Of a DNA stretch of 64,000 bases, positions 1 to 64,000 are shown piece after piece. Both the position numbers and the translations under genes were made by a program. Position 1 is the first letter of the stretch. Each line of letters opens with the position of its first letter. Source of the DNA: Candidatus Bathyarchaeota archaeon (GTDB lineage Archaea > Thermoproteota > Bathyarchaeia > Bathyarchaeales > SOJC01); NCBI GenBank assembly GCA_023131225.1, contig JAGLZW010000033.1, forward strand, positions 1 to 64,000, given 5' to 3'. The notes beneath the pieces were generated by a model. It was not told where the DNA came from, did not search any database, and saw nothing but the letters and a program-made list of their open reading frames with translations.

Positions 1-387
<387 letters not shown>

Positions 388-391
388 AAGT

Positions 392-407
392 AAGCAACGC
401 TTTGCTT
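392..407 (+). other. Short hairpin just after 16S rRNA
   Basis: A 6-bp inverted repeat (AAGCAA, four-base loop CGCT, TTGCTT) starts five bases after the mature 16S end. It could be part of a processing stem or a weak terminator. The matching 5' flank of the rRNA is outside the window, so a long processing stem cannot be tested. Seen in sequence; function inferred. Confidence 0.3.
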
Positions 408-513
408 GTGGGTTGGAGGGGAAAGATTGTTCAGTGCGCTAAGCTTGATGCTACTTTTATTTCATTGTTGGAGAAAAAATAGATGGGTAGGCGGTTTTTG
501 GTGTCTCAATTGC

Positions 514-798
514 TTATTCTTTTTTAAGGGTGATTTCCATTGTTGAGACGTTTCTTGGGTTGCCGCCTTCTCTGGGTGTGATTTGTTCGGTGCCGATGGA
601 AATGGCGTGTACTTTGGTGTCTTTGAAGAATCGGTTGCGAACGATTTCAGCGACATCAACAGCTGTGCTTATGGCGCGGCCACGTGCCTTTAATGTGACT
701 TCGGTTGTGTTGCCCATGTTAAAGCCTGTAATGACTGCCATGACGTAGTTCATTGGAGGTTTGTTTCCGACGTAAATCACGTTTGGTTCTGTACTCAT
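514..798 (-). CDS. albA: Alba family DNA/RNA-binding chromatin protein
   Basis: A 94-residue protein with the Alba fold signature: N-terminal strand [14 protein letters not shown] (about residues 6-19), then a helix, then [17 protein letters not shown] (about 37-53) and the C-terminal strand pair ending MEITLKK. Alba dimers coat double-stranded DNA and also bind RNA in many archaea. The reading frame continues upstream, but the family always begins a few residues before NVIYVG, so the ATG at 798 is chosen. A TATA-like element 23-30 bases upstream would put transcription start at or next to this ATG, suggesting a leaderless mRNA. It lies convergent to the 16S gene and divergent from EF-2. Confidence 0.93.
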
Positions 799-820
799 TT
801 TGTATATCTGCCTTCTTTGT

Positions 821-828
821 GTATATAG
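821..828 (-). promoter_or_regulatory. Putative TATA box of the Alba gene
   Basis: Read on the minus strand the sequence is CTATATAC, preceded by a purine-poor TTTATTA stretch. Its centre is about 26 bases before the Alba ATG, which is the usual archaeal TATA-to-start distance, implying a leaderless transcript. Based on position and composition only. Confidence 0.45.
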
Positions 829-1080
829 TAATAAAGGCAATAGACAGACTAGTATATGAACGTATAGGAACAAAAAACTAGAATTAAAGTAGGACAATCA
901 CCGCATGTCCTTAACTTCTTCCTTTCTCACGTGTTTGCCAATCATCTAGAGCCTATAATGGAGAGTCTAATCCCGGAAGCCACATACTTCTACAGCCACA
1001 TGTCTGTTGTGCTCAGTAAAGTTAATAGGAGACAATCCTTACAAGCCTTTAAGCTCATAATTGAAAGGGGATTCACAAGC

Positions 1081-3291
1081 ATGCCAAGATTCAAACAAAT
1101 TGCAGATATCCTAAAGCTCATGGATAAAAAAGAGAACATACGGAACATTGGAATAATCGCCCATATAGATCATGGCAAAACAACTATGACAGATAGCCTT
1201 CTCACTGAAGCGGGCCTCCTAAGCCCAAAAATCGCAGGTGTGGCCCGAGCCCTAGACTACCTTGAGGAAGAGCAAAAACGAGGAATTACAATAAAAACCG
1301 CCAACATCAGCCTTCTCCACGAGGAAAAAGGCACCCTATACCTAATTAACCTCATTGATACTCCAGGCCACGTAGATTTTACGGGAAAAGTTACACGTGC
1401 CCTGCGCGCCATAGACGGAGTGGTAGTGGTCGTGGACGCAGTTGAAGAAGTCATGGTTCAAACCGAAACGGTCACTCGGCAAGCCCTTAACGAACGCGTA
1501 AAACCCGTATTATTCATAAACAAAGTCGACCGCCTAATCAAAGAGCTCAAACTAGGTCCAGATGAAATCCAAGCAAAACTTGCTCGCATAATACGTGACT
1601 TCAACAACCTTATCGCCCTATATGGCGAGGCTGAACAAAAAGAAAACTGGAAAGTTGACGTTGCAAAAGGTACAGTTGCCTTCGGTTCAGCTCTCCACCG
1701 CTGGGGTTTTACCGTCGATATCGCTAAAGAAAAAGACATAAAGTTCAACGACATAATAGATGCTTACAAGAACGAGAAAGTCGAGGAGCTAGTCCAAGAA
1801 CTGCCTCTTTTCAAGGCCATCCTCACAATGGTCGTCAAGCATCTACCAAACCCCATGGAAGCTCAAAGATACCGAATTCCAAAAGTCTGGAAAGGCGACA
1901 TTGACTCTGAACTGGGAAAAGCCATGATGAACGCTGACTCTAAAGGTCCGATAGTGATGTGCATTACATTAGCACAGCTGGATCCACATGCCGGACTAGT
2001 AGCCACAGGACGCCTATTCTCCGGAGTTGTGAGGGAAGGAGAGCGAGTATACCTCGTAGGCGCTAAAAGAGACTATCGCGTACAGCAAGTTTCCATGTAT
2101 ATGGGTGCTTTCAGAGAAGTTGTTGGTCAGATAGACGCGGGTAACATAGCTGCGGTTCTAGGTCTTGATCAGGCAAGAGCAGGTGAAACTCTGGTAAGCG
2201 TTAATAGTAAAGATGGGATGGTTCCTTTCGAGCGCATAAAATACGTCTCCGAACCAGTCATCACAATAGCCATTGAACCAAAACACCCTAGGGATTTACC
2301 TCGTCTCATCGATGTCATGCACCGTCTAGCCATCGAAGACCCCAACTTGGTAACAAGCATAAACAAAGAAACCGGCGAATACCTACTAAGTGGGATGGGC
2401 GAGCTTCACCTAGAAATTGCAGTGAAGTTTCTCCGAGAATTCGCGGGTGGGGACTTCGAAATAATTACGTCCAAACCACTAGTGGTCTACAGAGAATCAA
2501 CTCTGTCGCCAAGCGCAGTGGTTATGGCAAAAAGTCCGAACAAACATAATAAGTTCTGGATACAACTGGAGCCACTTGAAAAGAATATTATTCAGTTGAT
2601 TGAGAAGGGTGACTTAGCAGAGGAAATGGCGCGAAAGAAGATGGGCATTGTTTTGAAAGAAGCTGGCTGGCCCACTGAACAGGCAAGAAACATATGGGCA
2701 CTTGAAGAACATAGAAATATTCTGGTTGACTTGACAAAAGGCGTACAGTATCTGCGGGAAATTCGAGACATGATAATTTCAGGGTTCACGTGGGCCTGCC
2801 AAAATGGGCCGCTGTGTGAAGAGCCCATTCGAGGATTGAAAGTGAAGCTAATGGATGCCTCGTTGCATGAGGACCCTGTGCATAGAGGCCCAGCCCAAGT
2901 TATGCCAGCTGCTCGACGTGGAATTCTTGGCTCATTCTTGTCTTCGAACCCTGTCATTCTTGAGCCCGTCTACAAGATCAGCGTGTCTGTGGCAGCTCAA
3001 TGGGTTGGTGAAGTTTCTGGTCTGATCACTAGAAAGAGGGGGCGTATCATTGCCTCGGAGCAGAAAGGTCCTTTAACGATGATTACAGGGTTCATTCCTG
3101 TTGCTGAAACTTTCGGATTGTCTGCTGAAATGAGGTCAGCTACTTCAGGGCATGCTTTTTGGCAAACCGCTTTTGATCATTGGGAAAAGGCACCGGAGAA
3201 TGTAACCGCCGAGGTTATTAAGACGATTAGAGAAAGGAGAGGTCTGTCGCCAGACATACCCAATGCCAGTCGGTTCATTGACCAGGCCTAA
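1081..3291 (+). CDS. fusA/aEF-2: Translation elongation factor 2
   Basis: Archaeal EF-2, the GTPase that moves tRNA and mRNA through the ribosome. The 736 residues match the usual archaeal length. GTPase motifs are in order: P-loop AHIDHGKTT (27-35), switch I RGIT (67-70), DTPGH (93-97) and NKVD (147-150). The domain IV tip reads SLHEDPVHRGPAQVMPAAR. Its His601 (the H of VHRG) is the residue changed to diphthamide in other archaea and eukaryotes, so diphthamide should be made here. The frame is open for 50 codons upstream, but family alignment and a purine-rich AAGGGGA before it support the ATG at 1081. It is transcribed divergently from Alba, with a 282-bp gap between them. Confidence 0.97.
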   Translation: MPRFKQIADILKLMDKKENIRNIGIIAHIDHGKTTMTDSLLTEAGLLSPKIAGVARALDYLEEEQKRGITIKTANISLLHEEKGTLYLINLIDTPGHVDFTGKVTRALRAIDGVVVVVDAVEEVMVQTETVTRQALNERVKPVLFINKVDRLIKELKLGPDEIQAKLARIIRDFNNLIALYGEAEQKENWKVDVAKGTVAFGSALHRWGFTVDIAKEKDIKFNDIIDAYKNEKVEELVQELPLFKAILTMVVKHLPNPMEAQRYRIPKVWKGDIDSELGKAMMNADSKGPIVMCITLAQLDPHAGLVATGRLFSGVVREGERVYLVGAKRDYRVQQVSMYMGAFREVVGQIDAGNIAAVLGLDQARAGETLVSVNSKDGMVPFERIKYVSEPVITIAIEPKHPRDLPRLIDVMHRLAIEDPNLVTSINKETGEYLLSGMGELHLEIAVKFLREFAGGDFEIITSKPLVVYRESTLSPSAVVMAKSPNKHNKFWIQLEPLEKNIIQLIEKGDLAEEMARKKMGIVLKEAGWPTEQARNIWALEEHRNILVDLTKGVQYLREIRDMIISGFTWACQNGPLCEEPIRGLKVKLMDASLHEDPVHRGPAQVMPAARRGILGSFLSSNPVILEPVYKISVSVAAQWVGEVSGLITRKRGRIIASEQKGPLTMITGFIPVAETFGLSAEMRSATSGHAFWQTAFDHWEKAPENVTAEVIKTIRERRGLSPDIPNASRFIDQA

Positions 3292-3455
3292 GAGCTCAGC
3301 TTTCACTGGTTTTCGACAGTATTCTTGTTGTAGATTATGTGTCCAGCGAAGGTATTAGCAATGAACCGTCACAAGCCGCCGAGTTAAGTTGCGGGAAATC
3401 TTCGTTGAGCTACAAAATAAAAATTCTAAGCCACCTACACCAAGAAGGCTAAATA

Positions 3456-3842
3456 ATGAAGAAACGTAAAATGAACACTAAAACAGCAGTTCGCCTCAAA
3501 GCCCCAAAATCGACTAGAGCCGAAATGACTCTGCGAAGAGCAATGACCAAGAAAGGCTTACGTTACTTTAGCCAATACATGATACGATGCGTAGACGGCA
3601 ACGACAAAGCTTGGACGTTCACCGTAGATTTTCTAGTTCACTCAAACACAATCGTCGAAGTGAAAGGCGAAACCCATAAGTGGAGTCGACAACAAGAAAA
3701 AGACGATTGGAGAGAAAACCTACTAAGAAAACAAGGATTCAACGTAGTCACAGTCACGGACGAAGAAGTAAACAAAAACATTGACGAATGCCTTAAAAAA
3801 ATAATGCAAGTTTGCCCTCGCAGCAAAGAGGCGAGAATTTAA
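3456..3842 (+). CDS. Vsr/DUF559-like PD-(D/E)XK endonuclease
   Basis: A 128-residue basic protein. After an N-terminal arm it has RRAMTKKGLRYFSQYMI (about 27-43), then TVDFLVHSNTIVEVKGE (about 56-72), the D...EVK core of a PD-(D/E)XK nuclease, and KDDWRENLLRKQGFNVV (about 82-98). This order is typical of Vsr and DUF559 small nucleases, which cut DNA at mismatches or act within mobile or defence islands. The stop codon overlaps the ATG of the recombinase gene (TAATG), indicating coupled translation. The actual substrate cannot be told from sequence. The pairing suggests it belongs to a small integrated element. Confidence 0.7.
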   Translation: MKKRKMNTKTAVRLKAPKSTRAEMTLRRAMTKKGLRYFSQYMIRCVDGNDKAWTFTVDFLVHSNTIVEVKGETHKWSRQQEKDDWRENLLRKQGFNVVTVTDEEVNKNIDECLKKIMQVCPRSKEARI

Positions 3843-5099
3843 TGGCATCGTCAAGTCTTGAAGCGTCCCCAATGTTAGCTGGCGAGAAGCGTAAAGAGTG
3901 GAGTAAGCAGCACCCATCTATAAACAGGTGGCTAAGCAACCTTCAACCCAAAACTCAAATCAGATATCTCTATTACGCGCACAAATACTTTACGTGGGTC
4001 AGCCAGAAAGGGCCAGACCTCTTCAAAAACAAAACGCCAGAACAGCTCCTAGACATGCAGGATGAATGCGTACGACAAAGAGCGCAGTTCAAACAAGTTG
4101 ACCTGCTGCGTTCATATTTGAACGAGAGGGAAGGCACGTACTCGACGAAGATGCTGATTAAAAGCGCCATTTATAGCTTCTACGCTTCCAACCACGTGCC
4201 CTTGCCCCGCGACATAAACTTTAAGATAAGAGCAACCAGAGAAAGCGTTAAAGGACACATGAGCATCAAAGAATTGAAGAACATTATTCTAAGTAGCAAC
4301 AAATTCCACCAAGCCATTTTCATCATCATGTTTCAATCTAGCATGGGCCTGAATGAACTGGTGTATTTTAACACTCACTGCTGGCAGCAAGTTAAGAAGC
4401 AACTGGACGAGGGAAAACAAGTAGTCAGAGTAGACTTGCCTAGACGCAAACACCGCTACATGAAGCCTAAAGGCGGCTACTTCACCTTCTTCGGCAAAGA
4501 CGGCGTTGACAAACTGAAGAAGTACCTAGAAGTAAGAGGCACAGTTACACGAAAAGACAGAACAGTACAAGACACATTGCCCAAACTGGAAGAAGCCATC
4601 TTCGTCACCGAAAAGTGGGCTCTAATAAGCGGGGAATCAATTAGTTGCTACTTCAAAAGGCACACCGTAAAAATGGGGATCATCAAAAAAGAAGGCTGGA
4701 AGCAAACTTGTCAGATACAGGGTTCATGCACACGAAATGAGAGACACGTACAGGACAGAATGGAATTTAACAGATGCCAAACAATTCATGGCAGAATTCT
4801 TCTTAGGTCACAGCATCGACTCAAACCAGTACAACAAAGTTTTCAACCGGTCTGAATGGGCACAAGAACAGTTTGAACAGGCAGAGCCTTACTTGAACAT
4901 CCTAAGTGAAGACCTTAGAACCGTTTCAAGAAAGGACGTGCACACGCTTGAAAAGAACTTGCAGGCCGCGAATAAGCGCATAGAGGAATTAAAGCTGCGA
5001 CTTAACGGTTGGGGCATGGCTCCACCGCAAATGGACGAATTAATGAAGCGGTTAGAAGCACTTGAGAAGAGGGGTAACAACGATAGAGAGACTAGATAA
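3842..5099 (+). pseudogene. Tyrosine recombinase/integrase, frameshifted
   Basis: The first part (3842 to about 4690) has a core-binding region and start of the catalytic domain, ending in frame with IIKK. The rest continues one frame over with HAHEMRDTYRTEW (the H-x-x-R box) and FFLGHSIDSNQYNKVF, which carries the GH motif and the nucleophile Tyr, followed by a short coiled-coil tail. The shift falls in a run of six A at 4685-4690: removing one A restores one frame of about 419 codons. The usual first Arg box (GLRxxEL) is replaced by SSMGLNELVYF, without Arg. The ATG overlaps the stop of the nuclease gene. It may be a dead integrase, a sequencing slip in the homopolymer, or a programmed shift. 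Confidence 0.75.
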
Positions 5100-5142
5100 C
5101 ATATTCACTGGGGAGGATGTGAACACGTGACTAGATATTTCT

Positions 5143-5727
5143 TTACATATCTTTTGCAGCTTTGGACGATGCCACTAGATAAGGGGGATTTTTCTCCACA
5201 TATAGCCTTGAATGATGAAGTGGTGGGCAACCTTTCTGGTTGTAGTTTACGATAAAATCTCCCACTAAATCTCCTAGACTACTATGAGATAACGGTTTAA
5301 TTTTTCCGTTCTTTACGAGCTGCGTCAATTCATCTTGGAAACTCAAAAATTCATCCATAGAACCTCTTTTCTCTTCCTTTCCTTTCAAAAAAATTTCAAA
5401 AAGCTTTTCAGAATTATTTCCATGTTTTTTCTTAAAAGACCCTAAATCGATTCTCACCCACTTTTTTCCATATAATTCTTCTGTCAATGGTCTGTCTGAA
5501 GGTTCAGCATCGTTAAGATTTTTTTCGATCCATTTCTTAATTCCATTTTCTTCCATCATATCAAATATGTGATGAGCCCCAAGAACAGACTGATACAAGA
5601 ATTTTAAGAGATCTCTTAAAGTGACTCCTTCATGAGCATCAACATATTTCTTAATAATTCTGCTAAACTCGTCGTTGCAATCACCAACAAATTCTAATTC
5701 AGTCAATGAAAGTTCTTCAACTGCCAT
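5143..5727 (-). CDS. Conserved hypothetical protein
   Basis: Soluble protein of about 194 residues with no recognised domain. Visible conserved-looking blocks are FLYQSVLGAHHIF (central), PLTEELYGKKWVRIDLG, and the C-terminal HHSRLYVEKNPPYLV. The two His-rich stretches and RID could form an active site, but this is speculation. The ATG at 5727 is chosen; a GTG at 5760 in the same frame would add 11 residues. It is convergent with the recombinase remnant and divergent from the PfkB kinase gene. No function is assigned. Confidence 0.6.
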   Translation of the reverse strand: MAVEELSLTELEFVGDCNDEFSRIIKKYVDAHEGVTLRDLLKFLYQSVLGAHHIFDMMEENGIKKWIEKNLNDAEPSDRPLTEELYGKKWVRIDLGSFKKKHGNNSEKLFEIFLKGKEEKRGSMDEFLSFQDELTQLVKNGKIKPLSHSSLGDLVGDFIVNYNQKGCPPLHHSRLYVEKNPPYLVASSKAAKDM

Positions 5728-5818
5728 AGATACTTTAGAAATATTTCCTAAATTTAACACTATGGTAGACTTCTTTGTGCATACAAAAATGTAAAAGTTA
5801 TCTATCAGAAAGGGTTTT

Positions 5819-6955
5819 ATGCATTCTCAGGGAGCTTTGTCCTTGAAAGCTTTTTCTCAAAATGTAGAAGGACTGATGAGCCATCTAAGCAGGTTCAAAC
5901 CAGAAACATTCAATGTAGTTTTGATGCCTGACTTCTTTTTGGATCGTTTCATCTCATGGAATGGAAACGCGAGACATTTTTCAAGAAGGATATCTGAAGT
6001 TGTGAACCGTAAGGGGGGGAGTATAGATAATGTGGCGCAAATGGAGACTAGGGGCGGTAACGCTGTTAACACTGCGGAGGCGCTGGCTTCTCTAGGCATG
6101 AATGTGTTTCCCATTGTCCATACAAGTGAGCTTGGGTTTAAGCTACTCGAGCTAGGCCTTCAACAATTAGACATTGATCTATCGTACGTTAAGGTAAATG
6201 GCACCGTTTCCCTTACAACAGCCTTGGAATTCACACAAGGCAGAGAGAAGAAAAATGTAATGTTGCGTGATCTCGGATCTTTAGAAAAATTCGGTCCAAA
6301 TAACCTCACAAAAGAAGACTTTTCTCTCTTAGAGAAGACTGATTATGTTTGTGTTTTCAACTGGGCTGGTACTCGAAGACACGGAACAGCACTTGCAGAG
6401 ACAGTGTTTTACCATGTTAAAACTGAGGGCAGAGGTAAAACTTACTATGACACTGCCGACCCACTTCCGAATAAACCGAAAATACCTGAACTAGTCGAGA
6501 AAATTTTGCTTCGCAGCGATTTGGTAGATATCTTGAGCGTAAACGAAAATGAAGTCATTACCTTTGCTGAGTATGTAGCCCCTAAACGATTGGCCAAACT
6601 TCAAGAACAATGTAAGTCCATGTCGGCTCTTGCGAAAGAATGCGCGAAGATTCTAGCTCAAAGATTTACCAGCCGTATAGATCTCCACGCCACAACCTAT
6701 TCCGCTACTTTTGCAAAAAATGAGAGCACTGTCGTTCCTGCTTTCAATGTTAAGGCTTTGCGGGCAACAGGCTCTGGTGACGCTTGGAATGCAGGCAATA
6801 TATATGCAGACGCAAACGATTTTCCAGTTGACCTGAGACTTATGTTTGCAAATGCTGTTGCAGCTTATTACATTAGCGGCCCAACCGGTGAACACCCGCA
6901 GGTGTCGCAACTCTGCAATTTCCTTAAAAGAACACTTAGCCAAAGTAATCGATAG
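5819..6955 (+). CDS. PfkB/ribokinase-family sugar kinase
   Basis: A 378-residue kinase of the ribokinase fold. The N-terminal substrate-binding signature is RGGNAVNTAEALASLGM (about residues 79-95). The C-terminal ATP/anion-hole signature ATGSGDAWNAG (about 322-332) contains the catalytic Asp. It should phosphorylate a sugar or nucleoside hydroxyl with ATP, but the substrate is not evident. The gene is 24 bases ahead of a CofE-like gene on the same strand, so the two are probably cotranscribed. It is somewhat longer than typical bacterial members because of inserts between the lid and the core. Family confident; specificity unknown. Confidence 0.85.
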   Translation: MHSQGALSLKAFSQNVEGLMSHLSRFKPETFNVVLMPDFFLDRFISWNGNARHFSRRISEVVNRKGGSIDNVAQMETRGGNAVNTAEALASLGMNVFPIVHTSELGFKLLELGLQQLDIDLSYVKVNGTVSLTTALEFTQGREKKNVMLRDLGSLEKFGPNNLTKEDFSLLEKTDYVCVFNWAGTRRHGTALAETVFYHVKTEGRGKTYYDTADPLPNKPKIPELVEKILLRSDLVDILSVNENEVITFAEYVAPKRLAKLQEQCKSMSALAKECAKILAQRFTSRIDLHATTYSATFAKNESTVVPAFNVKALRATGSGDAWNAGNIYADANDFPVDLRLMFANAVAAYYISGPTGEHPQVSQLCNFLKRTLSQSNR

Positions 6956-6979
6956 CGGTCATCTGTGCTGTGATTAACT

Positions 6980-7834
6980 GTGAAGCGCTACAAAGCCTTA
7001 GCCGTTAAGACACAGTACTGGAAGCCTAATGTGGACTATATTTCCAAAATGGTTGTGGATTTGAAAGGCAAGGTCCAGGATGGTGACATTGTAGTAGTTT
7101 CTGAAAAGGCTATTTCGACAGCAATTGGCAACATTGTAGATGAAAGTGTAGTGAAGCCAAGCTTGACGGCATGTTTTCTAGCTAAATATTGGATGCGATA
7201 TGTTTGGGCATATGTTCTTGGGCCACTCTGCCACTTGCGAAAGAGCGCGATTCTTCACTTTAGAAACTATCCTATCCAAGAAGGTAGTGCTCATAAACAA
7301 GTAGCGTTGCAATATTGCGGCTTTTTGCAAGCGTTAATGCATAGTTCTGAAGGCGGAATTGATGGCAGCAATCTTCCGTACTCGTATGTTAGTTTGCTTC
7401 TGAATAACAGTTATCGTGTGGCAGAAAGAATTCGTTGTAGCATAGAAGCAGAGCTTAATAAAAATGTAGGTGTCATGATTGTTGATACTGATAAAACGTA
7501 TTCTTGGGGAAACTTTCATTTTACTCCTAGACCTAAGCCGATTAAGGGAATACTGTCTGTAGGTGGGTTTCTTAGCTATATCGTCGCGCGGGTCTTGAAC
7601 TTAAAGAGAAGATCTACTCCATTGGCTTTTGCTGGCATAAGTATGGGTATCGAAGAGGCTTTAAAGGTTGCAGAGTTGGCCGATCGTGCTCGAGGTTTTG
7701 GCGCGGGAAGGACAATTTGGAGCATGGCTGAAACTTTCAACGTTTCCTTAACAGGTGTTTCTTGGAAAATGCTGGAAGAAACAGAACACATGCCTATTGT
7801 TGTGGTTAGATCGATACATTTTGTGCGTGTCTAG
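6980..7834 (+). CDS. F420-0:L-glutamate ligase (CofE)-like protein
   Basis: A 284-residue member of the CofE family, whose founding enzyme adds glutamates to the F420 side chain using GTP. The strand-turn DGDIVVVSEKAISTAIGNIV (about 34-53) and the EGGIDGSNLP block (about 123-132) followed by GVMIVDTDKTYSWG (about 163-176) match the family's metal- and nucleotide-binding regions. It is longer than the minimal ligase, with an insert around 60-115 and a divergent C-terminal lobe. It may therefore be a paralogue acting on another substrate. The start is GTG, 24 bases after the kinase gene. Confidence 0.75.
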   Translation: MKRYKALAVKTQYWKPNVDYISKMVVDLKGKVQDGDIVVVSEKAISTAIGNIVDESVVKPSLTACFLAKYWMRYVWAYVLGPLCHLRKSAILHFRNYPIQEGSAHKQVALQYCGFLQALMHSSEGGIDGSNLPYSYVSLLLNNSYRVAERIRCSIEAELNKNVGVMIVDTDKTYSWGNFHFTPRPKPIKGILSVGGFLSYIVARVLNLKRRSTPLAFAGISMGIEEALKVAELADRARGFGAGRTIWSMAETFNVSLTGVSWKMLEETEHMPIVVVRSIHFVRV

Positions 7835-7949
7835 TTTTGTGTTTTTTCCCAGTTCAGTGAAGGTAAGTGACTAAGCGTGCGCATCGTAAAGCCCATATAG
7901 TGAGATAAGTTACTTGAAGTATCACTGACTCAAAACTGGAGAAACTAAG

Positions 7950-9449
7950 ATGAGCTCAATAATTAAGCAGATGGACACGTTTTTCAACCCGAAATCAGTT
8001 GCAGTAGTTGGCGCCTCCAAAAAAATCTACAAGGCGGGGCATGTAATTTTCAAGAACTTCGCTGAAAACAAGCGAAGAGGTGTATTTAAGGGAGAGTTAT
8101 ATCCAGTCAACCCCCATGAAACCCACATTCTGGGATACAAAACTTATCCTTCATTAGCCAAGATACATGGGGAAATCGAGCTTGTTGTAATTGTTGTGCC
8201 CGCTGTGGCTGTTCTCAGCGTTATGAAAGATGCTGCTGCAAAAAGCGTCAAAGTTGCAGTGATAATTACCGCTGGATTCAGCGAAATTGGAAAGACTGAA
8301 CTTGAAAACGCTGTAGTTTCAGTTGCAAATGAAGCTAACATTCGAATTTTAGGACCTAACTGCCTTGGCGTCTACGACATAAGCACTGGAGTCGACATGT
8401 TGTTCTTACCAGAAACAAAAGTGTTAACAACTGGGGACGAATTCATAGCAACCCCTCGCCCTATGGCGGGACATCTTGCAATGATTACTCAAAGTGGCGC
8501 TTTTGGTGTTGCTGCACTTGATTACTTGAGTGGAATGCAGATGGGTGTAAGCAAGTTCGTGAGTTTCGGAAATAAATGTGATGTAGCTGAGGCTGAAATG
8601 CTTGAATACTTTCTTCATGACGACGAAACGTGGGTGATACTTCTTTATGCTGAAGCCATAGAAGCTGGTAGGGAATTCATGAAAGCTGCGGAGAAAGTTA
8701 CAAAAAGAAAGCCAATAGTTGCCTTAAAGAGCGGGAGAACTAAGGCTGGTGCTAGAGCTGCTGCTTCTCATACAGGAGCCATTGCAGGATCGGACAAAAT
8801 CTATGATGCGGCTTTTGCTCAAGTGGGTGTCATTCGCGTTAAGGATATGGAGGAGTTTTTTGATGTTGGCAAAGCTTTTACTTTTCAGCCGCCGGCTGCT
8901 GGAAATAGCATTGGAATTCTTACTGATGCGGGAGGGCCAAGTGTGATGGCTGTTGATGAGTGTGAGTTACGGGGTTTAATGGTTAAAACGTTATCTGATG
9001 AGGTTCTTGAAAAGTTTGAAAAGTTGAAACGGGAGGGAGGGCTGCCCAAGTTTGCGACCAACTTGAATCCGGTTGATATTACGGGTTCTGCAACTTCTGA
9101 GATGTTTGAGCTCTCAGCAAGGATTTTGTTAGATGCACCTGAAGTTGACGGTTTAATTGTGTTGGGTTTGCATCATACTCCCGCTTTGCAGGAAGATTTT
9201 GTGGACCGAATAGCGAATTTGGCGAAGAGTTATACGAAGCCTGTTGTTGCCTGTGACATTGGAGAGACAGAGATGGCATTGTTTATCCGTTCAAGATTTG
9301 AAAAGCTGGGAATTCCGGCTTACTCTACACCGGAAGACGCGGCGCGAGCGATGACTGCGTTGGTGTATTATGGCGAGTATTTGAGGAAGATAGATTGCTT
9401 TGATGATTATTTGGAGATCTATGCGAAGAGACATGGCGTTAGCTTTTGA
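7950..9449 (+). CDS. acdA: ADP-forming acetyl-CoA synthetase, alpha subunit
   Basis: A 499-residue protein with the CoA-binding Rossmann domain at the N-terminus (KSVAVVGASKKIYKAGH, about 14-30) followed by two CoA-ligase-type domains. The phosphorylated active-site His lies in ASHTGAIAGSD (about 270-280). The enzyme makes acetate (or another acid) and ATP from acyl-CoA, ADP and phosphate, the energy-yielding end of sugar or peptide fermentation in archaea. No ATP-grasp beta subunit is fused or adjacent, so it must be encoded elsewhere. The 3' end overlaps the convergent ribK gene by 11 bases. Confidence 0.92.
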   Translation: MSSIIKQMDTFFNPKSVAVVGASKKIYKAGHVIFKNFAENKRRGVFKGELYPVNPHETHILGYKTYPSLAKIHGEIELVVIVVPAVAVLSVMKDAAAKSVKVAVIITAGFSEIGKTELENAVVSVANEANIRILGPNCLGVYDISTGVDMLFLPETKVLTTGDEFIATPRPMAGHLAMITQSGAFGVAALDYLSGMQMGVSKFVSFGNKCDVAEAEMLEYFLHDDETWVILLYAEAIEAGREFMKAAEKVTKRKPIVALKSGRTKAGARAAASHTGAIAGSDKIYDAAFAQVGVIRVKDMEEFFDVGKAFTFQPPAAGNSIGILTDAGGPSVMAVDECELRGLMVKTLSDEVLEKFEKLKREGGLPKFATNLNPVDITGSATSEMFELSARILLDAPEVDGLIVLGLHHTPALQEDFVDRIANLAKSYTKPVVACDIGETEMALFIRSRFEKLGIPAYSTPEDAARAMTALVYYGEYLRKIDCFDDYLEIYAKRHGVSF

Positions 9450-9849
9450 TGTTGGTGTCTAAGTATATTGTTAGTTTGACTTCGTCGCTGTCCTTTAGCG
9501 ATAGTGTGTTGCGTAGATGAACTGGTGCAATGATTTCTAGGACGTTGGGTGGATGGTTTGTTTTTTCGGGGAGGACAATGGCTCCTTTGATTTTGTTCAT
9601 TATCAATACGTTGAAGCATTGGGCTTGAGAGAAACCCTCTGCTGGGATGATTTTGGTGCCTTTAGACTCTTTTAAGATTTTTTCTAGTTTTTTTGTTTCT
9701 CTTTTTTGAAGGTGAATGTTTAATGTTCCAAAGTAAGGGTTGAAGCTTAGTTTTTCTTTGATTTGCTTTGTTGCCCAAGGGATTCTGACAAATTGGCTTC
9801 CAGTTCCTTCGCCGCTGAATACTGTTCCTTTTATTGTGACTGTGTTCAT
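9439..9849 (-). CDS. ribK: CTP-dependent riboflavin kinase (DUF120)
   Basis: A 136-residue archaeal riboflavin kinase, which makes FMN using CTP. Family features are the N-terminal KGTVFSGEGTGSQFV (about 6-20), NPYFGTLNIHL (about 37-47) and PVHLRNTLSLKDSDEVKLTI near the end (about 109-128). The ATG at 9849 is chosen. The frame continues open upstream for another 16 codons to the TAA that ends the preceding gene, so the two genes lie in the same frame separated by a single stop codon and a short spacer. Confidence 0.88.
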   Translation of the reverse strand: MNTVTIKGTVFSGEGTGSQFVRIPWATKQIKEKLSFNPYFGTLNIHLQKRETKKLEKILKESKGTKIIPAEGFSQAQCFNVLIMNKIKGAIVLPEKTNHPPNVLEIIAPVHLRNTLSLKDSDEVKLTIYLDTNIKS

Positions 9850-9903
9850 TTGTTGACCTTCGACGTAGAAGACTTGATTGCCAGCTTGTAGGTCTGCTTT
9901 CGG

Positions 9904-10266
9904 TTATTTCTGGGTTTTCAGCCATTCAGCTACTTTTTGGAACAAGGGGTTGGTTGACATGTCGATGACTGGGACTATTATTTTTTCTTTTGTTTCGATT
10001 ATGGGTTTGTAGGTTGGCATGGGGGTGTAGCTTAGGAAGGCCCAGTAGATTCTTCTTTTTTCTATGAGTTCTTTTGCGGCTGCTTCGGTGTTTATGGACA
10101 GGGGGAAGTAGATGAAAGCTATACCTCGGGCCCAGTATATGCCTGCTGTTTTTCCTCCAGCGATGATGCTTGTGAATCGTGCCAGATCGTCTGGTGTTGG
10201 GAATTGGGTGCGTTCAATGACTATGATTTCTTTGAAGGGTTCGTATTTTATTGTGAGTTGGTTCAT
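9904..10266 (-). CDS. Hypothetical protein upstream of ribK
   Basis: A 120-residue protein with no recognised family. It begins MNQLTIKYEPFKEIIVIERTQ, has a hydrophobic central stretch GIYWARGIAFIYFPLS and ends with a charged helix EWLKTQK. It is 54 bases upstream of ribK on the same strand and in the same frame, so it probably shares its transcript. A role in flavin metabolism would be a guess based only on position. Confidence 0.6.
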   Translation of the reverse strand: MNQLTIKYEPFKEIIVIERTQFPTPDDLARFTSIIAGGKTAGIYWARGIAFIYFPLSINTEAAAKELIEKRRIYWAFLSYTPMPTYKPIIETKEKIIVPVIDMSTNPLFQKVAEWLKTQK

Positions 10267-10489
10267 TTTGTTGTTTTCTCCGTGTCTTCCTTATTTACTG
10301 CGCTTCATTTTTATTCTCTTCGCATATTTTAGGTTTGTATTTGTGCTTTTAGTGGTTTCTGGTTGGAGCGCGTAACCAGCTGAGCGGAATCGTGGCATAA
10401 CATAATTTATCATGCAACGGGAGTTCAAAACGATTGGATGAACACGCGACTTTATCTGCAATGATGTATGCTGTTGAAGACTGAAAGCT

Positions 10490-11908
10490 TTAATGGCGGG
10501 TTAGCTGTTTGGTTGTTCTTCGTTTTGTTGTGTGCCAGTTCCCTCTATACCCAGAGGCATACTTCACTACGCTAAACATCCGCGCCCACAAGTTGACGAA
10601 CCACAAAATCGAATAAAACGGTGTATAATACAACAGCCACTTGTGATTATACTCTCCATACGCAAACCGCAGCGCAACCGCCTGAGCCATCATGCCTACG
10701 AGTAACGCATAACCGCCGAACCACAGCAGGTTGAGTACAAACAGAATCCTGTCGGGTGCAAACCAGAACAAAAGCGGGAAACTGATGACTGCGGCGAACT
10801 CCACGAAGGCCCCAAAATATTCCACAACTAGACAATACCATAGGAGCAAACTTAGCCAACGTCTCTCCAGCAAAATATCTCGATGAACCCCTAATACGTT
10901 GTGCAGCCAGCCAACGAACCATCGAAGCCGCTGACTCCAAAAGCTATCAAGATCTCTGGGTGCAATAGTTCCGCACCGCGCTGCATTCAAATATCCCACT
11001 CCGTAACCGCGCTTTTGCAGCTCCAATGTAATCTCAGAATCCTCGGTGACCGATTTCAACCTTCTACTATTCAAAATGTCCCTGAGTACATCTGCCCTAA
11101 ATAGTCCAATCGCCCCGGGAACTACTAAGACAGCGTTTCCCAAGGCCTGTGCACACCGAAAAACGCTTAGCCCTTGACTATATTCTAGCTGCTGCAAAAC
11201 TACAAGCGGATTAGCCTCAGCCTCGCCGTCGCTGGGATGAACATAACCAGTAACCGCTACCTTTCCATTTCTAAGCATATATTCCACTAGACCTCGCAGC
11301 GCGTCCTTATGCCACCAAGAATCTGCATCCACAACCGCAACAACTTGGCCCAAAGCACGATTCACGCCGGTTCGCAAAGCCTCAGTCTTCCCTAAATTCG
11401 CCATATGCCGCACAACTCGCCCCTTAACCTTCGGATGCCGCCGCGTGTTCAACTGTAAACTTGCAAAGGCCACCTCATAACCAGCATCAATACTTCCGTC
11501 ATCTATGACAATAACCTCTACAGGTCCAGGATACTCAGTTGCACACCGGAACAAGCTGTCAATGCACCGTGGCAACTTTTTCTCCTCATTAAAGGCTGGC
11601 ACGACAAATGATACCATAGGATAAAATCCAACATTCTGTCGCTTCGCGTGGCGCCGTGACAGCCATGCGCTAACCGCTAACAAGCCTCCAACTCCGATGG
11701 CTAGGAAAGTAAACCATGAATAATATAGTGCAACAGTGGCATGCCATAGCCAACCTGCGGGCTGAAGCAAAGGCTCGTATCCAAACACTGTCATTGATAG
11801 CCACTGAGCCAAGACGGGGAAGCCCCACCAGGAAGCGAATGCCAAGATGAAAGGTAGCACTAATAGTGGATAATAGAGACGATTGGTTTTTGGCTTTGGA
11901 ACCGCCAC
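10490..11908 (-). CDS. Membrane processive GT2 glycosyltransferase
   Basis: A 472-residue enzyme with two N-terminal membrane segments (about 12-35 and 60-82), a cytoplasmic GT-A domain, and three or four C-terminal membrane segments (about 350-450). Catalytic features are VPAFNEEKKL (about 105-114), VIVIDDGS, the metal-binding VVDADSWW, the TEDSE acid-base region and the processivity motif SQRLRW. This layout resembles chitin, hyaluronan and poly-GlcNAc synthases that make and extrude a polymer. The GC content appears higher than in neighbouring genes, possibly marking transfer. The gene stands alone, divergent from the HTH-TM fragment. Confidence 0.85.
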   Translation of the reverse strand: MAVPKPKTNRLYYPLLVLPFILAFASWWGFPVLAQWLSMTVFGYEPLLQPAGWLWHATVALYYSWFTFLAIGVGGLLAVSAWLSRRHAKRQNVGFYPMVSFVVPAFNEEKKLPRCIDSLFRCATEYPGPVEVIVIDDGSIDAGYEVAFASLQLNTRRHPKVKGRVVRHMANLGKTEALRTGVNRALGQVVAVVDADSWWHKDALRGLVEYMLRNGKVAVTGYVHPSDGEAEANPLVVLQQLEYSQGLSVFRCAQALGNAVLVVPGAIGLFRADVLRDILNSRRLKSVTEDSEITLELQKRGYGVGYLNAARCGTIAPRDLDSFWSQRLRWFVGWLHNVLGVHRDILLERRWLSLLLWYCLVVEYFGAFVEFAAVISFPLLFWFAPDRILFVLNLLWFGGYALLVGMMAQAVALRFAYGEYNHKWLLYYTPFYSILWFVNLWARMFSVVKYASGYRGNWHTTKRRTTKQLTRH

Positions 11909-12051
11909 CTTTCTCCCTTCAATAGGAAACTACGGTTTGAACGTAAAATAAGTCCTATTCCTCAAAATATAATATTCCAACAGGAAAACATGATGCTAAG
12001 CCATAAATACCTTACGTGGCCATCTTAGGAGACAACTTGTGGTGCCTACCT

Positions 12052-12300
12052 ATGGACGAGCAATCCCGTTACTATACTCTGCTTCGAGACCCTGCCCGTC
12101 GGAAAACAATTGAAATACTGGGCGAGCAGGAGAAGATTGGCTTCAAAGAGCTTAAACAGTTGTTGGGGCTGGAAACTATCCCAACACTGATAACTCCTGG
12201 GTTGCTTCTGCTGCTAGTGGGCACGGCGTCAATCATTACTTTGGCTGTTCTAGCTGTCCGTTGGAAAAGAAGAACAGTAAACATCGTGGGAACTCAATAA
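12052..12300 (+). pseudogene. Winged-helix/membrane-tail fragment, probably internally deleted
   Basis: The N-terminal part (MDEQSRYYTLLRDPARR onward) is an ArsR-like winged-helix start ending at KQLLGL, just where the recognition helix should begin. The frame then runs directly into TIPTLITPGLLLLLVGTASI and a basic WKRR tail, a single C-terminal membrane segment. The full-length protein type would be an HTH domain joined by a long middle part to a membrane anchor, so this 83-residue product looks like an in-frame internal deletion. It may be an inactive relic or a tiny anchored protein. The ATG at 12052 is preferred; a longer N-terminal extension is possible. Confidence 0.5.
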
Positions 12301-12368
12301 CCTCTTTTTTCTTTTTTGGCATTTCAGACTGAGAATTTATAAAAGGGTACGCTAGGTGAGCCATGGTG

Positions 12369-12716
12369 TTAAGGTTTTTTTATCCAGTATATCGTCGGTC
12401 CGCCTTTGATGCGGGGGCAGTTATTGTTGTTAGTGTTGTTGCTTAAGATTTCAATGATTTCTTTGTAGCTTTGCATGTATTCACAGCCTTTCTTCGTTGT
12501 CCTGTAAATGTTCTTTCCCTTTCTATCTATGATTTCAAGTAGCTGTGTTTCCAACAGCAATTTAAGGTACGTGTTCAATTGGGCAAAACTTAGGTTAGCT
12601 TTGTACATGATTTGAGTTTTTAATGCTCCATCTTTGGCGATGTCGAGCATTTCTGCAATGATAAATAAGCGGTCTCTACGTTTGCGTGGGTTGTCCCAGT
12701 TTATCAATCTATACAC
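12369..12716 (-). CDS. Winged-helix transcriptional regulator (PF14947-like)
   Basis: A 115-residue protein. RRDRLFIIAEMLDIAKDGALK (first helices), then THIMY-type block TQIMYKANLSFAQL and YLKLLLETQLLEI form the small archaeal winged helix seen four times in this window. The wing carries KGKNIYRTTKKGCEY. The tail is Asn-rich and unusual, ending WIKKP. It probably binds DNA as a dimer and acts on nearby genes, but the target is unknown. It is convergent with the HTH-TM fragment. Confidence 0.75.
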   Translation of the reverse strand: MYRLINWDNPRKRRDRLFIIAEMLDIAKDGALKTQIMYKANLSFAQLNTYLKLLLETQLLEIIDRKGKNIYRTTKKGCEYMQSYKEIIEILSNNTNNNNCPRIKGGPTIYWIKKP

Positions 12717-12984
12717 CTTGTCTAGAAATATCGTCTATAACATTCACGGGTGAGGCAGGTTAAAAGGGGTGTTTCGTAAGATTCTATATTCCGTGGGGCG
12801 ACATATTTTCGCGCGCACATTTGGCTTGACGCTTGTGAAATGGTCTTGATAGTTTTCTTGTTGAGTAGAACAGTTTGGTTGATTTGGGAAGGTGAGGCGT
12901 CGTTTTTTGACGTGTGGATGGTGTTGTGGGTGTATTTGTGTGCGACGTTTCTACGAGAATGTTTATTAAGACTTCAGATTTCAT

Positions 12985-13452
12985 ATGCTTTGGGTCGAGA
13001 AAATGCTCAACCAAAGATTCTCCACAATAATCCTCCTAACAGTCATAACCATGGCGGTCACAGCAGTAGTCATAACTTCCGGACTACTGTTCGGAAGCAA
13101 AACAATCAACAACCAAGGCAACGTCAACTCCATAGGAGTAGGCGTCTACTGGGAAAACGCGTGCATAAACGAAGTATCAACAATTGATTGGGGCTATATG
13201 GAGCCTGGCGCAAGCCAAAACGTCACCATCTACATTCAAAATGAAGGCACAGTCCCTATGACGTTGAACATGACAGCCGACAACTGGATCCCTTCTTCAG
13301 CTTCAACGTACATAACGTTAAGTTGGAGCAGCGAAGGCAGCCAAGTTAATGCTAATTCGGTTCTAGAAGCGGTCTTAACCCTGTCAGTGGCATCAAATAT
13401 CAGTGAGATTGATAGCTTCAGCTTCGACATAACTATAACAGGCATCGAGTAG
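12985..13452 (+). CDS. Membrane-anchored exported GVYW-family protein
   Basis: A protein of about 150 residues with an N-terminal membrane segment (TIILLTVITMAVTAVVITSG, about 14-33) and an outside domain starting NSIGVGVYW (about 48-56). The domain has the pattern GVYW...C...V..IDWG...PG....V.IYIQNEG, then NW, YITLSW and a final FSFDITITG. The same pattern recurs at 16074-16589, 22249-22803 and 29170-29799, so this is a local family. It looks like an all-beta domain, perhaps an SipW/TasA-like or bacterial-Ig-like fold. The function is unknown. An in-frame ATG six codons in (MLNQRF) is an alternative start. Confidence 0.7.
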   Translation: MLWVEKMLNQRFSTIILLTVITMAVTAVVITSGLLFGSKTINNQGNVNSIGVGVYWENACINEVSTIDWGYMEPGASQNVTIYIQNEGTVPMTLNMTADNWIPSSASTYITLSWSSEGSQVNANSVLEAVLTLSVASNISEIDSFSFDITITGIE

Positions 13453-13685
13453 CACATTCAAAATCTCCCATGTTCTTTAAACCCATGTTTTCCTTTTTTT
13501 TATTGGTGACAGAGAAACCTTTCAGAATTTTCAAACGATTCCGTAGTTTAAATGTTTTCCAGAGCCTAATCTAGGATCGCCTCAGCTGCAGTGGCTGGTT
13601 TGCAGAATTGCTGAGGGAATCTGATGCTACTGGTCTAAAAGTGTTTGTACTTGCAAGTAAATGGTGCTGAGATATTTGGAATAGT

Positions 13686-14198
13686 TTATTTTTGTGTGGT
13701 GTGGTTTTTGCGTTTTGTGCGCGTTGGAGTAACTTTATTTCGGAATGCTATTATTCCGAAGGCTGCAAGAAATGCTATGAGGATTGTTATTGTTCCTAGG
13801 GGAACCTCGGGGACCACGTTGTTGATGGTAGTGGTATAGTGAGTAGAGGTTGGCGGAATAGAGGTTGTTTTGGGTATTGTGTCTCCTGTTTGTTCAGTGA
13901 CTATTACTTCCCAGCGTCCAGCTTTGTCTGTGATTCCGTTTATTATTTTGTCATAATCATGGGTGTAAGAAGTTTCTTTGTAGCGGGTCTTACCTTCGGG
14001 GTCTATAACGGTGATGTCAAATGGGGTTTTTGTTGAATAAGTGATTATTCTTACTTTTTCGCCCATTTCGAAGGTGCTTGCTGTGGTGCCGTCTTCTTTT
14101 GCGACGTATACGTTTATTGCATACGTTTGTTGTGCTAGAGACAGAATTATTACTACAGCGAATGCTATGGCCGTTAGAATGTGCCTGCTCTTTTGCAT
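13686..14198 (-). CDS. Surface protein with C-terminal VPEVPLG sorting-type tail
   Basis: A 170-residue exported protein: signal peptide ending near TYA (about 1-27), a beta-rich domain with a PEGKTRYKETSYTHDYDKI stretch, a Thr/Ser-rich linker, then VVPEVPLGTITILIAFLAA and a basic end (RNKVTPTRTKRK). A short motif followed by a hydrophobic helix and basic residues is the tripartite layout of exosortase/archaeosortase substrates such as PGF- and PEF-CTERM. The same motif ends the protein at 20261-20839, and an archaeosortase is encoded at 18040-20088. It is probably processed and anchored by that enzyme. Confidence 0.75.
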   Translation of the reverse strand: MQKSRHILTAIAFAVVIILSLAQQTYAINVYVAKEDGTTASTFEMGEKVRIITYSTKTPFDITVIDPEGKTRYKETSYTHDYDKIINGITDKAGRWEVIVTEQTGDTIPKTTSIPPTSTHYTTTINNVVPEVPLGTITILIAFLAAFGIIAFRNKVTPTRTKRKNHTTQK

Positions 14199-14261
14199 AT
14201 GTTCACCCTTTCTGGTCTCTCATTTTGGAGGCAGAAGTTTAAAGGTTTCGGTTATGTTGTA

Positions 14262-14975
14262 CTAGAAAATGTGTTCGAGTTTTCTATTTGTTTCGTTTGG
14301 TTGGTAGTAGAGATTCGGATTTTGCGAGGTTGTACGTGTCGAAAATGGTTTTCTTTGAATCGATTTGAAAACGTTGATTATGGACAGTGTAAAGAGAATT
14401 AAGTAAGCGATATGTGGAATTAAAAGCGTATATGCATGCGCAAGTTCAAAGGGGACTGAAACGGGGAAGTAGAGGAGTGAAGGGAACAAAACTGTTAGGG
14501 CGAGTATAGAAAGATATGGGTGTGGCAGATGGCTTTTCAGTAGCTTTTGTATGTCTTTTGTTTTGAGCATTACCGCCCCTGCGACTAGGAAGCTGCTCCA
14601 TTCTAGGATTATGTTGGTTTGGCTTAGTATGCTGATTGGCAGGCCGTACCATGTTGAGGTTATAGGCGAGAGAAGTTGGGCTCCTTGCATTTGTGCACCG
14701 CCTGTTATGAAGTCTCCGATTAGGCTGTGTTGTGCTAGTGCGGCGAAATAGGGTATTGCTTTGCTTCTGTATCGAATGAAGAGTGGGGTGAATATTGCTG
14801 TTGCAGTTATGATTGAGTGGGTTATGGTTCGGTGTTCCACGCCGGGGATTAGTATGTCTACGTCGGGTATTAGTGAGAGTAGAAATATTAGTGGTAGATT
14901 GATTTTTTGTTTGAGAAGCTTCGCTGATATTTTAGCTGAGAGGTAGCCGAGTGATAGGTGGCCTACTGCAAACGT
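14262..14975 (-). CDS. DUF457/YdjM-like membrane metal-dependent hydrolase
   Basis: A multi-pass membrane protein with the family's metal-ligand pattern: FAVGHLSLGYL near the start, LSLIPDVDILIPG, HRTITHSI and later HSLIGDFITGG. The conserved N-terminus starts immediately after an ACG codon at 14975, where family members have ATG; no ATG, GTG or TTG lies between there and the upstream in-frame stop. A GGAG lies about 10 bases ahead. A later ORF start would drop the first catalytic His. The gene shares a perfect 106-bp repeat with the fragment at 15882-16067. The substrate is unknown. Confidence 0.7.
   Translation of the reverse strand, partial: TFAVGHLSLGYLSAKISAKLLKQKINLPLIFLLSLIPDVDILIPGVEHRTITHSIITATAIFTPLFIRYRSKAIPYFAALAQHSLIGDFITGGAQMQGAQLLSPITSTWYGLPISILSQTNIILEWSSFLVAGAVMLKTKDIQKLLKSHLPHPYLSILALTVLFPSLLYFPVSVPFELAHAYTLLIPHIAYLILFTLSIINVFKSIQRKPFSTRTTSQNPNLYYQPNETNRKLEHIF
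14765..14870. repeat. 106-bp perfect direct repeat, copy A
   Basis: Identical over 106 bases to 15896-16001. Both copies encode the same part of a DUF457/YdjM-like protein (IPDVDILIPG through FIRYR), while the flanks differ. Perfect identity inside diverged flanks suggests recent gene conversion or duplication. Confidence 0.9.
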
Positions 14976-15100
14976 GGTCTTTGCGCTCCAAACGAGAGAA
15001 TGCTTTCGCTAAAATAATCTTTGTTTCCTAATAAAGCGTGTGATTACTGACAGTTACTTGGTGAAGGCGTGTTTGAAAAAGTGTTATGGGAGGTTTTTTG

Positions 15101-15565
15101 TTATGATGGTTTAGTTATTTGGTTTGGCGATATTAGTGTGTCTTTCAGCCCTTTATCGCCGATGAACTTTTTGAGTTGTGTGTCTAATGTTAAGAGTTTG
15201 AGGTTGAGGTGGAGCGAGGTTGAGTATAATATGTTGTCTATCATGTCCTTGTGGCCCAGTTTCTGTAGTCTCAAGGCTTCGTTGAATATTTCTGGGTTTT
15301 CATCTACCTTCGTGTATCTGTCGGCTTTCATTATGCTTTTGAGGCCGATTTTGAAGCGTTCTTCGTTGAATGTTTGTGATGTTAAAAATCTGGATGTTAC
15401 CCATAGTGATTCTAAAATGCTGAATTGGGAATAGTATATTTTTGCGTTTGTTTCATCAAGTTTTTTCAGTCCCTTTGAAACCTCTTTGCCTACGTTTATT
15501 CCAAGGGTTGGAAGTATAAATGATGTGTCAAGGAGAATGCTTAGTGTGGATTGCTTGTTCTTCAA
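15101..15565 (-). CDS. vapC: PIN-domain toxin (VapC family)
   Basis: A 154-residue PIN-domain RNase. It begins with LLDTSFILPTLGI, whose Asp is the first metal ligand; a Glu follows in SILESLW, and acidic residues lie in GHKDMIDNIL and LLTLD near the end. VapC toxins cut tRNA or rRNA. Its start overlaps the end of the upstream AbrB-type antitoxin gene by 38 bases, the typical arrangement for coupled toxin-antitoxin genes. Confidence 0.82.
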   Translation of the reverse strand: MKNKQSTLSILLDTSFILPTLGINVGKEVSKGLKKLDETNAKIYYSQFSILESLWVTSRFLTSQTFNEERFKIGLKSIMKADRYTKVDENPEIFNEALRLQKLGHKDMIDNILYSTSLHLNLKLLTLDTQLKKFIGDKGLKDTLISPNQITKPS

Positions 15566-15782
15566 TGCTTATTTCCTCGATTTGATCGTGGGTTATGGAT
15601 GCAAACCTTTCGCCTGAAAGGGCCAGGTGAATAGGATCTTGGATACTTTCTATGACGAGTGTGTTTCCAACGATTCGTAGTGATATTTTTTGTCCTTCTT
15701 TTAGTCCGAGGGTCTTGACCACGGCCTTCGGTATGTAGATGGCGTATTTTTTTCCGATTCGGGTTTGCATAGTCAGACTCAA
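15528..15782 (-). CDS. vapB: AbrB/SpoVT-type antitoxin of VapBC pair
   Basis: An 84-residue protein with a swapped-hairpin AbrB domain: TRIGKKYAIYIPKAVVKTLGL, then EGQKISLRIVGNTLVIES. Such proteins bind their own promoter and neutralise the toxin through the C-terminal tail (here EEISIEEQAIHTKHSP). It overlaps the vapC gene downstream. One of three VapBC pairs in the window. Confidence 0.82.
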   Translation of the reverse strand: MSLTMQTRIGKKYAIYIPKAVVKTLGLKEGQKISLRIVGNTLVIESIQDPIHLALSGERFASITHDQIEEISIEEQAIHTKHSP

Positions 15783-15881
15783 GGCTGTTCACCAGGAAAG
15801 TATTGGATTGCCGGACTTAAAAATGTTTTCTGGTAACCTGTAAACAGGTTTTTTTTGTCTTGAATAGAAGGATGCTTTTGC

Positions 15882-16067
15882 TCAAGTAATTTCTGTTCTG
15901 TATCGAATGAAGAGTGGGGTGAATATTGCTGTTGCAGTTATGATTGAGTGGGTTATGGTTCGGTGTTCCACGCCGGGGATTAGTATGTCTACGTCGGGTA
16001 TCATTGAGAGTAGGAGTACGAGTGGGAGGTTGACTTCTTGTTTCAGCTTTGGATGTGAGCAAAACAT
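15882..16067 (-). pseudogene. Truncated DUF457/YdjM-like gene fragment
   Basis: Encodes about 60 residues: a shortened N-terminus (MFCSHPKLKQEVNLPL), LSMIPDVDILIPG, HRTITHSIITATAIF, and a stop soon after FIRYR. It matches only the first quarter of the full protein at 14262-14975, with one 106-bp stretch identical at DNA level. The GHLSLGYL part present in the intact copy is missing here, so both ends look damaged. It is a relic, possibly a donor or product of gene conversion. Confidence 0.75.
15896..16001. repeat. 106-bp perfect direct repeat, copy B
   Basis: Second copy of the repeat at 14765-14870, same orientation, spaced 1.1 kb apart with the vapBC pair between them. Identity stops sharply at both ends. 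Confidence 0.9.
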
Positions 16068-16073
16068 ATTAGT

Positions 16074-16589
16074 TTGGTTCGCATAATTGTTGTTTTTGGG
16101 AGAAAGTTGCTGGGAAGGTTCTCGCCGTCCGTTGCAAAGGATGTTTTCTCAGCTTTGCCTCCAATATTTAAACTCCTTATTGTATTAGCGATAGTGAATG
16201 GATTTTTGATAGCGAACACTGCAAGCACGCAGTTTGTGGTTTTTCGGAACACTGCAATTGTTAAGTCGATTGATATTGGTGTTTACTGGGACGTTGACTG
16301 TACAAGCCCTGTGGAAGCTATTGATTGGGGTATTATTGAACCTGGTGAAAACAAGACTGTGGATGTTTATGTGAGGAATGAGGGAAACTCGGAGTTGGTT
16401 TTGTCGATTTGGGCTGCCAACTGGTCGTCGCCTGAGGTGGAGCATTACATAAATTTTACTAGTGATTATCAAGGTCAACCTATTGGGGTTGATGGTGCGA
16501 TACGTGTTGCGTTGATTTTGTCTCTGTCTTGGGATGTTAGAGATATAACGGCGTTCAGCTTCGATGTGGTAATTGAAACACATGTGTAG
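16074..16589 (+). CDS. Membrane-anchored exported GVYW-family protein
   Basis: A 171-residue relative of the protein at 12985-13452. It has a basic N-terminus, a membrane segment (IFKLLIVLAIVNGFLIA, about 31-47), then SIDIGVYWDVDC (about 65-76), VEAIDWGIIEPGENKTVDVY and RNEG, ANW, YINFTSDY, and a closing FSFDVVIETHV. The single Cys after GVYW is shared with two other members. The function is unknown. The start lies only seven bases from the divergent DUF457 fragment, so its promoter overlaps that relic. Confidence 0.7.
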   Translation: MVRIIVVFGRKLLGRFSPSVAKDVFSALPPIFKLLIVLAIVNGFLIANTASTQFVVFRNTAIVKSIDIGVYWDVDCTSPVEAIDWGIIEPGENKTVDVYVRNEGNSELVLSIWAANWSSPEVEHYINFTSDYQGQPIGVDGAIRVALILSLSWDVRDITAFSFDVVIETHV

Positions 16590-16708
16590 TTGAACAGTAC
16601 TATTCGCATTCTACGCTAGCGCATATCGTGAATTTGGTGGGTGTCTTCGCATTGGTTAGTGTTTGTTGCAATTTTGATTGTGGGGCATTTCTGAAAGGCT
16701 ATCGCTGG

Positions 16709-16759
16709 GGATTCAACCGAAGCATGTTTTGTTGCAGAAATCGGTTGAGTCCAGTTTTT
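16709..16759 (+). terminator. Long hairpin with T-run, possible terminator
   Basis: A 12-bp stem (GGATTCAACCGA with TCGGTTGAGTCC, one G-T wobble), 20-base loop, followed by AGTTTTT. It lies between two convergent genes, after the GVYW gene ending at 16589 and before the end of the minus-strand gene at 16803. The position suits transcription termination or mRNA end protection. Confidence 0.5.
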
Positions 16760-16802
16760 AGGGATAAGAAGGGTTATTGTAGCGTAGGGTTATTTTGACG
16801 AG

Positions 16803-17009
16803 TTAGAAAGGTTGAAAAATTCGTAGCAATACTGTGAGCATGAATGCCATGCCGACTCCGATGGATATCAGTCTTAGGCGGGTTCTTTCGATGACGATGT
16901 CGCTGAGGTATGTTGTGGGGGAAGATAAGAGCTCAGAGGTCACGAGTAGGATTATTGCTGTTATTGCCAGCCAGAGTCCGATGTCAGATGTTGACAGTGG
17001 GAAGTTCAT
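16803..17009 (-). CDS. Small two-helix membrane protein
   Basis: A 68-residue protein beginning MNFPLSTSDIGLW with two membrane segments (about 9-27 and 45-64) and a short polar loop containing SDIVIERTRLR. Its ATG is two bases after the TAG of the upstream membrane protein gene, so they are surely cotranscribed. No family is recognised. It may be a subunit partner of the 17012-17941 product. Confidence 0.65.
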   Translation of the reverse strand: MNFPLSTSDIGLWLAITAIILLVTSELLSSPTTYLSDIVIERTRLRLISIGVGMAFMLTVLLRIFQPF

Positions 17010-17011
17010 TT

Positions 17012-17941
17012 CTAGGCTCCTAGGATTTGAAGCCAAACTTGAATGGTTTGGTTGTCGAGTGATACTTCGTCTTTTGCGATTGTGACCATTTTGCCGGTGG
17101 TTTTGGCTATTGCACATGCTATGGCGCTTACGATTGGGCATCCGAGTAAGTGTATGCTTTTTAGGTTTTCTTCTTTGCTGTACAGGTCTTTGTAGGTTGA
17201 GTCTACGATTTTCAAGTGGGCTGTGTTTTTTTCGGGTTTTATTTCGATTTCTTTGGCTAGTTGGAAGTGTTCGAGGATTATGTTTGACAGGCTGTCGCAT
17301 AGTTCGTTGAGGTTGAGGCGGGTCAAGTCTGTTTTTAGTTCTTTTTCGAAGAGGGCTAGTAGGCCTAAGCCGGGTGGGGCGATGCTTATTCCTTTCGGGT
17401 TTTCGAGGAGAAAGCGGCTTTTTGCCATTTCTTCTATGGAGGGCATGCTGGCGTCGCTGTCAGCGGATATGAAGACTATCATGTTTTTGAGGCCTTTGAG
17501 GTATTCTGGGAGATAGATGTCTTTTGGGTAGGGTGGTATGTAGAAGCTTTTTCCTTTGTAGTTGAGGTCCTTGATTATTCGGTCGATTGTTGAGTATGTT
17601 GTGATTGCGGTGGAGTCTAGGAGGGTGCTTTGGACGTATTTTATGGGTCGGACGAAGAAGAATAGGGCGCCCCAGAAGGTTAGGCCTAGGCCTATAAAGG
17701 CCAGTACGGATGAGGTTGTATATATTGAGAAGGCAAGGGATAATATGCCTGGAATTAGGAAGATTATTCCGATTTTGCCTGAAGGGATCCGTCTGGACTT
17801 TGTTAGTTCGAGTTTCAGGTTTTCGTTTTCAGCTTGAAGTTGTTTGACTGTTTCTACTAGGTATTGAGTAGTTGATAGCTCCGCTGATTTGTCTTCAGTT
17901 TTTTGTTTTTTCTGTGATTTTCCGGTTTTGTCAAGTGCCAT
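17012..17941 (-). CDS. Hypothetical membrane protein with N-terminal coiled coil
   Basis: A 309-residue protein: charged N-terminus, a coiled-coil stretch (STTQYLVETVKQLQAENENL, about 24-43, onward), two adjacent membrane segments (IGIIFLIPGILSLAFSIY and the following hydrophobic helix), then a cytosolic domain of about 190 residues with PPYPKDIYLPEYLKGLKN, PPGLGLLALFEKELKTDL and HLLGCPIVSAIACAIAKTTGK. The last part could bind a ligand near its Cys pair. It lies 98 bases downstream of the archaeosortase gene on the same strand, hinting at a shared function in envelope assembly. The ATG at 17941 is preferred over an upstream TTG. Confidence 0.65.
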   Translation of the reverse strand: MALDKTGKSQKKQKTEDKSAELSTTQYLVETVKQLQAENENLKLELTKSRRIPSGKIGIIFLIPGILSLAFSIYTTSSVLAFIGLGLTFWGALFFFVRPIKYVQSTLLDSTAITTYSTIDRIIKDLNYKGKSFYIPPYPKDIYLPEYLKGLKNMIVFISADSDASMPSIEEMAKSRFLLENPKGISIAPPGLGLLALFEKELKTDLTRLNLNELCDSLSNIILEHFQLAKEIEIKPEKNTAHLKIVDSTYKDLYSKEENLKSIHLLGCPIVSAIACAIAKTTGKMVTIAKDEVSLDNQTIQVWLQILGA

Positions 17942-18039
17942 ATCTTTCGTGAGCAATTAATGTAGCTTTATCTTTTAAAGTTTCCAATTCATTTATGTAC
18001 GCATTCGATCTTTTAGGCGTTGATTAATTCAAAGAAGGT

Positions 18040-20088
18040 TTACGGTTTCCACACTAGGACGGGTTTGCCGCGAATGTTAACGATGTCTCTTCTGACAAGT
18101 CCGTATTCTTCTAATCGATTCAATATGTTAATCAGATTGCTACGCTCCAGGGCTGTGTCAGTCTTTGAAGTTAAGGTTGAAGCTATAGTTTTGGTTTGCA
18201 CGATTTTTTTCTCTTTGAATAACTCTTGGATTGTCTGGAGCACAAGTTTTTCGTCTTTTGAGGCAAAATTGTTAAAGATTCTTAAGTTGTTGCTTTTCTT
18301 TCTCCATTCATTCGTGTATTCTGCAGTTTTTGTGACTGCCACAAAAGCAATTGCCAAACCTAGGAGCATTTGTTGCATGGGAATGCCAATGGAGATTAGA
18401 GATTGGCTTTTAAGTGGTTCCCAGTAGGATGCGATGGATTGTCCGAATGTTAGTAGTTCGTTTTCAAATTGTGGATACATTGTGGAGTTGAGTGTCATGA
18501 TGATTAAGCTGATTCGAACATATTTTTGCTCTACTGTGAGGCCTGTGTTGAATGTTGCTTTTTCGTACCAATAAAGAGTAACTTGAGTATAGTTGGCAGG
18601 GGTTTCAAAAACTAGATAGCGTGCGATGATTGGGACGTCTTGCAGCAGTTGTGTGTCTCTTTTATCTAACACAGATACGAGAGGATAGCGACCCTGGGAG
18701 GTTTGCCATGTTATTAGGCATACTTCCCAACTGTGGAGGTTTGAGATGGTGCTGGCAACGCCTAAGTCTACGTATATTGTTGGGTTTGACATGTTGGTTG
18801 GAAAGTAGGCGTAGAGAAGTGAGGCATCTTGACCGGCTATTTTTTCGTAGTTTGTGTCTCGGTAAAGAAACCTTAGTTGGTAGTCCGGGATTTCTGGAAA
18901 AACGTTTGTAGCGTTTTCCCAGCTTGAACTCGATGTAACTTCTATAACTCCTTGTGCAATGGCGAATGTGGGTGCTTGGATGCTCAGGGTAACGAGGTAA
19001 GTGCCGAGCAAGAGAAGGATGAGTTTTGCCCAAAACTTTGAAGAAATTTTTGAGTAAGTCGAGCCTAGAAACCTTTCGCATTTCGAACAGAAAGTCTCAA
19101 GGTTTTTCAGGCTTGTGTTACACATTGAACATGTTTGTTGGCCTTGTGATGATTGGAAGATTTGCACTTTCCAGAGTTTTTCTGTTACGAAGAGAATGAA
19201 GAGCATTCCAACGAGAATTAGCAACCACCCAGTAACGGTGTGGAATATTATCATAGCAATTTCTTCGCCGAGCCAGTATCCTATAGAGACAATCGTTGTT
19301 ATGCGAAAGATGTTCGTTGCTTCAAAGACTAGAAAGCCGAGTACGAATAGAGCAGCTTTTTTGAAAAGTGGGGCAATCACGATATATGCCAAGAAAGTGG
19401 CGAACATTATGAAAGCGGTTAGCGAGTATATTCCTGAGCATGGTACATCTATTGCGAAATAGATGAGTTGACCTGAAGAAGTGGCAACTGCAATCGTTGG
19501 TGGCCCGTAGGAAGATTGCAGGGTAACTGGTAAACCTAGAGCGCTTAGTAATGTGTAGGATGTTTGGGTGTTGAAGTTAGCCATGACTCCTCCGATGGTG
19601 TATGTGATTTCTGCGGGGATGGGTATGAGAAATAATAGAAAGAGAATGGGGAAGATTAGTACAAGGAAAGTTTTCCAGCTGAACAAGATCAATATTGTGC
19701 CTGCGATGAATATGGGAAGGGAAAAAAGATGATACTCCAACGGATAGAAGGTGTAAGAGCCGTACCAGTAAAAGAGGAAGGCGACAAGGCACAAAGCTAC
19801 ACCTACAACTTCATCTAAATACTTAGCCACCGTTTTTTTACGAAACTTTTCCAAGATAAATGAAGCCTTTACCAAATCTTTCTTTTGGTACAGAAGAAAG
19901 CCTACGAAGAAAGGAACTAAAATGATGTGGCTTGTAGCTTCGCTCTGTAAGGCTTCGTTTACAAGAATTTCGAAGTCACGCCAATACACGATAACAATAG
20001 TTAACAGTATTAAAAATGCCGAGAGAATGTACAAACGGTAAAATCCAATAAACCCCGCTGCTTTTGCGAATACTGCAACTTTTTTCAT
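18040..20088 (-). CDS. Archaeosortase/exosortase fused to zinc ribbon, EpsI-like region and winged helix
   Basis: A 682-residue, unusually long archaeosortase. Residues 1-305 form the multi-helix transpeptidase core with the catalytic triad visible: Cys217 in DVPCSG, Arg262 in NIFRIT and His283 in IFHTVTG. Then follow a cytosolic-type zinc ribbon (Cys320, 323, 334, 337), another membrane helix, and an exported EpsI-like (DUF3485-type) region of about 200 residues with WEVCLITWQ. After one more membrane helix comes a C-terminal winged helix (about 625-682) ending VNIRGKPVLVWKP. The enzyme should cut and anchor the VPEVPLG proteins nearby. The HTH tail suggests coupling to gene regulation. ATG at 20088 chosen; a GTG lies upstream. 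Confidence 0.88.
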   Translation of the reverse strand: MKKVAVFAKAAGFIGFYRLYILSAFLILLTIVIVYWRDFEILVNEALQSEATSHIILVPFFVGFLLYQKKDLVKASFILEKFRKKTVAKYLDEVVGVALCLVAFLFYWYGSYTFYPLEYHLFSLPIFIAGTILILFSWKTFLVLIFPILFLLFLIPIPAEITYTIGGVMANFNTQTSYTLLSALGLPVTLQSSYGPPTIAVATSSGQLIYFAIDVPCSGIYSLTAFIMFATFLAYIVIAPLFKKAALFVLGFLVFEATNIFRITTIVSIGYWLGEEIAMIIFHTVTGWLLILVGMLFILFVTEKLWKVQIFQSSQGQQTCSMCNTSLKNLETFCSKCERFLGSTYSKISSKFWAKLILLLLGTYLVTLSIQAPTFAIAQGVIEVTSSSSWENATNVFPEIPDYQLRFLYRDTNYEKIAGQDASLLYAYFPTNMSNPTIYVDLGVASTISNLHSWEVCLITWQTSQGRYPLVSVLDKRDTQLLQDVPIIARYLVFETPANYTQVTLYWYEKATFNTGLTVEQKYVRISLIIMTLNSTMYPQFENELLTFGQSIASYWEPLKSQSLISIGIPMQQMLLGLAIAFVAVTKTAEYTNEWRKKSNNLRIFNNFASKDEKLVLQTIQELFKEKKIVQTKTIASTLTSKTDTALERSNLINILNRLEEYGLVRRDIVNIRGKPVLVWKP

Positions 20089-20260
20089 GACTAAAAAGAC
20101 TCCGTCTGAAACTGACTGCACTCAGAAATGTGCATGCATAATTTAGATTATTGGAGGATTTAAACGCGCTGAACGTAGGGATAATTTCTTCCATCAAATT
20201 TTTGGTTTTCTGCACATTATTGGTTCGAACTTGAGAAGGAGGGGGGTCAGTTAAACAAGC

Positions 20261-20839
20261 CTAAAGGATTTTTGGAACAGCTGTTTTTCTTCTAACGATT
20301 GCAAAGACACCTAATGCTCCAAGCATGCTTAGCACGGCCGTGATTGCGCCTAAAGGCACCTCTGGAACAACGTGATAGGATATTGCCCTTAGTCCTACAA
20401 TGGGATACGGGTTTGGTCCCTGTAGGTTCCCCTCACTGTCTAGGAACAGTGCTTGAACACCCCAATTCCCGACCATGTCCAAGGTCTGCGTGTCATATGC
20501 GTCCCATACTGGTTTTCCGTCCCAAGCGTCACCGCTAAGCGTGAGGTTTTTGGGATCTGTGTCCCAGTGACTGCCGTCTGGTCGATTCCATCTGAACACA
20601 ACCTGTGTGGCTTCTGGGTGAGGAGGATCTGTTGTGCATGCTCTTACTGTGGCACTTTCACCTGGAAGAAGGTCGCCACCGTCCCATGGCCATCTAGTAA
20701 TGGCGTACCCGGAATTTAGCGCGTTAAGGCTGCCTTCAGTAGATCCTTTCAACTCATCTGCGAATGTGTGCCCAATTGCCATGCTGGCTAAAAGGATTAT
20801 GACAGATAAGTAAACAAGCAGTATGTGTCTTTCTTTCAT
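20261..20839 (-). CDS. Surface protein with C-terminal VPEVPLG sorting-type tail
   Basis: A 192-residue exported protein with a signal peptide (ILLVYLSVIILLASMAIGHTFA, about 6-27), a beta domain rich in Trp and Asp (NSGYAITRWPWDGGDLLPGE, VVFRWNRPDGSHWDTDPKN, LDMVGNWGVQALFLDSEG), and the tail YHVVPEVPLGAITAVLSML followed by RRKTAVPKIL. The tail equals that of the protein at 13686-14198. It sits 172 bases upstream of the archaeosortase gene in the same direction, so it is a strong candidate substrate. The ligand or structural role is unknown. Confidence 0.8.
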   Translation of the reverse strand: MKERHILLVYLSVIILLASMAIGHTFADELKGSTEGSLNALNSGYAITRWPWDGGDLLPGESATVRACTTDPPHPEATQVVFRWNRPDGSHWDTDPKNLTLSGDAWDGKPVWDAYDTQTLDMVGNWGVQALFLDSEGNLQGPNPYPIVGLRAISYHVVPEVPLGAITAVLSMLGALGVFAIVRRKTAVPKIL

Positions 20840-20956
20840 TTTGGGTCACCGAAAATCAAAGTATTCGTCCCTAATAAACCATTAATGGATATTATTATAG
20901 AAAATAAAAACAGAAGTTCTATCCTTGCATTGTAAGGCGTAATCAGTGATGTAGTC

Positions 20957-21655
20957 TTAGATGAAGTTTGCTTTGAGAATTGTCTTGAGGATTGTAAAGC
21001 CATCTGAAAAGGTATTTAGTTTCGAGAGACCGTTTTTTCTTTTGTCGCAAGTTATGGGCTCTTCTATAACCTTGAAGCCATTCTTGAGTGTTTTAATGGT
21101 AAGTTCACTTTCTATTTCATAACCGTTAGAGAATAATTCGATTCCTTTTAGCACTTTTCTTTTGAAAGCTCTGAAACCAGTTTGGCTGTCCGTGATTTTC
21201 TTTTTTGTAAGAAGCAGTATTAGAATGTTGAACAAATGATTACCGAAGGTGTGAAGTTTGGATGTTACTTCTTTTCCATGGGTCCCAAGAAATCTCGATC
21301 CGATAACAACGTCAGCGCCATAAAGCAGGGGCTTGATTAATTTTGGTATCTCGTCTGGTCTGTGAGAGCCGTCAGCGTCCAATGTAACCAGAATTTGTCC
21401 TCTTGCATTTGCCAGTCCTTTTCTAATTGCGTAGCCTTTACCGTGGTTGGTCAGGTAGCTTATCAATTTAGCTCCATTGTTTGAAGCATAATGTCGCGTT
21501 TTGTCATTGGAGCCGTCGTCAATGACGATGACTTCGTAGGTAAGGTTTAGAGAGTTCAAAGAGTCTTCTGTTTGCGCGATGATATCCGCTATGTTCTTCT
21601 CCTCGTTGAATGCGGGAATTACTACCGAAATCATCGGATTGGCTTCTGGTTGCAT
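20957..21655 (-). CDS. GT2 dolichyl-phosphate-sugar synthase-like glycosyltransferase
   Basis: A 232-residue soluble GT-A enzyme: ISVVIPAFNEEKNI (about 8-21), EVIVIDDGSNDKTRHYA, the nucleotide-binding LVTLDADGSHRPDEI and VIGSRFLG, then TDSQTGFRAFKR. This set is typical of dolichol-phosphate mannose/glucose synthases and UgtP-like GT2 enzymes that load a sugar onto a lipid carrier. It is likely to feed the surface glycan genes in this window. No membrane tail is present. ATG at 21655 chosen; TTG at 21703 and ATG at 21634 are alternatives. Confidence 0.85.
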   Translation of the reverse strand: MQPEANPMISVVIPAFNEEKNIADIIAQTEDSLNSLNLTYEVIVIDDGSNDKTRHYASNNGAKLISYLTNHGKGYAIRKGLANARGQILVTLDADGSHRPDEIPKLIKPLLYGADVVIGSRFLGTHGKEVTSKLHTFGNHLFNILILLLTKKKITDSQTGFRAFKRKVLKGIELFSNGYEIESELTIKTLKNGFKVIEEPITCDKRKNGLSKLNTFSDGFTILKTILKANFI

Positions 21656-21895
21656 CTGTGTCTCGCTTTCTCCCTTATTCAGTTTGTTTCTCAACACATA
21701 CAACGAAATGTAGTTCTTAAACTATGTGGAAATATGACCTAGAACAATTAGTGGAATGTTATAGAGTAACTCTAGCGCGCACATTAAGGCTTCCGAAAAA
21801 ATGTACGTGTTATTTTTCGCGTGTGCATGTAGACTGGATATCTACGCCTTTTTTGCTAAAACTAGTGGGATTTTCATCAGGTTTGAAATGATTTT

Positions 21896-22192
21896 AAAGC
21901 GGAGAGACATAGGGCTAAGCCGATGATTTCATCTAATGAAACATGTCTTGTTTTTTCTCGAGGCCTTTCCAGCGAAACTGATGCTTTACATTATTTCTTT
22001 TTCGGTGTAGTATGTGATGAGGAATGGAACGAGAAGTATGTGGCTTACCGATTCGCTTTGCAGGACCTTGTTCGTTAGGATTGTTAGGTCTTGCCAGTAA
22101 ACGATTAAGATAGTGAGTAGTATTAGGGTCGTGGAGAAGATTGTGTGGTATTTGGGCTTTACGGTTGCAATGGTCTTAGGAAACGCTTTCAC
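21896..22192 (-). pseudogene. Archaeosortase remnant, frameshifted and truncated
   Basis: The 5' part encodes ILLTILIVYWQDLTILTNKV and SVSHILLVPF, a close match to residues 26-60 of the archaeosortase at 18040-20088. It ends at a stop at 21986. One base over, the next frame continues the same homology (KASVSLERPREKTRHVSLDE, IIGLALCLSA), matching residues 74-103, and then homology stops. So this is the broken start of a second archaeosortase, missing all catalytic residues. It sits directly downstream of a GVYW-family gene, preserving an old gene order. Confidence 0.85.
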
Positions 22193-22248
22193 TGTTTTCT
22201 TTGTATGAGGCTCTTAACGTTGAGTTTTTATGTGCTTTGTAGAAAGGG

Positions 22249-22803
22249 TTAGCTGTTGTATTTGGATGTGTTGATGATGATGTCGAAGCTGAAGTTTTTT
22301 ACATCGTTGTTGATGAGGTAATGGATGAAGTTGGGGGAGGAGGAAGCTGATAAGGTTAGTGTCACTTGAATAGTTTCGTTTTGTTGAATTGTGGTTTCAT
22401 TGTAGTTCCATGTTAGGTTCATGTAAGGTGAAGTATCGGTGGGTCCTGTAACAGTTTTGCCATCTGATTTTTGGAAGGTCCAGTTTGCAGTGTTAAGGTG
22501 GAGGGCTGCATTGATGTTGCTTATGCTTTGCAGGTAAAGCGTGACGTTGTTTGATGATCCTGGGTAGCTGGTTCCCCAGTAGATTTCTTTTGTTTCGTTT
22601 TCAAGGTTTGCATCCCAATAGGCTTTGACGCCCAATGTGTGTATGGTTCCGATGCTTGGAACGTATAGATTGTAAGTTTTGCTTAACCATATAGACAGTA
22701 CGGTGCTGAGAATTATCGTTATCAGTGCGACAACTATTATCAGCAGTATTGTTTTCTTTGAAGAACGCAGAAACGTAATGAAAGAATCGAACTTGGCTTT
22801 TAT
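22249..22803 (-). CDS. Membrane-anchored exported GVYW-family protein, atypical start
   Basis: Homologue of the 12985 and 16074 products. A membrane segment (TILLIIVVALITIILSTVLS) precedes IHTLGVKAYWD, KEIYWGTSYPGSSNNVTLYL, a TANW turn, YMNLTWNY and a final FSFDIIINTS. The membrane segment and basic start lie upstream of any ATG, GTG or TTG in the frame. The frame opens at a stop at 22819-22821, with an AGGTGGC box at 22811-22817 and an ATA at 22803 six bases later, taken here as a possible start. An ATG at 22843 in another frame would need a frameshift. A TTG at 22635 would remove the membrane anchor. Several Asn-X-Ser/Thr sites suggest N-glycosylation. Confidence 0.6.
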   Translation of the reverse strand: MKAKFDSFITFLRSSKKTILLIIVVALITIILSTVLSIWLSKTYNLYVPSIGTIHTLGVKAYWDANLENETKEIYWGTSYPGSSNNVTLYLQSISNINAALHLNTANWTFQKSDGKTVTGPTDTSPYMNLTWNYNETTIQQNETIQVTLTLSASSSPNFIHYLINNDVKNFSFDIIINTSKYNS

Positions 22804-23114
22804 TTTTGAGCCACCTATTTACTTTGTTCTTGCGTGGGCGCATCTATTTACAAGATGTCGAGAGAGGTAAAAAACTATTTCAATTTTGCTTATGCGCGTT
22901 CTTCTTCATGTTTTGCAGGGAAAAACACGTGCGCATGGTCATACCGCCACCGGAGCATAACCAAGGCTTCGTATAAATTACGTTTACGTCATATCGCACG
23001 AAGAAAAATACACAAATCAACTAAGAAGTCGTTGCGTTCAGTCAGATCAAATAAAACGGACACTGTGATCAAAAGGGAATGGTGCCAGCAAGGCTGCTAT
23101 GATGAGAGCGTGGG

Positions 23115-23510
23115 TCAAATTAGCTCGTCGAGCTTCAAAACCTTAATGTAGGGTTTTGCTTTATCTATTATGCCTGCATCTTCTGTTGTTAAGGGCAGCT
23201 TTTTGTCTTTGGCATAGCATATGTAGGATGCGTCGTAAAATGTCAATTTTAACTTTTCAGCTATGCGTAATATTTCTTCCTCGCGGCAACTTATCGTTGA
23301 TATTTCCATCAAGTTAAGCACTTTTTTAACTATCTTAGCGAGCTTTGTTAATTCTTTGCTATTAACTCGTCTATGCAAGGTGTTCTCTTTCCATAAGACG
23401 TTTCCCAACTCATATCTTGTCAATTCTAGAGTGTAGTTTCCAGCCAAGACTTCTACCAAATTCTCTTTTATGGCCCTGAATATTGAAGAGGAATCGAACA
23501 CGTAGCTCAT
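23115..23510 (-). CDS. vapC: PIN-domain toxin (VapC family)
   Basis: A 131-residue PIN RNase: MSYVFDSSSIFRAI with the first catalytic Asp, ELTRYELGNVLWKE with the Glu, FYDASYICYAKDKKLPLTTED with the last Asp pair. The gene overlaps the end of the upstream antitoxin gene by four bases. It belongs to the subfamily common in thermophilic and mesophilic archaea. Confidence 0.88.
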   Translation of the reverse strand: MSYVFDSSSIFRAIKENLVEVLAGNYTLELTRYELGNVLWKENTLHRRVNSKELTKLAKIVKKVLNLMEISTISCREEEILRIAEKLKLTFYDASYICYAKDKKLPLTTEDAGIIDKAKPYIKVLKLDELI

Positions 23511-23749
23511 CTTTGGTCTCTGTCCTCTCTAATACTTCGTACAATGGCTTCCGTGCGTATCCTGTTAAGCATCGGCTTTAGACTCTCTATCTCATCTTTA
23601 ATCCTCTGAATCTCCCTCCTTCTTACCTCTTCCTCAATGGCTCTTCGCAACAGCGTAGATGGCTTGATGTTGAGCAGCTTCATCTTCTCCTTAACTTCAA
23701 GGGGGACTTTCACAGACACGGTGACATACCTACCCAATATTACCACCAT
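23507..23749 (-). CDS. vapB: VapB-type antitoxin (ribbon-helix-helix)
   Basis: An 80-residue protein: N-terminal strand RYVTVSVKVPLEVKEKMKLL, then the helix STLLRRAIEEEVRRREIQ, a ribbon-helix-helix DNA-binding unit, followed by a charged helix ending IREDRDQR that would wrap the toxin. It overlaps vapC by four bases. A typical self-regulating antitoxin. Confidence 0.8.
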   Translation of the reverse strand: MVVILGRYVTVSVKVPLEVKEKMKLLNIKPSTLLRRAIEEEVRRREIQRIKDEIESLKPMLNRIRTEAIVRSIREDRDQR

Positions 23750-23867
23750 TCTATACTACAAAAAAATCGGAATATAAGGTTTACCCTTGTTTCGATACGC
23801 ACATATGTAGCGCGCGCCGAAAATTAGAATAATCATATAGAACTATTCTGCTTCAAGAGGAATACGA

Positions 23868-24140
23868 ATGGAGAGTAAAAAAAGATCTGTAATGAAGTCA
23901 ATCACTTGGAGATTGCTGGGTATCATCATTCTCGGAGGGATAACTTGGTTTCTCACAGAAAGTTGGGAAATCACCGCAACTGTGACCATACTATTTCATG
24001 TTATAAGAGTAATTCTATACTATTTCCATGAAAGGTTGTGGGATGGAATTGACTGGGGGCTTAAGGATAAAAATGAGTTGACAGAGAAAGAAAAGAAGAG
24101 AATGATGAAAAGATTGAGACGCCTTGGGTATATAGATTAG
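23868..24140 (+). CDS. DUF2061 membrane protein
   Basis: A 90-residue protein with the DUF2061 pattern: KSITWRLLGIIILGGITWFL (first helix), a second helix TATVTILFHVIRVILYY, and FHERLWDGIDWG. DUF2061 proteins often sit beside sulfate-activation genes, as here near cysC and sat, and are thought to be membrane components of that pathway. The charged tail ends in RLRRLGYID, a tail nearly shared with the small protein at 28823-29062 and the sulfatase-like enzyme at 38580-40049. Confidence 0.85.
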   Translation: MESKKRSVMKSITWRLLGIIILGGITWFLTESWEITATVTILFHVIRVILYYFHERLWDGIDWGLKDKNELTEKEKKRMMKRLRRLGYID

Positions 24141-24475
24141 GGAAAAACGAGCGAACTCCAAACTTTTGTGTGTTGAGGGTTTAAATCCCACCCCCACACG
24201 AGTTTAGCTCAAGGTGAACGTGGGGCAACGTGCATTTTGACTTGCTCTCTGCAAAACTTCAAGATGAAAGATATTAGAAGACTTGTGCTATTACACACAC
24301 TCAGGCACACTTTTTTCTGACAGCTTTTGCGGAAATTTCTACAAGCATGTTTGACAATGGAATCCTGTCAAATTGAAATGCGCGTGCTATCCAGCAAGCC
24401 TTCTAAGGATCTCTAAAATTGTCAGCTCAACATCAGGATTAACTGGTTCAAAAGAACTCTTTTAAAGCAATAACT
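24141..24475. other. Intergenic region without recognised gene
   Basis: Lies between two convergent genes (DUF2061 and DHH). It holds a GGGTTTAAATCCC stretch that resembles a T-arm, but no acceptor stem or anticodon arm surrounds it. An alternating purine-pyrimidine GCGCGTGC occurs near 24377-24384. No coding pattern is seen. Confidence 0.5.
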
Positions 24476-25657
24476 TCAAAGGCAGTTGCTCCTGGCAGAT
24501 GTACGAAGATATTGCAACGTGTTTTTCTTCCAAAGGTCAATGTCTTCATTTCGTAGAATGCAACCAGCGGCATCTCGGTGGCCTCCACCAGAAGCTTGCA
24601 CTAGACCAGTAGTGGTTGATTCAGCTAAAGTGGCTAGATCAGTTTTTACTTTGCTTCCTCTTCGCAAAGATACTTTCATTGTTTCCTGAGTTTCAGGAGA
24701 TATGACGGCAATGGTTGTGTTTGGGTTATTGTGTTGCAGTTGCGTGGCTATTTGGCTGGTGATGTTAAACTTTGGTTTTATGGAGTAAACCGCTAGTTGG
24801 GAGTCTGAGTGGAACTCGGCTTTAGAGTCAAACTGTTCTAGATATTTACTTAGCTCTTTGTCAACTTCCTTTCTATACCTATGGAGAAGCGTGGCTTTTT
24901 CCGTTTTGCCTTCAAGTAACATTGTTGGATCGTCCAACTGCAAGGCTTCATTCAATGCTTCCACTGCTATTTTTGCTCCTGAATAGTCTGAATGTTGATA
25001 GCCAGCGTTAACAAGGTGCGCCATGGTCATTAGAGGCGAGCGAAGGGCCGTTGCCTGGTTGATGGTTTCGAAAGGATAAAGCGAAGGATAACGATTCCTC
25101 ACTTCCTGTAACAAGTCTCTGCATTCTTTAGCCCGATAATCTGCAACTACGCCTACAGCAGCCACCCAGCACACATCATTTTCCTTCATGTAATTTTTGT
25201 ATAAGACATAGGAATAATGGGCTGCTGGTATGTTTCCAAGGTTAAAGTTTAACGGGTTTATGTGGGTGCATCTGTCAGACCATCTGAGAGATTTTGATTG
25301 AATATGGTGGTCATATATCAGTATGTGTGCCTTAAGAAAGCTTAGAAGTGTCTTAATTTTCTCTACTGACTTTGTAAGTGCAAGATCAAGCGAAACTATG
25401 AAACTTGGACTTTTTCCTTGAAGTTTTTCAAGAAGTCTCGGTGTCAACTCAACTGAATGATTCTCTGGCGAGGCGAAATCAAGGAACCCATGCTTGGCTC
25501 GTTTTGATACTAAATTAAGAAGAATGGCAGCAGCACAGCAACCGTCAGCGTCGTCGTGAAAGAGTAAGAAGGCAGAGTTTTCTGTGAAAATATGGGATAA
25601 CATTGTTTCTGACTGTTTGATGATTTTTATCCAGTTTTCCAAAGGAGCCAACTTCAA
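24476..25657 (-). CDS. DHH-family phosphoesterase (RecJ-like)
   Basis: A 393-residue DHH/DHHA1 protein. FLLFHDDADGCCAAAIL (about 31-47) holds the first metal site, IVSLDLAL the second, and ILIYDHHIQ (about 112-120) the DHH motif. The C-terminal DHHA1 domain ends in ASGGGHRDAAGC (about 354-365), the substrate-binding glycine loop. Archaeal relatives act as single-strand nucleases (GAN/RecJ-like, CMG partner) or as nanoRNA/cyclic-dinucleotide hydrolases. The short form here fits the latter or a RecJ-like paralogue. It starts with TTG. It is transcribed alone or with the upstream sulfate genes 55 bases away. Confidence 0.85.
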   Translation of the reverse strand: MKLAPLENWIKIIKQSETMLSHIFTENSAFLLFHDDADGCCAAAILLNLVSKRAKHGFLDFASPENHSVELTPRLLEKLQGKSPSFIVSLDLALTKSVEKIKTLLSFLKAHILIYDHHIQSKSLRWSDRCTHINPLNFNLGNIPAAHYSYVLYKNYMKENDVCWVAAVGVVADYRAKECRDLLQEVRNRYPSLYPFETINQATALRSPLMTMAHLVNAGYQHSDYSGAKIAVEALNEALQLDDPTMLLEGKTEKATLLHRYRKEVDKELSKYLEQFDSKAEFHSDSQLAVYSIKPKFNITSQIATQLQHNNPNTTIAVISPETQETMKVSLRRGSKVKTDLATLAESTTTGLVQASGGGHRDAAGCILRNEDIDLWKKNTLQYLRTSARSNCL

Positions 25658-25711
25658 ATTGTCGCCAGTTGCTAGAGGCAGAATCGACTATGGTTGTCTG
25701 GGAAGTAGTTA

Positions 25712-26257
25712 TTAAGACTTAGATTTAATGTAACCGAGTTTCACAAGCTTTCCAATGACTTTTGCTGCGTTGTTTTGTGAGGAATCATGTTCGGTGTCCA
25801 GCAGCACTTCAGGGTTCGAAGGCTCTTCATAGGGGTCTTGAATCCCAGTCATGTTAGTTATCTCTCCAGCAAGGGCTTTCTTGTAAAGACCTTTCGGATC
25901 TCGTCTAATGCATTCTTCGATGGAGCAGCTTAGGTAAACTTCGACAAATTTGGGTAGGTTTTCTCTTGCGTAGGCTCTAGTGCTTCTGTAGGGCGAGATC
26001 AGAGAAACGATGGCGTTTACGCCGTTTCGTGTTAGGAGTCTGCAGACATAAATTATTCTTTTGTTGTGTGTGTCTCTGTCTTCCTTGCTAAAACCAAGCC
26101 CTTTGCTAAGGTTTCTTCTCACTTCATCGCCGTCAAACAGCTCCACCTTAAGATTCCTAGCCTTCAATTCGCGAAGTAGTCCTTGTGCAATCGTTGTTTT
26201 CCCCGAACCAGGTAAACCAGTTAGCCAAACCACAAATCCTTGATCTTCTTTGCTCAT
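25712..26257 (-). CDS. cysC: Adenylylsulfate kinase
   Basis: A 181-residue APS kinase, turning APS and ATP into PAPS. Walker A is GLPGSGKTT (about 14-22), followed by the APS-binding ELFDGDEVRRNLSKGLGFS (about 39-57) and IVSLISPYRSTRAYAR, and the lid region KALAGEITNMTGIQDPYEEP. Its ATG comes immediately before the preceding gene's stop region (26258), so it is cotranscribed with the phosphodiesterase-like gene and sat. With no PAPS reductase nearby, its product is more likely used for sulfate transfer than for reduction. Confidence 0.95.
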   Translation of the reverse strand: MSKEDQGFVVWLTGLPGSGKTTIAQGLLRELKARNLKVELFDGDEVRRNLSKGLGFSKEDRDTHNKRIIYVCRLLTRNGVNAIVSLISPYRSTRAYARENLPKFVEVYLSCSIEECIRRDPKGLYKKALAGEITNMTGIQDPYEEPSNPEVLLDTEHDSSQNNAAKVIGKLVKLGYIKSKS

Positions 26258-27649
26258 TTATGCCACCTCTTCAATAGTTTTCCCTTCCATGTCTTCAGGA
26301 ACTGGAATTCCCATGACCTTTAGCACGGTCGGAGCAAAATCCAACAGGCTTATGTCTTTTAATTTTATGCCACCCATTTTCCGTTTTGGGTCATAATAGA
26401 GGAAAGCGCCGTAATGTGAGTGCACAGCGTCGTCAGGTCCTTTGTCATTCTCGGGTAGATAGTACGAGTCATAGCCCAGAGTCCCTGCAGAACGCCAACT
26501 TAAATCGTCGAAGTAGACTGTAAGGTCTGGGTAGTCTCCTATACCATTTGGGTAGATTTCTTCAGGAGTGTACACCTTTGTGTCCCACTTTTCACCTTTT
26601 GGTCCTCGAATAGTCTTTAAATCGTCAGTTATTTGATCCTTGAATTTCTCGTAATTCTTAGACTCTATGACCCCTTTAGGTTCTCTTCCTTTAATATTGA
26701 AGAATATTCTTGCGTGGTAGCCGCCCCATCCCCAGGCTCTGGTTTTAGACCAGTCAACTTCTGTTTTTGTAAGTGATGTCCCTGCTGGCGGCGTTTTTTT
26801 GAGTTTCAAGTATTCTTTTTCAATTAGCCACTGGTTAACGCAGAAAGCTCCTATCATTCGTTTGGCGCCGTGGTCTGATACAATAATTACTGACGTATCG
26901 TCGTCTGTAAGTTTCAATAGTTCGCCGATTTCGCTGTCAATGAGCTTGTAATAGTCCAGAATAACATCTTCGTATCTGTTGTTAGGCTTGTAAAGATGGT
27001 GTTCCTTGTCAAAGAATTTCCAGAATGCATGATGCACTCTATCTACGCCTATTTCAACAAACATGAAGAAATGCCAAGGCTTAGTTTTTAAGAGATATCT
27101 CAGAACTGTGAAGTGTTGCTTTGTCATTTCGTAAAGCTGCTGAAGCAATTTGTCTTTCTCGCCTGTTCTAAACACAACATCAAGAAGATACTTCCCAACC
27201 AACCTCTCTATTTCCTGCTTCAACCCACGCGGATAGGTGTAGTTTTTGTCAACGCTAGGGGTCATGAAACCTGATATTAAAGAGCCGTTGACTGGCTTTG
27301 GAGGGTAAGCTGGTGGTACGCCAACAACCGCCACCTTCTTGTTATGCTCTCCTAAAATATCCCAAACGGTTTTCTCTTTGATTGATTGAGAGTTTGCAAG
27401 CCAGATGTCATTGTAGGTTCCAGGTTTGCGGTGGCGAAAGCCATAAACTCCAAGTCTTCCAGCGTTCTTGCTTGTAGCCATCACCATCCAAGCAGGAATT
27501 GTTATGGGTGGGTGGGAACTCTCCATCCTCGCGTGCACCCCATCGTCAAGCATTCTTCTTATGTTCGGCAGTTCATCTGCAAATTGGTCGAACAGCAGTT
27601 CAGGCGGAGCACAATCCAAGCCAACTACCAAAACCCGTTTAGCTTTCAT
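26258..27649 (-). CDS. Alkaline-phosphatase-superfamily phosphodiesterase-like enzyme
   Basis: A 463-residue type I phosphodiesterase/nucleotide pyrophosphatase-family protein. KRVLVVGLDCAPPELLFDQF (about 4-23) carries the first metal Asp, SHPPITIPAWMVMATSKN (about 45-62) the Thr nucleophile, and VIIVSDHGAKRM (about 253-264) the second Asp-His pair; further ligands are near DDAVHSHYGAF. It sits between cysC and sat with gaps of 0 and 12 bases, so the three form an operon. In this context it may handle a sulfated or nucleotide-linked intermediate, for example the PAP product or a sulfo- or phospho-glycan. That role is inferred. Confidence 0.85.
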   Translation of the reverse strand: MKAKRVLVVGLDCAPPELLFDQFADELPNIRRMLDDGVHARMESSHPPITIPAWMVMATSKNAGRLGVYGFRHRKPGTYNDIWLANSQSIKEKTVWDILGEHNKKVAVVGVPPAYPPKPVNGSLISGFMTPSVDKNYTYPRGLKQEIERLVGKYLLDVVFRTGEKDKLLQQLYEMTKQHFTVLRYLLKTKPWHFFMFVEIGVDRVHHAFWKFFDKEHHLYKPNNRYEDVILDYYKLIDSEIGELLKLTDDDTSVIIVSDHGAKRMIGAFCVNQWLIEKEYLKLKKTPPAGTSLTKTEVDWSKTRAWGWGGYHARIFFNIKGREPKGVIESKNYEKFKDQITDDLKTIRGPKGEKWDTKVYTPEEIYPNGIGDYPDLTVYFDDLSWRSAGTLGYDSYYLPENDKGPDDAVHSHYGAFLYYDPKRKMGGIKLKDISLLDFAPTVLKVMGIPVPEDMEGKTIEEVA

Positions 27650-27661
27650 CTCTCTGCACTC

Positions 27662-28807
27662 CTATTCAACAAATGGATTTGGGTACCTCGCAATCACTTC
27701 AGCAACTTCAGGACGCATCAACTCTTTCGGCGGAATTTGTCCTTCAGAAAGCATTTTCCGTATCTTTGTTCCGCTAAAATTAATGTGGTCTTCTTCGCCG
27801 TGGGGGCAAGCTTTTTCATTTGTGACAGCGCTACATCGTTTGCAATAGAAGAAGGATTTGAAGAACAGTGGGGAAATGCCGAGGTCTGGAAACTCGTCAA
27901 AGATTTTTTGAGCGTCATAAGGACCATAAAATTTGCCCACTCCAGCATGATCTCTACCGACAATAAAGTGGGTGCAGCCAAAATTTTTTCTGACAATGGC
28001 GTGGAAGATGGCTTCTCTTGGACCTGCGTAGCGCATTTCGAAGGGCAGAATAGACATTACTACCGACTCTTTAAGGTAGTAGCTTTTCATCAAAGCATTA
28101 TAGGCTTCGAGAATAACCGCATCTTTGAAATCGCCTTTCTTCTTCTTACCAATTACAGGGTTTATGAAAACGCCGTCAACAAAAGCAAGGGCAGTCTTTT
28201 GCACGTATTCGTGTCCAAGATGCGGCGGATTCCGTGTTTGAAATCCTACTAGGGTTTTCCAACCTTTCTCTTCAAATAACACTCTTGTCTCCAAAGGTTC
28301 CAGCTTGTACTGGTCATAGGATCCCTTTGGTTCGTTGATTAAGTCGACTTTGCCTCCGAGAAAAACGCCTTCTAAAGTTTTAACCATCGCCACTCCAGGA
28401 TGAGCCAAATCTAGCGTGCCAAAAGTGTGGTTTGCCAGTTCATCTTTGTCAAAACTGTATTTCTCATCCAGATGCATCAGCGCCAGAGGTTCACCATTGA
28501 AGTGTAGTACAAGCTCGTCACCCTCATTGAACCTCTCAGCCTTGCTCTTAGAAACGTCAAGTAGAACGGGAATTGTCCAAGCTAGGTCGCTGGGAAGCCG
28601 CATCAAATGCAGTACGGCTTCAAGTTCTTCTTGAATCATAAAGCCTTCAAGGGGGCTAAAAACTCCTTTGGCAATGTTTTCGACATCGCTGGCAACCGCG
28701 TCAGAAACTTCGATTTTCTCTAATCTCTTCGCCGTTTCTAACGCTTCTTTCTTTTCTTTGCCTTTTAGCACTCTGTTTATTAGCTTGCCTCCATGGGGTT
28801 TCGGCAG
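27662..28807 (-). CDS. sat: Sulfate adenylyltransferase
   Basis: ATP sulfurylase of the homo-oligomeric type, making APS from ATP and sulfate. Catalytic motifs are GFQTRNPPHLGHE, and GRDHAGVG later in the domain. A zinc-binding set CKRC...CPHGEEDH appears near the C-terminus. The frame contains PHGGKLINR upstream of the only GTG (28771), and this block is a conserved start of Sat. Upstream in the frame only a CTG (28807), seven bases after GAGGCG, or an ATT fit before the preceding gene's stop. CTG is taken as start, giving about 381 residues. It is 15 bases after the ribbon-helix-helix gene. Confidence 0.93.
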   Translation of the reverse strand: MPKPHGGKLINRVLKGKEKKEALETAKRLEKIEVSDAVASDVENIAKGVFSPLEGFMIQEELEAVLHLMRLPSDLAWTIPVLLDVSKSKAERFNEGDELVLHFNGEPLALMHLDEKYSFDKDELANHTFGTLDLAHPGVAMVKTLEGVFLGGKVDLINEPKGSYDQYKLEPLETRVLFEEKGWKTLVGFQTRNPPHLGHEYVQKTALAFVDGVFINPVIGKKKKGDFKDAVILEAYNALMKSYYLKESVVMSILPFEMRYAGPREAIFHAIVRKNFGCTHFIVGRDHAGVGKFYGPYDAQKIFDEFPDLGISPLFFKSFFYCKRCSAVTNEKACPHGEEDHINFSGTKIRKMLSEGQIPPKELMRPEVAEVIARYPNPFVE

Positions 28808-28822
28808 TTGAATTCGCCTCTT

Positions 28823-29062
28823 CTAGTCTATGTAGCCTAATGCTCTCAGTCTTTCCTTGACTCTCTCTTTGTCTTCTTCGCTAAAGGGTTCTTCCTCTTT
28901 TTCCTCTTCTGCTATTATTTCTCGCAGCACATAGGCGACGTAGCTTGAAACTGACGTGAAGCCTGTGTCTCTGATTCTTTCTTCGACTTTTTTGAAGAGG
29001 GGTATTGGAATGGAGACTGTGGTGAATTTCTTTCTTTCTTCGGATTTTTCTTTTTTGGACAT
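28823..29062 (-). CDS. Ribbon-helix-helix type small protein
   Basis: A 79-residue charged protein. FTTVSIPIPLFKKVEERIRD and SVSSYVAYVLREIIAEEE match a CopG-like ribbon-helix-helix domain. The acidic tail ends KERVKERLRALGYID. It is the first gene of the sat-phosphodiesterase-cysC operon and likely its regulator. The TAG stop lies 15 bases before the sat start. Confidence 0.75.
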   Translation of the reverse strand: MSKKEKSEERKKFTTVSIPIPLFKKVEERIRDTGFTSVSSYVAYVLREIIAEEEKEEEPFSEEDKERVKERLRALGYID

Positions 29063-29169
29063 TTTAAAAAGCTTCTTAATTATATGTCATTACAGCGTTT
29101 TAATTACATCTAATTAGTGAATTTAAGCTTTATGGATTACTTCTCTAGACGAACATGCTTGCAGAAAAA

Positions 29170-29799
29170 CTACGGAGAAGAAGGGTCGTAGTTTAGAGAT
29201 AACATAGTTGCATCGTAGACATTTATAATATTGTCACCGTTGAAATCGGCCAGAGGGTTCCAGTGAGAGTTGGAAGGAGTTACACCATAAGCGAATACAA
29301 GCTCCACCACATCGTAGATATTCACAAATCCATCTTGATTTATATCGCCAAGAACATATTTCGTTCCAGAAATAATTATGTTAAAATTGAAATCTATTAT
29401 TCCAAGAACATCGCGTGCAACTTTAAGTGTTAAGGTAACAGGTATTACTTCACCATGTTCAACGTTTCTGCCGTCATAATCCCAACTTAGGGAAATGTAT
29501 TCAGCTGCCTAGTGTCGACTCCAATCTTTAGTCTATAAAAACATGAAACATGATAAGTCTAACTCTTCGCTTCGTAAGAAAATGTTTACGTCGTTGGTTG
29601 AACCTAGAATTAACTTGCCCCACTCGATTGACGTCACCTCTTTTGTGCATTTAGGATTCCAGTATACACCCACATGAAATGATTCAACCTCAAATGACTT
29701 TTTGATTGCCCTTAGCGCGAAAATTGTGACAAAACTCAAAACTACTATAAACAGAGTAAAGCGCCAAAGGAAATTGCTCCTTTTGGTGATTGCACCCAC
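29170..29799 (-). pseudogene. GVYW-family protein with C-terminal dockerin, interrupted by two in-frame TAG codons
   Basis: GTG start, membrane segment (LWRFTLFIVVLSFVTIFAL), VESFHVGVYWNPKCTKEV, SIEWGKLILGSTNDVNIFLR, then TAG at 29533-29535, TKDWSRH, a second TAG at 29509-29511, and in the same frame AAEYISLSWDYDG and FNFNIIISG. A two-repeat dockerin follows: DINQDGFVNIYD and DFNGDNIINVYD with the linker WNPLA. The frame ends with TAG at 29170. The residues around both TAG codons line up without gaps to the intact 12985 protein (TANW-type turn, then YI.LSW). Either two nonsense mutations or read-through is needed. Dockerins bind cohesins, so a cell-surface complex was likely. Confidence 0.75.
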
Positions 29800-29904
29800 T
29801 GTCCATATTCAGTATAAGCATCAAGAAAAAAATGCAAGTATTTTTATAGGTTTCGTCATCTATTGCAATCTTTTAATGATTGTCATATGGTGATGAAAGG
29901 GGTT

Positions 29905-31272
29905 TCATAATCGTAGAGGTTTGCCGTCCATGTTTGCAGGAACTGGGACATTCATTAGTTGAAGGATTGTTGGCGCTAGGTCCCAGAGGTTAACCTTTAG
30001 ATTCCGCTGGTTTGTTATTCCTTCTCCTATTAGGCCAAATATTCCGGGAACATCAACAGGGTCGTGGGCTCCATCGTGACCTCCGCTCCACCGAGGTTCT
30101 TCATTTACATATATCCCTGAGGGTTGCTTTCTAATAATCGCTGGGCGTCTGGCGGCTTGCCAACCTGGTTTAAAGATTGCCAGTAGGTCTGGGCCATTGT
30201 CTAAGTAGCTTCCCCAGTAAATCTCTTCCCTCTTTTTCACATCCTTGAAGGGGTTTTCCCCATTAACTCTAAGGTTTCTAAGTCCCTCGATTATTGCGTT
30301 TCGTGTTGTCTCATATTCCTCGCCTAGCTTTAGCAGGCCGTGGGGTTCTCTGTCTTCTACGTTTAGCCATATGTCCCCGTATCCGTATGAAACTGCCTTG
30401 CTGTTTTCCAAGTCGATTTTCTCGTTTCTTGTTTTCAGAAAGCCTAGTTCTTCTAGGTAGTTGTTTACGAAAACTTCTTTGTGGACTGGACAGAATCCAT
30501 GATCGGAAAGGACAATCATCAGCGTATTTTCGTCAATATGGTCTAGGAAACTCTTAACAATCCCGTCGATTTTAATGTAGTATTCTTTCACAAGCTGAGT
30601 GAATCGGTTCTTTTCGTATGTTTGATGAGTTGGATCGACGTATTTCCAGAAAAAGTGTTGAATTCTATCTGTTCCCATAAAGACTGTTATGAAGAAATCC
30701 CAATTTTCTTCCTGAAATAAGTATTGGGAAATTTGGGCTGTTTGGTCTGTTACTTGGTTGACGCTTTCAAAAAACAAGTCTGGCTCACTTTTCACCGATT
30801 TAAGAATTTCTGTTTCAACATCTCCAACAAGTCTTTCAATTCCAAGATTTCGTTGAACTTTGGTTTTAACGCTGTCAGGGTATGGAGTACCTTCGGTTTT
30901 TGATAGGAAGCCTGGAATGACAAAGCCATTTAGGTTTTCGACGTCGCTCATTGGAACATTTATAACCCCCACTTTTTTACCGTTGTCGCTTAAGATGCGC
31001 CAAAAGGTTTCTGACTTTAGCATTGCCGGGTGGATTATCTCTCTCTCGTAGGTTCTTGCTTTTCTCATGGCGAAGCTGAAGATTCCGTGTTTACCTGGGT
31101 TCTTTCCTGTCATGAACGTCGTCCATGCCACCGGCGTTTGAGCAGGAACTGGTGGTATTGTTTGACCGAAGATGCCCCTTTGTTTGAACATCTTGAATGT
31201 GGGTAGAAAGTCGTTCCATTTATCAATTAGTTTTGGCGATGCCCCATCAAATCCTAAAATAAGGACTTTCAA
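29905..31272 (-). CDS. Alkaline-phosphatase-superfamily phosphodiesterase-like enzyme
   Basis: A 455-residue paralogue of the 26258 product. LILGFDGASPKLIDKW (about 4-19) has the first metal Asp, PAQTPVAWTTFMTGKNPGKH (about 43-62) the Thr nucleophile, LMIVLSDHGFCPVHKE (about 250-265) the Asp-His pair, and GGHDGAHDPVDVPG the last His and Asp ligands. Family members hydrolyse phosphodiesters, pyrophosphates or phosphonates. It lies alone between the dockerin gene and a relic-bearing gap. It starts with TTG. Presumed envelope or nucleotide-sugar role from context. Confidence 0.85.
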   Translation of the reverse strand: MKVLILGFDGASPKLIDKWNDFLPTFKMFKQRGIFGQTIPPVPAQTPVAWTTFMTGKNPGKHGIFSFAMRKARTYEREIIHPAMLKSETFWRILSDNGKKVGVINVPMSDVENLNGFVIPGFLSKTEGTPYPDSVKTKVQRNLGIERLVGDVETEILKSVKSEPDLFFESVNQVTDQTAQISQYLFQEENWDFFITVFMGTDRIQHFFWKYVDPTHQTYEKNRFTQLVKEYYIKIDGIVKSFLDHIDENTLMIVLSDHGFCPVHKEVFVNNYLEELGFLKTRNEKIDLENSKAVSYGYGDIWLNVEDREPHGLLKLGEEYETTRNAIIEGLRNLRVNGENPFKDVKKREEIYWGSYLDNGPDLLAIFKPGWQAARRPAIIRKQPSGIYVNEEPRWSGGHDGAHDPVDVPGIFGLIGEGITNQRNLKVNLWDLAPTILQLMNVPVPANMDGKPLRL

Positions 31273-31620
31273 GTTTGTTCTACCTATACACTTGTTGTTT
31301 CAGTGGCTAATTTTGAGATTAGGAGATATTACTCGTGTGCATGTACTGCCCTCTAGCCAAAACGTATTGTGTTTCTTTCCACACTTCTACTTTTTTGAAT
31401 GATCGGTAAATCTGCGCGTAGGGGAGTTAAATAATTAGTTTTTTTTGGTTCTGCGTGGACTATCTGTAATCATTAACTTCATCCGTGTACATATCAAGAT
31501 GAAAGATTCTACTCGATTTTTCGGTGAAGGGGAAGAGAACGCGAACGTAGAAAGGGAATGCAGGCGGAAGGATCCTACTTCACACTGGTTGTCGTGTCAT
31601 CCGTCCTTTTCCAGTGGCTG
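31273..31620. other. Intergenic region without recognised gene
   Basis: This 348-base gap lies upstream of the phosphodiesterase gene and holds an alternating purine-pyrimidine GTGTGCATGTAC near 31335-31346. A 62-codon plus-strand frame here has no protein-like pattern and is not called. Promoter elements for the 31272 gene are expected near its start but none stands out. Confidence 0.45.
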
Positions 31621-31803
31621 TCAAGCGAAGTAAGCTATGCCTCCTGTTAGGTCTGGTCGGCCCAGCTTCAAAGCTGCAATCACAACGGCGTAAAACACGC
31701 AGAACGCTAGGCTGGTGTGGATGCCCGCGTTGTCTAAGCCTTTCCACGTGAACTGGTCATAGGCTAGGTGGTTCTTCAAAGTTGAGATGAAGACCAACTC
31801 TCC
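31621..31803 (-). pseudogene. Transposase C-terminal remnant
   Basis: A frame of about 60 codons with no start codon encodes LKNHLAYDQFTWKGLDNAGI, a LAFCVFYAVVIAALK helix and LGRPDLTGGIAYFA before a TGA. The layout (polar stretch, GL.N...H..L, a hydrophobic helix, LGRPDL) resembles the C-terminus of IS4-like DDE transposases. The upstream catalytic part is absent. It is a degraded insertion sequence end. Confidence 0.5.
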
Positions 31804-31866
31804 GCATAAACATTCCAGAATTATTTAATTCGCCCGCGCGCGCATTTTTTATGGGTCAACAAATCA

Positions 31867-32847
31867 TCACTTCGTGGTTAGCATATCAGACTTTCGAATT
31901 CTGAAAAAATGATGAAAATGGCGTAATAAAAATTTTGGTTTGTAACCAAATAGATTTTTGGCAGCATATACGCTTTTATTATAAACCTTCGCGATGTCAG
32001 TCTCATGAGGATCTAATGTTTTTTCAGCTCGTTCTAACGTATTTATGAGTTTAATTAATCCTTTTTTTCGTAGTAGATGAAGCCCAAACAAGAATATTTC
32101 TAGCTCCGAAAATTTCGATGTGACACGCATAGGATTACGTTTTCTGATTCGGATAGGATGAAATGGACTGCTGTATTGATGGTAGAAGGATTCGCCTGGT
32201 TTAAACATTACATGAGATGGGTGCATTAAGAGAACACAGAATTTTTGGCTTAGCATTTTTTTTATTATAATTGGAAAATTGACCCCTGGCGAATCGATTA
32301 TTATGGGGTATGGAAAGAAGGTCACATCTTTATGCAGAACTGGCATTTTGCAAATGTCTGCTGAAAAGTCAAACTTGAAATCTAGTTCTTTTAATGCTTC
32401 TAGATGGGGTGGAGACCAGCATAAAAATGGAGCTCTAAAAGATGTGATTTCTTTTTCAGGAAAAATTTGTCGCAGTAACAGAATACCGCCTTTGCTGCAG
32501 ATATTTCCACTCAAAGGGTTAATACATGAAGTTTCTCTTCTTCTCGAGATTTTGGCAGCCTTTACATAGCTTTCTATGTCTGTATATTCAAAAATAGCAG
32601 GTTTGACGGAATGACTTGATGCATGGTAGCCTATTTCGTGAGTTTTTAATAATTCTGAAATCTTTGGAAAACGACGGATCTGCTCTGCGATAGTCCCCGT
32701 GAGAAAGAAAAGTCCCTTTAAATCATATTTTCTTAATAACTTCAATACCTTGAATAAGGCTGCAACTACTTCCTCATTTAGAAAGTCTTCTCTAAGTACA
32801 GGGCCTTCGACATCGAAAGTCAAAAGAACCCTTTTTTCACTTCTCAA
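31867..32847 (-). CDS. Polysaccharide deacetylase-family (NodB-like) enzyme
   Basis: A 326-residue protein with a NodB-type barrel. LLTFDVEGP (about 8-16) carries the first Asp pair region, FFLTGTIAEQI (about 47-57), HEIGYHASSHS (about 70-80) with the HxxxH metal ligands, and FRAPFLCWSP (about 136-145) with the conserved Arg. Near the end of the barrel LLMHPSH supplies the last His. These enzymes remove acetyl groups from amino sugars. The C-terminal 90 residues are a family-specific basic extension. It is the last gene of the glycan run, 21 bases after the GNAT-like gene. Confidence 0.8.
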   Translation of the reverse strand: MRSEKRVLLTFDVEGPVLREDFLNEEVVAALFKVLKLLRKYDLKGLFFLTGTIAEQIRRFPKISELLKTHEIGYHASSHSVKPAIFEYTDIESYVKAAKISRRRETSCINPLSGNICSKGGILLLRQIFPEKEITSFRAPFLCWSPPHLEALKELDFKFDFSADICKMPVLHKDVTFFPYPIIIDSPGVNFPIIIKKMLSQKFCVLLMHPSHVMFKPGESFYHQYSSPFHPIRIRKRNPMRVTSKFSELEIFLFGLHLLRKKGLIKLINTLERAEKTLDPHETDIAKVYNKSVYAAKNLFGYKPKFLLRHFHHFFRIRKSDMLTTK

Positions 32848-32868
32848 TAATAAGCTTCCTTGAGAGGA

Positions 32869-33993
32869 CTATTGTCTAAGGGTTAAGGATTTACCCAACT
32901 TTTGCGCTAAAAGTGTAGCGGTAACACTTTTCGTTATCCAACCGTATATTCTGGGAAAAAGGCCTTTGCGGATAAGTCGAAATTCAAGATTTTTCCTGCT
33001 TTTGGCATTCCAAGAAATTTTGTATGTTTCATCGCCCCTCATTAGATCATATTCTTTTAACCCTTTACGAATACATTCTTCAACAACGTGCATCCTCAAC
33101 AGATTTGCAACTCCATATTTGGAATATTCTGGATCAAATCCCGTGAGATACTCGTATTTCTTCTGTTTGTAATTAAAAGAATATATCGCCGCGATAGGCA
33201 AGTCATCTGCGGTTAAAATGTATAGGCTTAACCATTCCTTTTTAGAAAAGTGGCGGGCTATGTCATAATGGAAGTCGCGAAGCTTTTTTTCCGCAAATAC
33301 TCCAGGCAGGTCTTGAGTTTCCCATCTTTTTTGATGTAACTCGTAAAATGCGTCCATAGCTTCTTCAATTGAACTAAAATCGCTATGTGTCTTAACCTCA
33401 ACTCGATATTTCTCGCTTAGACGCTTCTTTCTTCTGCGCAAATTTCTTCGCATGTTTCCGCTTAATCTTTGTAGAAACATTTCAATCGAAATGGGAAGAT
33501 CAATATAAGGGCACGAGAAAGTTATTACCTCGTCTAAATGAACCCCAGATAGCTCTTCAGTGGACATCGTTCGCAGTAAACTGACGAACGTAGCGCTCTC
33601 AGGAATATCTCCCAGTTCTACAAAATTCCAGTCGGCATGTTTATCTGTCAGATAATCCCAAAAGAGTTTCAAGCATTCTTGTTCTTTCTCAAGGAAAATG
33701 AAATTGTTGTAATCGGATTGGGGGCTTCCGATGAACTCTATCTTTCTTAAATTGCCAAAATGAAGAAAATTGTATTTGGAATACATGAGTGGGGCAACAG
33801 CTATAGCTTTCCCTTTGTCTTCGATAATCAAAATTCTAAGTTCTCTTCCGCTTCCAAAGTGCTTCCACCAACTTGACAGCCATTCCCAAGTAGAGAAAAT
33901 GTTACTATCCAAGTTATTTTGTAAAATGTCATTCCATTTGTCTTTTAGATCTTCGAATTGATTGAAGTTGCTTAGTTCTTTTATTTTAAGGAT
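32869..33993 (-). CDS. FemAB/BioF2-like GNAT acetyltransferase, atypical start
   Basis: A GNAT-fold protein of the Acetyltransf_6 type, often acylating glycans or lipids. Recognisable parts are SNIFSTWEWLSSWWKHFG, GNMRRNLRRRKKRLSEKY, FYELHQKRW, and the C-terminal GVANLLRMHVVEECIRKGLK with YDLMRGDETYK. The N-terminal block ELSNFNQFEDLKDKWNDIL, normal for the family, lies upstream of any ATG, GTG or in-frame TTG except the TTG at 33912. An ATC at 33993 sits seven bases after GAGGTG and is used here. The TTG start would omit 27 residues. It lies within the glycan cluster. Confidence 0.75.
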   Translation of the reverse strand: MLKIKELSNFNQFEDLKDKWNDILQNNLDSNIFSTWEWLSSWWKHFGSGRELRILIIEDKGKAIAVAPLMYSKYNFLHFGNLRKIEFIGSPQSDYNNFIFLEKEQECLKLFWDYLTDKHADWNFVELGDIPESATFVSLLRTMSTEELSGVHLDEVITFSCPYIDLPISIEMFLQRLSGNMRRNLRRRKKRLSEKYRVEVKTHSDFSSIEEAMDAFYELHQKRWETQDLPGVFAEKKLRDFHYDIARHFSKKEWLSLYILTADDLPIAAIYSFNYKQKKYEYLTGFDPEYSKYGVANLLRMHVVEECIRKGLKEYDLMRGDETYKISWNAKSRKNLEFRLIRKGLFPRIYGWITKSVTATLLAQKLGKSLTLRQ

Positions 33994-34078
33994 GATTTGT
34001 CACCTCATCATGTCGTTAAGGATGTTATTAAGGCGTTTCGATTATGCTCTAGAGACATATTTTAGAAATCCTAGCGCG

Positions 34079-34957
34079 CTATCTTATGCAACGCATGTAG
34101 ACTTGAGCAAGCAGCATCCGAATTTTGTTTTTTAGTTTTCTCCTCGGAAAGATATCCCTAACATAAGTTAGGTTTTCGCCTTTTGGAATAAACTGCATAT
34201 CGCCTATACCTTCCTGAGAGGCAAGCACGATGTGTTTTACAGATCTCGGATTTAGTCCCAGAATTTTCGACGCCGCGGCGTCAGTTGCCACTGGATCCTC
34301 ACTTGCCATAACTAGTCCAAGCTGCTTTGTGTTGACTCCGTTCACGACGATACCATCCACGACGACTAGACCAGTTTTTATTAGTTTGTTTACGCCCACG
34401 ATAGCTTCATTCAAAGCCCTATGATAAACGAATTTTTTACTGAAGGCGTTACATCCATAGATGTTTTTCAACGCGCACGTTACCTTTACTCCCGATTGAT
34501 ACTTAATTTTGGGAACATTAACCAACATATCCGACTCACGAAAAATCTGAGGCACCCGAAATTGGAAATAATAATCTCTGATCTTCACCTCAACATTTTC
34601 GCTTTTCTCTTTACTAAGATTAACCAACTTGACGTCTTTCTCTTTAGCCATCTTTTCATAGCCAAGCATTTTAAAGACATGTTTACATCTCATAGCAGAA
34701 GCATCAGACTCAACAACAGAAACGTCCATATCTGAAGATAATCGTTCCCTTAAAACGTCAATGAGAGCGCCCACAAATTTAGAATCAGTAGTTTCTCCAG
34801 TGGAGTAATCATAGTAATAGCACAAATTTGGCTTTATCACGATTTTTTTGGGATGTTTTTCCAAACTGAATTGTATAAGATCCAGAGACTTGCTAATAGC
34901 ATTTTTAACGGAGATATCGTTTGGCGCTTGGGCACGGACAAAGCTTACGAGGCTCAA
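34079..34957 (-). CDS. DUF362 protein (copy 1 of 3)
   Basis: A 292-residue DUF362 domain protein without the ferredoxin-like Cys pairs found in some relatives. Conserved blocks are KIVIKPNLCYYYDYSTGETT, VVESDASAMRCKHVFKMLGY, VNVPKIKYQSG, TCALKNIYGCN, VVDGIVVNG and EDPVATDAAASKILG. The biochemical function of this family is not established. The TTG at 34957 is chosen because copy 2 begins with the same TTG-coded SLVSFV; the earlier start would overlap the upstream oxidoreductase gene. It follows that gene by 37 bases, forming one of three such pairs. Confidence 0.8.
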   Translation of the reverse strand: MSLVSFVRAQAPNDISVKNAISKSLDLIQFSLEKHPKKIVIKPNLCYYYDYSTGETTDSKFVGALIDVLRERLSSDMDVSVVESDASAMRCKHVFKMLGYEKMAKEKDVKLVNLSKEKSENVEVKIRDYYFQFRVPQIFRESDMLVNVPKIKYQSGVKVTCALKNIYGCNAFSKKFVYHRALNEAIVGVNKLIKTGLVVVDGIVVNGVNTKQLGLVMASEDPVATDAAASKILGLNPRSVKHIVLASQEGIGDMQFIPKGENLTYVRDIFPRRKLKNKIRMLLAQVYMRCIR

Positions 34958-34994
34958 AACCAACTCAACCAGAACAATAGATAAATCGCTGTAA

Positions 34995-35993
34995 TCAAGA
35001 GTCAAAACGCAAGGCGTTTTCATATGCCATGGAAATAATTCTTAGATCTTGAAGAGCTTCTTCTCCAGATGGACTAGGTGAAATATCTGTATTCACACAG
35101 TCGACGAAGTACTGGAGTTCTTTGAAATAGCGATCAAGTGAACGCTCGATCTTTCCAACTTTCCTTCTAAGATCGTCAGCAATAATTCTCACCACGCTGG
35201 GAGAGGAACGAACTACAGACGCGTGTTTAACTGTTCCATACAGCTCCACGCTTACTTTAGGATCTTTCGAAAACCAGCCCACGGTAATAGTCGCAAGCAA
35301 CCTATCTCTAAATCTTAGAAGACACATTGCGTGATCTTCAAAGTCCATGTTGAATCTGTATCCTAGGTAGCTTTTTGCATCGACGGCGTCTCCAAAATAC
35401 CACCTAAAAAGACTTACCAAATGAACCCCTAAATCCAAAAGGGCTCCGCCGCCCATCATCTCCTTGTTGAACCACCATGCGGGCACGGGGGAGGGTCTAC
35501 CGAGTTCGCCCCTTGGAGAGAAGGGGCCTGCACTTATATTAGTCGCATAAGCAAGTTGTATATCACCTAACGTACCGCTTTCTATTTTGCTCTTCAACTT
35601 ATTGAAGTCCTCACTGAACCGTGATGGGTATCCCACCATAAGTTCTATTCCTTCGCGTCTAACATGAGATAGAACCTGTTCTCCTTCTGCTGGATTTCTA
35701 GCCAGAGGCTTTTCTAAGAAAATGTCTTTTTTTGCCTCAGCAGCCCTACACGCACATTCGCAGTGAAGGAAATTGGGTACTGCTATTATGACTGCATCGA
35801 TGCTCTTATCATTAAGTAACCTATTGTAATCAGTTTGAATGTTTTTGATTCCATTTTCTCTAGCAAATTTCAATGCTTTTTTGGATGAATCGGCCACCGA
35901 GACTAGTTTGGCGTTTTTGAGTCGAAGACAGTTTTTCAAATGAACTTTCCCAATTGATCCTAAGCCTATTATGCCTAAATTCACGTTTCTCAA
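34995..35993 (-). CDS. Gfo/Idh/MocA family oxidoreductase (paired with DUF362, copy 1)
   Basis: A 332-residue NAD(P)-dependent sugar oxidoreductase. N-terminal Rossmann motif GIIGLGSIGKVH (about 7-18), FLEKPLARN (about 92-100) with the catalytic Lys, and the substrate-side GGGALLDLGVHLVSLFRWYFG (about 176-196). The family oxidises or epimerises hexoses, inositols or UDP-sugars at position 3. Two paralogues at 48033 and 52320 share AYATN...GPF and PVPAWWF-like blocks, and all three sit next to a DUF362 gene. It lies upstream of DUF362 copy 1 on the same strand. Confidence 0.88.
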   Translation of the reverse strand: MRNVNLGIIGLGSIGKVHLKNCLRLKNAKLVSVADSSKKALKFARENGIKNIQTDYNRLLNDKSIDAVIIAVPNFLHCECACRAAEAKKDIFLEKPLARNPAEGEQVLSHVRREGIELMVGYPSRFSEDFNKLKSKIESGTLGDIQLAYATNISAGPFSPRGELGRPSPVPAWWFNKEMMGGGALLDLGVHLVSLFRWYFGDAVDAKSYLGYRFNMDFEDHAMCLLRFRDRLLATITVGWFSKDPKVSVELYGTVKHASVVRSSPSVVRIIADDLRRKVGKIERSLDRYFKELQYFVDCVNTDISPSPSGEEALQDLRIISMAYENALRFDS

Positions 35994-36060
35994 GCCTGCA
36001 CACCTTTCTTATTGTTGCGGCGCTCACCACAATTAATTCCCTTTTTTGGCGCCATTTGTA

Positions 36061-36789
36061 CTATTTGATCTTAGCCATAATTCCGATATTGGATCCAAAA
36101 AGGCACATTAATCTGTCGTATCTTTCAAAAAAACGCATAAATCTTAGGAGACTACTCTCATTTGATGGCGTCCTATTGCTCCAGTCCATTCTCTTAAGAC
36201 TGAGAAATGGGATGTGAATAAAATCTGTACCACGTATATCCAATATTTCTAAATCGCTTCTCTTGAATAACTTTTTAACCTTGAAATAATGGAAAATATG
36301 CAGTCCATGTCTGCGGCCACCTTCACCTATAAGAGACCACAACCAAAGTTCTAATAACTGGGTACTTATATAGTTAGGAACTGTGACAAATAAATAACCT
36401 GATTTTTTAGTCACTCTTACTAGTTCCTGAAAAGCTTTGGTAAAATGAGGTATATGTTCCAACGCTTCTGAGCATACAGTTACGAAGCCTGAGCCATCCT
36501 TAAATGGCAGAAACTGGGCATCCCCAATCACGAAATCCACGTTTTTATGATGTCTCGACCTTCTTGCCAAATTCTTTGCTTGTCTAATCGAACTTGATGA
36601 GAGGTCAAGTCCCACTACATTTTGACATTTTTCTGCCATCCTTATAGAAAAACCGCCCTTTCCACAGCCAACTTCTAAAATACTCTCAATATCTACGGAA
36701 ATGTTTGACTTCATCATCCTCAATATCAATTGATACCAAGGATCAGCCAGCGAAAGTTTCCTTTTGATCATCAAATCAGAAAAATTCAC
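36061..36789 (-). CDS. Class I SAM-dependent methyltransferase
   Basis: A 242-residue enzyme with motif I ILEVGCGKGGFSIRMA (about 37-52), motif II VVGLDLSSSSIRQAK, the acid loop VIGDAQFLPFKDGSG, and VTVCSEALEHI (about 104-114). The lid and C-terminal part (RRHGLHIFHYFKVKKLFKRS) fit methyltransferases acting on small molecules or glycans (UbiE/Methyltransf_11 type). Located just upstream of the MocA-DUF362 pair on the same strand, 68 bases apart, and so probably modifies a surface sugar. Substrate unknown. Confidence 0.82.
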   Translation of the reverse strand: MNFSDLMIKRKLSLADPWYQLILRMMKSNISVDIESILEVGCGKGGFSIRMAEKCQNVVGLDLSSSSIRQAKNLARRSRHHKNVDFVIGDAQFLPFKDGSGFVTVCSEALEHIPHFTKAFQELVRVTKKSGYLFVTVPNYISTQLLELWLWSLIGEGGRRHGLHIFHYFKVKKLFKRSDLEILDIRGTDFIHIPFLSLKRMDWSNRTPSNESSLLRFMRFFERYDRLMCLFGSNIGIMAKIK

Positions 36790-36832
36790 ACTGAAACCTC
36801 ACCAGTCTTTACACATATTACCTCTTCTCAAC

Positions 36833-37216
36833 TTACAAAGATAAAGCATGCGTAGAAAAAAAGAAAGGGGAGTCCATCCAAATATTGTGTTCCCATGAAG
36901 AAGTAGCTATCCGTGCTCCATAGTTGAGCAAATACTCTCCGGGAATGGTGAATCCAACCCATTTACCTTTCGGGTTATTTCTAGGGTACACTTTGAAATG
37001 TAGCACATAGCCCCAAGCGGTCTCCAATCCTAGTTCATCTATTGTCCACGTCAAGAGTAGCACGTCCCTTTCTCTTGCCTATCTTCTCCACAGTCACCGT
37101 CCTAAGAGGTGGAGAAATCAACCGTACACGGGAGAGAATATCAACAAGCAAGGAAAACGAGCTTTCGTCAACTGCATGTTCAGAGGGAAACTCGTCGGTC
37201 ACCACAACAGGTTTTC
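36833..37216 (-). pseudogene. Degraded coding remnant of a possible exported protein
   Basis: Two overlapping minus-strand frames look protein-like in sequence. The upstream one reads VTDEFPSEHAVDESSFSL and VRLISPPLRTVTVEKIG up to a TGA. The second, one frame over, reads TWTIDELGLETAWGYVLHFK, NNPKGKWVGFTIPGEYLLNY and ends STHALSL. Together they may be one gene broken by a frameshift. No family is recognised, and non-coding chance frames cannot be excluded. Confidence 0.35.
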
Positions 37217-37326
37217 TTTTCTTTTAGATACACGAGTTTTTGAAGCGTCTTCTTTCGCTTCTACAGCCCGTGGATATGAATGACAGTTTCGGATATCTAA
37301 AAAAAAAAGGAGGTTTGATCGTGGTT

Positions 37327-37348
37327 CTAGATGAACCGTTTCATCTAG
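37327..37348 (-). terminator. Palindromic hairpin after secreted-protein gene
   Basis: A perfect 9-bp inverted repeat (CTAGATGAA, loop CCGT, TTCATCTAG), 29 bases after the end of the 37377 gene. Likely terminator or mRNA-stabilising hairpin. A palindromic regulator site is an alternative. Confidence 0.5.
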
Positions 37349-37376
37349 TCCACAGGCTCATGACCAGCTGCCCAGT

Positions 37377-38333
37377 CTATACTTCTAATACATCTGCGTG
37401 TGCGACCACGTAGATATCGCCTGACAGACCAGACACGGTATACGTGTCGCTCACCGCACTTATCCCTGCGTGAATATAGGGGTACTGACCTGGAGCAACC
37501 GTGTACTCGCCTTGGCTATCTCTCGGAAGCGGTTCAGAGCCCACGTAGAGCTGAGTGTTCTGCATCGTCCAGCTTGTGTGCATCATGTATGTAACTGTGG
37601 CGGTCGAACCATCGTAGTCTATTGTGACATTGCCCACCAGAGTCCCCTTACCAAGGTCGCACTTAGCTGCTCCTGCCCAGACGTCGAATGTATAAGATCC
37701 AGGTGCGAGCGGTCCGTTGGACCAACCCCAATTTTTGAAATCTCGTTTCCCGTCTCCGTCAAAATCCATGGACATGAAGCATGTAGCGTATCCGTCGCCG
37801 TACGCGAAGGCAGTTTCACCACGTGGCGGTGGTGGGCCCTCGTATATCTTGATGTGTATGTGGCAGAAGTTGTGAGCGTAGTTTTCGTCGATCCAGTCCA
37901 CGATTGTGAAGGTAATTGGTGCACCTGTTCCTGTGTAGAAGATCGTGTACTCATGATCCACGTTGCTGAATGGACCCCAATTCACATCCATTCCGTCGAT
38001 CTGTAGGAAAGAGTGACCACTAGGCGCGGGAAGAGGGCTTGTCCAAGTCGGGCCGTAGGTGAATGTACCGTAGAACTCATCAGTGTAGTATTGGGCGTCA
38101 CCGGCAAAGATAACCCATCCATAGGTCGGGTCGCACGATATGAACCACCCCTTTGCCTCAATGCGATATACTCTTCCTGCCTCTAGGACTGGAGAAGTCA
38201 CTGGTCCGCCAGTGCTGAGGACGTCTGCTTCCCATATGAGATGTCCTTGTGCTTTTGCACCAAGTATCGGAACCGCAGTGATTATTAATGCGAAAAGCAA
38301 TGCTAGCGCAGATATCATTCTTAGTTTTTTCAT
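37377..38333 (-). CDS. Secreted protein, unknown family
   Basis: A 318-residue protein with a clear signal peptide (KLRMISALALLFALIITAVP, then ILGAKAQ, cleavage near residue 30) and no membrane tail. It is rich in Gly, Tyr and Trp with beta-type repeats: an N-terminal domain with GRVYRIEAKGWFISCDPTYG and a C-terminal domain with PGSYTFDVWAGAAKCDLGKG. A DGDGKRD stretch could bind calcium. No sorting tail of the VPEVPLG type is present, so it is likely secreted or carried on the cell wall. It has strong compositional bias towards G and C relative to neighbours. Function unknown. Confidence 0.7.
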   Translation of the reverse strand: MKKLRMISALALLFALIITAVPILGAKAQGHLIWEADVLSTGGPVTSPVLEAGRVYRIEAKGWFISCDPTYGWVIFAGDAQYYTDEFYGTFTYGPTWTSPLPAPSGHSFLQIDGMDVNWGPFSNVDHEYTIFYTGTGAPITFTIVDWIDENYAHNFCHIHIKIYEGPPPPRGETAFAYGDGYATCFMSMDFDGDGKRDFKNWGWSNGPLAPGSYTFDVWAGAAKCDLGKGTLVGNVTIDYDGSTATVTYMMHTSWTMQNTQLYVGSEPLPRDSQGEYTVAPGQYPYIHAGISAVSDTYTVSGLSGDIYVVAHADVLEV

Positions 38334-38579
38334 TTCTAACACCTAAGTTTTGCGTGAAATATGTTCTGTTTCAGGAGATATAAATATTGATGAAAGATAA
38401 TTATAGAAGAAAAGTCTAGTTCGTGAGGTTTCTAAATACTTGATAGGGAAATCTTGAGCGATAGTGTAGGGGGTGAACTCCCCTACGCGCATACACAAAC
38501 ATTTTTTGATTGAATGATCAAAGAGAATACGCGTAACAAAAGAAGTTACCCGCATATATCAACGTTCCAAATTGTTTAT

Positions 38580-40049
38580 CTAAATGTACCCTAACGCTCG
38601 CAGTCTCTTCTCTATCTCTTCGCTTTCTTTTCGCGGATGAACAGGCCCAAAATACGACAAGTCCAAGGTGCTTTTAAGTAGTTTTCTAAGATTATCTTTT
38701 ATCTTGGGATGTTCACCTGCAATGTCTACTTTTTCAAACGGATCGCTTTGAATATTGTATAGTTCTTCTTTTCCATCCCGATATAATATGTACTTATGAG
38801 ACTGTGTTCTAACGCACTTAGCTGCTTCATCAATTTGCTCAAGCTTAGGGATAATCAGCTTGAATTCTGGCGGTGAATTTCTCAGAGTTTCCCCGCTTTC
38901 TGCGCAGACAAAATCATGAACTTTTTGATCTTTAAATGGCAGTAAACTTTTGCCTTGTATCCTATCTCTAAACCCTTTAATCTTCAAGATATCTAATACC
39001 GTGGGAAAAACATCTGCGAGTGATGCAAGGTTTGAAATTCTCTTTCCTCTGGGAATTACATCGGGATAAACCATTATCAATGGGACATGAATCAAACTGT
39101 CGTACAAGCAAAACTGGTGTGAAGCGAGGCCGTGATCACCGAAATTCTCGCCGTGATCCGAGAGTATTATTAAGAGGGTGTCTTCAAAAATTCCTTTGTC
39201 GCAAAGAAAATCGACGAGTTCTCCTATTCGATAATCCAGATATGATATGGCACCATCATACCAAGACTTAACGATTTCCCACTCTTCTTCAGACACTTGG
39301 AATTCGTTTGCCATAAAATGATATTGGCCATCGTCAGAAGCAAGACGATTAAGTCGCCTAACATCCGAATTACGACCACGCATTCTTTCTCCTGTATGGC
39401 CACAGATCTTGCTCAAGAGAAGCTCTGTTAGATAGAGTTTAGGTTCTTCGAGAGAGCTGCAAAATCTCTTCTTAAAAGGGCGGGGTGGGTCATGAGGTGC
39501 GTGACAACAGAAGAGATTGGTGAACAGAAAGAAAGGTTTTTTCTTGTTCCACTTGTTCAGGAGGCTTTTAATCTTCTCAACGTTTCGATAAGTCCACCAA
39601 TCGAGTCCGTAGATGAGAGTTCTAATAACATCTTTCGGGCTCTCTTTAACAAACCTAAAACTCTTATACGGTACGGACAAATCAAAGTACTCTTGAAAAC
39701 CTTTTGTGAATCCACTTGTTACATTAAGAAGCCCGTTACTAGATACGCCTATCGTTTGATATCCATTCCAATTCAGAATCTCTGCTAAAGTAATGTTTTC
39801 TCTGTTAAGGGATATCTGTCTTCCCATAGTCTTATGATAAGAAGGATATTTTCCTGTAAATATCGAGGCGTGAGAAGGAGGACTCCATTCCGCTGTTGCA
39901 AAAGCGTTCTCAAAAAGAACACCTTTTTTCGCAAGCCTATCAATGTTAGGACTCGTTTTACGGTGATAACCGCAGCATGAAAGATGATCCACCCTAACCG
40001 TATCAGCTACAATAAGAATAATATTGGGCATTCGTTCTTTTTCATTCAT
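38580..40049 (-). CDS. Sulfatase-like enzyme with Ser at the nucleophile position
   Basis: A 489-residue alkaline-phosphatase-superfamily sulfatase. PNIILIVADTVRVDHLSCCG (about 8-27) gives the first metal Asp, AEWSPPSHASIFTGKYPSYH (about 52-71) the nucleophile site and ILSDHGENFGDHGL (about 305-318) the second metal site. The usual C/S-x-P-x-R box is S-P-P-S-H: Ser instead of Cys and His instead of Arg. So either the Ser is converted by a radical-SAM maturase or the enzyme is a phosphodiesterase or phosphoethanolamine-type transferase. The tail ends RLRALGYI. ATG at 40049 preferred over TTG at 40070. Confidence 0.8.
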   Translation of the reverse strand: MNEKERMPNIILIVADTVRVDHLSCCGYHRKTSPNIDRLAKKGVLFENAFATAEWSPPSHASIFTGKYPSYHKTMGRQISLNRENITLAEILNWNGYQTIGVSSNGLLNVTSGFTKGFQEYFDLSVPYKSFRFVKESPKDVIRTLIYGLDWWTYRNVEKIKSLLNKWNKKKPFFLFTNLFCCHAPHDPPRPFKKRFCSSLEEPKLYLTELLLSKICGHTGERMRGRNSDVRRLNRLASDDGQYHFMANEFQVSEEEWEIVKSWYDGAISYLDYRIGELVDFLCDKGIFEDTLLIILSDHGENFGDHGLASHQFCLYDSLIHVPLIMVYPDVIPRGKRISNLASLADVFPTVLDILKIKGFRDRIQGKSLLPFKDQKVHDFVCAESGETLRNSPPEFKLIIPKLEQIDEAAKCVRTQSHKYILYRDGKEELYNIQSDPFEKVDIAGEHPKIKDNLRKLLKSTLDLSYFGPVHPRKESEEIEKRLRALGYI

Positions 40050-40166
40050 GTTGGATGGAAGTGCTTTCAATTTCCCAGCTCCTGAAAGGCAGCCTAATAG
40101 TCATGCATTTGGTTTACAGTTTTTATCAATTCAAGATGGAATCTTGTACAAAACATTGCGCACGCA

Positions 40167-42317
40167 CTAATAGTCACTTCTGAGCGTAAAGAAGATTTCG
40201 CTACCTCCATTAGTGTATATCTTGTTAAAGGCTATCAGGCTAGAACTCAAGTCACTGGTATTCCACACATGCCCAAACACATATCCTCGTCCAAAAATCT
40301 TGCCATCAATTGTGTTGAATTTCCTCAAATACACGTATGCGTTCGTGCGATCGAAAGAGGTTGCATTAGTAAGTATCTCTGTCTGGGCTCTTGGAAAAAC
40401 TGCATAACTCATCAGTGGAAAGGATACTGATACTACATCTGCATAGATTAGTGTGTTCGCAGTTAAAACTATGTTTGAACGCACCCATCTAGTAGCGGAT
40501 ACATCAACGGATTCGGTCAAATATCCAACACCATAAAAAAGTACTCTGTCAATCCTGTATCTGCTCAGAGATATTGAATACGATGTATCTCCAGTTATTT
40601 CGTAGACGAAACCTGTTTCAAAAAGAAAAAGGGACGCAACAACAACAGTAGTCAAAAAAAATGGTGCGAAGTTTCTTCGAAAGCGAAGGAAAAAAGAAAA
40701 AAAGGAGTTACCTCCTATCACACAAAAAGGCGCCAATAGCAGAAGCGATATGTGATAAGTGCGAGTAACGTTCAACAAATTGAAACTTGGAGCAACCAAG
40801 GGTAACAATACGAATACCAGCATGGCCAGAGACATTACAACATATTCATGATCGAACCTGTCGCTAGTCTTTCGTTTCAGGACAACAATCACAACGCCCA
40901 ATACTATAAAGAATTGCACTAAATAGTGAAAGCCTCTCCCAAACCAGTGTCCTATCGACGTTGCAGGTTCTCCCACGCCAACCGCCCTTAAGACATGTCC
41001 CGGACGAGCTGAAGGAGCCAAAAGATCGTCCCAAAAGTTTCTTTGTATGTTTTCCCCCATTTCAACCAGTGATACAAAGCTAGCTGATTGAGAAGTATAT
41101 ATATACCAAGAAAAAGCCATCACAACGAATAGTACGACATGCGTGAGCGTAATTACAGATTGTTTCTTTCGGATGAACGAAACAAACCATGAAAAGAAAA
41201 TGAGGATCAAAAAAACGTAGGAAATCCCATAGTGACTCACAATCATTCCCACACTGAAAATTGTAAAGAAAAGCATTTTGGTGGTCGGACTGATTTTTCT
41301 GTGAAACACTACTAACAATGACAAGACTAGAAAAAGTTCGCTAATCATCTGAGTAGGTAGACCGGGCAGCTCATAGAAAAATGTCATACCAGCAAGAATG
41401 ACAAATGTTGCGACAAAAGCAGCTTTCTTTTCCATGTATTTTTGATACAACTGATACAAGCCGACAGGCACAAGCGCAAATATCATGGGGTAAACTATCT
41501 TGAATATCCATGTCCCCTCTAGATCAAGAATTTCCGCGTATATTGCCGGGAAAATGGTCACGCTTAACATTTGACTTGTTCGGAGAACGACAGCGTCACT
41601 CGGGCGTAAATTCCATATCCCATTCTCGCGAGTGTTCTCAAAGACATAATAAGCTGGGTGGACATCATAGCCAACAATGTAATTTGATACTAAAGACCCA
41701 TGGAGCAAAATCGCAACACTAATCATAAGTAGAATAAAGGGCCAGCTCGTTCCAGATCTAATAGAACCTATGAGAACCGCTAGCGCAACAGTTCCTATCA
41801 GTAGAAGCAAAATCACACTATTTCCGTTGAAATTTGCCAGAGTTGTCCCTAGTATTGCGAGAATTGGTAGACAGACAGACAAGACCAAAGGCAACGAAAA
41901 ATCGATTTTTTCTTTGCTTCGTTGTCTATTCTTGTTAAGAAGGAAGCAAAGTACGCAAAGGAATGAAACTGTGGAGTTCATTGCAAGAAGCAAAATGGGA
42001 GTAGATAGAATGGCTACCTGAAATAAAAGACCAATCACATTCAGCATTAGCCCAAGAACTAGGCTAAAGACTACGCTCAATCCAACAGAAAACAAGAATT
42101 TTTCCGCAGAATCAAGACCAGGTAGCTTGAAGAAAAGGAGAAGAATCATCCCTGGTACAATAGTCAAGTAGATGAAACCTAAAACTTGCCTTGCAATAGG
42201 AACGTCCAGCAGAATTGCTACATCAACTAGAATTTGGAGATTAATGATTGCCAAAATAAGTGTAATCCAATCTCTATTCTTGTTGTCCACCAATCGCTTG
42301 TCACTTTTGTATGTCAT
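40167..42317 (-). CDS. Large multi-pass membrane protein (DUF2206-like)
   Basis: A 716-residue protein with about a dozen membrane helices in the first 550 residues and an exported C-terminal domain of about 150 residues (RYRIDRVLFYGVGYLTESVD, TEILTNATSFDRTNAY). The layout and the run of DWITLILAIINLQILVDVAI then GFIYLTIVPGMILLL match archaeal DUF2206/DUF1616-type membrane proteins, often found with GTs and thought to be GT-C glycosyltransferases or flippase-like proteins. It lies within the glycan cluster. ATG at 42317 is chosen, 37 bases after a TATA-like element. Confidence 0.75.
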   Translation of the reverse strand: MTYKSDKRLVDNKNRDWITLILAIINLQILVDVAILLDVPIARQVLGFIYLTIVPGMILLLFFKLPGLDSAEKFLFSVGLSVVFSLVLGLMLNVIGLLFQVAILSTPILLLAMNSTVSFLCVLCFLLNKNRQRSKEKIDFSLPLVLSVCLPILAILGTTLANFNGNSVILLLLIGTVALAVLIGSIRSGTSWPFILLMISVAILLHGSLVSNYIVGYDVHPAYYVFENTRENGIWNLRPSDAVVLRTSQMLSVTIFPAIYAEILDLEGTWIFKIVYPMIFALVPVGLYQLYQKYMEKKAAFVATFVILAGMTFFYELPGLPTQMISELFLVLSLLVVFHRKISPTTKMLFFTIFSVGMIVSHYGISYVFLILIFFSWFVSFIRKKQSVITLTHVVLFVVMAFSWYIYTSQSASFVSLVEMGENIQRNFWDDLLAPSARPGHVLRAVGVGEPATSIGHWFGRGFHYLVQFFIVLGVVIVVLKRKTSDRFDHEYVVMSLAMLVFVLLPLVAPSFNLLNVTRTYHISLLLLAPFCVIGGNSFFSFFLRFRRNFAPFFLTTVVVASLFLFETGFVYEITGDTSYSISLSRYRIDRVLFYGVGYLTESVDVSATRWVRSNIVLTANTLIYADVVSVSFPLMSYAVFPRAQTEILTNATSFDRTNAYVYLRKFNTIDGKIFGRGYVFGHVWNTSDLSSSLIAFNKIYTNGGSEIFFTLRSDY

Positions 42318-42353
42318 ACTCACTGTCTCTGACCCATATCGTAAGACAAGAGA

Positions 42354-42363
42354 CTTTATATAC
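42354..42363 (-). promoter_or_regulatory. TATA-like element between divergent genes
   Basis: CTTTATATAC on the plus strand, GTATATAAAG on the minus. Position is 37-46 bases before the DUF2206 start, suiting its promoter; it could also serve the divergent gene at 42464. Composition and spacing only. Confidence 0.4.
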
Positions 42364-42463
42364 GGGTTTGCTCTCTTGTACAAAGGGAGAACACATAAAC
42401 ACTAAATCATGTAGGCATAGGTTTTTAATCTATATTTATGATAGAATAGGAAGTGTAAAAGGT

Positions 42464-43966
42464 ATGTGCACCCCGAAATTCAAAATGACTCTGGCCGTCA
42501 TTGTTCTTTTTACGATTCCTCTTCTTGTTTCAGCAATAGCACCGTTAACGAGTTACTATACTATTTTTAGTTCAGGGTCAATTGCTTCATCTGAAACTCA
42601 ACAAGCATCCACTTATGAGAGTGAAATGCGAGCTCTATTTGTTCACGGTTTGAATATGCTTTATCCAGATTGGGAAACAATCTGTGACACTGTACAGGGC
42701 TATGGTGTCAATAGTATTGTTGTTGAAGTTCTGTACACTTCAGGTTCTCGGTATCCAAGTAATTATGTGTCATCTTATACTAGAGATGAATTAACTCCTG
42801 CTATACAAGCTACACACTCTCGAGGGATGAAACTACATGCCTCGTTCAACGTTCTTTTAAGTGCATTGAGCGATGAACATAAAGCTGTAAGCTCAAGCGG
42901 AACATTATGGGATTGGACTGACCCAACAAATCCTACAGCTTTAACTCATTTGAGAAACTTGACTGAGGAACTTTGTTCTTTTCAAGTCCAGAGTGGAATT
43001 CAAGCTGGAGATACGATAGACGGATTTATGCTTGACTACATAAGATATGATAATAACGATATGCCATATGGAGAATATGCACGGCAAAAACTAGAAACAT
43101 ATCTGGGTGAAGCAATAATAAATTGGCCCGGTGATTTTGCACCTGGAATGTCAAGACACACGGAATTTCTAGAGTGGAGAGTAACCATTATTGATGATTT
43201 AGTAGGAGATATGCAAAGTTGGGCATTAGGAGTCAATCCTGACTTAGAAATCTCAGCAGCTGTTTGGGGTTGGCCGCCAACAAATCCTACGTATAACAGA
43301 ATGTGGATAGGACAAGACCAGAATAAGTGGATTAAAGAAGGATGGTTAGACTTTGTTTCCCCAATGATTTACACAACGGATATAAGCACAATAGCTGCGA
43401 TGATGCAAGAATATCAAGAATATATGGTAGCGGGACCAGAGGGAAAAATTCCTCTAGTTCCTTTCATGACTAACTGTTTCCCTGCCACCGTACCTGCCGA
43501 CCAATTCAAGCAACAGATCGACACTATTAGAGCTAACGGAGCTGACGGATGGATTATCTGGCGTTATGGTGGACCAGGCGATGGACAAGGCTCAGTTGCC
43601 CCTGACATTAGGGATTATCTCAATCTAATTGATTTACCTCAGGTCTTCTCGTTGAGAGAGATAGAAGTTAATTGTACAGGTCGTAATGCAACGATTACTT
43701 GGACCACAGATAAGCCGGCTACCAGCACAGTTGAATATGGCACATCCCCATTATTCAATGCATCTTACGAATATCTATCGATGAATAACTTCCATTACTG
43801 GAACATTGACCATGTTGAAGGAACCATAATAGAAGATACTACACCAGTTACGAGTCACATGATAACTCTGACAGGTTTGCAGGAAGGAACACTTTATTAT
43901 TACCGCGTACAAAGCCAAGATTCATCCGGTATCACCACCACCAAGGTCTACACCTTTAAACCTTAG
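42464..43966 (+). CDS. Exported glycoside-hydrolase-like protein (GHL10/PF02638-like) with Fn3-like tail
   Basis: A 500-residue protein: signal peptide MTLAVIVLFTIPLLVSAI (about 7-24), the short SGSIASS stretch, then a TIM-barrel of about 350 residues. Barrel marks are ALFVHGLNMLYPDWETICDT, DGFMLDYIRYDN with the likely catalytic acid, SPMIYTTDI and GADGWIIWRYGGPG. The C-terminal 95 residues form an Fn3-like domain (NATITWTTDKPATSTVEYG, YYYRVQSQDSSG). These proteins probably cut a polysaccharide outside the cell. The following gene is a tandem paralogue. ATG at 42464 is chosen for the signal peptide. Confidence 0.82.
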   Translation: MCTPKFKMTLAVIVLFTIPLLVSAIAPLTSYYTIFSSGSIASSETQQASTYESEMRALFVHGLNMLYPDWETICDTVQGYGVNSIVVEVLYTSGSRYPSNYVSSYTRDELTPAIQATHSRGMKLHASFNVLLSALSDEHKAVSSSGTLWDWTDPTNPTALTHLRNLTEELCSFQVQSGIQAGDTIDGFMLDYIRYDNNDMPYGEYARQKLETYLGEAIINWPGDFAPGMSRHTEFLEWRVTIIDDLVGDMQSWALGVNPDLEISAAVWGWPPTNPTYNRMWIGQDQNKWIKEGWLDFVSPMIYTTDISTIAAMMQEYQEYMVAGPEGKIPLVPFMTNCFPATVPADQFKQQIDTIRANGADGWIIWRYGGPGDGQGSVAPDIRDYLNLIDLPQVFSLREIEVNCTGRNATITWTTDKPATSTVEYGTSPLFNASYEYLSMNNFHYWNIDHVEGTIIEDTTPVTSHMITLTGLQEGTLYYYRVQSQDSSGITTTKVYTFKP

Positions 43967-43986
43967 AAATCTGGATTTGGAAAGGT

Positions 43987-45522
43987 ATGAAAGAAATGCA
44001 TTTTTCGAAGTTTAGAGTGGTTTTAGTTGTTATAATTTTGTCTACGATTCTTGGCACTAGTTTGGTAATGGCCCAGTTCAAGATGTATTATACTATTTCA
44101 AGCTCAGGGTCAATTAGCACGGACGGGCGCATTTTGCATTATAAAATGACTGATAACAGTGAAATACGGGCCGTATTTTTCCATTTCACTTCATTAAGTG
44201 CGTCAAATGATTGGAATTTGATAGTTAACACCCTTTATGATTATGGCATTAATTTACTGGTAGTTGAAGGAATGATGCCCAAATATGCGGGTTATCCAAG
44301 TGATGTTATATCTGCAAGTGCTGGTTTAGACTTCATAAACGAAGCTCTAGAAGTGGCTCATCCTCTTGGAATAGAAGTTTATGTAGCTATGAACGTTCTT
44401 TATCAGACTCCCAACCCAGAATGGGGTTGCGTTGATAGTCAAGGTAATTTCATCGATTGGCTCTGTCCAACAAAACAAGAGGCCAGAGATTATCTAAGAG
44501 CCATCGTTGAGGAACTTGTAACGAAATATCCTAACATAGACGGATTCATGTTTGACTATATCAGGTGGGAATGGCAAGGTAGTGTTCCTGATATGGATTA
44601 CTCTGAAGAGTCAAGAACAGCATTAGGAAACTGGTTGGGTGAAACAGTAACGAATTTTCCAGGAGAATTCGCCCCCAGTGGCTCTCGTTACAATGAATTT
44701 TTGGAGTGGCGAGTAGAAGTAATTACTCAGTTATTAGTAGATATCATTGGTTGGATGAAAGCTATCAAGCCAGATTTGAAAATTTCGGCGGCTCCTTGGA
44801 CTATACTCAAAACCGGACTTTCATATGAATGGGCTGAACGGCGTAAATTAATTGGACAAGATTGGACAGATTGGGTGATGAAGGACTATTTAGACTGGGT
44901 TGCTCCTATGGCATATTTTTATCCTAATGAACTAGAAACTTTCTTGCGACCATGCGTTAAAGCAGATGTTGAATTAGGAGTAGGAGGCCCAGAAGGAAAA
45001 ATCCCTATGATAATATTTGTAGCCAATCAATTTCCAATACTTAAAACTCCTGAAGAATTCAAAGCAGAAATTGACATACTTCGGGAAGAAGGAGTTGATG
45101 GTTGGATAATTTGGAGATATGGTGGTCCAGGCGCTGGCGGGTTAGATATCAGAGATTATCTAAATGCCCTTAATCTTTCTCCAGTTTTTTCGATGGAAGG
45201 AATAACGGTTTATCTAAATGAGCAGAATGAAAGCGCAACAATTACATGGACCACGAATATCCCAACTATCAGCAGGGTTGAATATAGCATATCTCCTTTA
45301 TTTAACGTAAATTGGCAATATGACTCAAAATGGAACTTCAGCTACTTGGACATTGAGCATATTGAGGGAGAGGTCGTTGAGAATCTTCAACGAGTAATTG
45401 ACCATAGTATAACTCTCGCTAATCTAGACCCAAATGCAACTTATTATTTCCGTGTGCAGAGTCAAGATTCAGGAATTATAACTAGCAAAGTCTATGAATT
45501 TTCAATAAGTGGCTTAGTATAA
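43987..45522 (+). CDS. Exported glycoside-hydrolase-like protein, tandem paralogue
   Basis: A 511-residue relative of the 42464 product, 20 bases downstream on the same strand. Signal peptide VVLVVIILSTILGTSLVMA, YYTISSSGSIST, barrel blocks FFHFTSLSASNDWNLIVNT, DGFMFDYIRWEWQG, APMAYFYPNELE and VDGWIIWRYGGPGAGG, then an Fn3-like tail with SATITWTTNIPTISRVEYS. The order of strands and the two acidic blocks are kept, but the active-site edges differ, suggesting specificity drift after duplication. Likely cotranscribed. Confidence 0.82.
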   Translation: MKEMHFSKFRVVLVVIILSTILGTSLVMAQFKMYYTISSSGSISTDGRILHYKMTDNSEIRAVFFHFTSLSASNDWNLIVNTLYDYGINLLVVEGMMPKYAGYPSDVISASAGLDFINEALEVAHPLGIEVYVAMNVLYQTPNPEWGCVDSQGNFIDWLCPTKQEARDYLRAIVEELVTKYPNIDGFMFDYIRWEWQGSVPDMDYSEESRTALGNWLGETVTNFPGEFAPSGSRYNEFLEWRVEVITQLLVDIIGWMKAIKPDLKISAAPWTILKTGLSYEWAERRKLIGQDWTDWVMKDYLDWVAPMAYFYPNELETFLRPCVKADVELGVGGPEGKIPMIIFVANQFPILKTPEEFKAEIDILREEGVDGWIIWRYGGPGAGGLDIRDYLNALNLSPVFSMEGITVYLNEQNESATITWTTNIPTISRVEYSISPLFNVNWQYDSKWNFSYLDIEHIEGEVVENLQRVIDHSITLANLDPNATYYFRVQSQDSGIITSKVYEFSISGLV

Positions 45523-45749
45523 GAACTACCCGAAGAAACCTGATACATGCAAAGTCAGAAAATATTCATAATAGTATAACATTCGTAAATTCCGATTAGC
45601 GCATTAGAATGTTATGCGTATAGAATGGTTAGATGTCAAATTAGAAAATGAAAAAACCTTGCGCACACTTTGCGTTAATATATAAGCGACGAAAAAAACT
45701 AATAATCTTGCTAAAGGCTGAAGCAGACGACCTTTTTTCTGATTTGTGT

Positions 45750-46967
45750 TCACTCCGGGTTAACTAAACCTTTTGACCTTTGCGTGCGCACGATCCTGTT
45801 ATTCGTTCCAAAAAGCAAATTGTGATAAACTATGTTTAGCTGCCTAACAATTTTCTCCCAGTCATACTTGTTGAGTACGAGTTTTCTTGCGGCTTCCCCA
45901 AGTCTCATCGACAATATCCTATCCTTCAGCAATTCGATCACTTTGACAGTGAATTCATTCATATCATCTTCGATTAAGACGTTCACTTGACTCTTGACGT
46001 CTAAACCCTCTACGCCGACAGTCGTTGATACCACCGGAAGACCGCATGAAAAATATTCAAGAATCTTTAACCTTGTACCCGATCCATGGAATAACGGGGC
46101 AATGGCAATGTCGGAAGCATTAAGAAGCTCAGCGACATTCTCAACAACCCCTGTAAAGGTTAAATTAGACGACTCCACTTTTACATGATTTCTCCCGACT
46201 ATAAGAAACTTTGTATTGTTAATCTCTTTTTGAACTTTCGGGGCAATCTCTGAAGCTATCACTTGAACAGCTTCTTGATTAGGTAAGTACTCCATGTTTC
46301 CAACAAAAGTTACTGTGTGAAAATTTCTCAAATCATATTTATTCTGAACATTTGTTATATCTGATGAAGGATTAAAGGCTTTAGTATCCACACCATTAGG
46401 TATTACTTCAATATTACGTCGTCCAATTCCATAAGAAGCCAAGTACTCTTTTTCTTTTTCGGAAACAGTCAGTATCACGTTCGCATGTTCATAAGCTATC
46501 TTCTCCAAAAAGGTTTCTAAGATTTTCCTTAGCATGGTTGTGTGTTTTATCCTCAATGCTTGAAATGTGTCATGGCAATCAATAACAAGTGGTTTTTTTA
46601 GGATTCTCGCTACAATTGGGATTAATAATCCACCAGCTGACTGCTGTTCTATCTGTACTACGTTAGATTCTCGAATTATTCGAATAGCCCTTGAAATAAA
46701 TAAAAAGTCATAAAAAAGAAGAGATGTAGGTCTTGACACACCTAGTAATTTGCCAAAGATTTTTAGAATTACCTTTGGAAAGAAACCCTTGATACCGTGG
46801 ACTATCAATCCATCGATATGCTCATGTGTCACTCTATCGTTTGGGATTATTATGTGAACCTTGTGGCCAAGCGATACAAGACCTTTTGCCAAATTATAAA
46901 TGCGTACAGATGGGCCCATATCTTTCAACATCAAATCTTTAAAACAACTCAAAATACAGATTTCCAT
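45750..46967 (-). CDS. GT4-family glycosyltransferase
   Basis: A 405-residue GT-B enzyme. The N-terminal lobe has GPSVRIYNLAKGLVSLGHKV (about 18-37) and VIDCHDTFQALRIKHTTML. The C-terminal donor lobe has VTFVGNMEYLPNQEAVQV, DIAIAPLFHGSGTRLKILEY with the retaining-GT acid (EX7E-like: SGTRLKILEYFSCGLPVVST) and VGVEGLD. It adds a sugar from a nucleotide donor to a glycan acceptor. It begins the second half of the minus-strand glycan run. Confidence 0.9.
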   Translation of the reverse strand: MEICILSCFKDLMLKDMGPSVRIYNLAKGLVSLGHKVHIIIPNDRVTHEHIDGLIVHGIKGFFPKVILKIFGKLLGVSRPTSLLFYDFLFISRAIRIIRESNVVQIEQQSAGGLLIPIVARILKKPLVIDCHDTFQALRIKHTTMLRKILETFLEKIAYEHANVILTVSEKEKEYLASYGIGRRNIEVIPNGVDTKAFNPSSDITNVQNKYDLRNFHTVTFVGNMEYLPNQEAVQVIASEIAPKVQKEINNTKFLIVGRNHVKVESSNLTFTGVVENVAELLNASDIAIAPLFHGSGTRLKILEYFSCGLPVVSTTVGVEGLDVKSQVNVLIEDDMNEFTVKVIELLKDRILSMRLGEAARKLVLNKYDWEKIVRQLNIVYHNLLFGTNNRIVRTQRSKGLVNPE

Positions 46968-47113
46968 TTTAAAATCTCACTTGTCAAGTATGAACTTAAC
47001 TACCTATTCAGATCAATCTCGTGTGAGATCTTGGTCATCCTCATAGTGTAGGATTAAAGCGCGCGTGAGCAGACGATATGGAAAAGCTGCTGAATCGTGC
47101 CCACAGATATAAC

Positions 47114-48007
47114 CTATTTCCCCAAATAGCCTATCAAAAAACCGAGACACCAAGCAGTCATTTTGAAAGTAAAGTGAATCGGCAGCAGAAAGACTACTTT
47201 TCGACGTAACAATCTGTAGGCTGGAATAGCATATAGTACTCCTGCTATGAAACCTGCAAAAGGAGTCATCTTGAGAAGGGAAAAGATTCTCCTATTCTTA
47301 AGATATAGATCATAATCACCGTGACCATACCAAACATACTTTTCCCAAATAGCTTTCCACGTCTTACTACGCTGCTCATAAAATACAGCGTTAGTTCTGC
47401 AAATTGACCAACCAGCCTCTTTAATTCTAAAGGCAGCGTCTTGATCCTCCCCAGTTCCTTTTAGGTGGTAGTCGAAGCCCCCCACTTGATTTATAGCTTC
47501 CACCCGATAAATTGAACCACCGGTTCCTGGAAGTTTAGAAGCAGTTTTCCATTCATTTCCGCTATGTATATCGTCCACTAAAAACGGAATGTTTTCAAGA
47601 GTGGCAATCAGATTTTCCTCTGGAAATGCACCATATTTTGCTTTAGCAATGCCAACCATAGGGTTTTTCTCCATGTATTCAACTTGCTTTCGCACATGAT
47701 CTGTTGGTAATACAATGTCACCGTCCACCCAGACGATGTAGTCACTTTTTGCATTATCTACCACGATGTTTCTTGCAGCTCCTAATCCCATCCATTTATT
47801 ACGAAACACTTTGACTTTAACATCCATCCTCATGATGTACTTTTGTATAACTGAAAAAGTTCCATCTTCGCTACCGTCGTCTACAAAGATCACTTCCATA
47901 AGCTCATGAGAAAAATTCTGATTTAGAACACTGTCAATAGCTTCTTTGAGTGAAGCTTCACAGTTTTTCACGCAAATCCCTATGGTAACTGTAGGTCTCA
48001 TATGCAT
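47114..48007 (-). CDS. GT2 glycosyltransferase with membrane tail
   Basis: A 297-residue GT-A enzyme. PTVTIGICVKNCEASLKEAI (start), VIFVDDGSEDGTF, the metal-binding YIVWVDGDIVLP, and TGEDQDAAFRIKEAGWSICR with the catalytic acid. One or two C-terminal hydrophobic helices (FAGFIAGVLYAIPAYRLL, and the last 30 residues) may tether it to the membrane. Donor and acceptor are unknown. It lies 24 bases downstream of the MocA-type oxidoreductase gene. Confidence 0.85.
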   Translation of the reverse strand: MHMRPTVTIGICVKNCEASLKEAIDSVLNQNFSHELMEVIFVDDGSEDGTFSVIQKYIMRMDVKVKVFRNKWMGLGAARNIVVDNAKSDYIVWVDGDIVLPTDHVRKQVEYMEKNPMVGIAKAKYGAFPEENLIATLENIPFLVDDIHSGNEWKTASKLPGTGGSIYRVEAINQVGGFDYHLKGTGEDQDAAFRIKEAGWSICRTNAVFYEQRSKTWKAIWEKYVWYGHGDYDLYLKNRRIFSLLKMTPFAGFIAGVLYAIPAYRLLRRKVVFLLPIHFTFKMTAWCLGFLIGYLGK

Positions 48008-48032
48008 CACTCAAAAGTCATCACAGAATGTA

Positions 48033-49037
48033 CTAGGATGCTTTTCTCAAAGGTACGCCATTCTCATAGGCTAGGGAGATTGTTTCCAAATCCTTAAGTG
48101 CATCATCTCCAGAGGGAGCAGGTTGCAAGTCATGTCTTACACAATGAGCAAAGTATCCAAGCTCTGAAAGATAGGGAAGGTAAAAACTTGGGGTCCTTCT
48201 TGTGAGAAGCTGAAGAATCGTGATTGCCTTACTCGGAGGAGCGTGTTCAGCATAATCATGTTTGACAGTTCCATAGATTTCTACTTTTGTTTGGCTTTTT
48301 TGGGAGAACCAGCCAATGTTAAGGATCACGGTTTTTCCTGTTGCAAACCTGACTAAGCATACTGCATGATCTTCAGCGTTCATGTTTAGTCTATATCCAA
48401 GATAACATTTGATGTTAGATACTTCGCCAAAGTACCATCTTAATAAATTAACCATATGGCTTCCTGAATCCATTAGCGCACCGCCACCGGTCAATTCCTT
48501 CCTGAACCACCACGAAGGGACAGGACGTGGAGAGTAACCGTCAGCCCGATGCATGAATGGGCCCGGTCCTACATTAGTAGCATAAGCAATCTGTACCTCA
48601 CCAAGTATACCAGTTTGCATCTTTTCCTTGAGGGCCTGAAACGAAGAACAAAACCTAAGATGATAACCTACCATCAGCTTCACTCCGTTTTTTCTAGCTG
48701 AAGATACCATCTCTTTTCCTTCTGCCACATTCCTAGCCAATGGCTTCTCTACAAGGATGTGCTTTCCTGCTTCCGTTGCCTTTCTAACGCAATCTAAATG
48801 AAGATGGGTAGGCAGAGCTATTATAACCGCATCTACATCGTCATCTTTCAGAAGTTGTTGGTAGTCCTGGAAAGTGTTTTTTGCTCCGAGCTTCTTGGCA
48901 GAACTCAATGCTTTTTTGGAAAGGTCAGAAACTGCTGAAAGCTCTGCAGATTTGAGTTTTAAGCAGTTTTGAAGATGAATTCTCCCAACGTATCCTAAGC
49001 CGATTAATCCCAACTTGGTTCTTCCCATTTTTGCCAT
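48033..49037 (-). CDS. Gfo/Idh/MocA family oxidoreductase (copy 2)
   Basis: A 334-residue paralogue of the 34995 and 52320 products. Rossmann motif LGLIGLGYVGRIHLQ (about 8-22), ILVEKPLARN with the catalytic Lys (about 95-104), PVPSWWFRKELTGGGALMDSG, and the terminal ENGVPLRKAS. It follows DUF362 copy 2 (49062-49958) by 24 bases, in the opposite gene order to copies 1 and 3. Probably acts on a nucleotide sugar or inositol in the surface glycan pathway. Confidence 0.88.
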   Translation of the reverse strand: MAKMGRTKLGLIGLGYVGRIHLQNCLKLKSAELSAVSDLSKKALSSAKKLGAKNTFQDYQQLLKDDDVDAVIIALPTHLHLDCVRKATEAGKHILVEKPLARNVAEGKEMVSSARKNGVKLMVGYHLRFCSSFQALKEKMQTGILGEVQIAYATNVGPGPFMHRADGYSPRPVPSWWFRKELTGGGALMDSGSHMVNLLRWYFGEVSNIKCYLGYRLNMNAEDHAVCLVRFATGKTVILNIGWFSQKSQTKVEIYGTVKHDYAEHAPPSKAITILQLLTRRTPSFYLPYLSELGYFAHCVRHDLQPAPSGDDALKDLETISLAYENGVPLRKAS

Positions 49038-49061
49038 CCTCTGCCTGGTTAAACTAGGGCT

Positions 49062-49958
49062 CTATTCTGAGAGACCAAGTAGTTCGTTTAGACCTGTGTC
49101 GACTAAGAATTTGTACCCGAAGCTCAAGAGTGTATGAAACGGTCCTTTTCTTGGATAAATACTGCTAAAAGAACGGGGATCAATCCCAACTGGAGAAAAG
49201 GAAAGCGCCCCTATTCCCTCTTTATTGGCCAACATGATATGCCCCACCGACTTGGGATTCACTCCAGCTATTCTGGATGCAGCAACGTCCAGCGCCACTG
49301 GATCGTGGCTAGCCATAATAAGCCCTAGCCTGCGCGGATGGGCACCAGAAACAATGATTCCGTCAACAACGCACAGATCGAATTTCATAAGCTTATTTAT
49401 TGCGACAATGGCCTCGTCAAGCTTTTGGTGATATTTGAATTTTTGAGGGTAGGGATTACAACCAAAGATGTTCTTTAAAGCACACGAAATTCCTGTCTGT
49501 GCCAAATACTTTATTTTAGGAACATTCACTCGCAAATCAGCCTTCTGGATTGTTTGAGGTACAACTATGTTGAAGTAATGGCCTCCAACATTAATCTTAA
49601 ACGTATCGCCCTTATCTTGAGATAGATTAACCAAATCTACTCTGTAACGCTGTGACAGTTTCTCGTACCCAAGCATCTTAAAAGCGTACTTGCATTTCAT
49701 CGCTGAAGCATCAGACTCTACAATTGAAATATTCACATTAGACGAGATTTGGTTTCGGATGACCTCGATCAGAGCGCCAACAAAACTTGGATCGGTGGTT
49801 TGCCCAGTCGAATAATCCCAGTAATAACACATGTTGGGCTTTATCACAACATTTCTTATATCTTTCGGGAATCTGTACTGAATCAAGTCTAGAGAACTCG
49901 AAATGGCTTGTCTCAGGTGATGAGATTGTTGAACTGCAACAAAGCTTACTAAACTCAA
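49062..49958 (-). CDS. DUF362 protein (copy 2 of 3)
   Basis: A 298-residue DUF362 protein starting at TTG (LSLVSFVAVQQ-type start). Same conserved blocks as the other copies: VVIKPNMCYYWDYSTGQTTD, VESDASAMKCKYAFKMLGYE, VNVPKIKYLAQTG, CALKNIFGCNPYPQKFKYHQ, VVDGIIVSG, SHDPVALDVAASRIAG. No iron-sulfur cysteine pairs are present. Placed immediately upstream of MocA copy 2 on the same strand. Function unknown; the shared order-variable pairing implies joint action. Confidence 0.8.
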   Translation of the reverse strand: MSLVSFVAVQQSHHLRQAISSSLDLIQYRFPKDIRNVVIKPNMCYYWDYSTGQTTDPSFVGALIEVIRNQISSNVNISIVESDASAMKCKYAFKMLGYEKLSQRYRVDLVNLSQDKGDTFKINVGGHYFNIVVPQTIQKADLRVNVPKIKYLAQTGISCALKNIFGCNPYPQKFKYHQKLDEAIVAINKLMKFDLCVVDGIIVSGAHPRRLGLIMASHDPVALDVAASRIAGVNPKSVGHIMLANKEGIGALSFSPVGIDPRSFSSIYPRKGPFHTLLSFGYKFLVDTGLNELLGLSE

Positions 49959-50095
49959 ACTAAACTCTCCAGAGGATAAGAAGCTTTACGAGTTTTAATC
50001 CACAACATTTCTTCAAATGAGATAAGATGATGTTTTAACAATCCAAGGGTGGGAAGAATCGTTCCACCAGTCAATCCAACAATTCTGACTAAGGT

Positions 50096-51268
50096 CTAAA
50101 GTAGATTTTCCTTTTCAAGCATGTCTCTAGTCAAAAGTGATCTTGACTCTTCTAAGGTATTCCAAAAGATGAACCTTCTTCTCAATAGTAATGCGAACAA
50201 TGCACTCAACAGAATACAATTATTCTGTATTACCCCGAAAAGAAAACCCCTACTCTTAGGCAGAAGAAGCGTTGCCAGAAATACCGAAGTCAAGATGACG
50301 GAGTACAACTGGAAATCTGAAATCATGATCAAAGTTGTGGCGGCAAATAGAAGAAAGACTATAGGGTTGAAGAGATAAAGAAAAATTTCTGGCATGGCTA
50401 TCCGTTTTGGAAGATGCAATTGATTCTTTACTAGAAGCTTCAAGCATTTTGCGTAGATTTGCACAAGCTGAGTGGCTCTTCGCAACTTTGTAGAGACCAA
50501 GCCTCTCCAAGTAAAAGGAGAGATGTCAAAGCAAGTAGCTTCTGGAATGAATATAGTTCTAGCTCCTTTCTGTACAATATCTAAAGCGGTCCCTGAATCG
50601 TCCGTCTCATGATTGAATTCGTCGAGAACCTCTCTCTTGTACGCACCGAAAAGTCCGTGGAAAACTATTGTAGAATGAATCTTTGATTCCCCAAGCCTAA
50701 TTACTTCAAACGTAAAGTTTAGATAAGTTTCTTCGGTTTGAGTAACCCAAGACTGATTAGAATTTAGCACTTTTTGCCTGCCAATAACAGCTCCAACTTT
50801 CGGATCAGCTAAATAGGGCAATGTCTCAGTCAAGATATGTGTAGTCCAAAAAGCGTCAGCATCGGATATAACCACGATATCGTGTTTTGCGCGTTTTAAC
50901 GCGAGGTTAAGAACTCCTGATTTTCCTCTACGTTCGGTTTCACTCAACATTTCTACACTTAATTCTGGGTGTAGGTTGAGGAATTTGACCGCTTTTTTTA
51001 TTGTGTTGTCTGTTGAGGCATCATCTATCAATATGATCTGCATTTTTTCCTTGAGATAACGAACATTGCACAAATTCTCTAACTTGAACCCTATTGTCTT
51101 CTCCTCGTTGTGTGTAGGGATTATGATCGTTATTGGTGGATTGTATTTTCTGTCAATCTTTAAGTTCCATGGTCTAGAGGCAACTCGCCGTAGATACAGA
51201 AAATATAGGCCTGGGACGCCAAAAAAAATTAGACAGAGAAGTAGCCAAACGATTATTATAAGGTTCAT
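50096..51268 (-). CDS. Membrane GT2 glycosyltransferase
   Basis: A 390-residue enzyme with an N-terminal membrane helix (LIIIVWLLLCLIFFGVPGLY), a GT-A domain (ITIIIPTHNEEKTI, IILIDDASTD, VVISDADAFWTT, ETDDSGTALDI), and two C-terminal membrane helices around 285-345. The Q/R-x-x-RW-like motif appears weakly as TKLRRATQLVQ, so it may transfer single sugars or be processive. The gene lies between DUF362 copies 2 and 3 on the same strand. Confidence 0.82.
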   Translation of the reverse strand: MNLIIIVWLLLCLIFFGVPGLYFLYLRRVASRPWNLKIDRKYNPPITIIIPTHNEEKTIGFKLENLCNVRYLKEKMQIILIDDASTDNTIKKAVKFLNLHPELSVEMLSETERRGKSGVLNLALKRAKHDIVVISDADAFWTTHILTETLPYLADPKVGAVIGRQKVLNSNQSWVTQTEETYLNFTFEVIRLGESKIHSTIVFHGLFGAYKREVLDEFNHETDDSGTALDIVQKGARTIFIPEATCFDISPFTWRGLVSTKLRRATQLVQIYAKCLKLLVKNQLHLPKRIAMPEIFLYLFNPIVFLLFAATTLIMISDFQLYSVILTSVFLATLLLPKSRGFLFGVIQNNCILLSALFALLLRRRFIFWNTLEESRSLLTRDMLEKENLL

Positions 51269-51377
51269 TTTTCTACTTCATCTCTAAGATAATTTTTAGA
51301 ACACCAAAATTGCCTTCCCAAAAGCTTCACTAGAAATGCTCTAACGATACAAAAACTGTTTGTCATTCCGATTTCAT

Positions 51378-52304
51378 CTAAACTTCTTCTAGAGCGGGAG
51401 GAATAACATCTTTAACAATTCTGTGATATAACTTAAGTAATTGGAGTTGGAAGTTCCACCAATGCTTTGATGAAAAGAAGTTTTCCTTAGGGAAGGTTTT
51501 CTTGAAAGTTATTAGGTTTTCTCCACGAGTCTTGATGCCTTCTAATTTCCCAAGTTTTTCTTTCATTGCAATTTTTAAGAATTTGATTTTAGAGGGATTG
51601 TATCCCATTATTTGAGAAGCAATCCAATCGACTGAAAACGGGTCTACACTTACCATAATAAGACCGAGTTCGATAGGAAAGCGGCCCAGTGCGACTAATC
51701 CATCGACTATGATGAGGTCTGGATGCAAGATCTTGTTTATACCAACGATAGCTTCATCTAAAATTGGATGGTAAACTATTTTCCTTGGAGAAGCTATGCA
51801 ACCAAAAAGGTTCTTTAGAGCACAGGTGATTTTGGTATCACGCATTGTTTTTAATTTTGGCGCATTAATGAACAGGTCGGATTTTAATAATGATTGAGGA
51901 ATTTGAAAGACAATTTCATGTCTGTTTACACGAACCGTCTCTTCGTGGGTTTCATCATTGGAAAGATTAAAAAGCTCTACACTCTTTTCCCTAGCCAATT
52001 TTTCATATCCCAACATTACGAAGGCATGTTTTGTTCGCATGGCCGTAGCGTCAGCCTCGACAATGCGGATATGTATACCCGTGCCATATCTTTCGCGAAG
52101 ACAATCTATGATTCCAGCTACAATTCGGGGGTCCGTGGTATATCCTGTTGCTGCATGCCAATAATAACACAAGTTTACCTTGATGTCAACAGATTTTACT
52201 AAGCTCTTAGGCTTAAAATCTATGAGATCCAACGCCTTGCCAATAGATTTCTTTATGTCCTCCTCTGAATTGTGCGTTCGAACTAGACTAACAACGTCGC
52301 CCAT
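51378..52304 (-). CDS. DUF362 protein (copy 3 of 3)
   Basis: A 308-residue DUF362 protein, slightly longer than the other two at the C-terminus. Conserved blocks are VDIKVNLCYYWHAATGYTTD, VEADATAMRTKHAFVMLGYE, INAPKLKTMRDTKITCALKN, LFGCIASPRK, VDGLVALG and SVDPFSVDWIASQIMG. Aligned residues near DYSTG become HAATG here, so the ligand may differ. It follows MocA copy 3 by 15 bases. Function unknown. Confidence 0.8.
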   Translation of the reverse strand: MGDVVSLVRTHNSEEDIKKSIGKALDLIDFKPKSLVKSVDIKVNLCYYWHAATGYTTDPRIVAGIIDCLRERYGTGIHIRIVEADATAMRTKHAFVMLGYEKLAREKSVELFNLSNDETHEETVRVNRHEIVFQIPQSLLKSDLFINAPKLKTMRDTKITCALKNLFGCIASPRKIVYHPILDEAIVGINKILHPDLIIVDGLVALGRFPIELGLIMVSVDPFSVDWIASQIMGYNPSKIKFLKIAMKEKLGKLEGIKTRGENLITFKKTFPKENFFSSKHWWNFQLQLLKLYHRIVKDVIPPALEEV

Positions 52305-52319
52305 TTTAATACTGCTTCC

Positions 52320-53363
52320 CTAAGTAAATTGCCTTTCACCAAAACCCTTGTAGGCTTCTTCAATAAGTTCAATCGTTTTTAATCCGTCCATGGCTGAAAC
52401 GGATGGTTCAGAATCGTTCTTTACACATTCAAAAAAATGCTGCAACTCCTTATAGTATGACTCATAATAATACGAATAAGAAAGGGGCCTTATCTTCTTT
52501 CCAACAACTTTTCGAAGAAAATTCTTTGCTCCCTCCTTGACAGCATGCAAAATAATATTCCTCGGCACAAGATCATCGCTAGACATGTACCCCGCATTTC
52601 CATGGAGAATTGCCCTGAAATTATATTCTGGAAAAACCGATTTTTGATACCAACCAACATTGATAATTCCCTTAACAGAAGAATCAGATGAACATAGTAT
52701 CGCTATTGCACCGTCCTCGAAAGGGAGATTAAATTTGTGATCAAAACAAGAAAACAATATCTTGCCATCCATGCCCACGAAAAAACGGAATAAGTCAATA
52801 AGATGATAACCTAAATCCAGTAATGCTCCTCCTCCGGTTTTCTTAGGATCAAACCACCACTCAGGTACAGGTGCAGGAACCGTTCCGTGGGCGAAGGGCC
52901 CGCTAAGTATCTGCTCAATTGTGACAACCTCCAGATTTCCAATACGACCCTTGTCTGCCACTACCTTCATTTTTTCAATTGCATCAATAAACCTCATACA
53001 ATGACCGACCATAAGCTTCTTGCCGCTTGACTTCACCAACTTCACAATCTTGCGACACTCTTTCACATTCCTAGCCAACGGTTTCTCTACAAAAATATCA
53101 AGTCCAGCTTCCAACGCCAACTGAACGCTCTCAAGATGTAAAAAGTTAGGTAGAGATATGATGACTGCATTCACATTAGAAGAATCATTCAACAAATCAT
53201 GATAGTCCATGTAAAGATTCTTAACGCCAACAAGCTTCGCCTTCTTCAAAGCTCTTTTCGATGAATCAGCTGCAGCAACCACTTTGATACCATCGACATG
53301 CAGACAATTCATCATATGCAACCTGCCCATATGCCCAAGCCCGATTATACCCACATTCAACAT
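52320..53363 (-). CDS. Gfo/Idh/MocA family oxidoreductase (copy 3)
   Basis: A 347-residue paralogue. VGIIGLGHMGRLHMMNC (about 4-20), IFVEKPLARN (about 91-100) with the catalytic Lys, VPEWWFDPKKTGGGALLDLG, and a longer basic C-terminal part around KEGAKNFLRKVVGKKIR. It is the most divergent of the three copies. First gene of the pair with DUF362 copy 3, and of the minus-strand glycan run overall. Confidence 0.88.
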   Translation of the reverse strand: MLNVGIIGLGHMGRLHMMNCLHVDGIKVVAAADSSKRALKKAKLVGVKNLYMDYHDLLNDSSNVNAVIISLPNFLHLESVQLALEAGLDIFVEKPLARNVKECRKIVKLVKSSGKKLMVGHCMRFIDAIEKMKVVADKGRIGNLEVVTIEQILSGPFAHGTVPAPVPEWWFDPKKTGGGALLDLGYHLIDLFRFFVGMDGKILFSCFDHKFNLPFEDGAIAILCSSDSSVKGIINVGWYQKSVFPEYNFRAILHGNAGYMSSDDLVPRNIILHAVKEGAKNFLRKVVGKKIRPLSYSYYYESYYKELQHFFECVKNDSEPSVSAMDGLKTIELIEEAYKGFGERQFT

Positions 53364-53613
53364 CCTCTTCTCCTTTTGAACATCTCAAATATGCTGTAAT
53401 AGAAACGATATAAGTCAGGACGGAATCAAAATCTCCACTCAAAATTAATCATTATATGCACACAATTCTTCCCGCAGAAACTCACAACAAACACGAACGC
53501 CACAACAAAAAACAACTAAAAACAACCAAAAGTCACCAATTCCAATCACACAAACCACAACACGGTCTCTCTCCATCCACAAAGAGGGAAAACAACGCAA
53601 ACAACCTAACAAC

Positions 53614-53690
53614 TTAAGAACCAGTCACGTTCAACCATAACCCAACAAAACGATTATAATGCTGAAAACCGCTGATTGTCACGCGCGATA
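53614..53690 (-). pseudogene. 3'-end remnant of a DUF1616-type gene
   Basis: About 25 codons read VTISGFQHYNRFVGLWLNVT then GS and TAA. They match the last residues of the intact gene at 54456-55058 (NGFQYHERFVSLWLNVAGS) at protein level and roughly three-quarters at DNA level. A VapBC pair lies between the two copies, so an older paralogue was lost here. Too diverged to be a fresh target duplication. Confidence 0.7.
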
Positions 53691-53702
53691 AGCATTCATT
53701 TC

Positions 53703-54131
53703 TCAAGAGTCACTGAGTGTGAGAACTTCAACTACGCCCTTCGCCTTCTCAGCCATCTCCTCATCAAAAGTTACCAAAGCAGCCTTCTTCTCCTTTGCCA
53801 CCTGAACCACTATCGCATCCATCCCCCTCAACCCCAACTTTACAGCAAGCCCCGTTGCCTCTTGTCTCCTTCTCCTACTAAGCTCACTATAAACAATGAA
53901 GTTCATGCCTTCCCACTTGTCCAGCTGATGCCTCACCGAAACCGCCTTATCCACACCAGCACGCCTAGAAACTGCCCCGCAAACCTCTATAGGCACTATA
54001 GCACTCGTAGCCACATGGTACTCCCCACGAAATACCTTTTCCATAATTCGTAACGCCGCAGGCCTAAATCTGTCCCCTTTCACAAAAGCCGAAACAAGAA
54101 CCGAAGAATCCAATGTTACTTCTTTTGCCAT
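53703..54131 (-). CDS. vapC: PIN-domain toxin (VapC family)
   Basis: A 142-residue PIN RNase with LDSSVLVSAFVKGD (first Asp), ATSAIVPIEVCGAVSRR (Glu), GLRGMDAIVVQVAKEK and LVTFDEEM (later Asp residues). It overlaps the upstream AbrB-type antitoxin gene by 16 bases. Third VapBC pair of the window. Confidence 0.85.
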   Translation of the reverse strand: MAKEVTLDSSVLVSAFVKGDRFRPAALRIMEKVFRGEYHVATSAIVPIEVCGAVSRRAGVDKAVSVRHQLDKWEGMNFIVYSELSRRRRQEATGLAVKLGLRGMDAIVVQVAKEKKAALVTFDEEMAEKAKGVVEVLTLSDS

Positions 54132-54382
54132 CGCTTTTCCCTGTCTTCCTTGACCGCTTCAACCGCAGAGACACCCTTCGGCCAAGTCCTCCCCACTTCC
54201 TCAGACACCGCATCAAGCTCTTCCAACAAACCATCAACAGAAACAGGAATTAACAAAACCCCTTTATCGGTTGAAATCTGCTCGACTATACCCCCCTCCT
54301 TTATTCCATACTTCTCTCGAAGCTCCTTCACTACAACAACCTGTCCCTTTGGTCCAACCTTACTACGATACCTCTCAGTCAT
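54116..54382 (-). CDS. vapB: AbrB-type antitoxin
   Basis: An 88-residue protein. RYRSKVGPKGQVVVVKELRE followed by KYGIKEGGIVEQISTDKG and VLLIPV is an AbrB/MazE swapped-hairpin domain. The helical tail from DGLLEELDAVSEEVG onward would bind the toxin. The ATG at 54382 (MTERYRSK) is preferred over an earlier in-frame start at 54406 that adds hydrophobic residues not seen in the family. Confidence 0.82.
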   Translation of the reverse strand: MTERYRSKVGPKGQVVVVKELREKYGIKEGGIVEQISTDKGVLLIPVSVDGLLEELDAVSEEVGRTWPKGVSAVEAVKEDREKRWQKK

Positions 54383-54455
54383 ACACAACACCAAGTATAA
54401 CAACAAACAACGTATAAATAAATCTTACGTTATACCATAAAAAAAGAATAACAAC

Positions 54456-55058
54456 CTAAGAACCAGCCACGTTCAGCCACAAACTAACGAAACGCTCATG
54501 ATACTGAAAGCCATTCGTCGTCGCATTATAAATCCAAAGCTCAAAAAACAAATTACCCAAAAAACCATTATTCTCCGGGTCCCAAGCGATTTCACAATTC
54601 TCTATTTCTAATACAACACCATTCAACGTCATACTGTGAACATCAACCTGCAAGCGAGTTTCATTATACCCATAGTCGAAAGAGAACGAAAGCGGAATCT
54701 CCCATGTTGCCTCATCCGCCACAAAAGCTCGGATTTCATACAATGCAGGCAAGCTGCTAAAAGTACGGTTAAAACTGTCAGGAGCCGATTGAGTCTGATT
54801 GCGAAGCTTTACTGCAACCTTATAGTATGCAGCGTACCCTAAACGATTCCCTATCCCCAGAAACACACTGTAATTATAGTTGCGCGTAATGTTAAACGGA
54901 TAATCCTCAGCCCTATGATTCGGACCAAGAAGCCAAAGCTCAGTAAAGAAATCAGTACGCGGAAAAACCAACAACCTACTAAGCGCAGGCGAAGCTACAA
55001 GCAACACCAAAACACCCGTAACAACCATAAACACAACCCGATGCTCCTCCAAACTCAC
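54456..55058 (-). CDS. DUF1616-type exported membrane-anchored protein
   Basis: A 200-residue protein with one N-terminal membrane helix (VVFMVVTGVLVLLVASPALS) and an exported DUF1616-like beta domain: FFTELWLLGPNHRAEDYPFN, YNYSVFLGIGNRLGYAAYYK, WEIPLSFSFDYGYNETRLQV and the end RFVSLWLNVAGS. Several Asn-X-Thr sites fit N-glycosylation. It starts with GTG overlapping the stop of the previous gene (GTGA), so translation is coupled. The role in the envelope is unknown. Confidence 0.8.
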   Translation of the reverse strand: MSLEEHRVVFMVVTGVLVLLVASPALSRLLVFPRTDFFTELWLLGPNHRAEDYPFNITRNYNYSVFLGIGNRLGYAAYYKVAVKLRNQTQSAPDSFNRTFSSLPALYEIRAFVADEATWEIPLSFSFDYGYNETRLQVDVHSMTLNGVVLEIENCEIAWDPENNGFLGNLFFELWIYNATTNGFQYHERFVSLWLNVAGS

Positions 55059-55552
55059 GCACCAACACCTCCACCGTACCTCTTCTTAAAAAAGTGCCAA
55101 ACAACAAAACTGCCACAAACAACAGCCACCGACCCAACCACAGAACCCACAACATTAACTAAAAAATCCCAATAATTCCCCTGTACCGCCGTCTCCGCCA
55201 AAGCCTCAGCCTCAACAACAAAACCGTTCAACTTGCCTTGGCTTTGACTGGCAAAATCAACTGCATTATCAAAATCACCCCTAGCGTACGACAACTCCGC
55301 CATAGACAACAGCTCCCCAGCCTCGTCAAGCGTCACCAATAAAACTGTAACATTCGCCTCAGCTCCATCTGCCTCCGCAACAGCATCATAACAAAGAACA
55401 TTTTTCTCCTCAGCCGCAGTAATGGCAGCTACGGCATCAGTCTCGTTGGCCCCGAAAACGCGAAATCGAGCACAAGAGCCAAAAACTAGTAGAATAAAAG
55501 CCGCGAAAGCCAACAAAGGTTTGACACGAAACAACATTACTTTATGCAACAT
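55055..55552 (-). CDS. Membrane-anchored helical exported protein
   Basis: A 165-residue protein with a signal or anchor helix (LLAFAAFILLVFGSCARFRV), an alpha-helical exported middle with heptad-like Ala/Glu spacing (TDAVAAITAAEEKNVLCYDA, LSMAELSYARGDFDNAVDFA), and a second membrane helix near the C-terminus (LVNVVGSVVGSVAVVCGSFV) followed by a basic tail. It overlaps its neighbours at both ends: the HTH gene upstream by 11 bases and the DUF1616 gene downstream by four. A three-gene operon is likely. Unknown function. Confidence 0.75.
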   Translation of the reverse strand: MLHKVMLFRVKPLLAFAAFILLVFGSCARFRVFGANETDAVAAITAAEEKNVLCYDAVAEADGAEANVTVLLVTLDEAGELLSMAELSYARGDFDNAVDFASQSQGKLNGFVVEAEALAETAVQGNYWDFLVNVVGSVVGSVAVVCGSFVVWHFFKKRYGGGVGA

Positions 55553-55907
55553 CCAAACCTTTTCTTGACGATCCTTTCACACTAGAGTTCCTAACCCTCG
55601 AATTCGTGTACATCATTTCAAGCAAAATCTTTTCTTTATCCACAGCGCTTAGCTCTTCGTTCACACGCTCACGAAGCTTTTTATAATCAATAAACCTCTG
55701 CAGAAACTTTTCTCCCTTCGGAGCAACCACGTACGAATCGTCACGACTGACACGCACCAACCCACACTCAAGAACCTCATTAAGATACTTACACAACAGC
55801 TTGTAGCTAAGATTAGCTCTATACATAATATGCGTCTTTTTAGCACCTCCCCTGACTATTTCCAGAATCTCAGCTATAATCTGAAGCTTACTCCTATACT
55901 TCGTCAA
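55542..55907 (-). CDS. Winged-helix regulator (PF14947-like)
   Basis: A 121-residue protein: RSKLQIIAEILEIVRGGAKK, then THIMYRANLSYKLLCKYLNE, VLECGLVRVSRDDSYVVAPK and a charged C-terminal coil. It is the first gene of the DUF1616 operon and probably its regulator. Similar proteins lie at 12369, 56778 and 57471. Confidence 0.82.
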   Translation of the reverse strand: MTKYRSKLQIIAEILEIVRGGAKKTHIMYRANLSYKLLCKYLNEVLECGLVRVSRDDSYVVAPKGEKFLQRFIDYKKLRERVNEELSAVDKEKILLEMMYTNSRVRNSSVKGSSRKGLDVA

Positions 55908-55976
55908 ACCAAACCCTCAAAAATCTAACCTAAGAAAGAAAACTCAGAAATCAAACAGACACAAGAACTCTTTTCG

Positions 55977-56528
55977 CTACTTAGCTCTGACGTGCAGCCA
56001 GCCTCTTCCACCTTGCTTCAACTGCAAACTCCGCATCTTACCATTCTCCGCCTTATTTTCAGACCATGTTCTCTTCCGTCTCTTCATCATTCTACCCCGC
56101 ACACCAGCCATCTCCCTACCAAACTTTCTCCAACCACCAACATAAGGAGAAGGCGTCTCCTGCTTAACCCTAACCTCATAAGGCGTCCCGTACTGCTCCA
56201 AAATCTCCTTAAAATCCAACTGCTTATAACATCTCGTCGCCACAATTACAGTGCCACGATCAACAAACAACAACTCAAAATCTTTACTGGATATTCCTTC
56301 AGCCCTAACCTTATCATCTATCCGCTCCCTCCACAAAAGCTTCCACTGCCGCCTAAGCTCCTCCACAAAACCCTTCCACTCCACAGCACCTGCTATACAA
56401 TCCCTTCCTGACGGAAGCAGACAAGACTCAGTCATTACCTCACCTTTCTCCAAGCAAAGCGCCCTTCCAGAAAAGCCTCCAGCATTACCAAATTTAGAAT
56501 AGAACATTGAACGGCAATTTATAAACAT
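55977..56528 (-). CDS. Hypothetical protein
   Basis: Up to 183 residues. From the ATG at 56435 it reads MTESCLLPSGRDCIAGAVEW and continues with WKLLWRERIDDKVRAEGISS, FELLFVDRGTVIVATRCYKQ and a basic C-terminal half (RKFGREMAGVRGRMMKRRKR). The basic tail suggests nucleic-acid binding. No family is recognised; the start is uncertain between 56528 and 56435. Confidence 0.5.
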   Translation of the reverse strand: MFINCRSMFYSKFGNAGGFSGRALCLEKGEVMTESCLLPSGRDCIAGAVEWKGFVEELRRQWKLLWRERIDDKVRAEGISSKDFELLFVDRGTVIVATRCYKQLDFKEILEQYGTPYEVRVKQETPSPYVGGWRKFGREMAGVRGRMMKRRKRTWSENKAENGKMRSLQLKQGGRGWLHVRAK

Positions 56529-56662
56529 AGTCGTACGAGTGTTCTAGACTAATAGTATAGAACTAAAATCTATTTCTCATGGAACCTATACGTGCAAAAC
56601 TCGGCTAAATATATCAAAATACATGTGCTTACCCTAACGCTACAATTAAAAAAGCCAGAAAA

Positions 56663-56690
56663 GGGAGGGGGGGGGAGGGGAGGGGGGGGG
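56663..56690 (+). repeat. G-run, potential G-quadruplex
   Basis: Nearly uninterrupted Gs on the plus strand with single As (four or more G-tracts within 28 bases). Lies in a 249-base gap between genes. Could form a four-stranded structure, or be a mutable homopolymer. Confidence 0.7.
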
Positions 56691-56777
56691 TAGGCAAGAA
56701 AGCCTCTACTGGAAAATAAGCCCAAAAAAAAAGCACAGGCACAACAATAGAAAACTTAGTAGGCACGACAGAGTCGA

Positions 56778-57035
56778 TCAAATCGGCATAAACCGCTGAG
56801 CCTTACGCAACGTCCTCAGCAAAGCCTTACCACTTTCAGTCACTTTATACACCACAACTCCCCCAACACCATTATTCTCCTTTCGTAGCAAGCCGTTCTC
56901 AAGCATCTCAGAAAGATAACAGTTGAAACGTAGAAAATTCAAGTTAGCACGATACATAATCCTAGTCTTATTCGCTCCGTCCAGAGATTCCGTTAGGATA
57001 TCAATTATAACCTCCATCCTACTTCTCCGGCTCAT
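56778..57035 (-). CDS. Winged-helix regulator (PF14947-like)
   Basis: An 85-residue protein: RRSRMEVIIDILTESLDGAN, KTRIMYRANLNFLRFNCYLS, EMLENGLLRKENNGVGG and VVYKVTESGKALLRTLRKAQ. It is a close paralogue of the 55542 and 57471 proteins. ATG at 57035; an in-frame TTG lies at 57044. Target unknown. Confidence 0.8.
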   Translation of the reverse strand: MSRRSRMEVIIDILTESLDGANKTRIMYRANLNFLRFNCYLSEMLENGLLRKENNGVGGVVVYKVTESGKALLRTLRKAQRFMPI

Positions 57036-57247
57036 CGACACCAACCTCTGATTTCAATTACTATCAAATAACCACATACATATCAGCCTATTAAAACTAT
57101 AAAAAATTAACTACAACTTCTCCATCTAACGATCAAGCGAGCTAAGCTATTTTTCACTCTTCCACCTCTAGAAGAATCTTCTAAACAAAAACCTCAGAAA
57201 TTATTTAAGCTCACACCGCGAAACAATCATAGAAGGGAATCACCCTA

Positions 57248-57466
57248 ATGCAGCCACAAATCAACAGCGCCATTGAACTACTCAGAGATGGCAAGTGGCA
57301 CACGTTAAAAGAAATAAGTCAAAAAACCAAACTACACGAATTCAAAATAGAAATTCTAGCCGATTTCCTCGCAGATTACTCCTTCCTCGAACTCAATAGA
57401 AAAGACAAAAAGGCAAAACTGTCCAAAACGTTTTTAGGATTTCTTAAAAAAACACAACAATTATGA
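57248..57466 (+). CDS. Small winged-helix protein
   Basis: A 72-residue protein: INSAIELLRDGKWHTLKEIS, QKTKLHEFKIEILADFLADY, SFLELNRKDKKAKLSKTFLG. The helix-turn-helix order and a short basic wing fit a minimal winged helix; it differs from the PF14947-like group around it. A BRE/TATA-like AAATTATTTAAGC lies about 37-49 bases upstream. Convergent with the next winged-helix gene, four bases apart. Confidence 0.65.
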   Translation: MQPQINSAIELLRDGKWHTLKEISQKTKLHEFKIEILADFLADYSFLELNRKDKKAKLSKTFLGFLKKTQQL

Positions 57467-57470
57467 AAAG

Positions 57471-57749
57471 TTACGCTGACATAAGGGCGTCCAGATCATG
57501 GTAAGCCCTCAAAAAATCCTTTCCCCTCGCAGTAGTCTCAAAAAAGTAGCTAGTTGCACTCTGCCTTTTCGTAAACACTCTCAAAAGACCCTTATTCAAA
57601 AGAAAACCCATGTAAACCTCCAACTGCCTAAAACTAAGGTTACATTTATACATAATAGAAGTTTTCCGCACTCCACCAGCAGCAGAAGTAAGTATGTTTG
57701 CAATAATATCTAATCGACTTCTATGCGATGACTTAGTCTCAGTTGCCAT
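57471..57749 (-). CDS. Winged-helix regulator (PF14947-like)
   Basis: A 92-residue protein: RSRLDIIANILTSAAGGVRK, TSIMYKCNLSFRQLEVYMGF, LLNKGLLRVFTKRQSATSYF and ETTARGKDFLRAYHDLDALM. ATG at 57749 (MATETK) is preferred. Part of the local family of four. Target unknown. Confidence 0.82.
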   Translation of the reverse strand: MATETKSSHRSRLDIIANILTSAAGGVRKTSIMYKCNLSFRQLEVYMGFLLNKGLLRVFTKRQSATSYFFETTARGKDFLRAYHDLDALMSA

Positions 57750-57883
57750 CTGAACCAAAAGTCTTCTCACCAGACTCCTTTCTCGCGTCCCACAATATAG
57801 TCATAACTAATCCACAATTTAAACCTTCTTCAGCCCAAACGAGCAAAGGAAAAACACTGAAAAAAGAAAAAAACCAAAGAAAT

Positions 57884-59170
57884 CTACACAATTTCACCAA
57901 GCAAATACGACTGAAAGACATCTACCACCTTCACAGAGACGAACTGCCCCAATAAACCATGCCCACACCTGCTCCTAATCACAACAGGTTTATACGCAAA
58001 ATTCCGCCCAACAACCGACCCCTGCTTTCCCACCTCATCAACCAACACCCTCCCACTCCAACCATTCCACTCAATGTTTCGCTCGAAAGCAACACGGCGA
58101 ACTAAGCTTGCCAAACACGCACTCCTATGCTTCACTTCTAAAGGCGAAACCTGCGGCTCCATATCTACCGCAGAAGTCTTAGGCCTTACAAAAAACTTAG
58201 AAACATTTACTATGTCCGGTCTGACATCTTCAATCAACTTACAAGTATTCTTAAACGCTTCTTCAGTCTCTCCCGGAAAGCCAACAATAACATCAGTAGC
58301 AACAGTTGACTGCCGAAACGCCCCTCTGAACTTCCCAACTGCCATAATGAAGTCTTCAGTTGAATAAAAACGGTTCATTCGCCCCAAAACATCGTCATCA
58401 CCACTTTGCACCGGCAAATGCAAAAACTTATACACTTTCTCATTTTGAAATGCTTCCATCAACTCATCAACGATGTCCATGAGATTATTAAGCGTCATCA
58501 TTCCAACACGGACAAAAAAGTCCCCCTTAACACCGCAGACACCCTTTAGCAGCTCGGCCAGATCAGTGTCAACGTCCATTCCGTAACACGCCGTATCTTG
58601 GGACGTCAACCAAAACTCGCGAACGCCTTCTGCAACATCTCTTTCAACCTTGTTCAGTATTTCCTTGATGCTATAACTTCTAAGCCTTCCACGCGCAAAG
58701 CGAACACAGCAATATGAGCATGAGCCTAAGCATCCATAGTTTACGGGAATAATGCTTACTCTAGGATTGAAACGCATGCGAGGCAGATCTAGTTGCGGCA
58801 TATTCAGCATGGCATCTTCTAAATCTTCGACGTGCACGCCCATAGAGACATGTTTTACAACGTCAACAACTTTCTCCCCTAAAGCAGGTCCAACAACCCC
58901 GTCAAAGCAAACCTCCTTACTCAGCCTCTCAAAGTTTATGAGCGGCAAACATCCCGCCACAACAAGCTTCTTTTCCTTCGGGGTTCTTTTCAGCAAGTTT
59001 ATCATTCGATTCTCAGTGGGACCTTTAACTGCACATGTATTATAGAGCACAAGCTCAGCCTCTTGGAGACTGCTCACTATTGTATGACCCGCTCTTGAAA
59101 GACAACCAGCAAGAACCTCGGCGTCTGCAAGGCTACTGGAACAACCAAAGCCTTTCACGTATATCCGCAT
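57884..59170 (-). CDS. Radical-SAM tRNA methylthiotransferase (e-MtaB/CDKAL1 type)
   Basis: A 428-residue enzyme adding a methylthio group to t6A37 in tRNA. The N-terminal UPF0004 domain begins MRIYVKGFGCSSSLADAEVL with NTCAVKGPTENR and VVAGCLP, supplying three Cys for one Fe-S cluster. The radical-SAM motif is NYGCLGSCSYCCVRFARGRL, with Cys ligands C-x3-C-x2-C. HLPVQSGDDDVLGRM and VIVGFPGETEEAF follow, and a C-terminal TRAM domain ends QFVSVKVVDVFQSYLLGEIV. The ATG at 59170 is chosen; the longer upstream frame encodes no family residues. The neighbouring gene is a divergent CdrS-like regulator. Confidence 0.93.
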   Translation of the reverse strand: MRIYVKGFGCSSSLADAEVLAGCLSRAGHTIVSSLQEAELVLYNTCAVKGPTENRMINLLKRTPKEKKLVVAGCLPLINFERLSKEVCFDGVVGPALGEKVVDVVKHVSMGVHVEDLEDAMLNMPQLDLPRMRFNPRVSIIPVNYGCLGSCSYCCVRFARGRLRSYSIKEILNKVERDVAEGVREFWLTSQDTACYGMDVDTDLAELLKGVCGVKGDFFVRVGMMTLNNLMDIVDELMEAFQNEKVYKFLHLPVQSGDDDVLGRMNRFYSTEDFIMAVGKFRGAFRQSTVATDVIVGFPGETEEAFKNTCKLIEDVRPDIVNVSKFFVRPKTSAVDMEPQVSPLEVKHRSACLASLVRRVAFERNIEWNGWSGRVLVDEVGKQGSVVGRNFAYKPVVIRSRCGHGLLGQFVSVKVVDVFQSYLLGEIV

Positions 59171-59394
59171 CACAGCACCATCATTCAAAATATACAAGTT
59201 TAAGTCACAAACAAAAACATAAACATTCTTTAAACCAGAAGCTTTTACACAAACAGAAAGGAGAACAAGGGCAAAGCTTAAAAAGACATGCACCAACATA
59301 TTTGAATCATATTTGCAGTATGTTATATAGAGCTATAACTCAAAAACACCATCCATTCCTAATACCTACAGAAGGGAGGAGGCACAAAAAAAGA

Positions 59395-59565
59395 ATGAAA
59401 CTCATTACGTTACATCTCCCCGAACCCTACATTAAAGCACTAGACAGCCTTGTAAACGAACAATACTATCCAAACCGCGCAGAAGCCATCCGCATAGCTA
59501 TACGAGACATGTTATCCGTAGAGGTTTGGGGGAGGAAACAAAATGGCTGGCAAAAAACCAACTAA
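59395..59565 (+). CDS. CdrS-like ribbon-helix-helix regulator
   Basis: A 56-residue protein: MKLITLHLPEPYIKALDSLV, then NEQYYPNRAEAIRIAIRDML and a short polar tail. The strand-helix-helix pattern is a ribbon-helix-helix DNA-binding unit. It overlaps the ftsZ start by 23 bases. In haloarchaea a small ribbon-helix-helix protein, CdrS, lies upstream of ftsZ2 and controls cell division; the same arrangement suggests this role here. A TATATAG sequence at about 59324-59332 could be its promoter. Confidence 0.85.
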   Translation: MKLITLHLPEPYIKALDSLVNEQYYPNRAEAIRIAIRDMLSVEVWGRKQNGWQKTN

Positions 59566-60670
59566 CAAAGCTCTTCAACCCACATGGCAAGGCACCCTTG
59601 CACCAACTGACAGCATACAGCCATCTAACCAATGCAAAATCGTAGTCATCGGAATCGGAGAAGCCGGCAACAACACGGTCACACAGCTAACAAGAATGAG
59701 AATAAAAAACATGCATACGATTGCAATCAACACTGACTCACTCCAACTTAACGCGTCACAAGCAGATGAAAAGATACTAATCAAAGAGAAACTGACTCAA
59801 GACGCTGGCACAAGCGGAAATCCTGTTTCAGGAAGGGCTGCTATAGAAGAGTCACAGAAACAAATAGAGAAAACCATAACAAACGTGGACATCGTATTTA
59901 TCACCACAGGTCTAAGCGGCGGAACTGGAATGGAAGCTGCCCCAGCCGTCGCAGAAATCGCCAAGAAAAAAGGCGCCACCACAATAGGAGTAGTTGCGAA
60001 ACCTTTTCAAATCGAAAAAGATCGAGTGAAATCAGCTTATTATACGCTCACTGAACTCCAACAGGAATGTGATACAGTTGTAGTAATTGACAACAACCAA
60101 CTTACAGAACTCGCACCTGAACTTCCAATCAGCGAAGCTTTCAAAATCACTGACCAAGTGTTAGCCAAAGTGATAAAAGGCCTAGTAGAGATGATTTCAG
60201 CGCCCAGCCTCATCAATTTTGACCTCGCCAACTTCATAAGCATTGTAAAACACGGTGGAGTCGCAGTGATAGGAATAGGCGAATCTGACGCGCAGAATCG
60301 CGCCGAAGAAGCGGTACGTAACGCGCTAAGAAGCCCATTGCGGGATGTTGACTACACTGAAGCTACAGGCGCACTCATCGAGGTCACCGGCGATAGTCAA
60401 ATGACAATTGAAGAAGCTAATCGTGTAGGAGAGATTGTAACAGAAATGATGAATAACAACGCCCAATTGATTTGGGGTGCCAGAGTAGACCCCGAGCTGA
60501 ACGGGAAGATTAGAGTCACTCTGGTGATGACTGGCATTAACTCACCGCATACAGTGTCAAAGTTTGGTTCAATTGCCCCTCAGCTTTTCAACCTAGAACC
60601 TTATTCAGAACCTGAGAAAAAACTGCCAGTAGATCTTGGTCTATACCAGCTAGAAAAATTCGAATCCTAA
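59543..60670 (+). CDS. ftsZ: FtsZ cell-division GTPase with altered catalytic loop
   Basis: A 375-residue FtsZ-family protein. VVIGIGEAGNNTVTQLT (about 34-50) is the nucleotide loop. The tubulin signature is SGGTGMEAAP (125-134), where most FtsZ have GGGTGTGAAP. The T7 loop is NFDLAN (225-230), where most have NxDxxD, so the last catalytic Asp is Asn. GTP hydrolysis may therefore be slowed or absent, or this may be a FtsZ2/CetZ-like variant. The C-terminal domain (GTGMTG-like VTLVMTGIN) is normal. The N-terminal 30 residues and the C-terminal tail could bind partners such as SepF. It is coupled to the CdrS-like gene. Confidence 0.9.
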   Translation: MAGKKPTNKALQPTWQGTLAPTDSIQPSNQCKIVVIGIGEAGNNTVTQLTRMRIKNMHTIAINTDSLQLNASQADEKILIKEKLTQDAGTSGNPVSGRAAIEESQKQIEKTITNVDIVFITTGLSGGTGMEAAPAVAEIAKKKGATTIGVVAKPFQIEKDRVKSAYYTLTELQQECDTVVVIDNNQLTELAPELPISEAFKITDQVLAKVIKGLVEMISAPSLINFDLANFISIVKHGGVAVIGIGESDAQNRAEEAVRNALRSPLRDVDYTEATGALIEVTGDSQMTIEEANRVGEIVTEMMNNNAQLIWGARVDPELNGKIRVTLVMTGINSPHTVSKFGSIAPQLFNLEPYSEPEKKLPVDLGLYQLEKFES

Positions 60671-61320
60671 AACCTTCCCGATAAAATTCTCCTAATGCTT
60701 GCAAATTCCCTTCTTAACCTCATACTCCAAGGTATCGATCTACCGAAAGGCGTCACAGCTCCATTTTTTATCGCTTTAACTATCTCGTTAATACCTGCTT
60801 CAGCGTCGACAAGAGTATAGCCCATTCCAACTTCAGGCGCATAATGAGCATCACTCCCCCCTGTTTGAGGAAGATTAAGTTTATTCGCCATTTCCCGGTT
60901 CTTACGCACTGAAAAAGAGAATGGTACTGCAGAAGAGTTGATGACTTCCATTGCATCGAAATTCCGATTAAGCTGTTCCTCCTCGATTCCCTTAAAGAAC
61001 GCGGTCGGATGAGCAACTATTGCCAATCCGTCAGCGTCATGAATTTCGTCGATAGTTTCAGCAAAAGATAAACCAGCCTTAACAGCAGTGTTGATGTTTA
61101 TTGCTAAAACATGGCCTTGCTTCGTTGTAACCTCAATTCCAGGAATAATTAGTAGACTTCGAATTTTGCTGAACTCCCGTAATCCCCCGACAGTGTCATG
61201 GTCTGTTATGGCAACTCCGTCTAGACGCCGCCTTTTCGAGCAGATGACCAACTCTTCAGGCGTAATAAAAGCGTCACAAGAATATTTTGTGTGAACGTGC
61301 ATGTCAATTCTTAAAGGCAA
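60667..61320 (-). CDS. PHP-domain phosphoesterase
   Basis: A 217-residue PHP protein. RIDMHVHTKYSCDAFI (about 4-19), DGVAITDHDTVGG (about 34-46), PGIEVTTKQGHVLAINI (about 60-76) and LAIVAHPTAFF (about 99-109), then GGSDAHYAPEVGMGYTLV (about 153-170), supply the usual nine metal ligands. The small archaeal type may hydrolyse nucleotides or phosphosugars. Its end overlaps ftsZ by four bases (convergent). Confidence 0.88.
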   Translation of the reverse strand: MPLRIDMHVHTKYSCDAFITPEELVICSKRRRLDGVAITDHDTVGGLREFSKIRSLLIIPGIEVTTKQGHVLAININTAVKAGLSFAETIDEIHDADGLAIVAHPTAFFKGIEEEQLNRNFDAMEVINSSAVPFSFSVRKNREMANKLNLPQTGGSDAHYAPEVGMGYTLVDAEAGINEIVKAIKNGAVTPFGRSIPWSMRLRREFASIRRILSGRF

Positions 61321-61327
61321 AGAGGGT

Positions 61328-63322
61328 TCACTTTATTTTGCTTCCAGCCTCGACTGACTTGTCGGGTTGAATGATTGAAATGCTTTTACCATCCTCTGCT
61401 GCTAGAATCATTACTTCAGAATCTAAGCCAAAAACACGTTTAGGTTTAAGATTAGCTAAAACAGCAATGCTTTTGCCTTCCAGCTGTGTTGGCTTATAAT
61501 GCTGAGCGATGCCTGCTACGGCCTGTTTCAGTTCTCCAGCACCTATGTCAATGGTTAATTTCACAAGATTCCTTGATTGAGGAACGTTTTCTGCCTTAAC
61601 AATCTTGCCTATTCGTAAGTCGAGCTTAGAGAACTCTTCAAATGTTACGGTGGACGGATTAGTTTTCGTCTTTTCCAACTTGCTCTGCAACTCCTCTCCG
61701 CTTACCTCTATCTTGCTAAATAACGGTTTTGACTTCTTTACTTTATGACTTGAGGGTAAAAGCTTTGTTGCTTCATCCCACTTTTGCAAACATGTCTCGA
61801 ATGACAAATTGAGAAGAGTTGAAATCCTTTCAGAAGTGAACGGAATGAATGGCTCAAGGGTTATCGCCAGAGTTTTGACAATTTGGACAGCGACGTAGAG
61901 CGTATTTGCGGCTTTTTGCCTATTGGCCTTGAGGAGGTTCCACGGTTCCTTTTCGTTGAAATACTTGTTTCCTATACGGCTGATGTCAATAATTTTCTGC
62001 AAAGCCGACTGCAGCTTGCAGCTTTCCAGGTTTTCCGCCGCCTCCGCTACTCTTTTTTCCACAGCTCTGAGAACGCGTTTGTCGCAGGCGTCAAGGTTGT
62101 GTGTTTTGGGCACCGAGCTCTCAAAATGTTGATTAATGAATGTCAAAGTCCTGTGTATGAAGTTACCTAAAGTGTCGTTAAGATCAGCATTTATCTTTTC
62201 TATGAAAATATCCCATGAAAAATTCGTGTCCTTTGTTTCTGGGCGCGTGGATACGAGGAAGTAGCGCCAATAGTCTGCTGAGAACAATTCTAGGGCTTCA
62301 TCTATCCAGATACCCACCCTATGGCTTTTAGAGAACCTTTCACCTTTGAATTGCAAAAATTCAGTTGAAGAAACATTCCACGGCAGGTTGTACTCTTCTT
62401 CTATAGCAAGAAGCAAAGCTGGAAGGATAATGGTGTGAAAGGGAATGTTGTCTTTACCAATAAAATACAAAGTTTTGACATCTTTATCGAACCAAAACTC
62501 CTTCCATTTTTCTCCCTCTCCACGGTTTTTGAAGTATTCGATCGTGGCTGAGACATAGCCAAGAACAGCCTCAAACCAAACATATATTGTTTTGTTTTCT
62601 GCTCCGGGAAATGGTGCAGGGATTCCCCATTTATTGTCTCGGGTTAACGCTCGGGGCTTAAGTCCTTCGTTGATTATATTCAGGCTAAATTTTCTAGCGT
62701 TAGAGGGCAATCTGCTGTTACTCTTTATGAATTGGCGAAGCTGACCAGTGAATTTTGGCAAGTCAAAGTACCAGTGCTCGACTTTTTTTATAATGGGTGT
62801 AGATTTACAGATTGTACAGTAAGGATCAACAAGTTCTGCTGGTTCAAGTAGATGTCCACAAGAGCTACACTGGTCACCTCGAGCCCCTTCAGCACCACAA
62901 TCTGGACATATTCCTTCTACAAACCTGTCTGGCAAGAAGCGGTCACAGTTTGAGCAATAGGGTAATTCGGTTTCTTCAGAAAAGATGTAGCCATTTTTGT
63001 ATATCTTCGAAAAAACATTCTTAACAAATGACTTATGCACAGGGCTTTCTGTTCGAGTATAATTGTCAAAGGAAATTCCCCACTTCTTCCACAAGTCAAC
63101 TACCCTTGCGTGGTTTCTATCCGTAAGCTGCCTTGGTGGAATACCTAATCTAATGGCTTCTACTTCCACAGGCGTTCCATGCTCATCGGAACCTGTCACA
63201 AAAACTACGTCTTCCCCACGCAGTCTGTAGTATCGAGCAACAACATCAGCTGAGAGAACTGACCCTATTAAAGTGCCCAAATGAGGCATATAATTAATGT
63301 AAGGCCACGCACAGGTGACCAC
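61328..63322 (-). CDS. metG: Methionyl-tRNA synthetase
   Basis: A 664-residue MetRS: HLGTLIGSVLSADVVARYYR (HIGH region as PHLGT), YCSNCDRFLPDRFVEGICPD and CGAEGARGDQCSSCGHLLEP forming two zinc knuckles, WFEAVLGYVSA, and the signature FSKSH (KMSKS equivalent). A C-terminal Trbp111/EMAP-like tRNA-binding domain follows (TFEEFSKLDLRIGKIVKAEN to the end). GTG at 63322 gives MVTCAWPYIN. An ATT at 63340, right after GGAGGTGC, would add SLGKVV and restore the first strand, so the start is uncertain. PHP gene is eight bases downstream. Confidence 0.96.
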   Translation of the reverse strand: MVTCAWPYINYMPHLGTLIGSVLSADVVARYYRLRGEDVVFVTGSDEHGTPVEVEAIRLGIPPRQLTDRNHARVVDLWKKWGISFDNYTRTESPVHKSFVKNVFSKIYKNGYIFSEETELPYCSNCDRFLPDRFVEGICPDCGAEGARGDQCSSCGHLLEPAELVDPYCTICKSTPIIKKVEHWYFDLPKFTGQLRQFIKSNSRLPSNARKFSLNIINEGLKPRALTRDNKWGIPAPFPGAENKTIYVWFEAVLGYVSATIEYFKNRGEGEKWKEFWFDKDVKTLYFIGKDNIPFHTIILPALLLAIEEEYNLPWNVSSTEFLQFKGERFSKSHRVGIWIDEALELFSADYWRYFLVSTRPETKDTNFSWDIFIEKINADLNDTLGNFIHRTLTFINQHFESSVPKTHNLDACDKRVLRAVEKRVAEAAENLESCKLQSALQKIIDISRIGNKYFNEKEPWNLLKANRQKAANTLYVAVQIVKTLAITLEPFIPFTSERISTLLNLSFETCLQKWDEATKLLPSSHKVKKSKPLFSKIEVSGEELQSKLEKTKTNPSTVTFEEFSKLDLRIGKIVKAENVPQSRNLVKLTIDIGAGELKQAVAGIAQHYKPTQLEGKSIAVLANLKPKRVFGLDSEVMILAAEDGKSISIIQPDKSVEAGSKIK

Positions 63323-63435
63323 AACTTTACCGAGTGAAATGCACCTCCAAAGTACATAATACCAGAGACATTCTGAATATGCAGATACTTAAATAAAGCG
63401 GAATAAAAAGAAAAAAAAGGTTTTGAGGACGAGAG

Positions 63436-64000
63436 CTATTCCTCTTTCTGCCACGTAACTCTCGGTCTACGTCCCGAAAGAAAGATGGCTGCTGCTATAA
63501 TGATGGCACTGATAATCGCCAGTATCGAGACTACTGTTAGAAGCGTCACTATGTTGTCCATAGCTCTAAGATAACGCAGGCTATAAGCGTCCATAACTTG
63601 GATCTGATTATTCCATCCTTTGATAGCAATCGCAGGCAGCTTACCTTTGGTTGTGTATATCGAAAGGTCAACGGAAGTACTGTGCCCTCTAGCGTCATTT
63701 GGGACTGTGAAGGTAATCTCATCAAGTGCAACCGCCGTTTCGCTGCTTACATGGATCACCGGATCGTAAACAATTGTCTTGTTGCCCAGTGGGTCCCAGC
63801 CATCTTCTGTGTATATCATCCAGTCTTTGAATTCAATGGTTACATTCTTAACTTCTATGGGACCGTCCCCAGTGTTTCTAATAGTAATGTAAATTGTTCC
63901 ATGTTCACCTGGTTCATACGTATTTTTGTTAACACTCACCCATCCTTCGATGTCTTGCGCTCTAACGGAGGGCACCAAAACCATAGAAAACATCGCCAAA
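63436..64000 (-). CDS. Membrane-anchored exported protein, start beyond window
   Basis: At least 188 residues; the frame runs off the window edge. It starts with the end of a signal peptide (FSMVLVPSVRAQ), then an exported CARDB/NEW3-like beta domain (VNKNTYEPGEHGTIYITIRN, TGDGPIEVKNVTIEFKDWMI, ALDEITFTVPNDARGHSTSV) and a C-terminal membrane helix (LTVVSILAIISAIIIAAAIF) with a basic tail. This topology is common in archaeal surface proteins of the COG1361 type. Unknown ligand. Confidence 0.75.
   Translation of the reverse strand, partial: LAMFSMVLVPSVRAQDIEGWVSVNKNTYEPGEHGTIYITIRNTGDGPIEVKNVTIEFKDWMIYTEDGWDPLGNKTIVYDPVIHVSSETAVALDEITFTVPNDARGHSTSVDLSIYTTKGKLPAIAIKGWNNQIQVMDAYSLRYLRAMDNIVTLLTVVSILAIISAIIIAAAIFLSGRRPRVTWQKEE

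Follow-up and report, generated by a model that had tools for sequence, protein, structure and literature searches.

Why a Gfo/Idh/MocA oxidoreductase (M) and a DUF362 protein (D) should lie side by side three times in one archaeal locus, in both gene orders, and what reaction they might share, is the question raised by the window, the whole 64,000-nucleotide stretch of a Candidatus Bathyarchaeota archaeon contig (JAGLZW010000033.1) that was analysed. The three adjacent pairs proposed by the sequence-only reading (34995/34079, 48033/49062 and 52320/51378) were recovered by Pfam at all six genes, all on the minus strand, and in transcription direction, which is used for gene order throughout, they read M1-D1, D2-M2 and M3-D3, that is, two M-D and one D-M. 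The first pair comprises M1 (34995..35993; PF01408, GFO_IDH_MocA, E 3e-25, plus C-terminal domains) and D1 (34079..34957; PF04015, DUF362, E 4e-37), the second D2 (49062..49958; PF04015, E 1e-39) and M2 (48033..49037; PF01408, E 2e-28), and the third M3 (52320..53363; PF01408, E 1e-25) and D3 (51378..52304; PF04015, E 3e-34). A longer D1 frame from an ATG at 35023 would add 22 residues present in no homologue; the TTG at 34957 is the more likely start because homology to relatives begins there, and it places the gene at 34079-34957 with no overlap with M1. The whole genome exhibits eight DUF362 and eight GFO_IDH_MocA matches. A crude estimate gives a chance of about 2e-5 for three adjacent pairs, but the three are paralogues of one another, so independent evidence comes instead from the pair being conserved in other genomes. 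One of the eight DUF362 matches (L007) is a LarA protein.

The genes surrounding the pairs were also characterized, and the glycosyltransferase, methyltransferase, deacetylase and sulfatase genes from which a sugar setting had been proposed are all present in the window by Pfam. On the minus strand, the surrounding genes include a class I methyltransferase immediately upstream of pair 1 (36061..36789; PF08241); a FemAB-like GNAT protein (Acetyltransf_6) downstream of pair 1 (32869..33912; PF13480); a polysaccharide deacetylase (31867..32847; PF01522); a GT4 glycosyltransferase (45750..46967; PF13439/PF13692); a GT2 glycosyltransferase immediately downstream of pair 2 (47114..48010; PF00535); and a second GT2 protein of 390 aa, PgaC/IcaA-like, after pair 3 (50096..51268), identified by Pfam, BLAST and its neighbour clusters. 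Orthologues of the latter follow a pair-3-like module elsewhere, including in an Asgard genome (52% identity). The glycan setting recurs around pairs in several archaeal groups, with glycosyltransferases, flippase, DegT, hexapeptide transferase, NeuB and epimerase as repeated neighbours, of which DegT or hexapeptide transferase adjoins the pair at some loci only, and the main paired clade sits in biosynthetic glycosyltransferase clusters.

Across archaea, M adjoins D at every readable locus of the DUF362 clade to which the window copies belong, in Bathyarchaeia, Asgard archaea and methanogen-related archaea; the loci of this clade with no readable neighbour lie at contig ends (L078, L086) or beside a masked stretch (L088). 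The 43 pairs comprise 26 D-M, 16 M-D and one divergent arrangement, and in most of them the gap is below 40 bases or the genes overlap. M and D also occur fused in a single protein, as M-D in three Bathyarchaeia (L023, L026, L031) and as D-M at eight Asgard loci, with the domain make-up established by Pfam on two examples; a paper on archaeal fusion proteins makes no mention of an M/D fusion. The neighbours of the three Bathyarchaeial fusions are less uniform (GH3, xylose-isomerase-like, hydantoinase), so these proteins may have a different substrate or a catabolic role. Coupling to M is clustered on the D tree, with 7 changes against 35 expected. DUF362 proteins found mostly without MocA neighbours had been named beforehand as an outcome that would refute the proposed coupling, and this is what was observed among the more distant DUF362 proteins, most of which, outside the two paired clades, have no adjacent M, but not within the paired clade itself. 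A plasmid search returned only three distant relatives, one of them on a Halomarina plasmid in the gene order glycosyltransferase, MocA, DUF362, epimerase. In-frame stops were flagged in some distant matches and looked like alignments overrunning gene ends.

The phylogeny of both families bore out the suggested co-duplication, as the tree of the D proteins closely follows that of their M partners (r=0.96 across 43 pairs; 0 of 2000 permutations). The three window pairs are paralogues from one ancestral pair that was duplicated as a unit, with the order swapped later. The sequence-only reading had set functional coupling against a single inherited operon; the coupling stands, while the denial of a single origin does not. 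Inheritance of one operon alone is nevertheless ruled out as the cause of the adjacency, since the latter persists through changes of order, in divergent pairs and in fusions of two opposite kinds. That M and D are functionally coupled in one joint sugar-modifying reaction is accordingly strongly supported by the fusions in both domain orders, the divergent pair and the conserved adjacency.

The M proteins show the features of the oxidoreductase family throughout. The Rossmann NAD domain and the Gfo/Idh/MocA C-terminal domain score above curated cut-offs in all three copies, the GxGxxG motif is present, strand 2 is followed by an acidic residue as in NAD-type enzymes (Asp38 in M2), and the catalytic Lys98 (EKP), Asp190 and His194 (DxGxH motif), all conserved in M2, are invariant in 42 of 42 M proteins. 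The closest solved relatives include DgpA and other glycoside 3-dehydrogenases, and the PDB matches include 3q2k and 3q2i, which we take to be WlbA structures. On the other hand, M scores 2- to 6-fold under every NCBIfam equivalog cut-off, the best score for the archaeal UDP-GlcNAc 3-dehydrogenase model being 132-145 bits against a cut-off of 450, and for this reason the oxidised carbon is not readable from the sequence. Elsewhere in the window genome a separate UDP-sugar 6-dehydrogenase lies next to a MocA gene.

The D proteins are assigned to DUF362 with 119-137 bits against a gathering cut-off of 24. The ferredoxin cysteines said to be missing from the window copies are indeed missing, and from the whole paired set, with neither CxxCxxCxxxC nor CxxC in any of 43 paired D proteins. 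An AlphaFold model of D2 reached a pLDDT of 93.6 with a 45-sequence alignment (53 with three sequences), and all 18 significant PDB structure matches (E <=1e-3) were LarA-family chains, with probability 1.00 and TM of about 0.4-0.5; on this model D is predicted to have the lactate-racemase (LarA) fold. The D sequence gave no match in a search against the PDB, and the model gave no significant Foldseek match among viral models. Lys162, Asn163, Gly166 and His177 are invariant in D.

Taken together, each M-D pair is probably a two-component ketosugar-modifying enzyme that acts before or during glycan assembly by oxidising a sugar, transforming it and reducing it back. M would oxidise one ring hydroxyl of a glycan-precursor sugar to the ketone and keep the NADH bound; D, with its predicted LarA fold and invariant Lys, His, Asp and Glu, would receive the keto intermediate and alter a neighbouring centre, most likely by epimerisation, with elimination or another step also possible; and M would then give the hydride back, requiring no outside redox partner. 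The common substrate, the order of steps, the epimerisation and the hydride return are inferred. If what passes from one protein to the other is a reactive ketosugar, this would account for the unbroken adjacency of the genes and for the two fusion events. Counted against this ketosugar scheme are the many DUF362 proteins outside the two paired clades that have no neighbouring M, so the chemistry of D could do without a ketosugar supplied by M. More tentatively, the paired DUF362 clade may represent a novel type of cofactor-linked ketosugar enzyme, a LarA-fold protein swapping substrate or hydride with its partner NAD dehydrogenase, the two forming a composite epimerase, as two proteins or one fused, for unusual surface sugars in Bathyarchaeia, Asgard and other archaea.

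Among the alternatives, M could make a ketosugar that D, as a lyase, a hydrolase or an enzyme of another kind, then uses up with no return to M for reduction, as in the elimination carried out by DgpA with its C-deglycosidase. That M counts DgpA and further glycoside 3-dehydrogenases among its nearest relatives of solved structure is consistent with this, as are the invariant Lys, His, Glu and Asp of D, which suit acid-base or Schiff-base chemistry, and one fusion near GH3 and xylose-isomerase-like genes; yet the main clade lies in biosynthetic clusters and no additional NADH-reoxidising gene is conserved beside the pair, and this course appears unlikely. It is also quite improbable that D is an enzyme of the nickel-pincer nucleotide (NPN) like LarA, racemising or epimerising a sugar acid or 2-hydroxy acid by hydride transfer, with M using that compound, or the keto form of it, as substrate. 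The predicted LarA fold speaks for this, as does the Pfam clan to which both DUF362 and LarA belong, CL0471 (PMC11770544). LarA holds NPN through Lys184 and His200 (PMC7583248, PMC12611868), onto which a profile alignment, weak (hhalign P ~0.02, from thin alignments) and used for residue placement only, puts D Lys162 exactly and His177 within one residue, both invariant in 69 DUF362 proteins. In the same weak alignment, however, the LarA Arg75 position is Gly52 in D, the His174 position is the variable residue 152 (Thr/Met/His/Leu), and the His108 region contains Glu81/Asp83 and no His. The cofactor genes are likewise divided: LarC is commoner in pair carriers (7/10) than in the rest of the order's genomes (13/51), uncorrected for kinship, and LarC and LarE are present in nine other pair carriers, but neither was found in the window genome (G000) or in the pair carriers G118 and G178. 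The window genome also encodes a LarA with all NPN residues, so uptake of the cofactor could still occur despite the missing LarC and LarE. Finally, mere co-regulation of M and D as glycan-operon neighbours with separate substrates or steps would fit the unpaired DUF362 majority outside the paired clades and the many enzymes in glycan operons that do not act jointly, but is highly improbable, as it accounts poorly for both-order fusions, divergent pairs, adjacency that survives repeated swaps, and matching trees.

For DUF362, a large and widespread family to which the literature assigns no reaction, one clade obligately tied to a well-understood dehydrogenase, and naturally fused to it in both orders, offers a direct route to assigning the chemistry. 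The predicted LarA fold, overlooked in the earlier reading, constrains what that chemistry can be; its assignment would show whether the fold functions without the nickel-pincer cofactor, and how uncultured archaea, including Asgard lineages, make modified surface sugars.

Compared with known systems, D shares with LarA the overall fold, and by the weak alignment may also have a Lys and a His at or next to the cofactor-anchoring positions, whereas D has about 300 residues against about 425, lacks Arg75 and both catalytic histidines, and occurs in some carriers missing LarC/LarE. With other DUF362 proteins, including ferredoxin-bearing members and the NCBIfam family Npun_F2552, the paired D proteins share profile membership and the invariant Lys-Asn...Gly...His core; they differ in having no ferredoxin motif and no common KTH histidine, in the clade-specific Cys44-Tyr-Tyr and Cys159, in the obligatory MocA partner, and in scoring 45-59 bits for Npun_F2552 against a cut-off of 500. 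M shares with WlbA/WbpB (UDP-GlcNAcA 3-dehydrogenase) and DgpA the fold, GxGxxG, the catalytic Lys/Asp/His and the sugar setting, but its partner is DUF362 rather than an aminotransferase or a C-deglycosidase. In systems of the RmlC/RmlD type, one protein epimerises a keto intermediate and another reduces it; the logic resembles that proposed for M and D, although the protein families are unrelated and M would perform both the oxidation and the reduction.

The window comes from contig 33 of an archaeal genome of 1.9 Mb, whose close relatives bear the name Bathyarchaeota, and carries an archaeal 16S fragment at 1-387. Pfam agrees with the sequence-only reading on three DUF362 proteins (D1-D3) and three Gfo/Idh/MocA oxidoreductases (M1-M3) in the window (M1/D1 34995/34079, M2/D2 48033/49062, M3/D3 52320/51378), all six on the minus strand, and the transcription orders M1-D1, D2-M2 and M3-D3 bear out its claim of both gene orders; the start of D1 should better be placed at 34957. 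D1 and D2 share 54% identity, with D3 about 42% identical to both, and M1 and M2 share 50%, with M3 at 36-41% to these, and the same relations among D as among M indicate, as judged from sequence, that the pairs were duplicated as units. Trees of both families, proposed earlier as the check on co-duplication, upheld it, as D and M distances were correlated at 0.96 over 43 pairs from the window genome and related genomes, with a highest value of 0.21 in 2000 label permutations (0/2000 near 0.96) and 21 of 40 bipartitions identical. Three pair subgroups were observed, of which the D2-like is ordered D-M, the D1-like M-D, and the D3-like M-D with changes (D-M in loci L084, L087, L095 and L096), indicating that order switched more than once while adjacency was retained.

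About 45 close D genes were recovered from a survey of 250 genomes in the phylum and a scan of named genomes, including Asgard (Sifarchaeum, Borrarchaeum) and methanogen-related archaea, and M adjoins every one except the contig-end cases L078 and L086; at L088 the M gene starts beside D and then enters masked sequence. When the phyla to which L096 and L093 belong were surveyed, divergent pairs (L120, L121, L155-L157) and further M-D pairs (L158-L163, L181) came to light. Fusions into a single protein were observed with M first in three Bathyarchaeia (L023, L026, L031) and with D first in eight Asgard genomes (L164-L168, L171, L172, L175), with Pfam support for one example per order. In a tree built from 104 D domains, presence or absence of a neighbouring M required 7 changes against a mean of 35 when shuffled, with coupled D filling two main clades; no M was found within the 1.5 kb read each side of 54 more distant DUF362 sequences, in a sample chosen by similarity to D whose proportions are not those of the whole family. 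Functional coupling of M and D is regarded as virtually certain. Two loci carry unexpected labels: L065 (Tenericutes) is a two-pair locus identical in kind to that of Bathyarchaeum tardum (L062) and looks like a mis-binned contig, while the pair of L097 (Methanophagales) falls inside Bathyarchaeia and looks like a mis-binned contig or a recent transfer.

An AlphaFold model of D from 45 sequences (pLDDT 93.6, pTM 0.90) matched only LarA-family (lactate racemase) structures in the PDB (18/18 at E <= 1e-3), in agreement with the common Pfam clan CL0471 of DUF362 and LarA (PMC11770544). In a weak profile alignment Lys162 is placed on LarA Lys184, and His177 no more than one residue away from His200, the LarA residues holding the nickel-pincer cofactor (PMC7583248, PMC12611868), and Lys162, Asn163, Gly166 and His177 are invariant across paired and unpaired DUF362. 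LarA Arg75 and His174 are replaced in D, which has no conserved histidine near the His108 position, and the coupled clade gains Cys44-Tyr-Tyr and Cys159 and has mostly lost the histidine of the usual KTH motif.

Neither LarC nor LarE, the makers of this cofactor, occurs in the window genome or in the pair carriers G118 and G178; nine further pair carriers have them. The absences indicate that a home-made cofactor is not required for persistence of the pair. LarC was found in none of the 13 genomes examined of the window genome's family, all 13 having a Lar_N protein. The LarA of the window genome (contig 9, 78264-78869; ORF L007:1213-2475) retains all cofactor-binding and catalytic motifs (DxTRP, GTHR, HYYAGFGGGRK, NH), from which cofactor uptake seems possible.

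The NAD motif, including Asp38, is present throughout the M proteins, and none of 42 sequences departs from Lys98, Asp190 and His194. Among solved structures, those closest to M come from sugar and inositol dehydrogenases, glycoside dehydrogenases of the DgpA type, and WlbA (3q2k/3q2i). The literature search found no reaction for DUF362. These observations are read most simply as a composite enzyme, in agreement with the one-to-one association of M and D, their fusion in either order, the biosynthetic nature of the clusters and the lack of any conserved redox partner. In the steps we infer, M would oxidise a sugar hydroxyl and hold the NADH; the ketosugar would pass to D, whose probable site of action is the adjacent carbon, and the product would be reduced by M. 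Sequential action on one sugar is somewhat favoured; epimerisation as the step of D is a tentative assignment, judged less likely than not.

Neighbouring genes encode glycosyltransferases, a Wzx-like flippase, DUF2206 membrane proteins, DegT aminotransferases, WbqC-like proteins, and PIG-L and polysaccharide deacetylases. One orthologous GT2 usually comes after pair-3-like modules (52% identity to the window gene in Asgard Sifarchaeum), and two GT2 genes immediately precede the fusion in those Asgard fusion loci for which longer stretches were read. Among other pair loci, L185 has genes for a hexapeptide acetyltransferase and an exosortase, and L193 for NeuB and a cytidylyltransferase; a Halomarina plasmid shows the row glycosyltransferase, MocA, DUF362, epimerase. 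This plasmid (NZ_CP119994.1; L116, L117) holds two copies of the pair, in one of which the MocA gene is broken into two overlapping frames. GH3 and xylose-isomerase-like genes lie close to the fusion L058, where substrate or direction of metabolism may therefore differ. Amid the minus-strand cluster, two tandem plus-strand genes at 42311-45522 (551 and 511 aa; GHL10 glycosyl-hydrolase-like and Pur_ac_phosph_N/fn3 domains) likely encode surface proteins.

Both families are already known; the pair and its fusions were not found described in the literature searched, and the obligate partnership, the fused forms and the changes to the LarA-like active site seem not to have been reported before. 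WbpB/WlbA act on UDP-GlcNAcA, which they oxidise at C3, and the WbpB of P. aeruginosa uses 2-ketoglutarate to recycle its bound NADH (PMC8651671, PMC10622841); M is not an equivalog of these. Elsewhere in the window genome, a MocA gene directly adjoins a UDP-sugar 6-dehydrogenase gene without DUF362 (contig 26, 46253-47925), resembling the WbpA/WbpB pair. The FemAB-like GNAT, polysaccharide deacetylase and TIGR03087-like glycosyltransferase genes at 29905-33912 and 45750-46967 of the window recall bacterial PEP-CTERM/XrtA exopolysaccharide loci; an exosortase is encoded near the Asgard pair L185. On contig 30 (252-614 and 1979-2578), a Gfo/Idh/MocA gene adjoins a LarA-like (Lar_N) gene, an arrangement resembling the M-D pairing with a LarA-fold cousin in place of DUF362.
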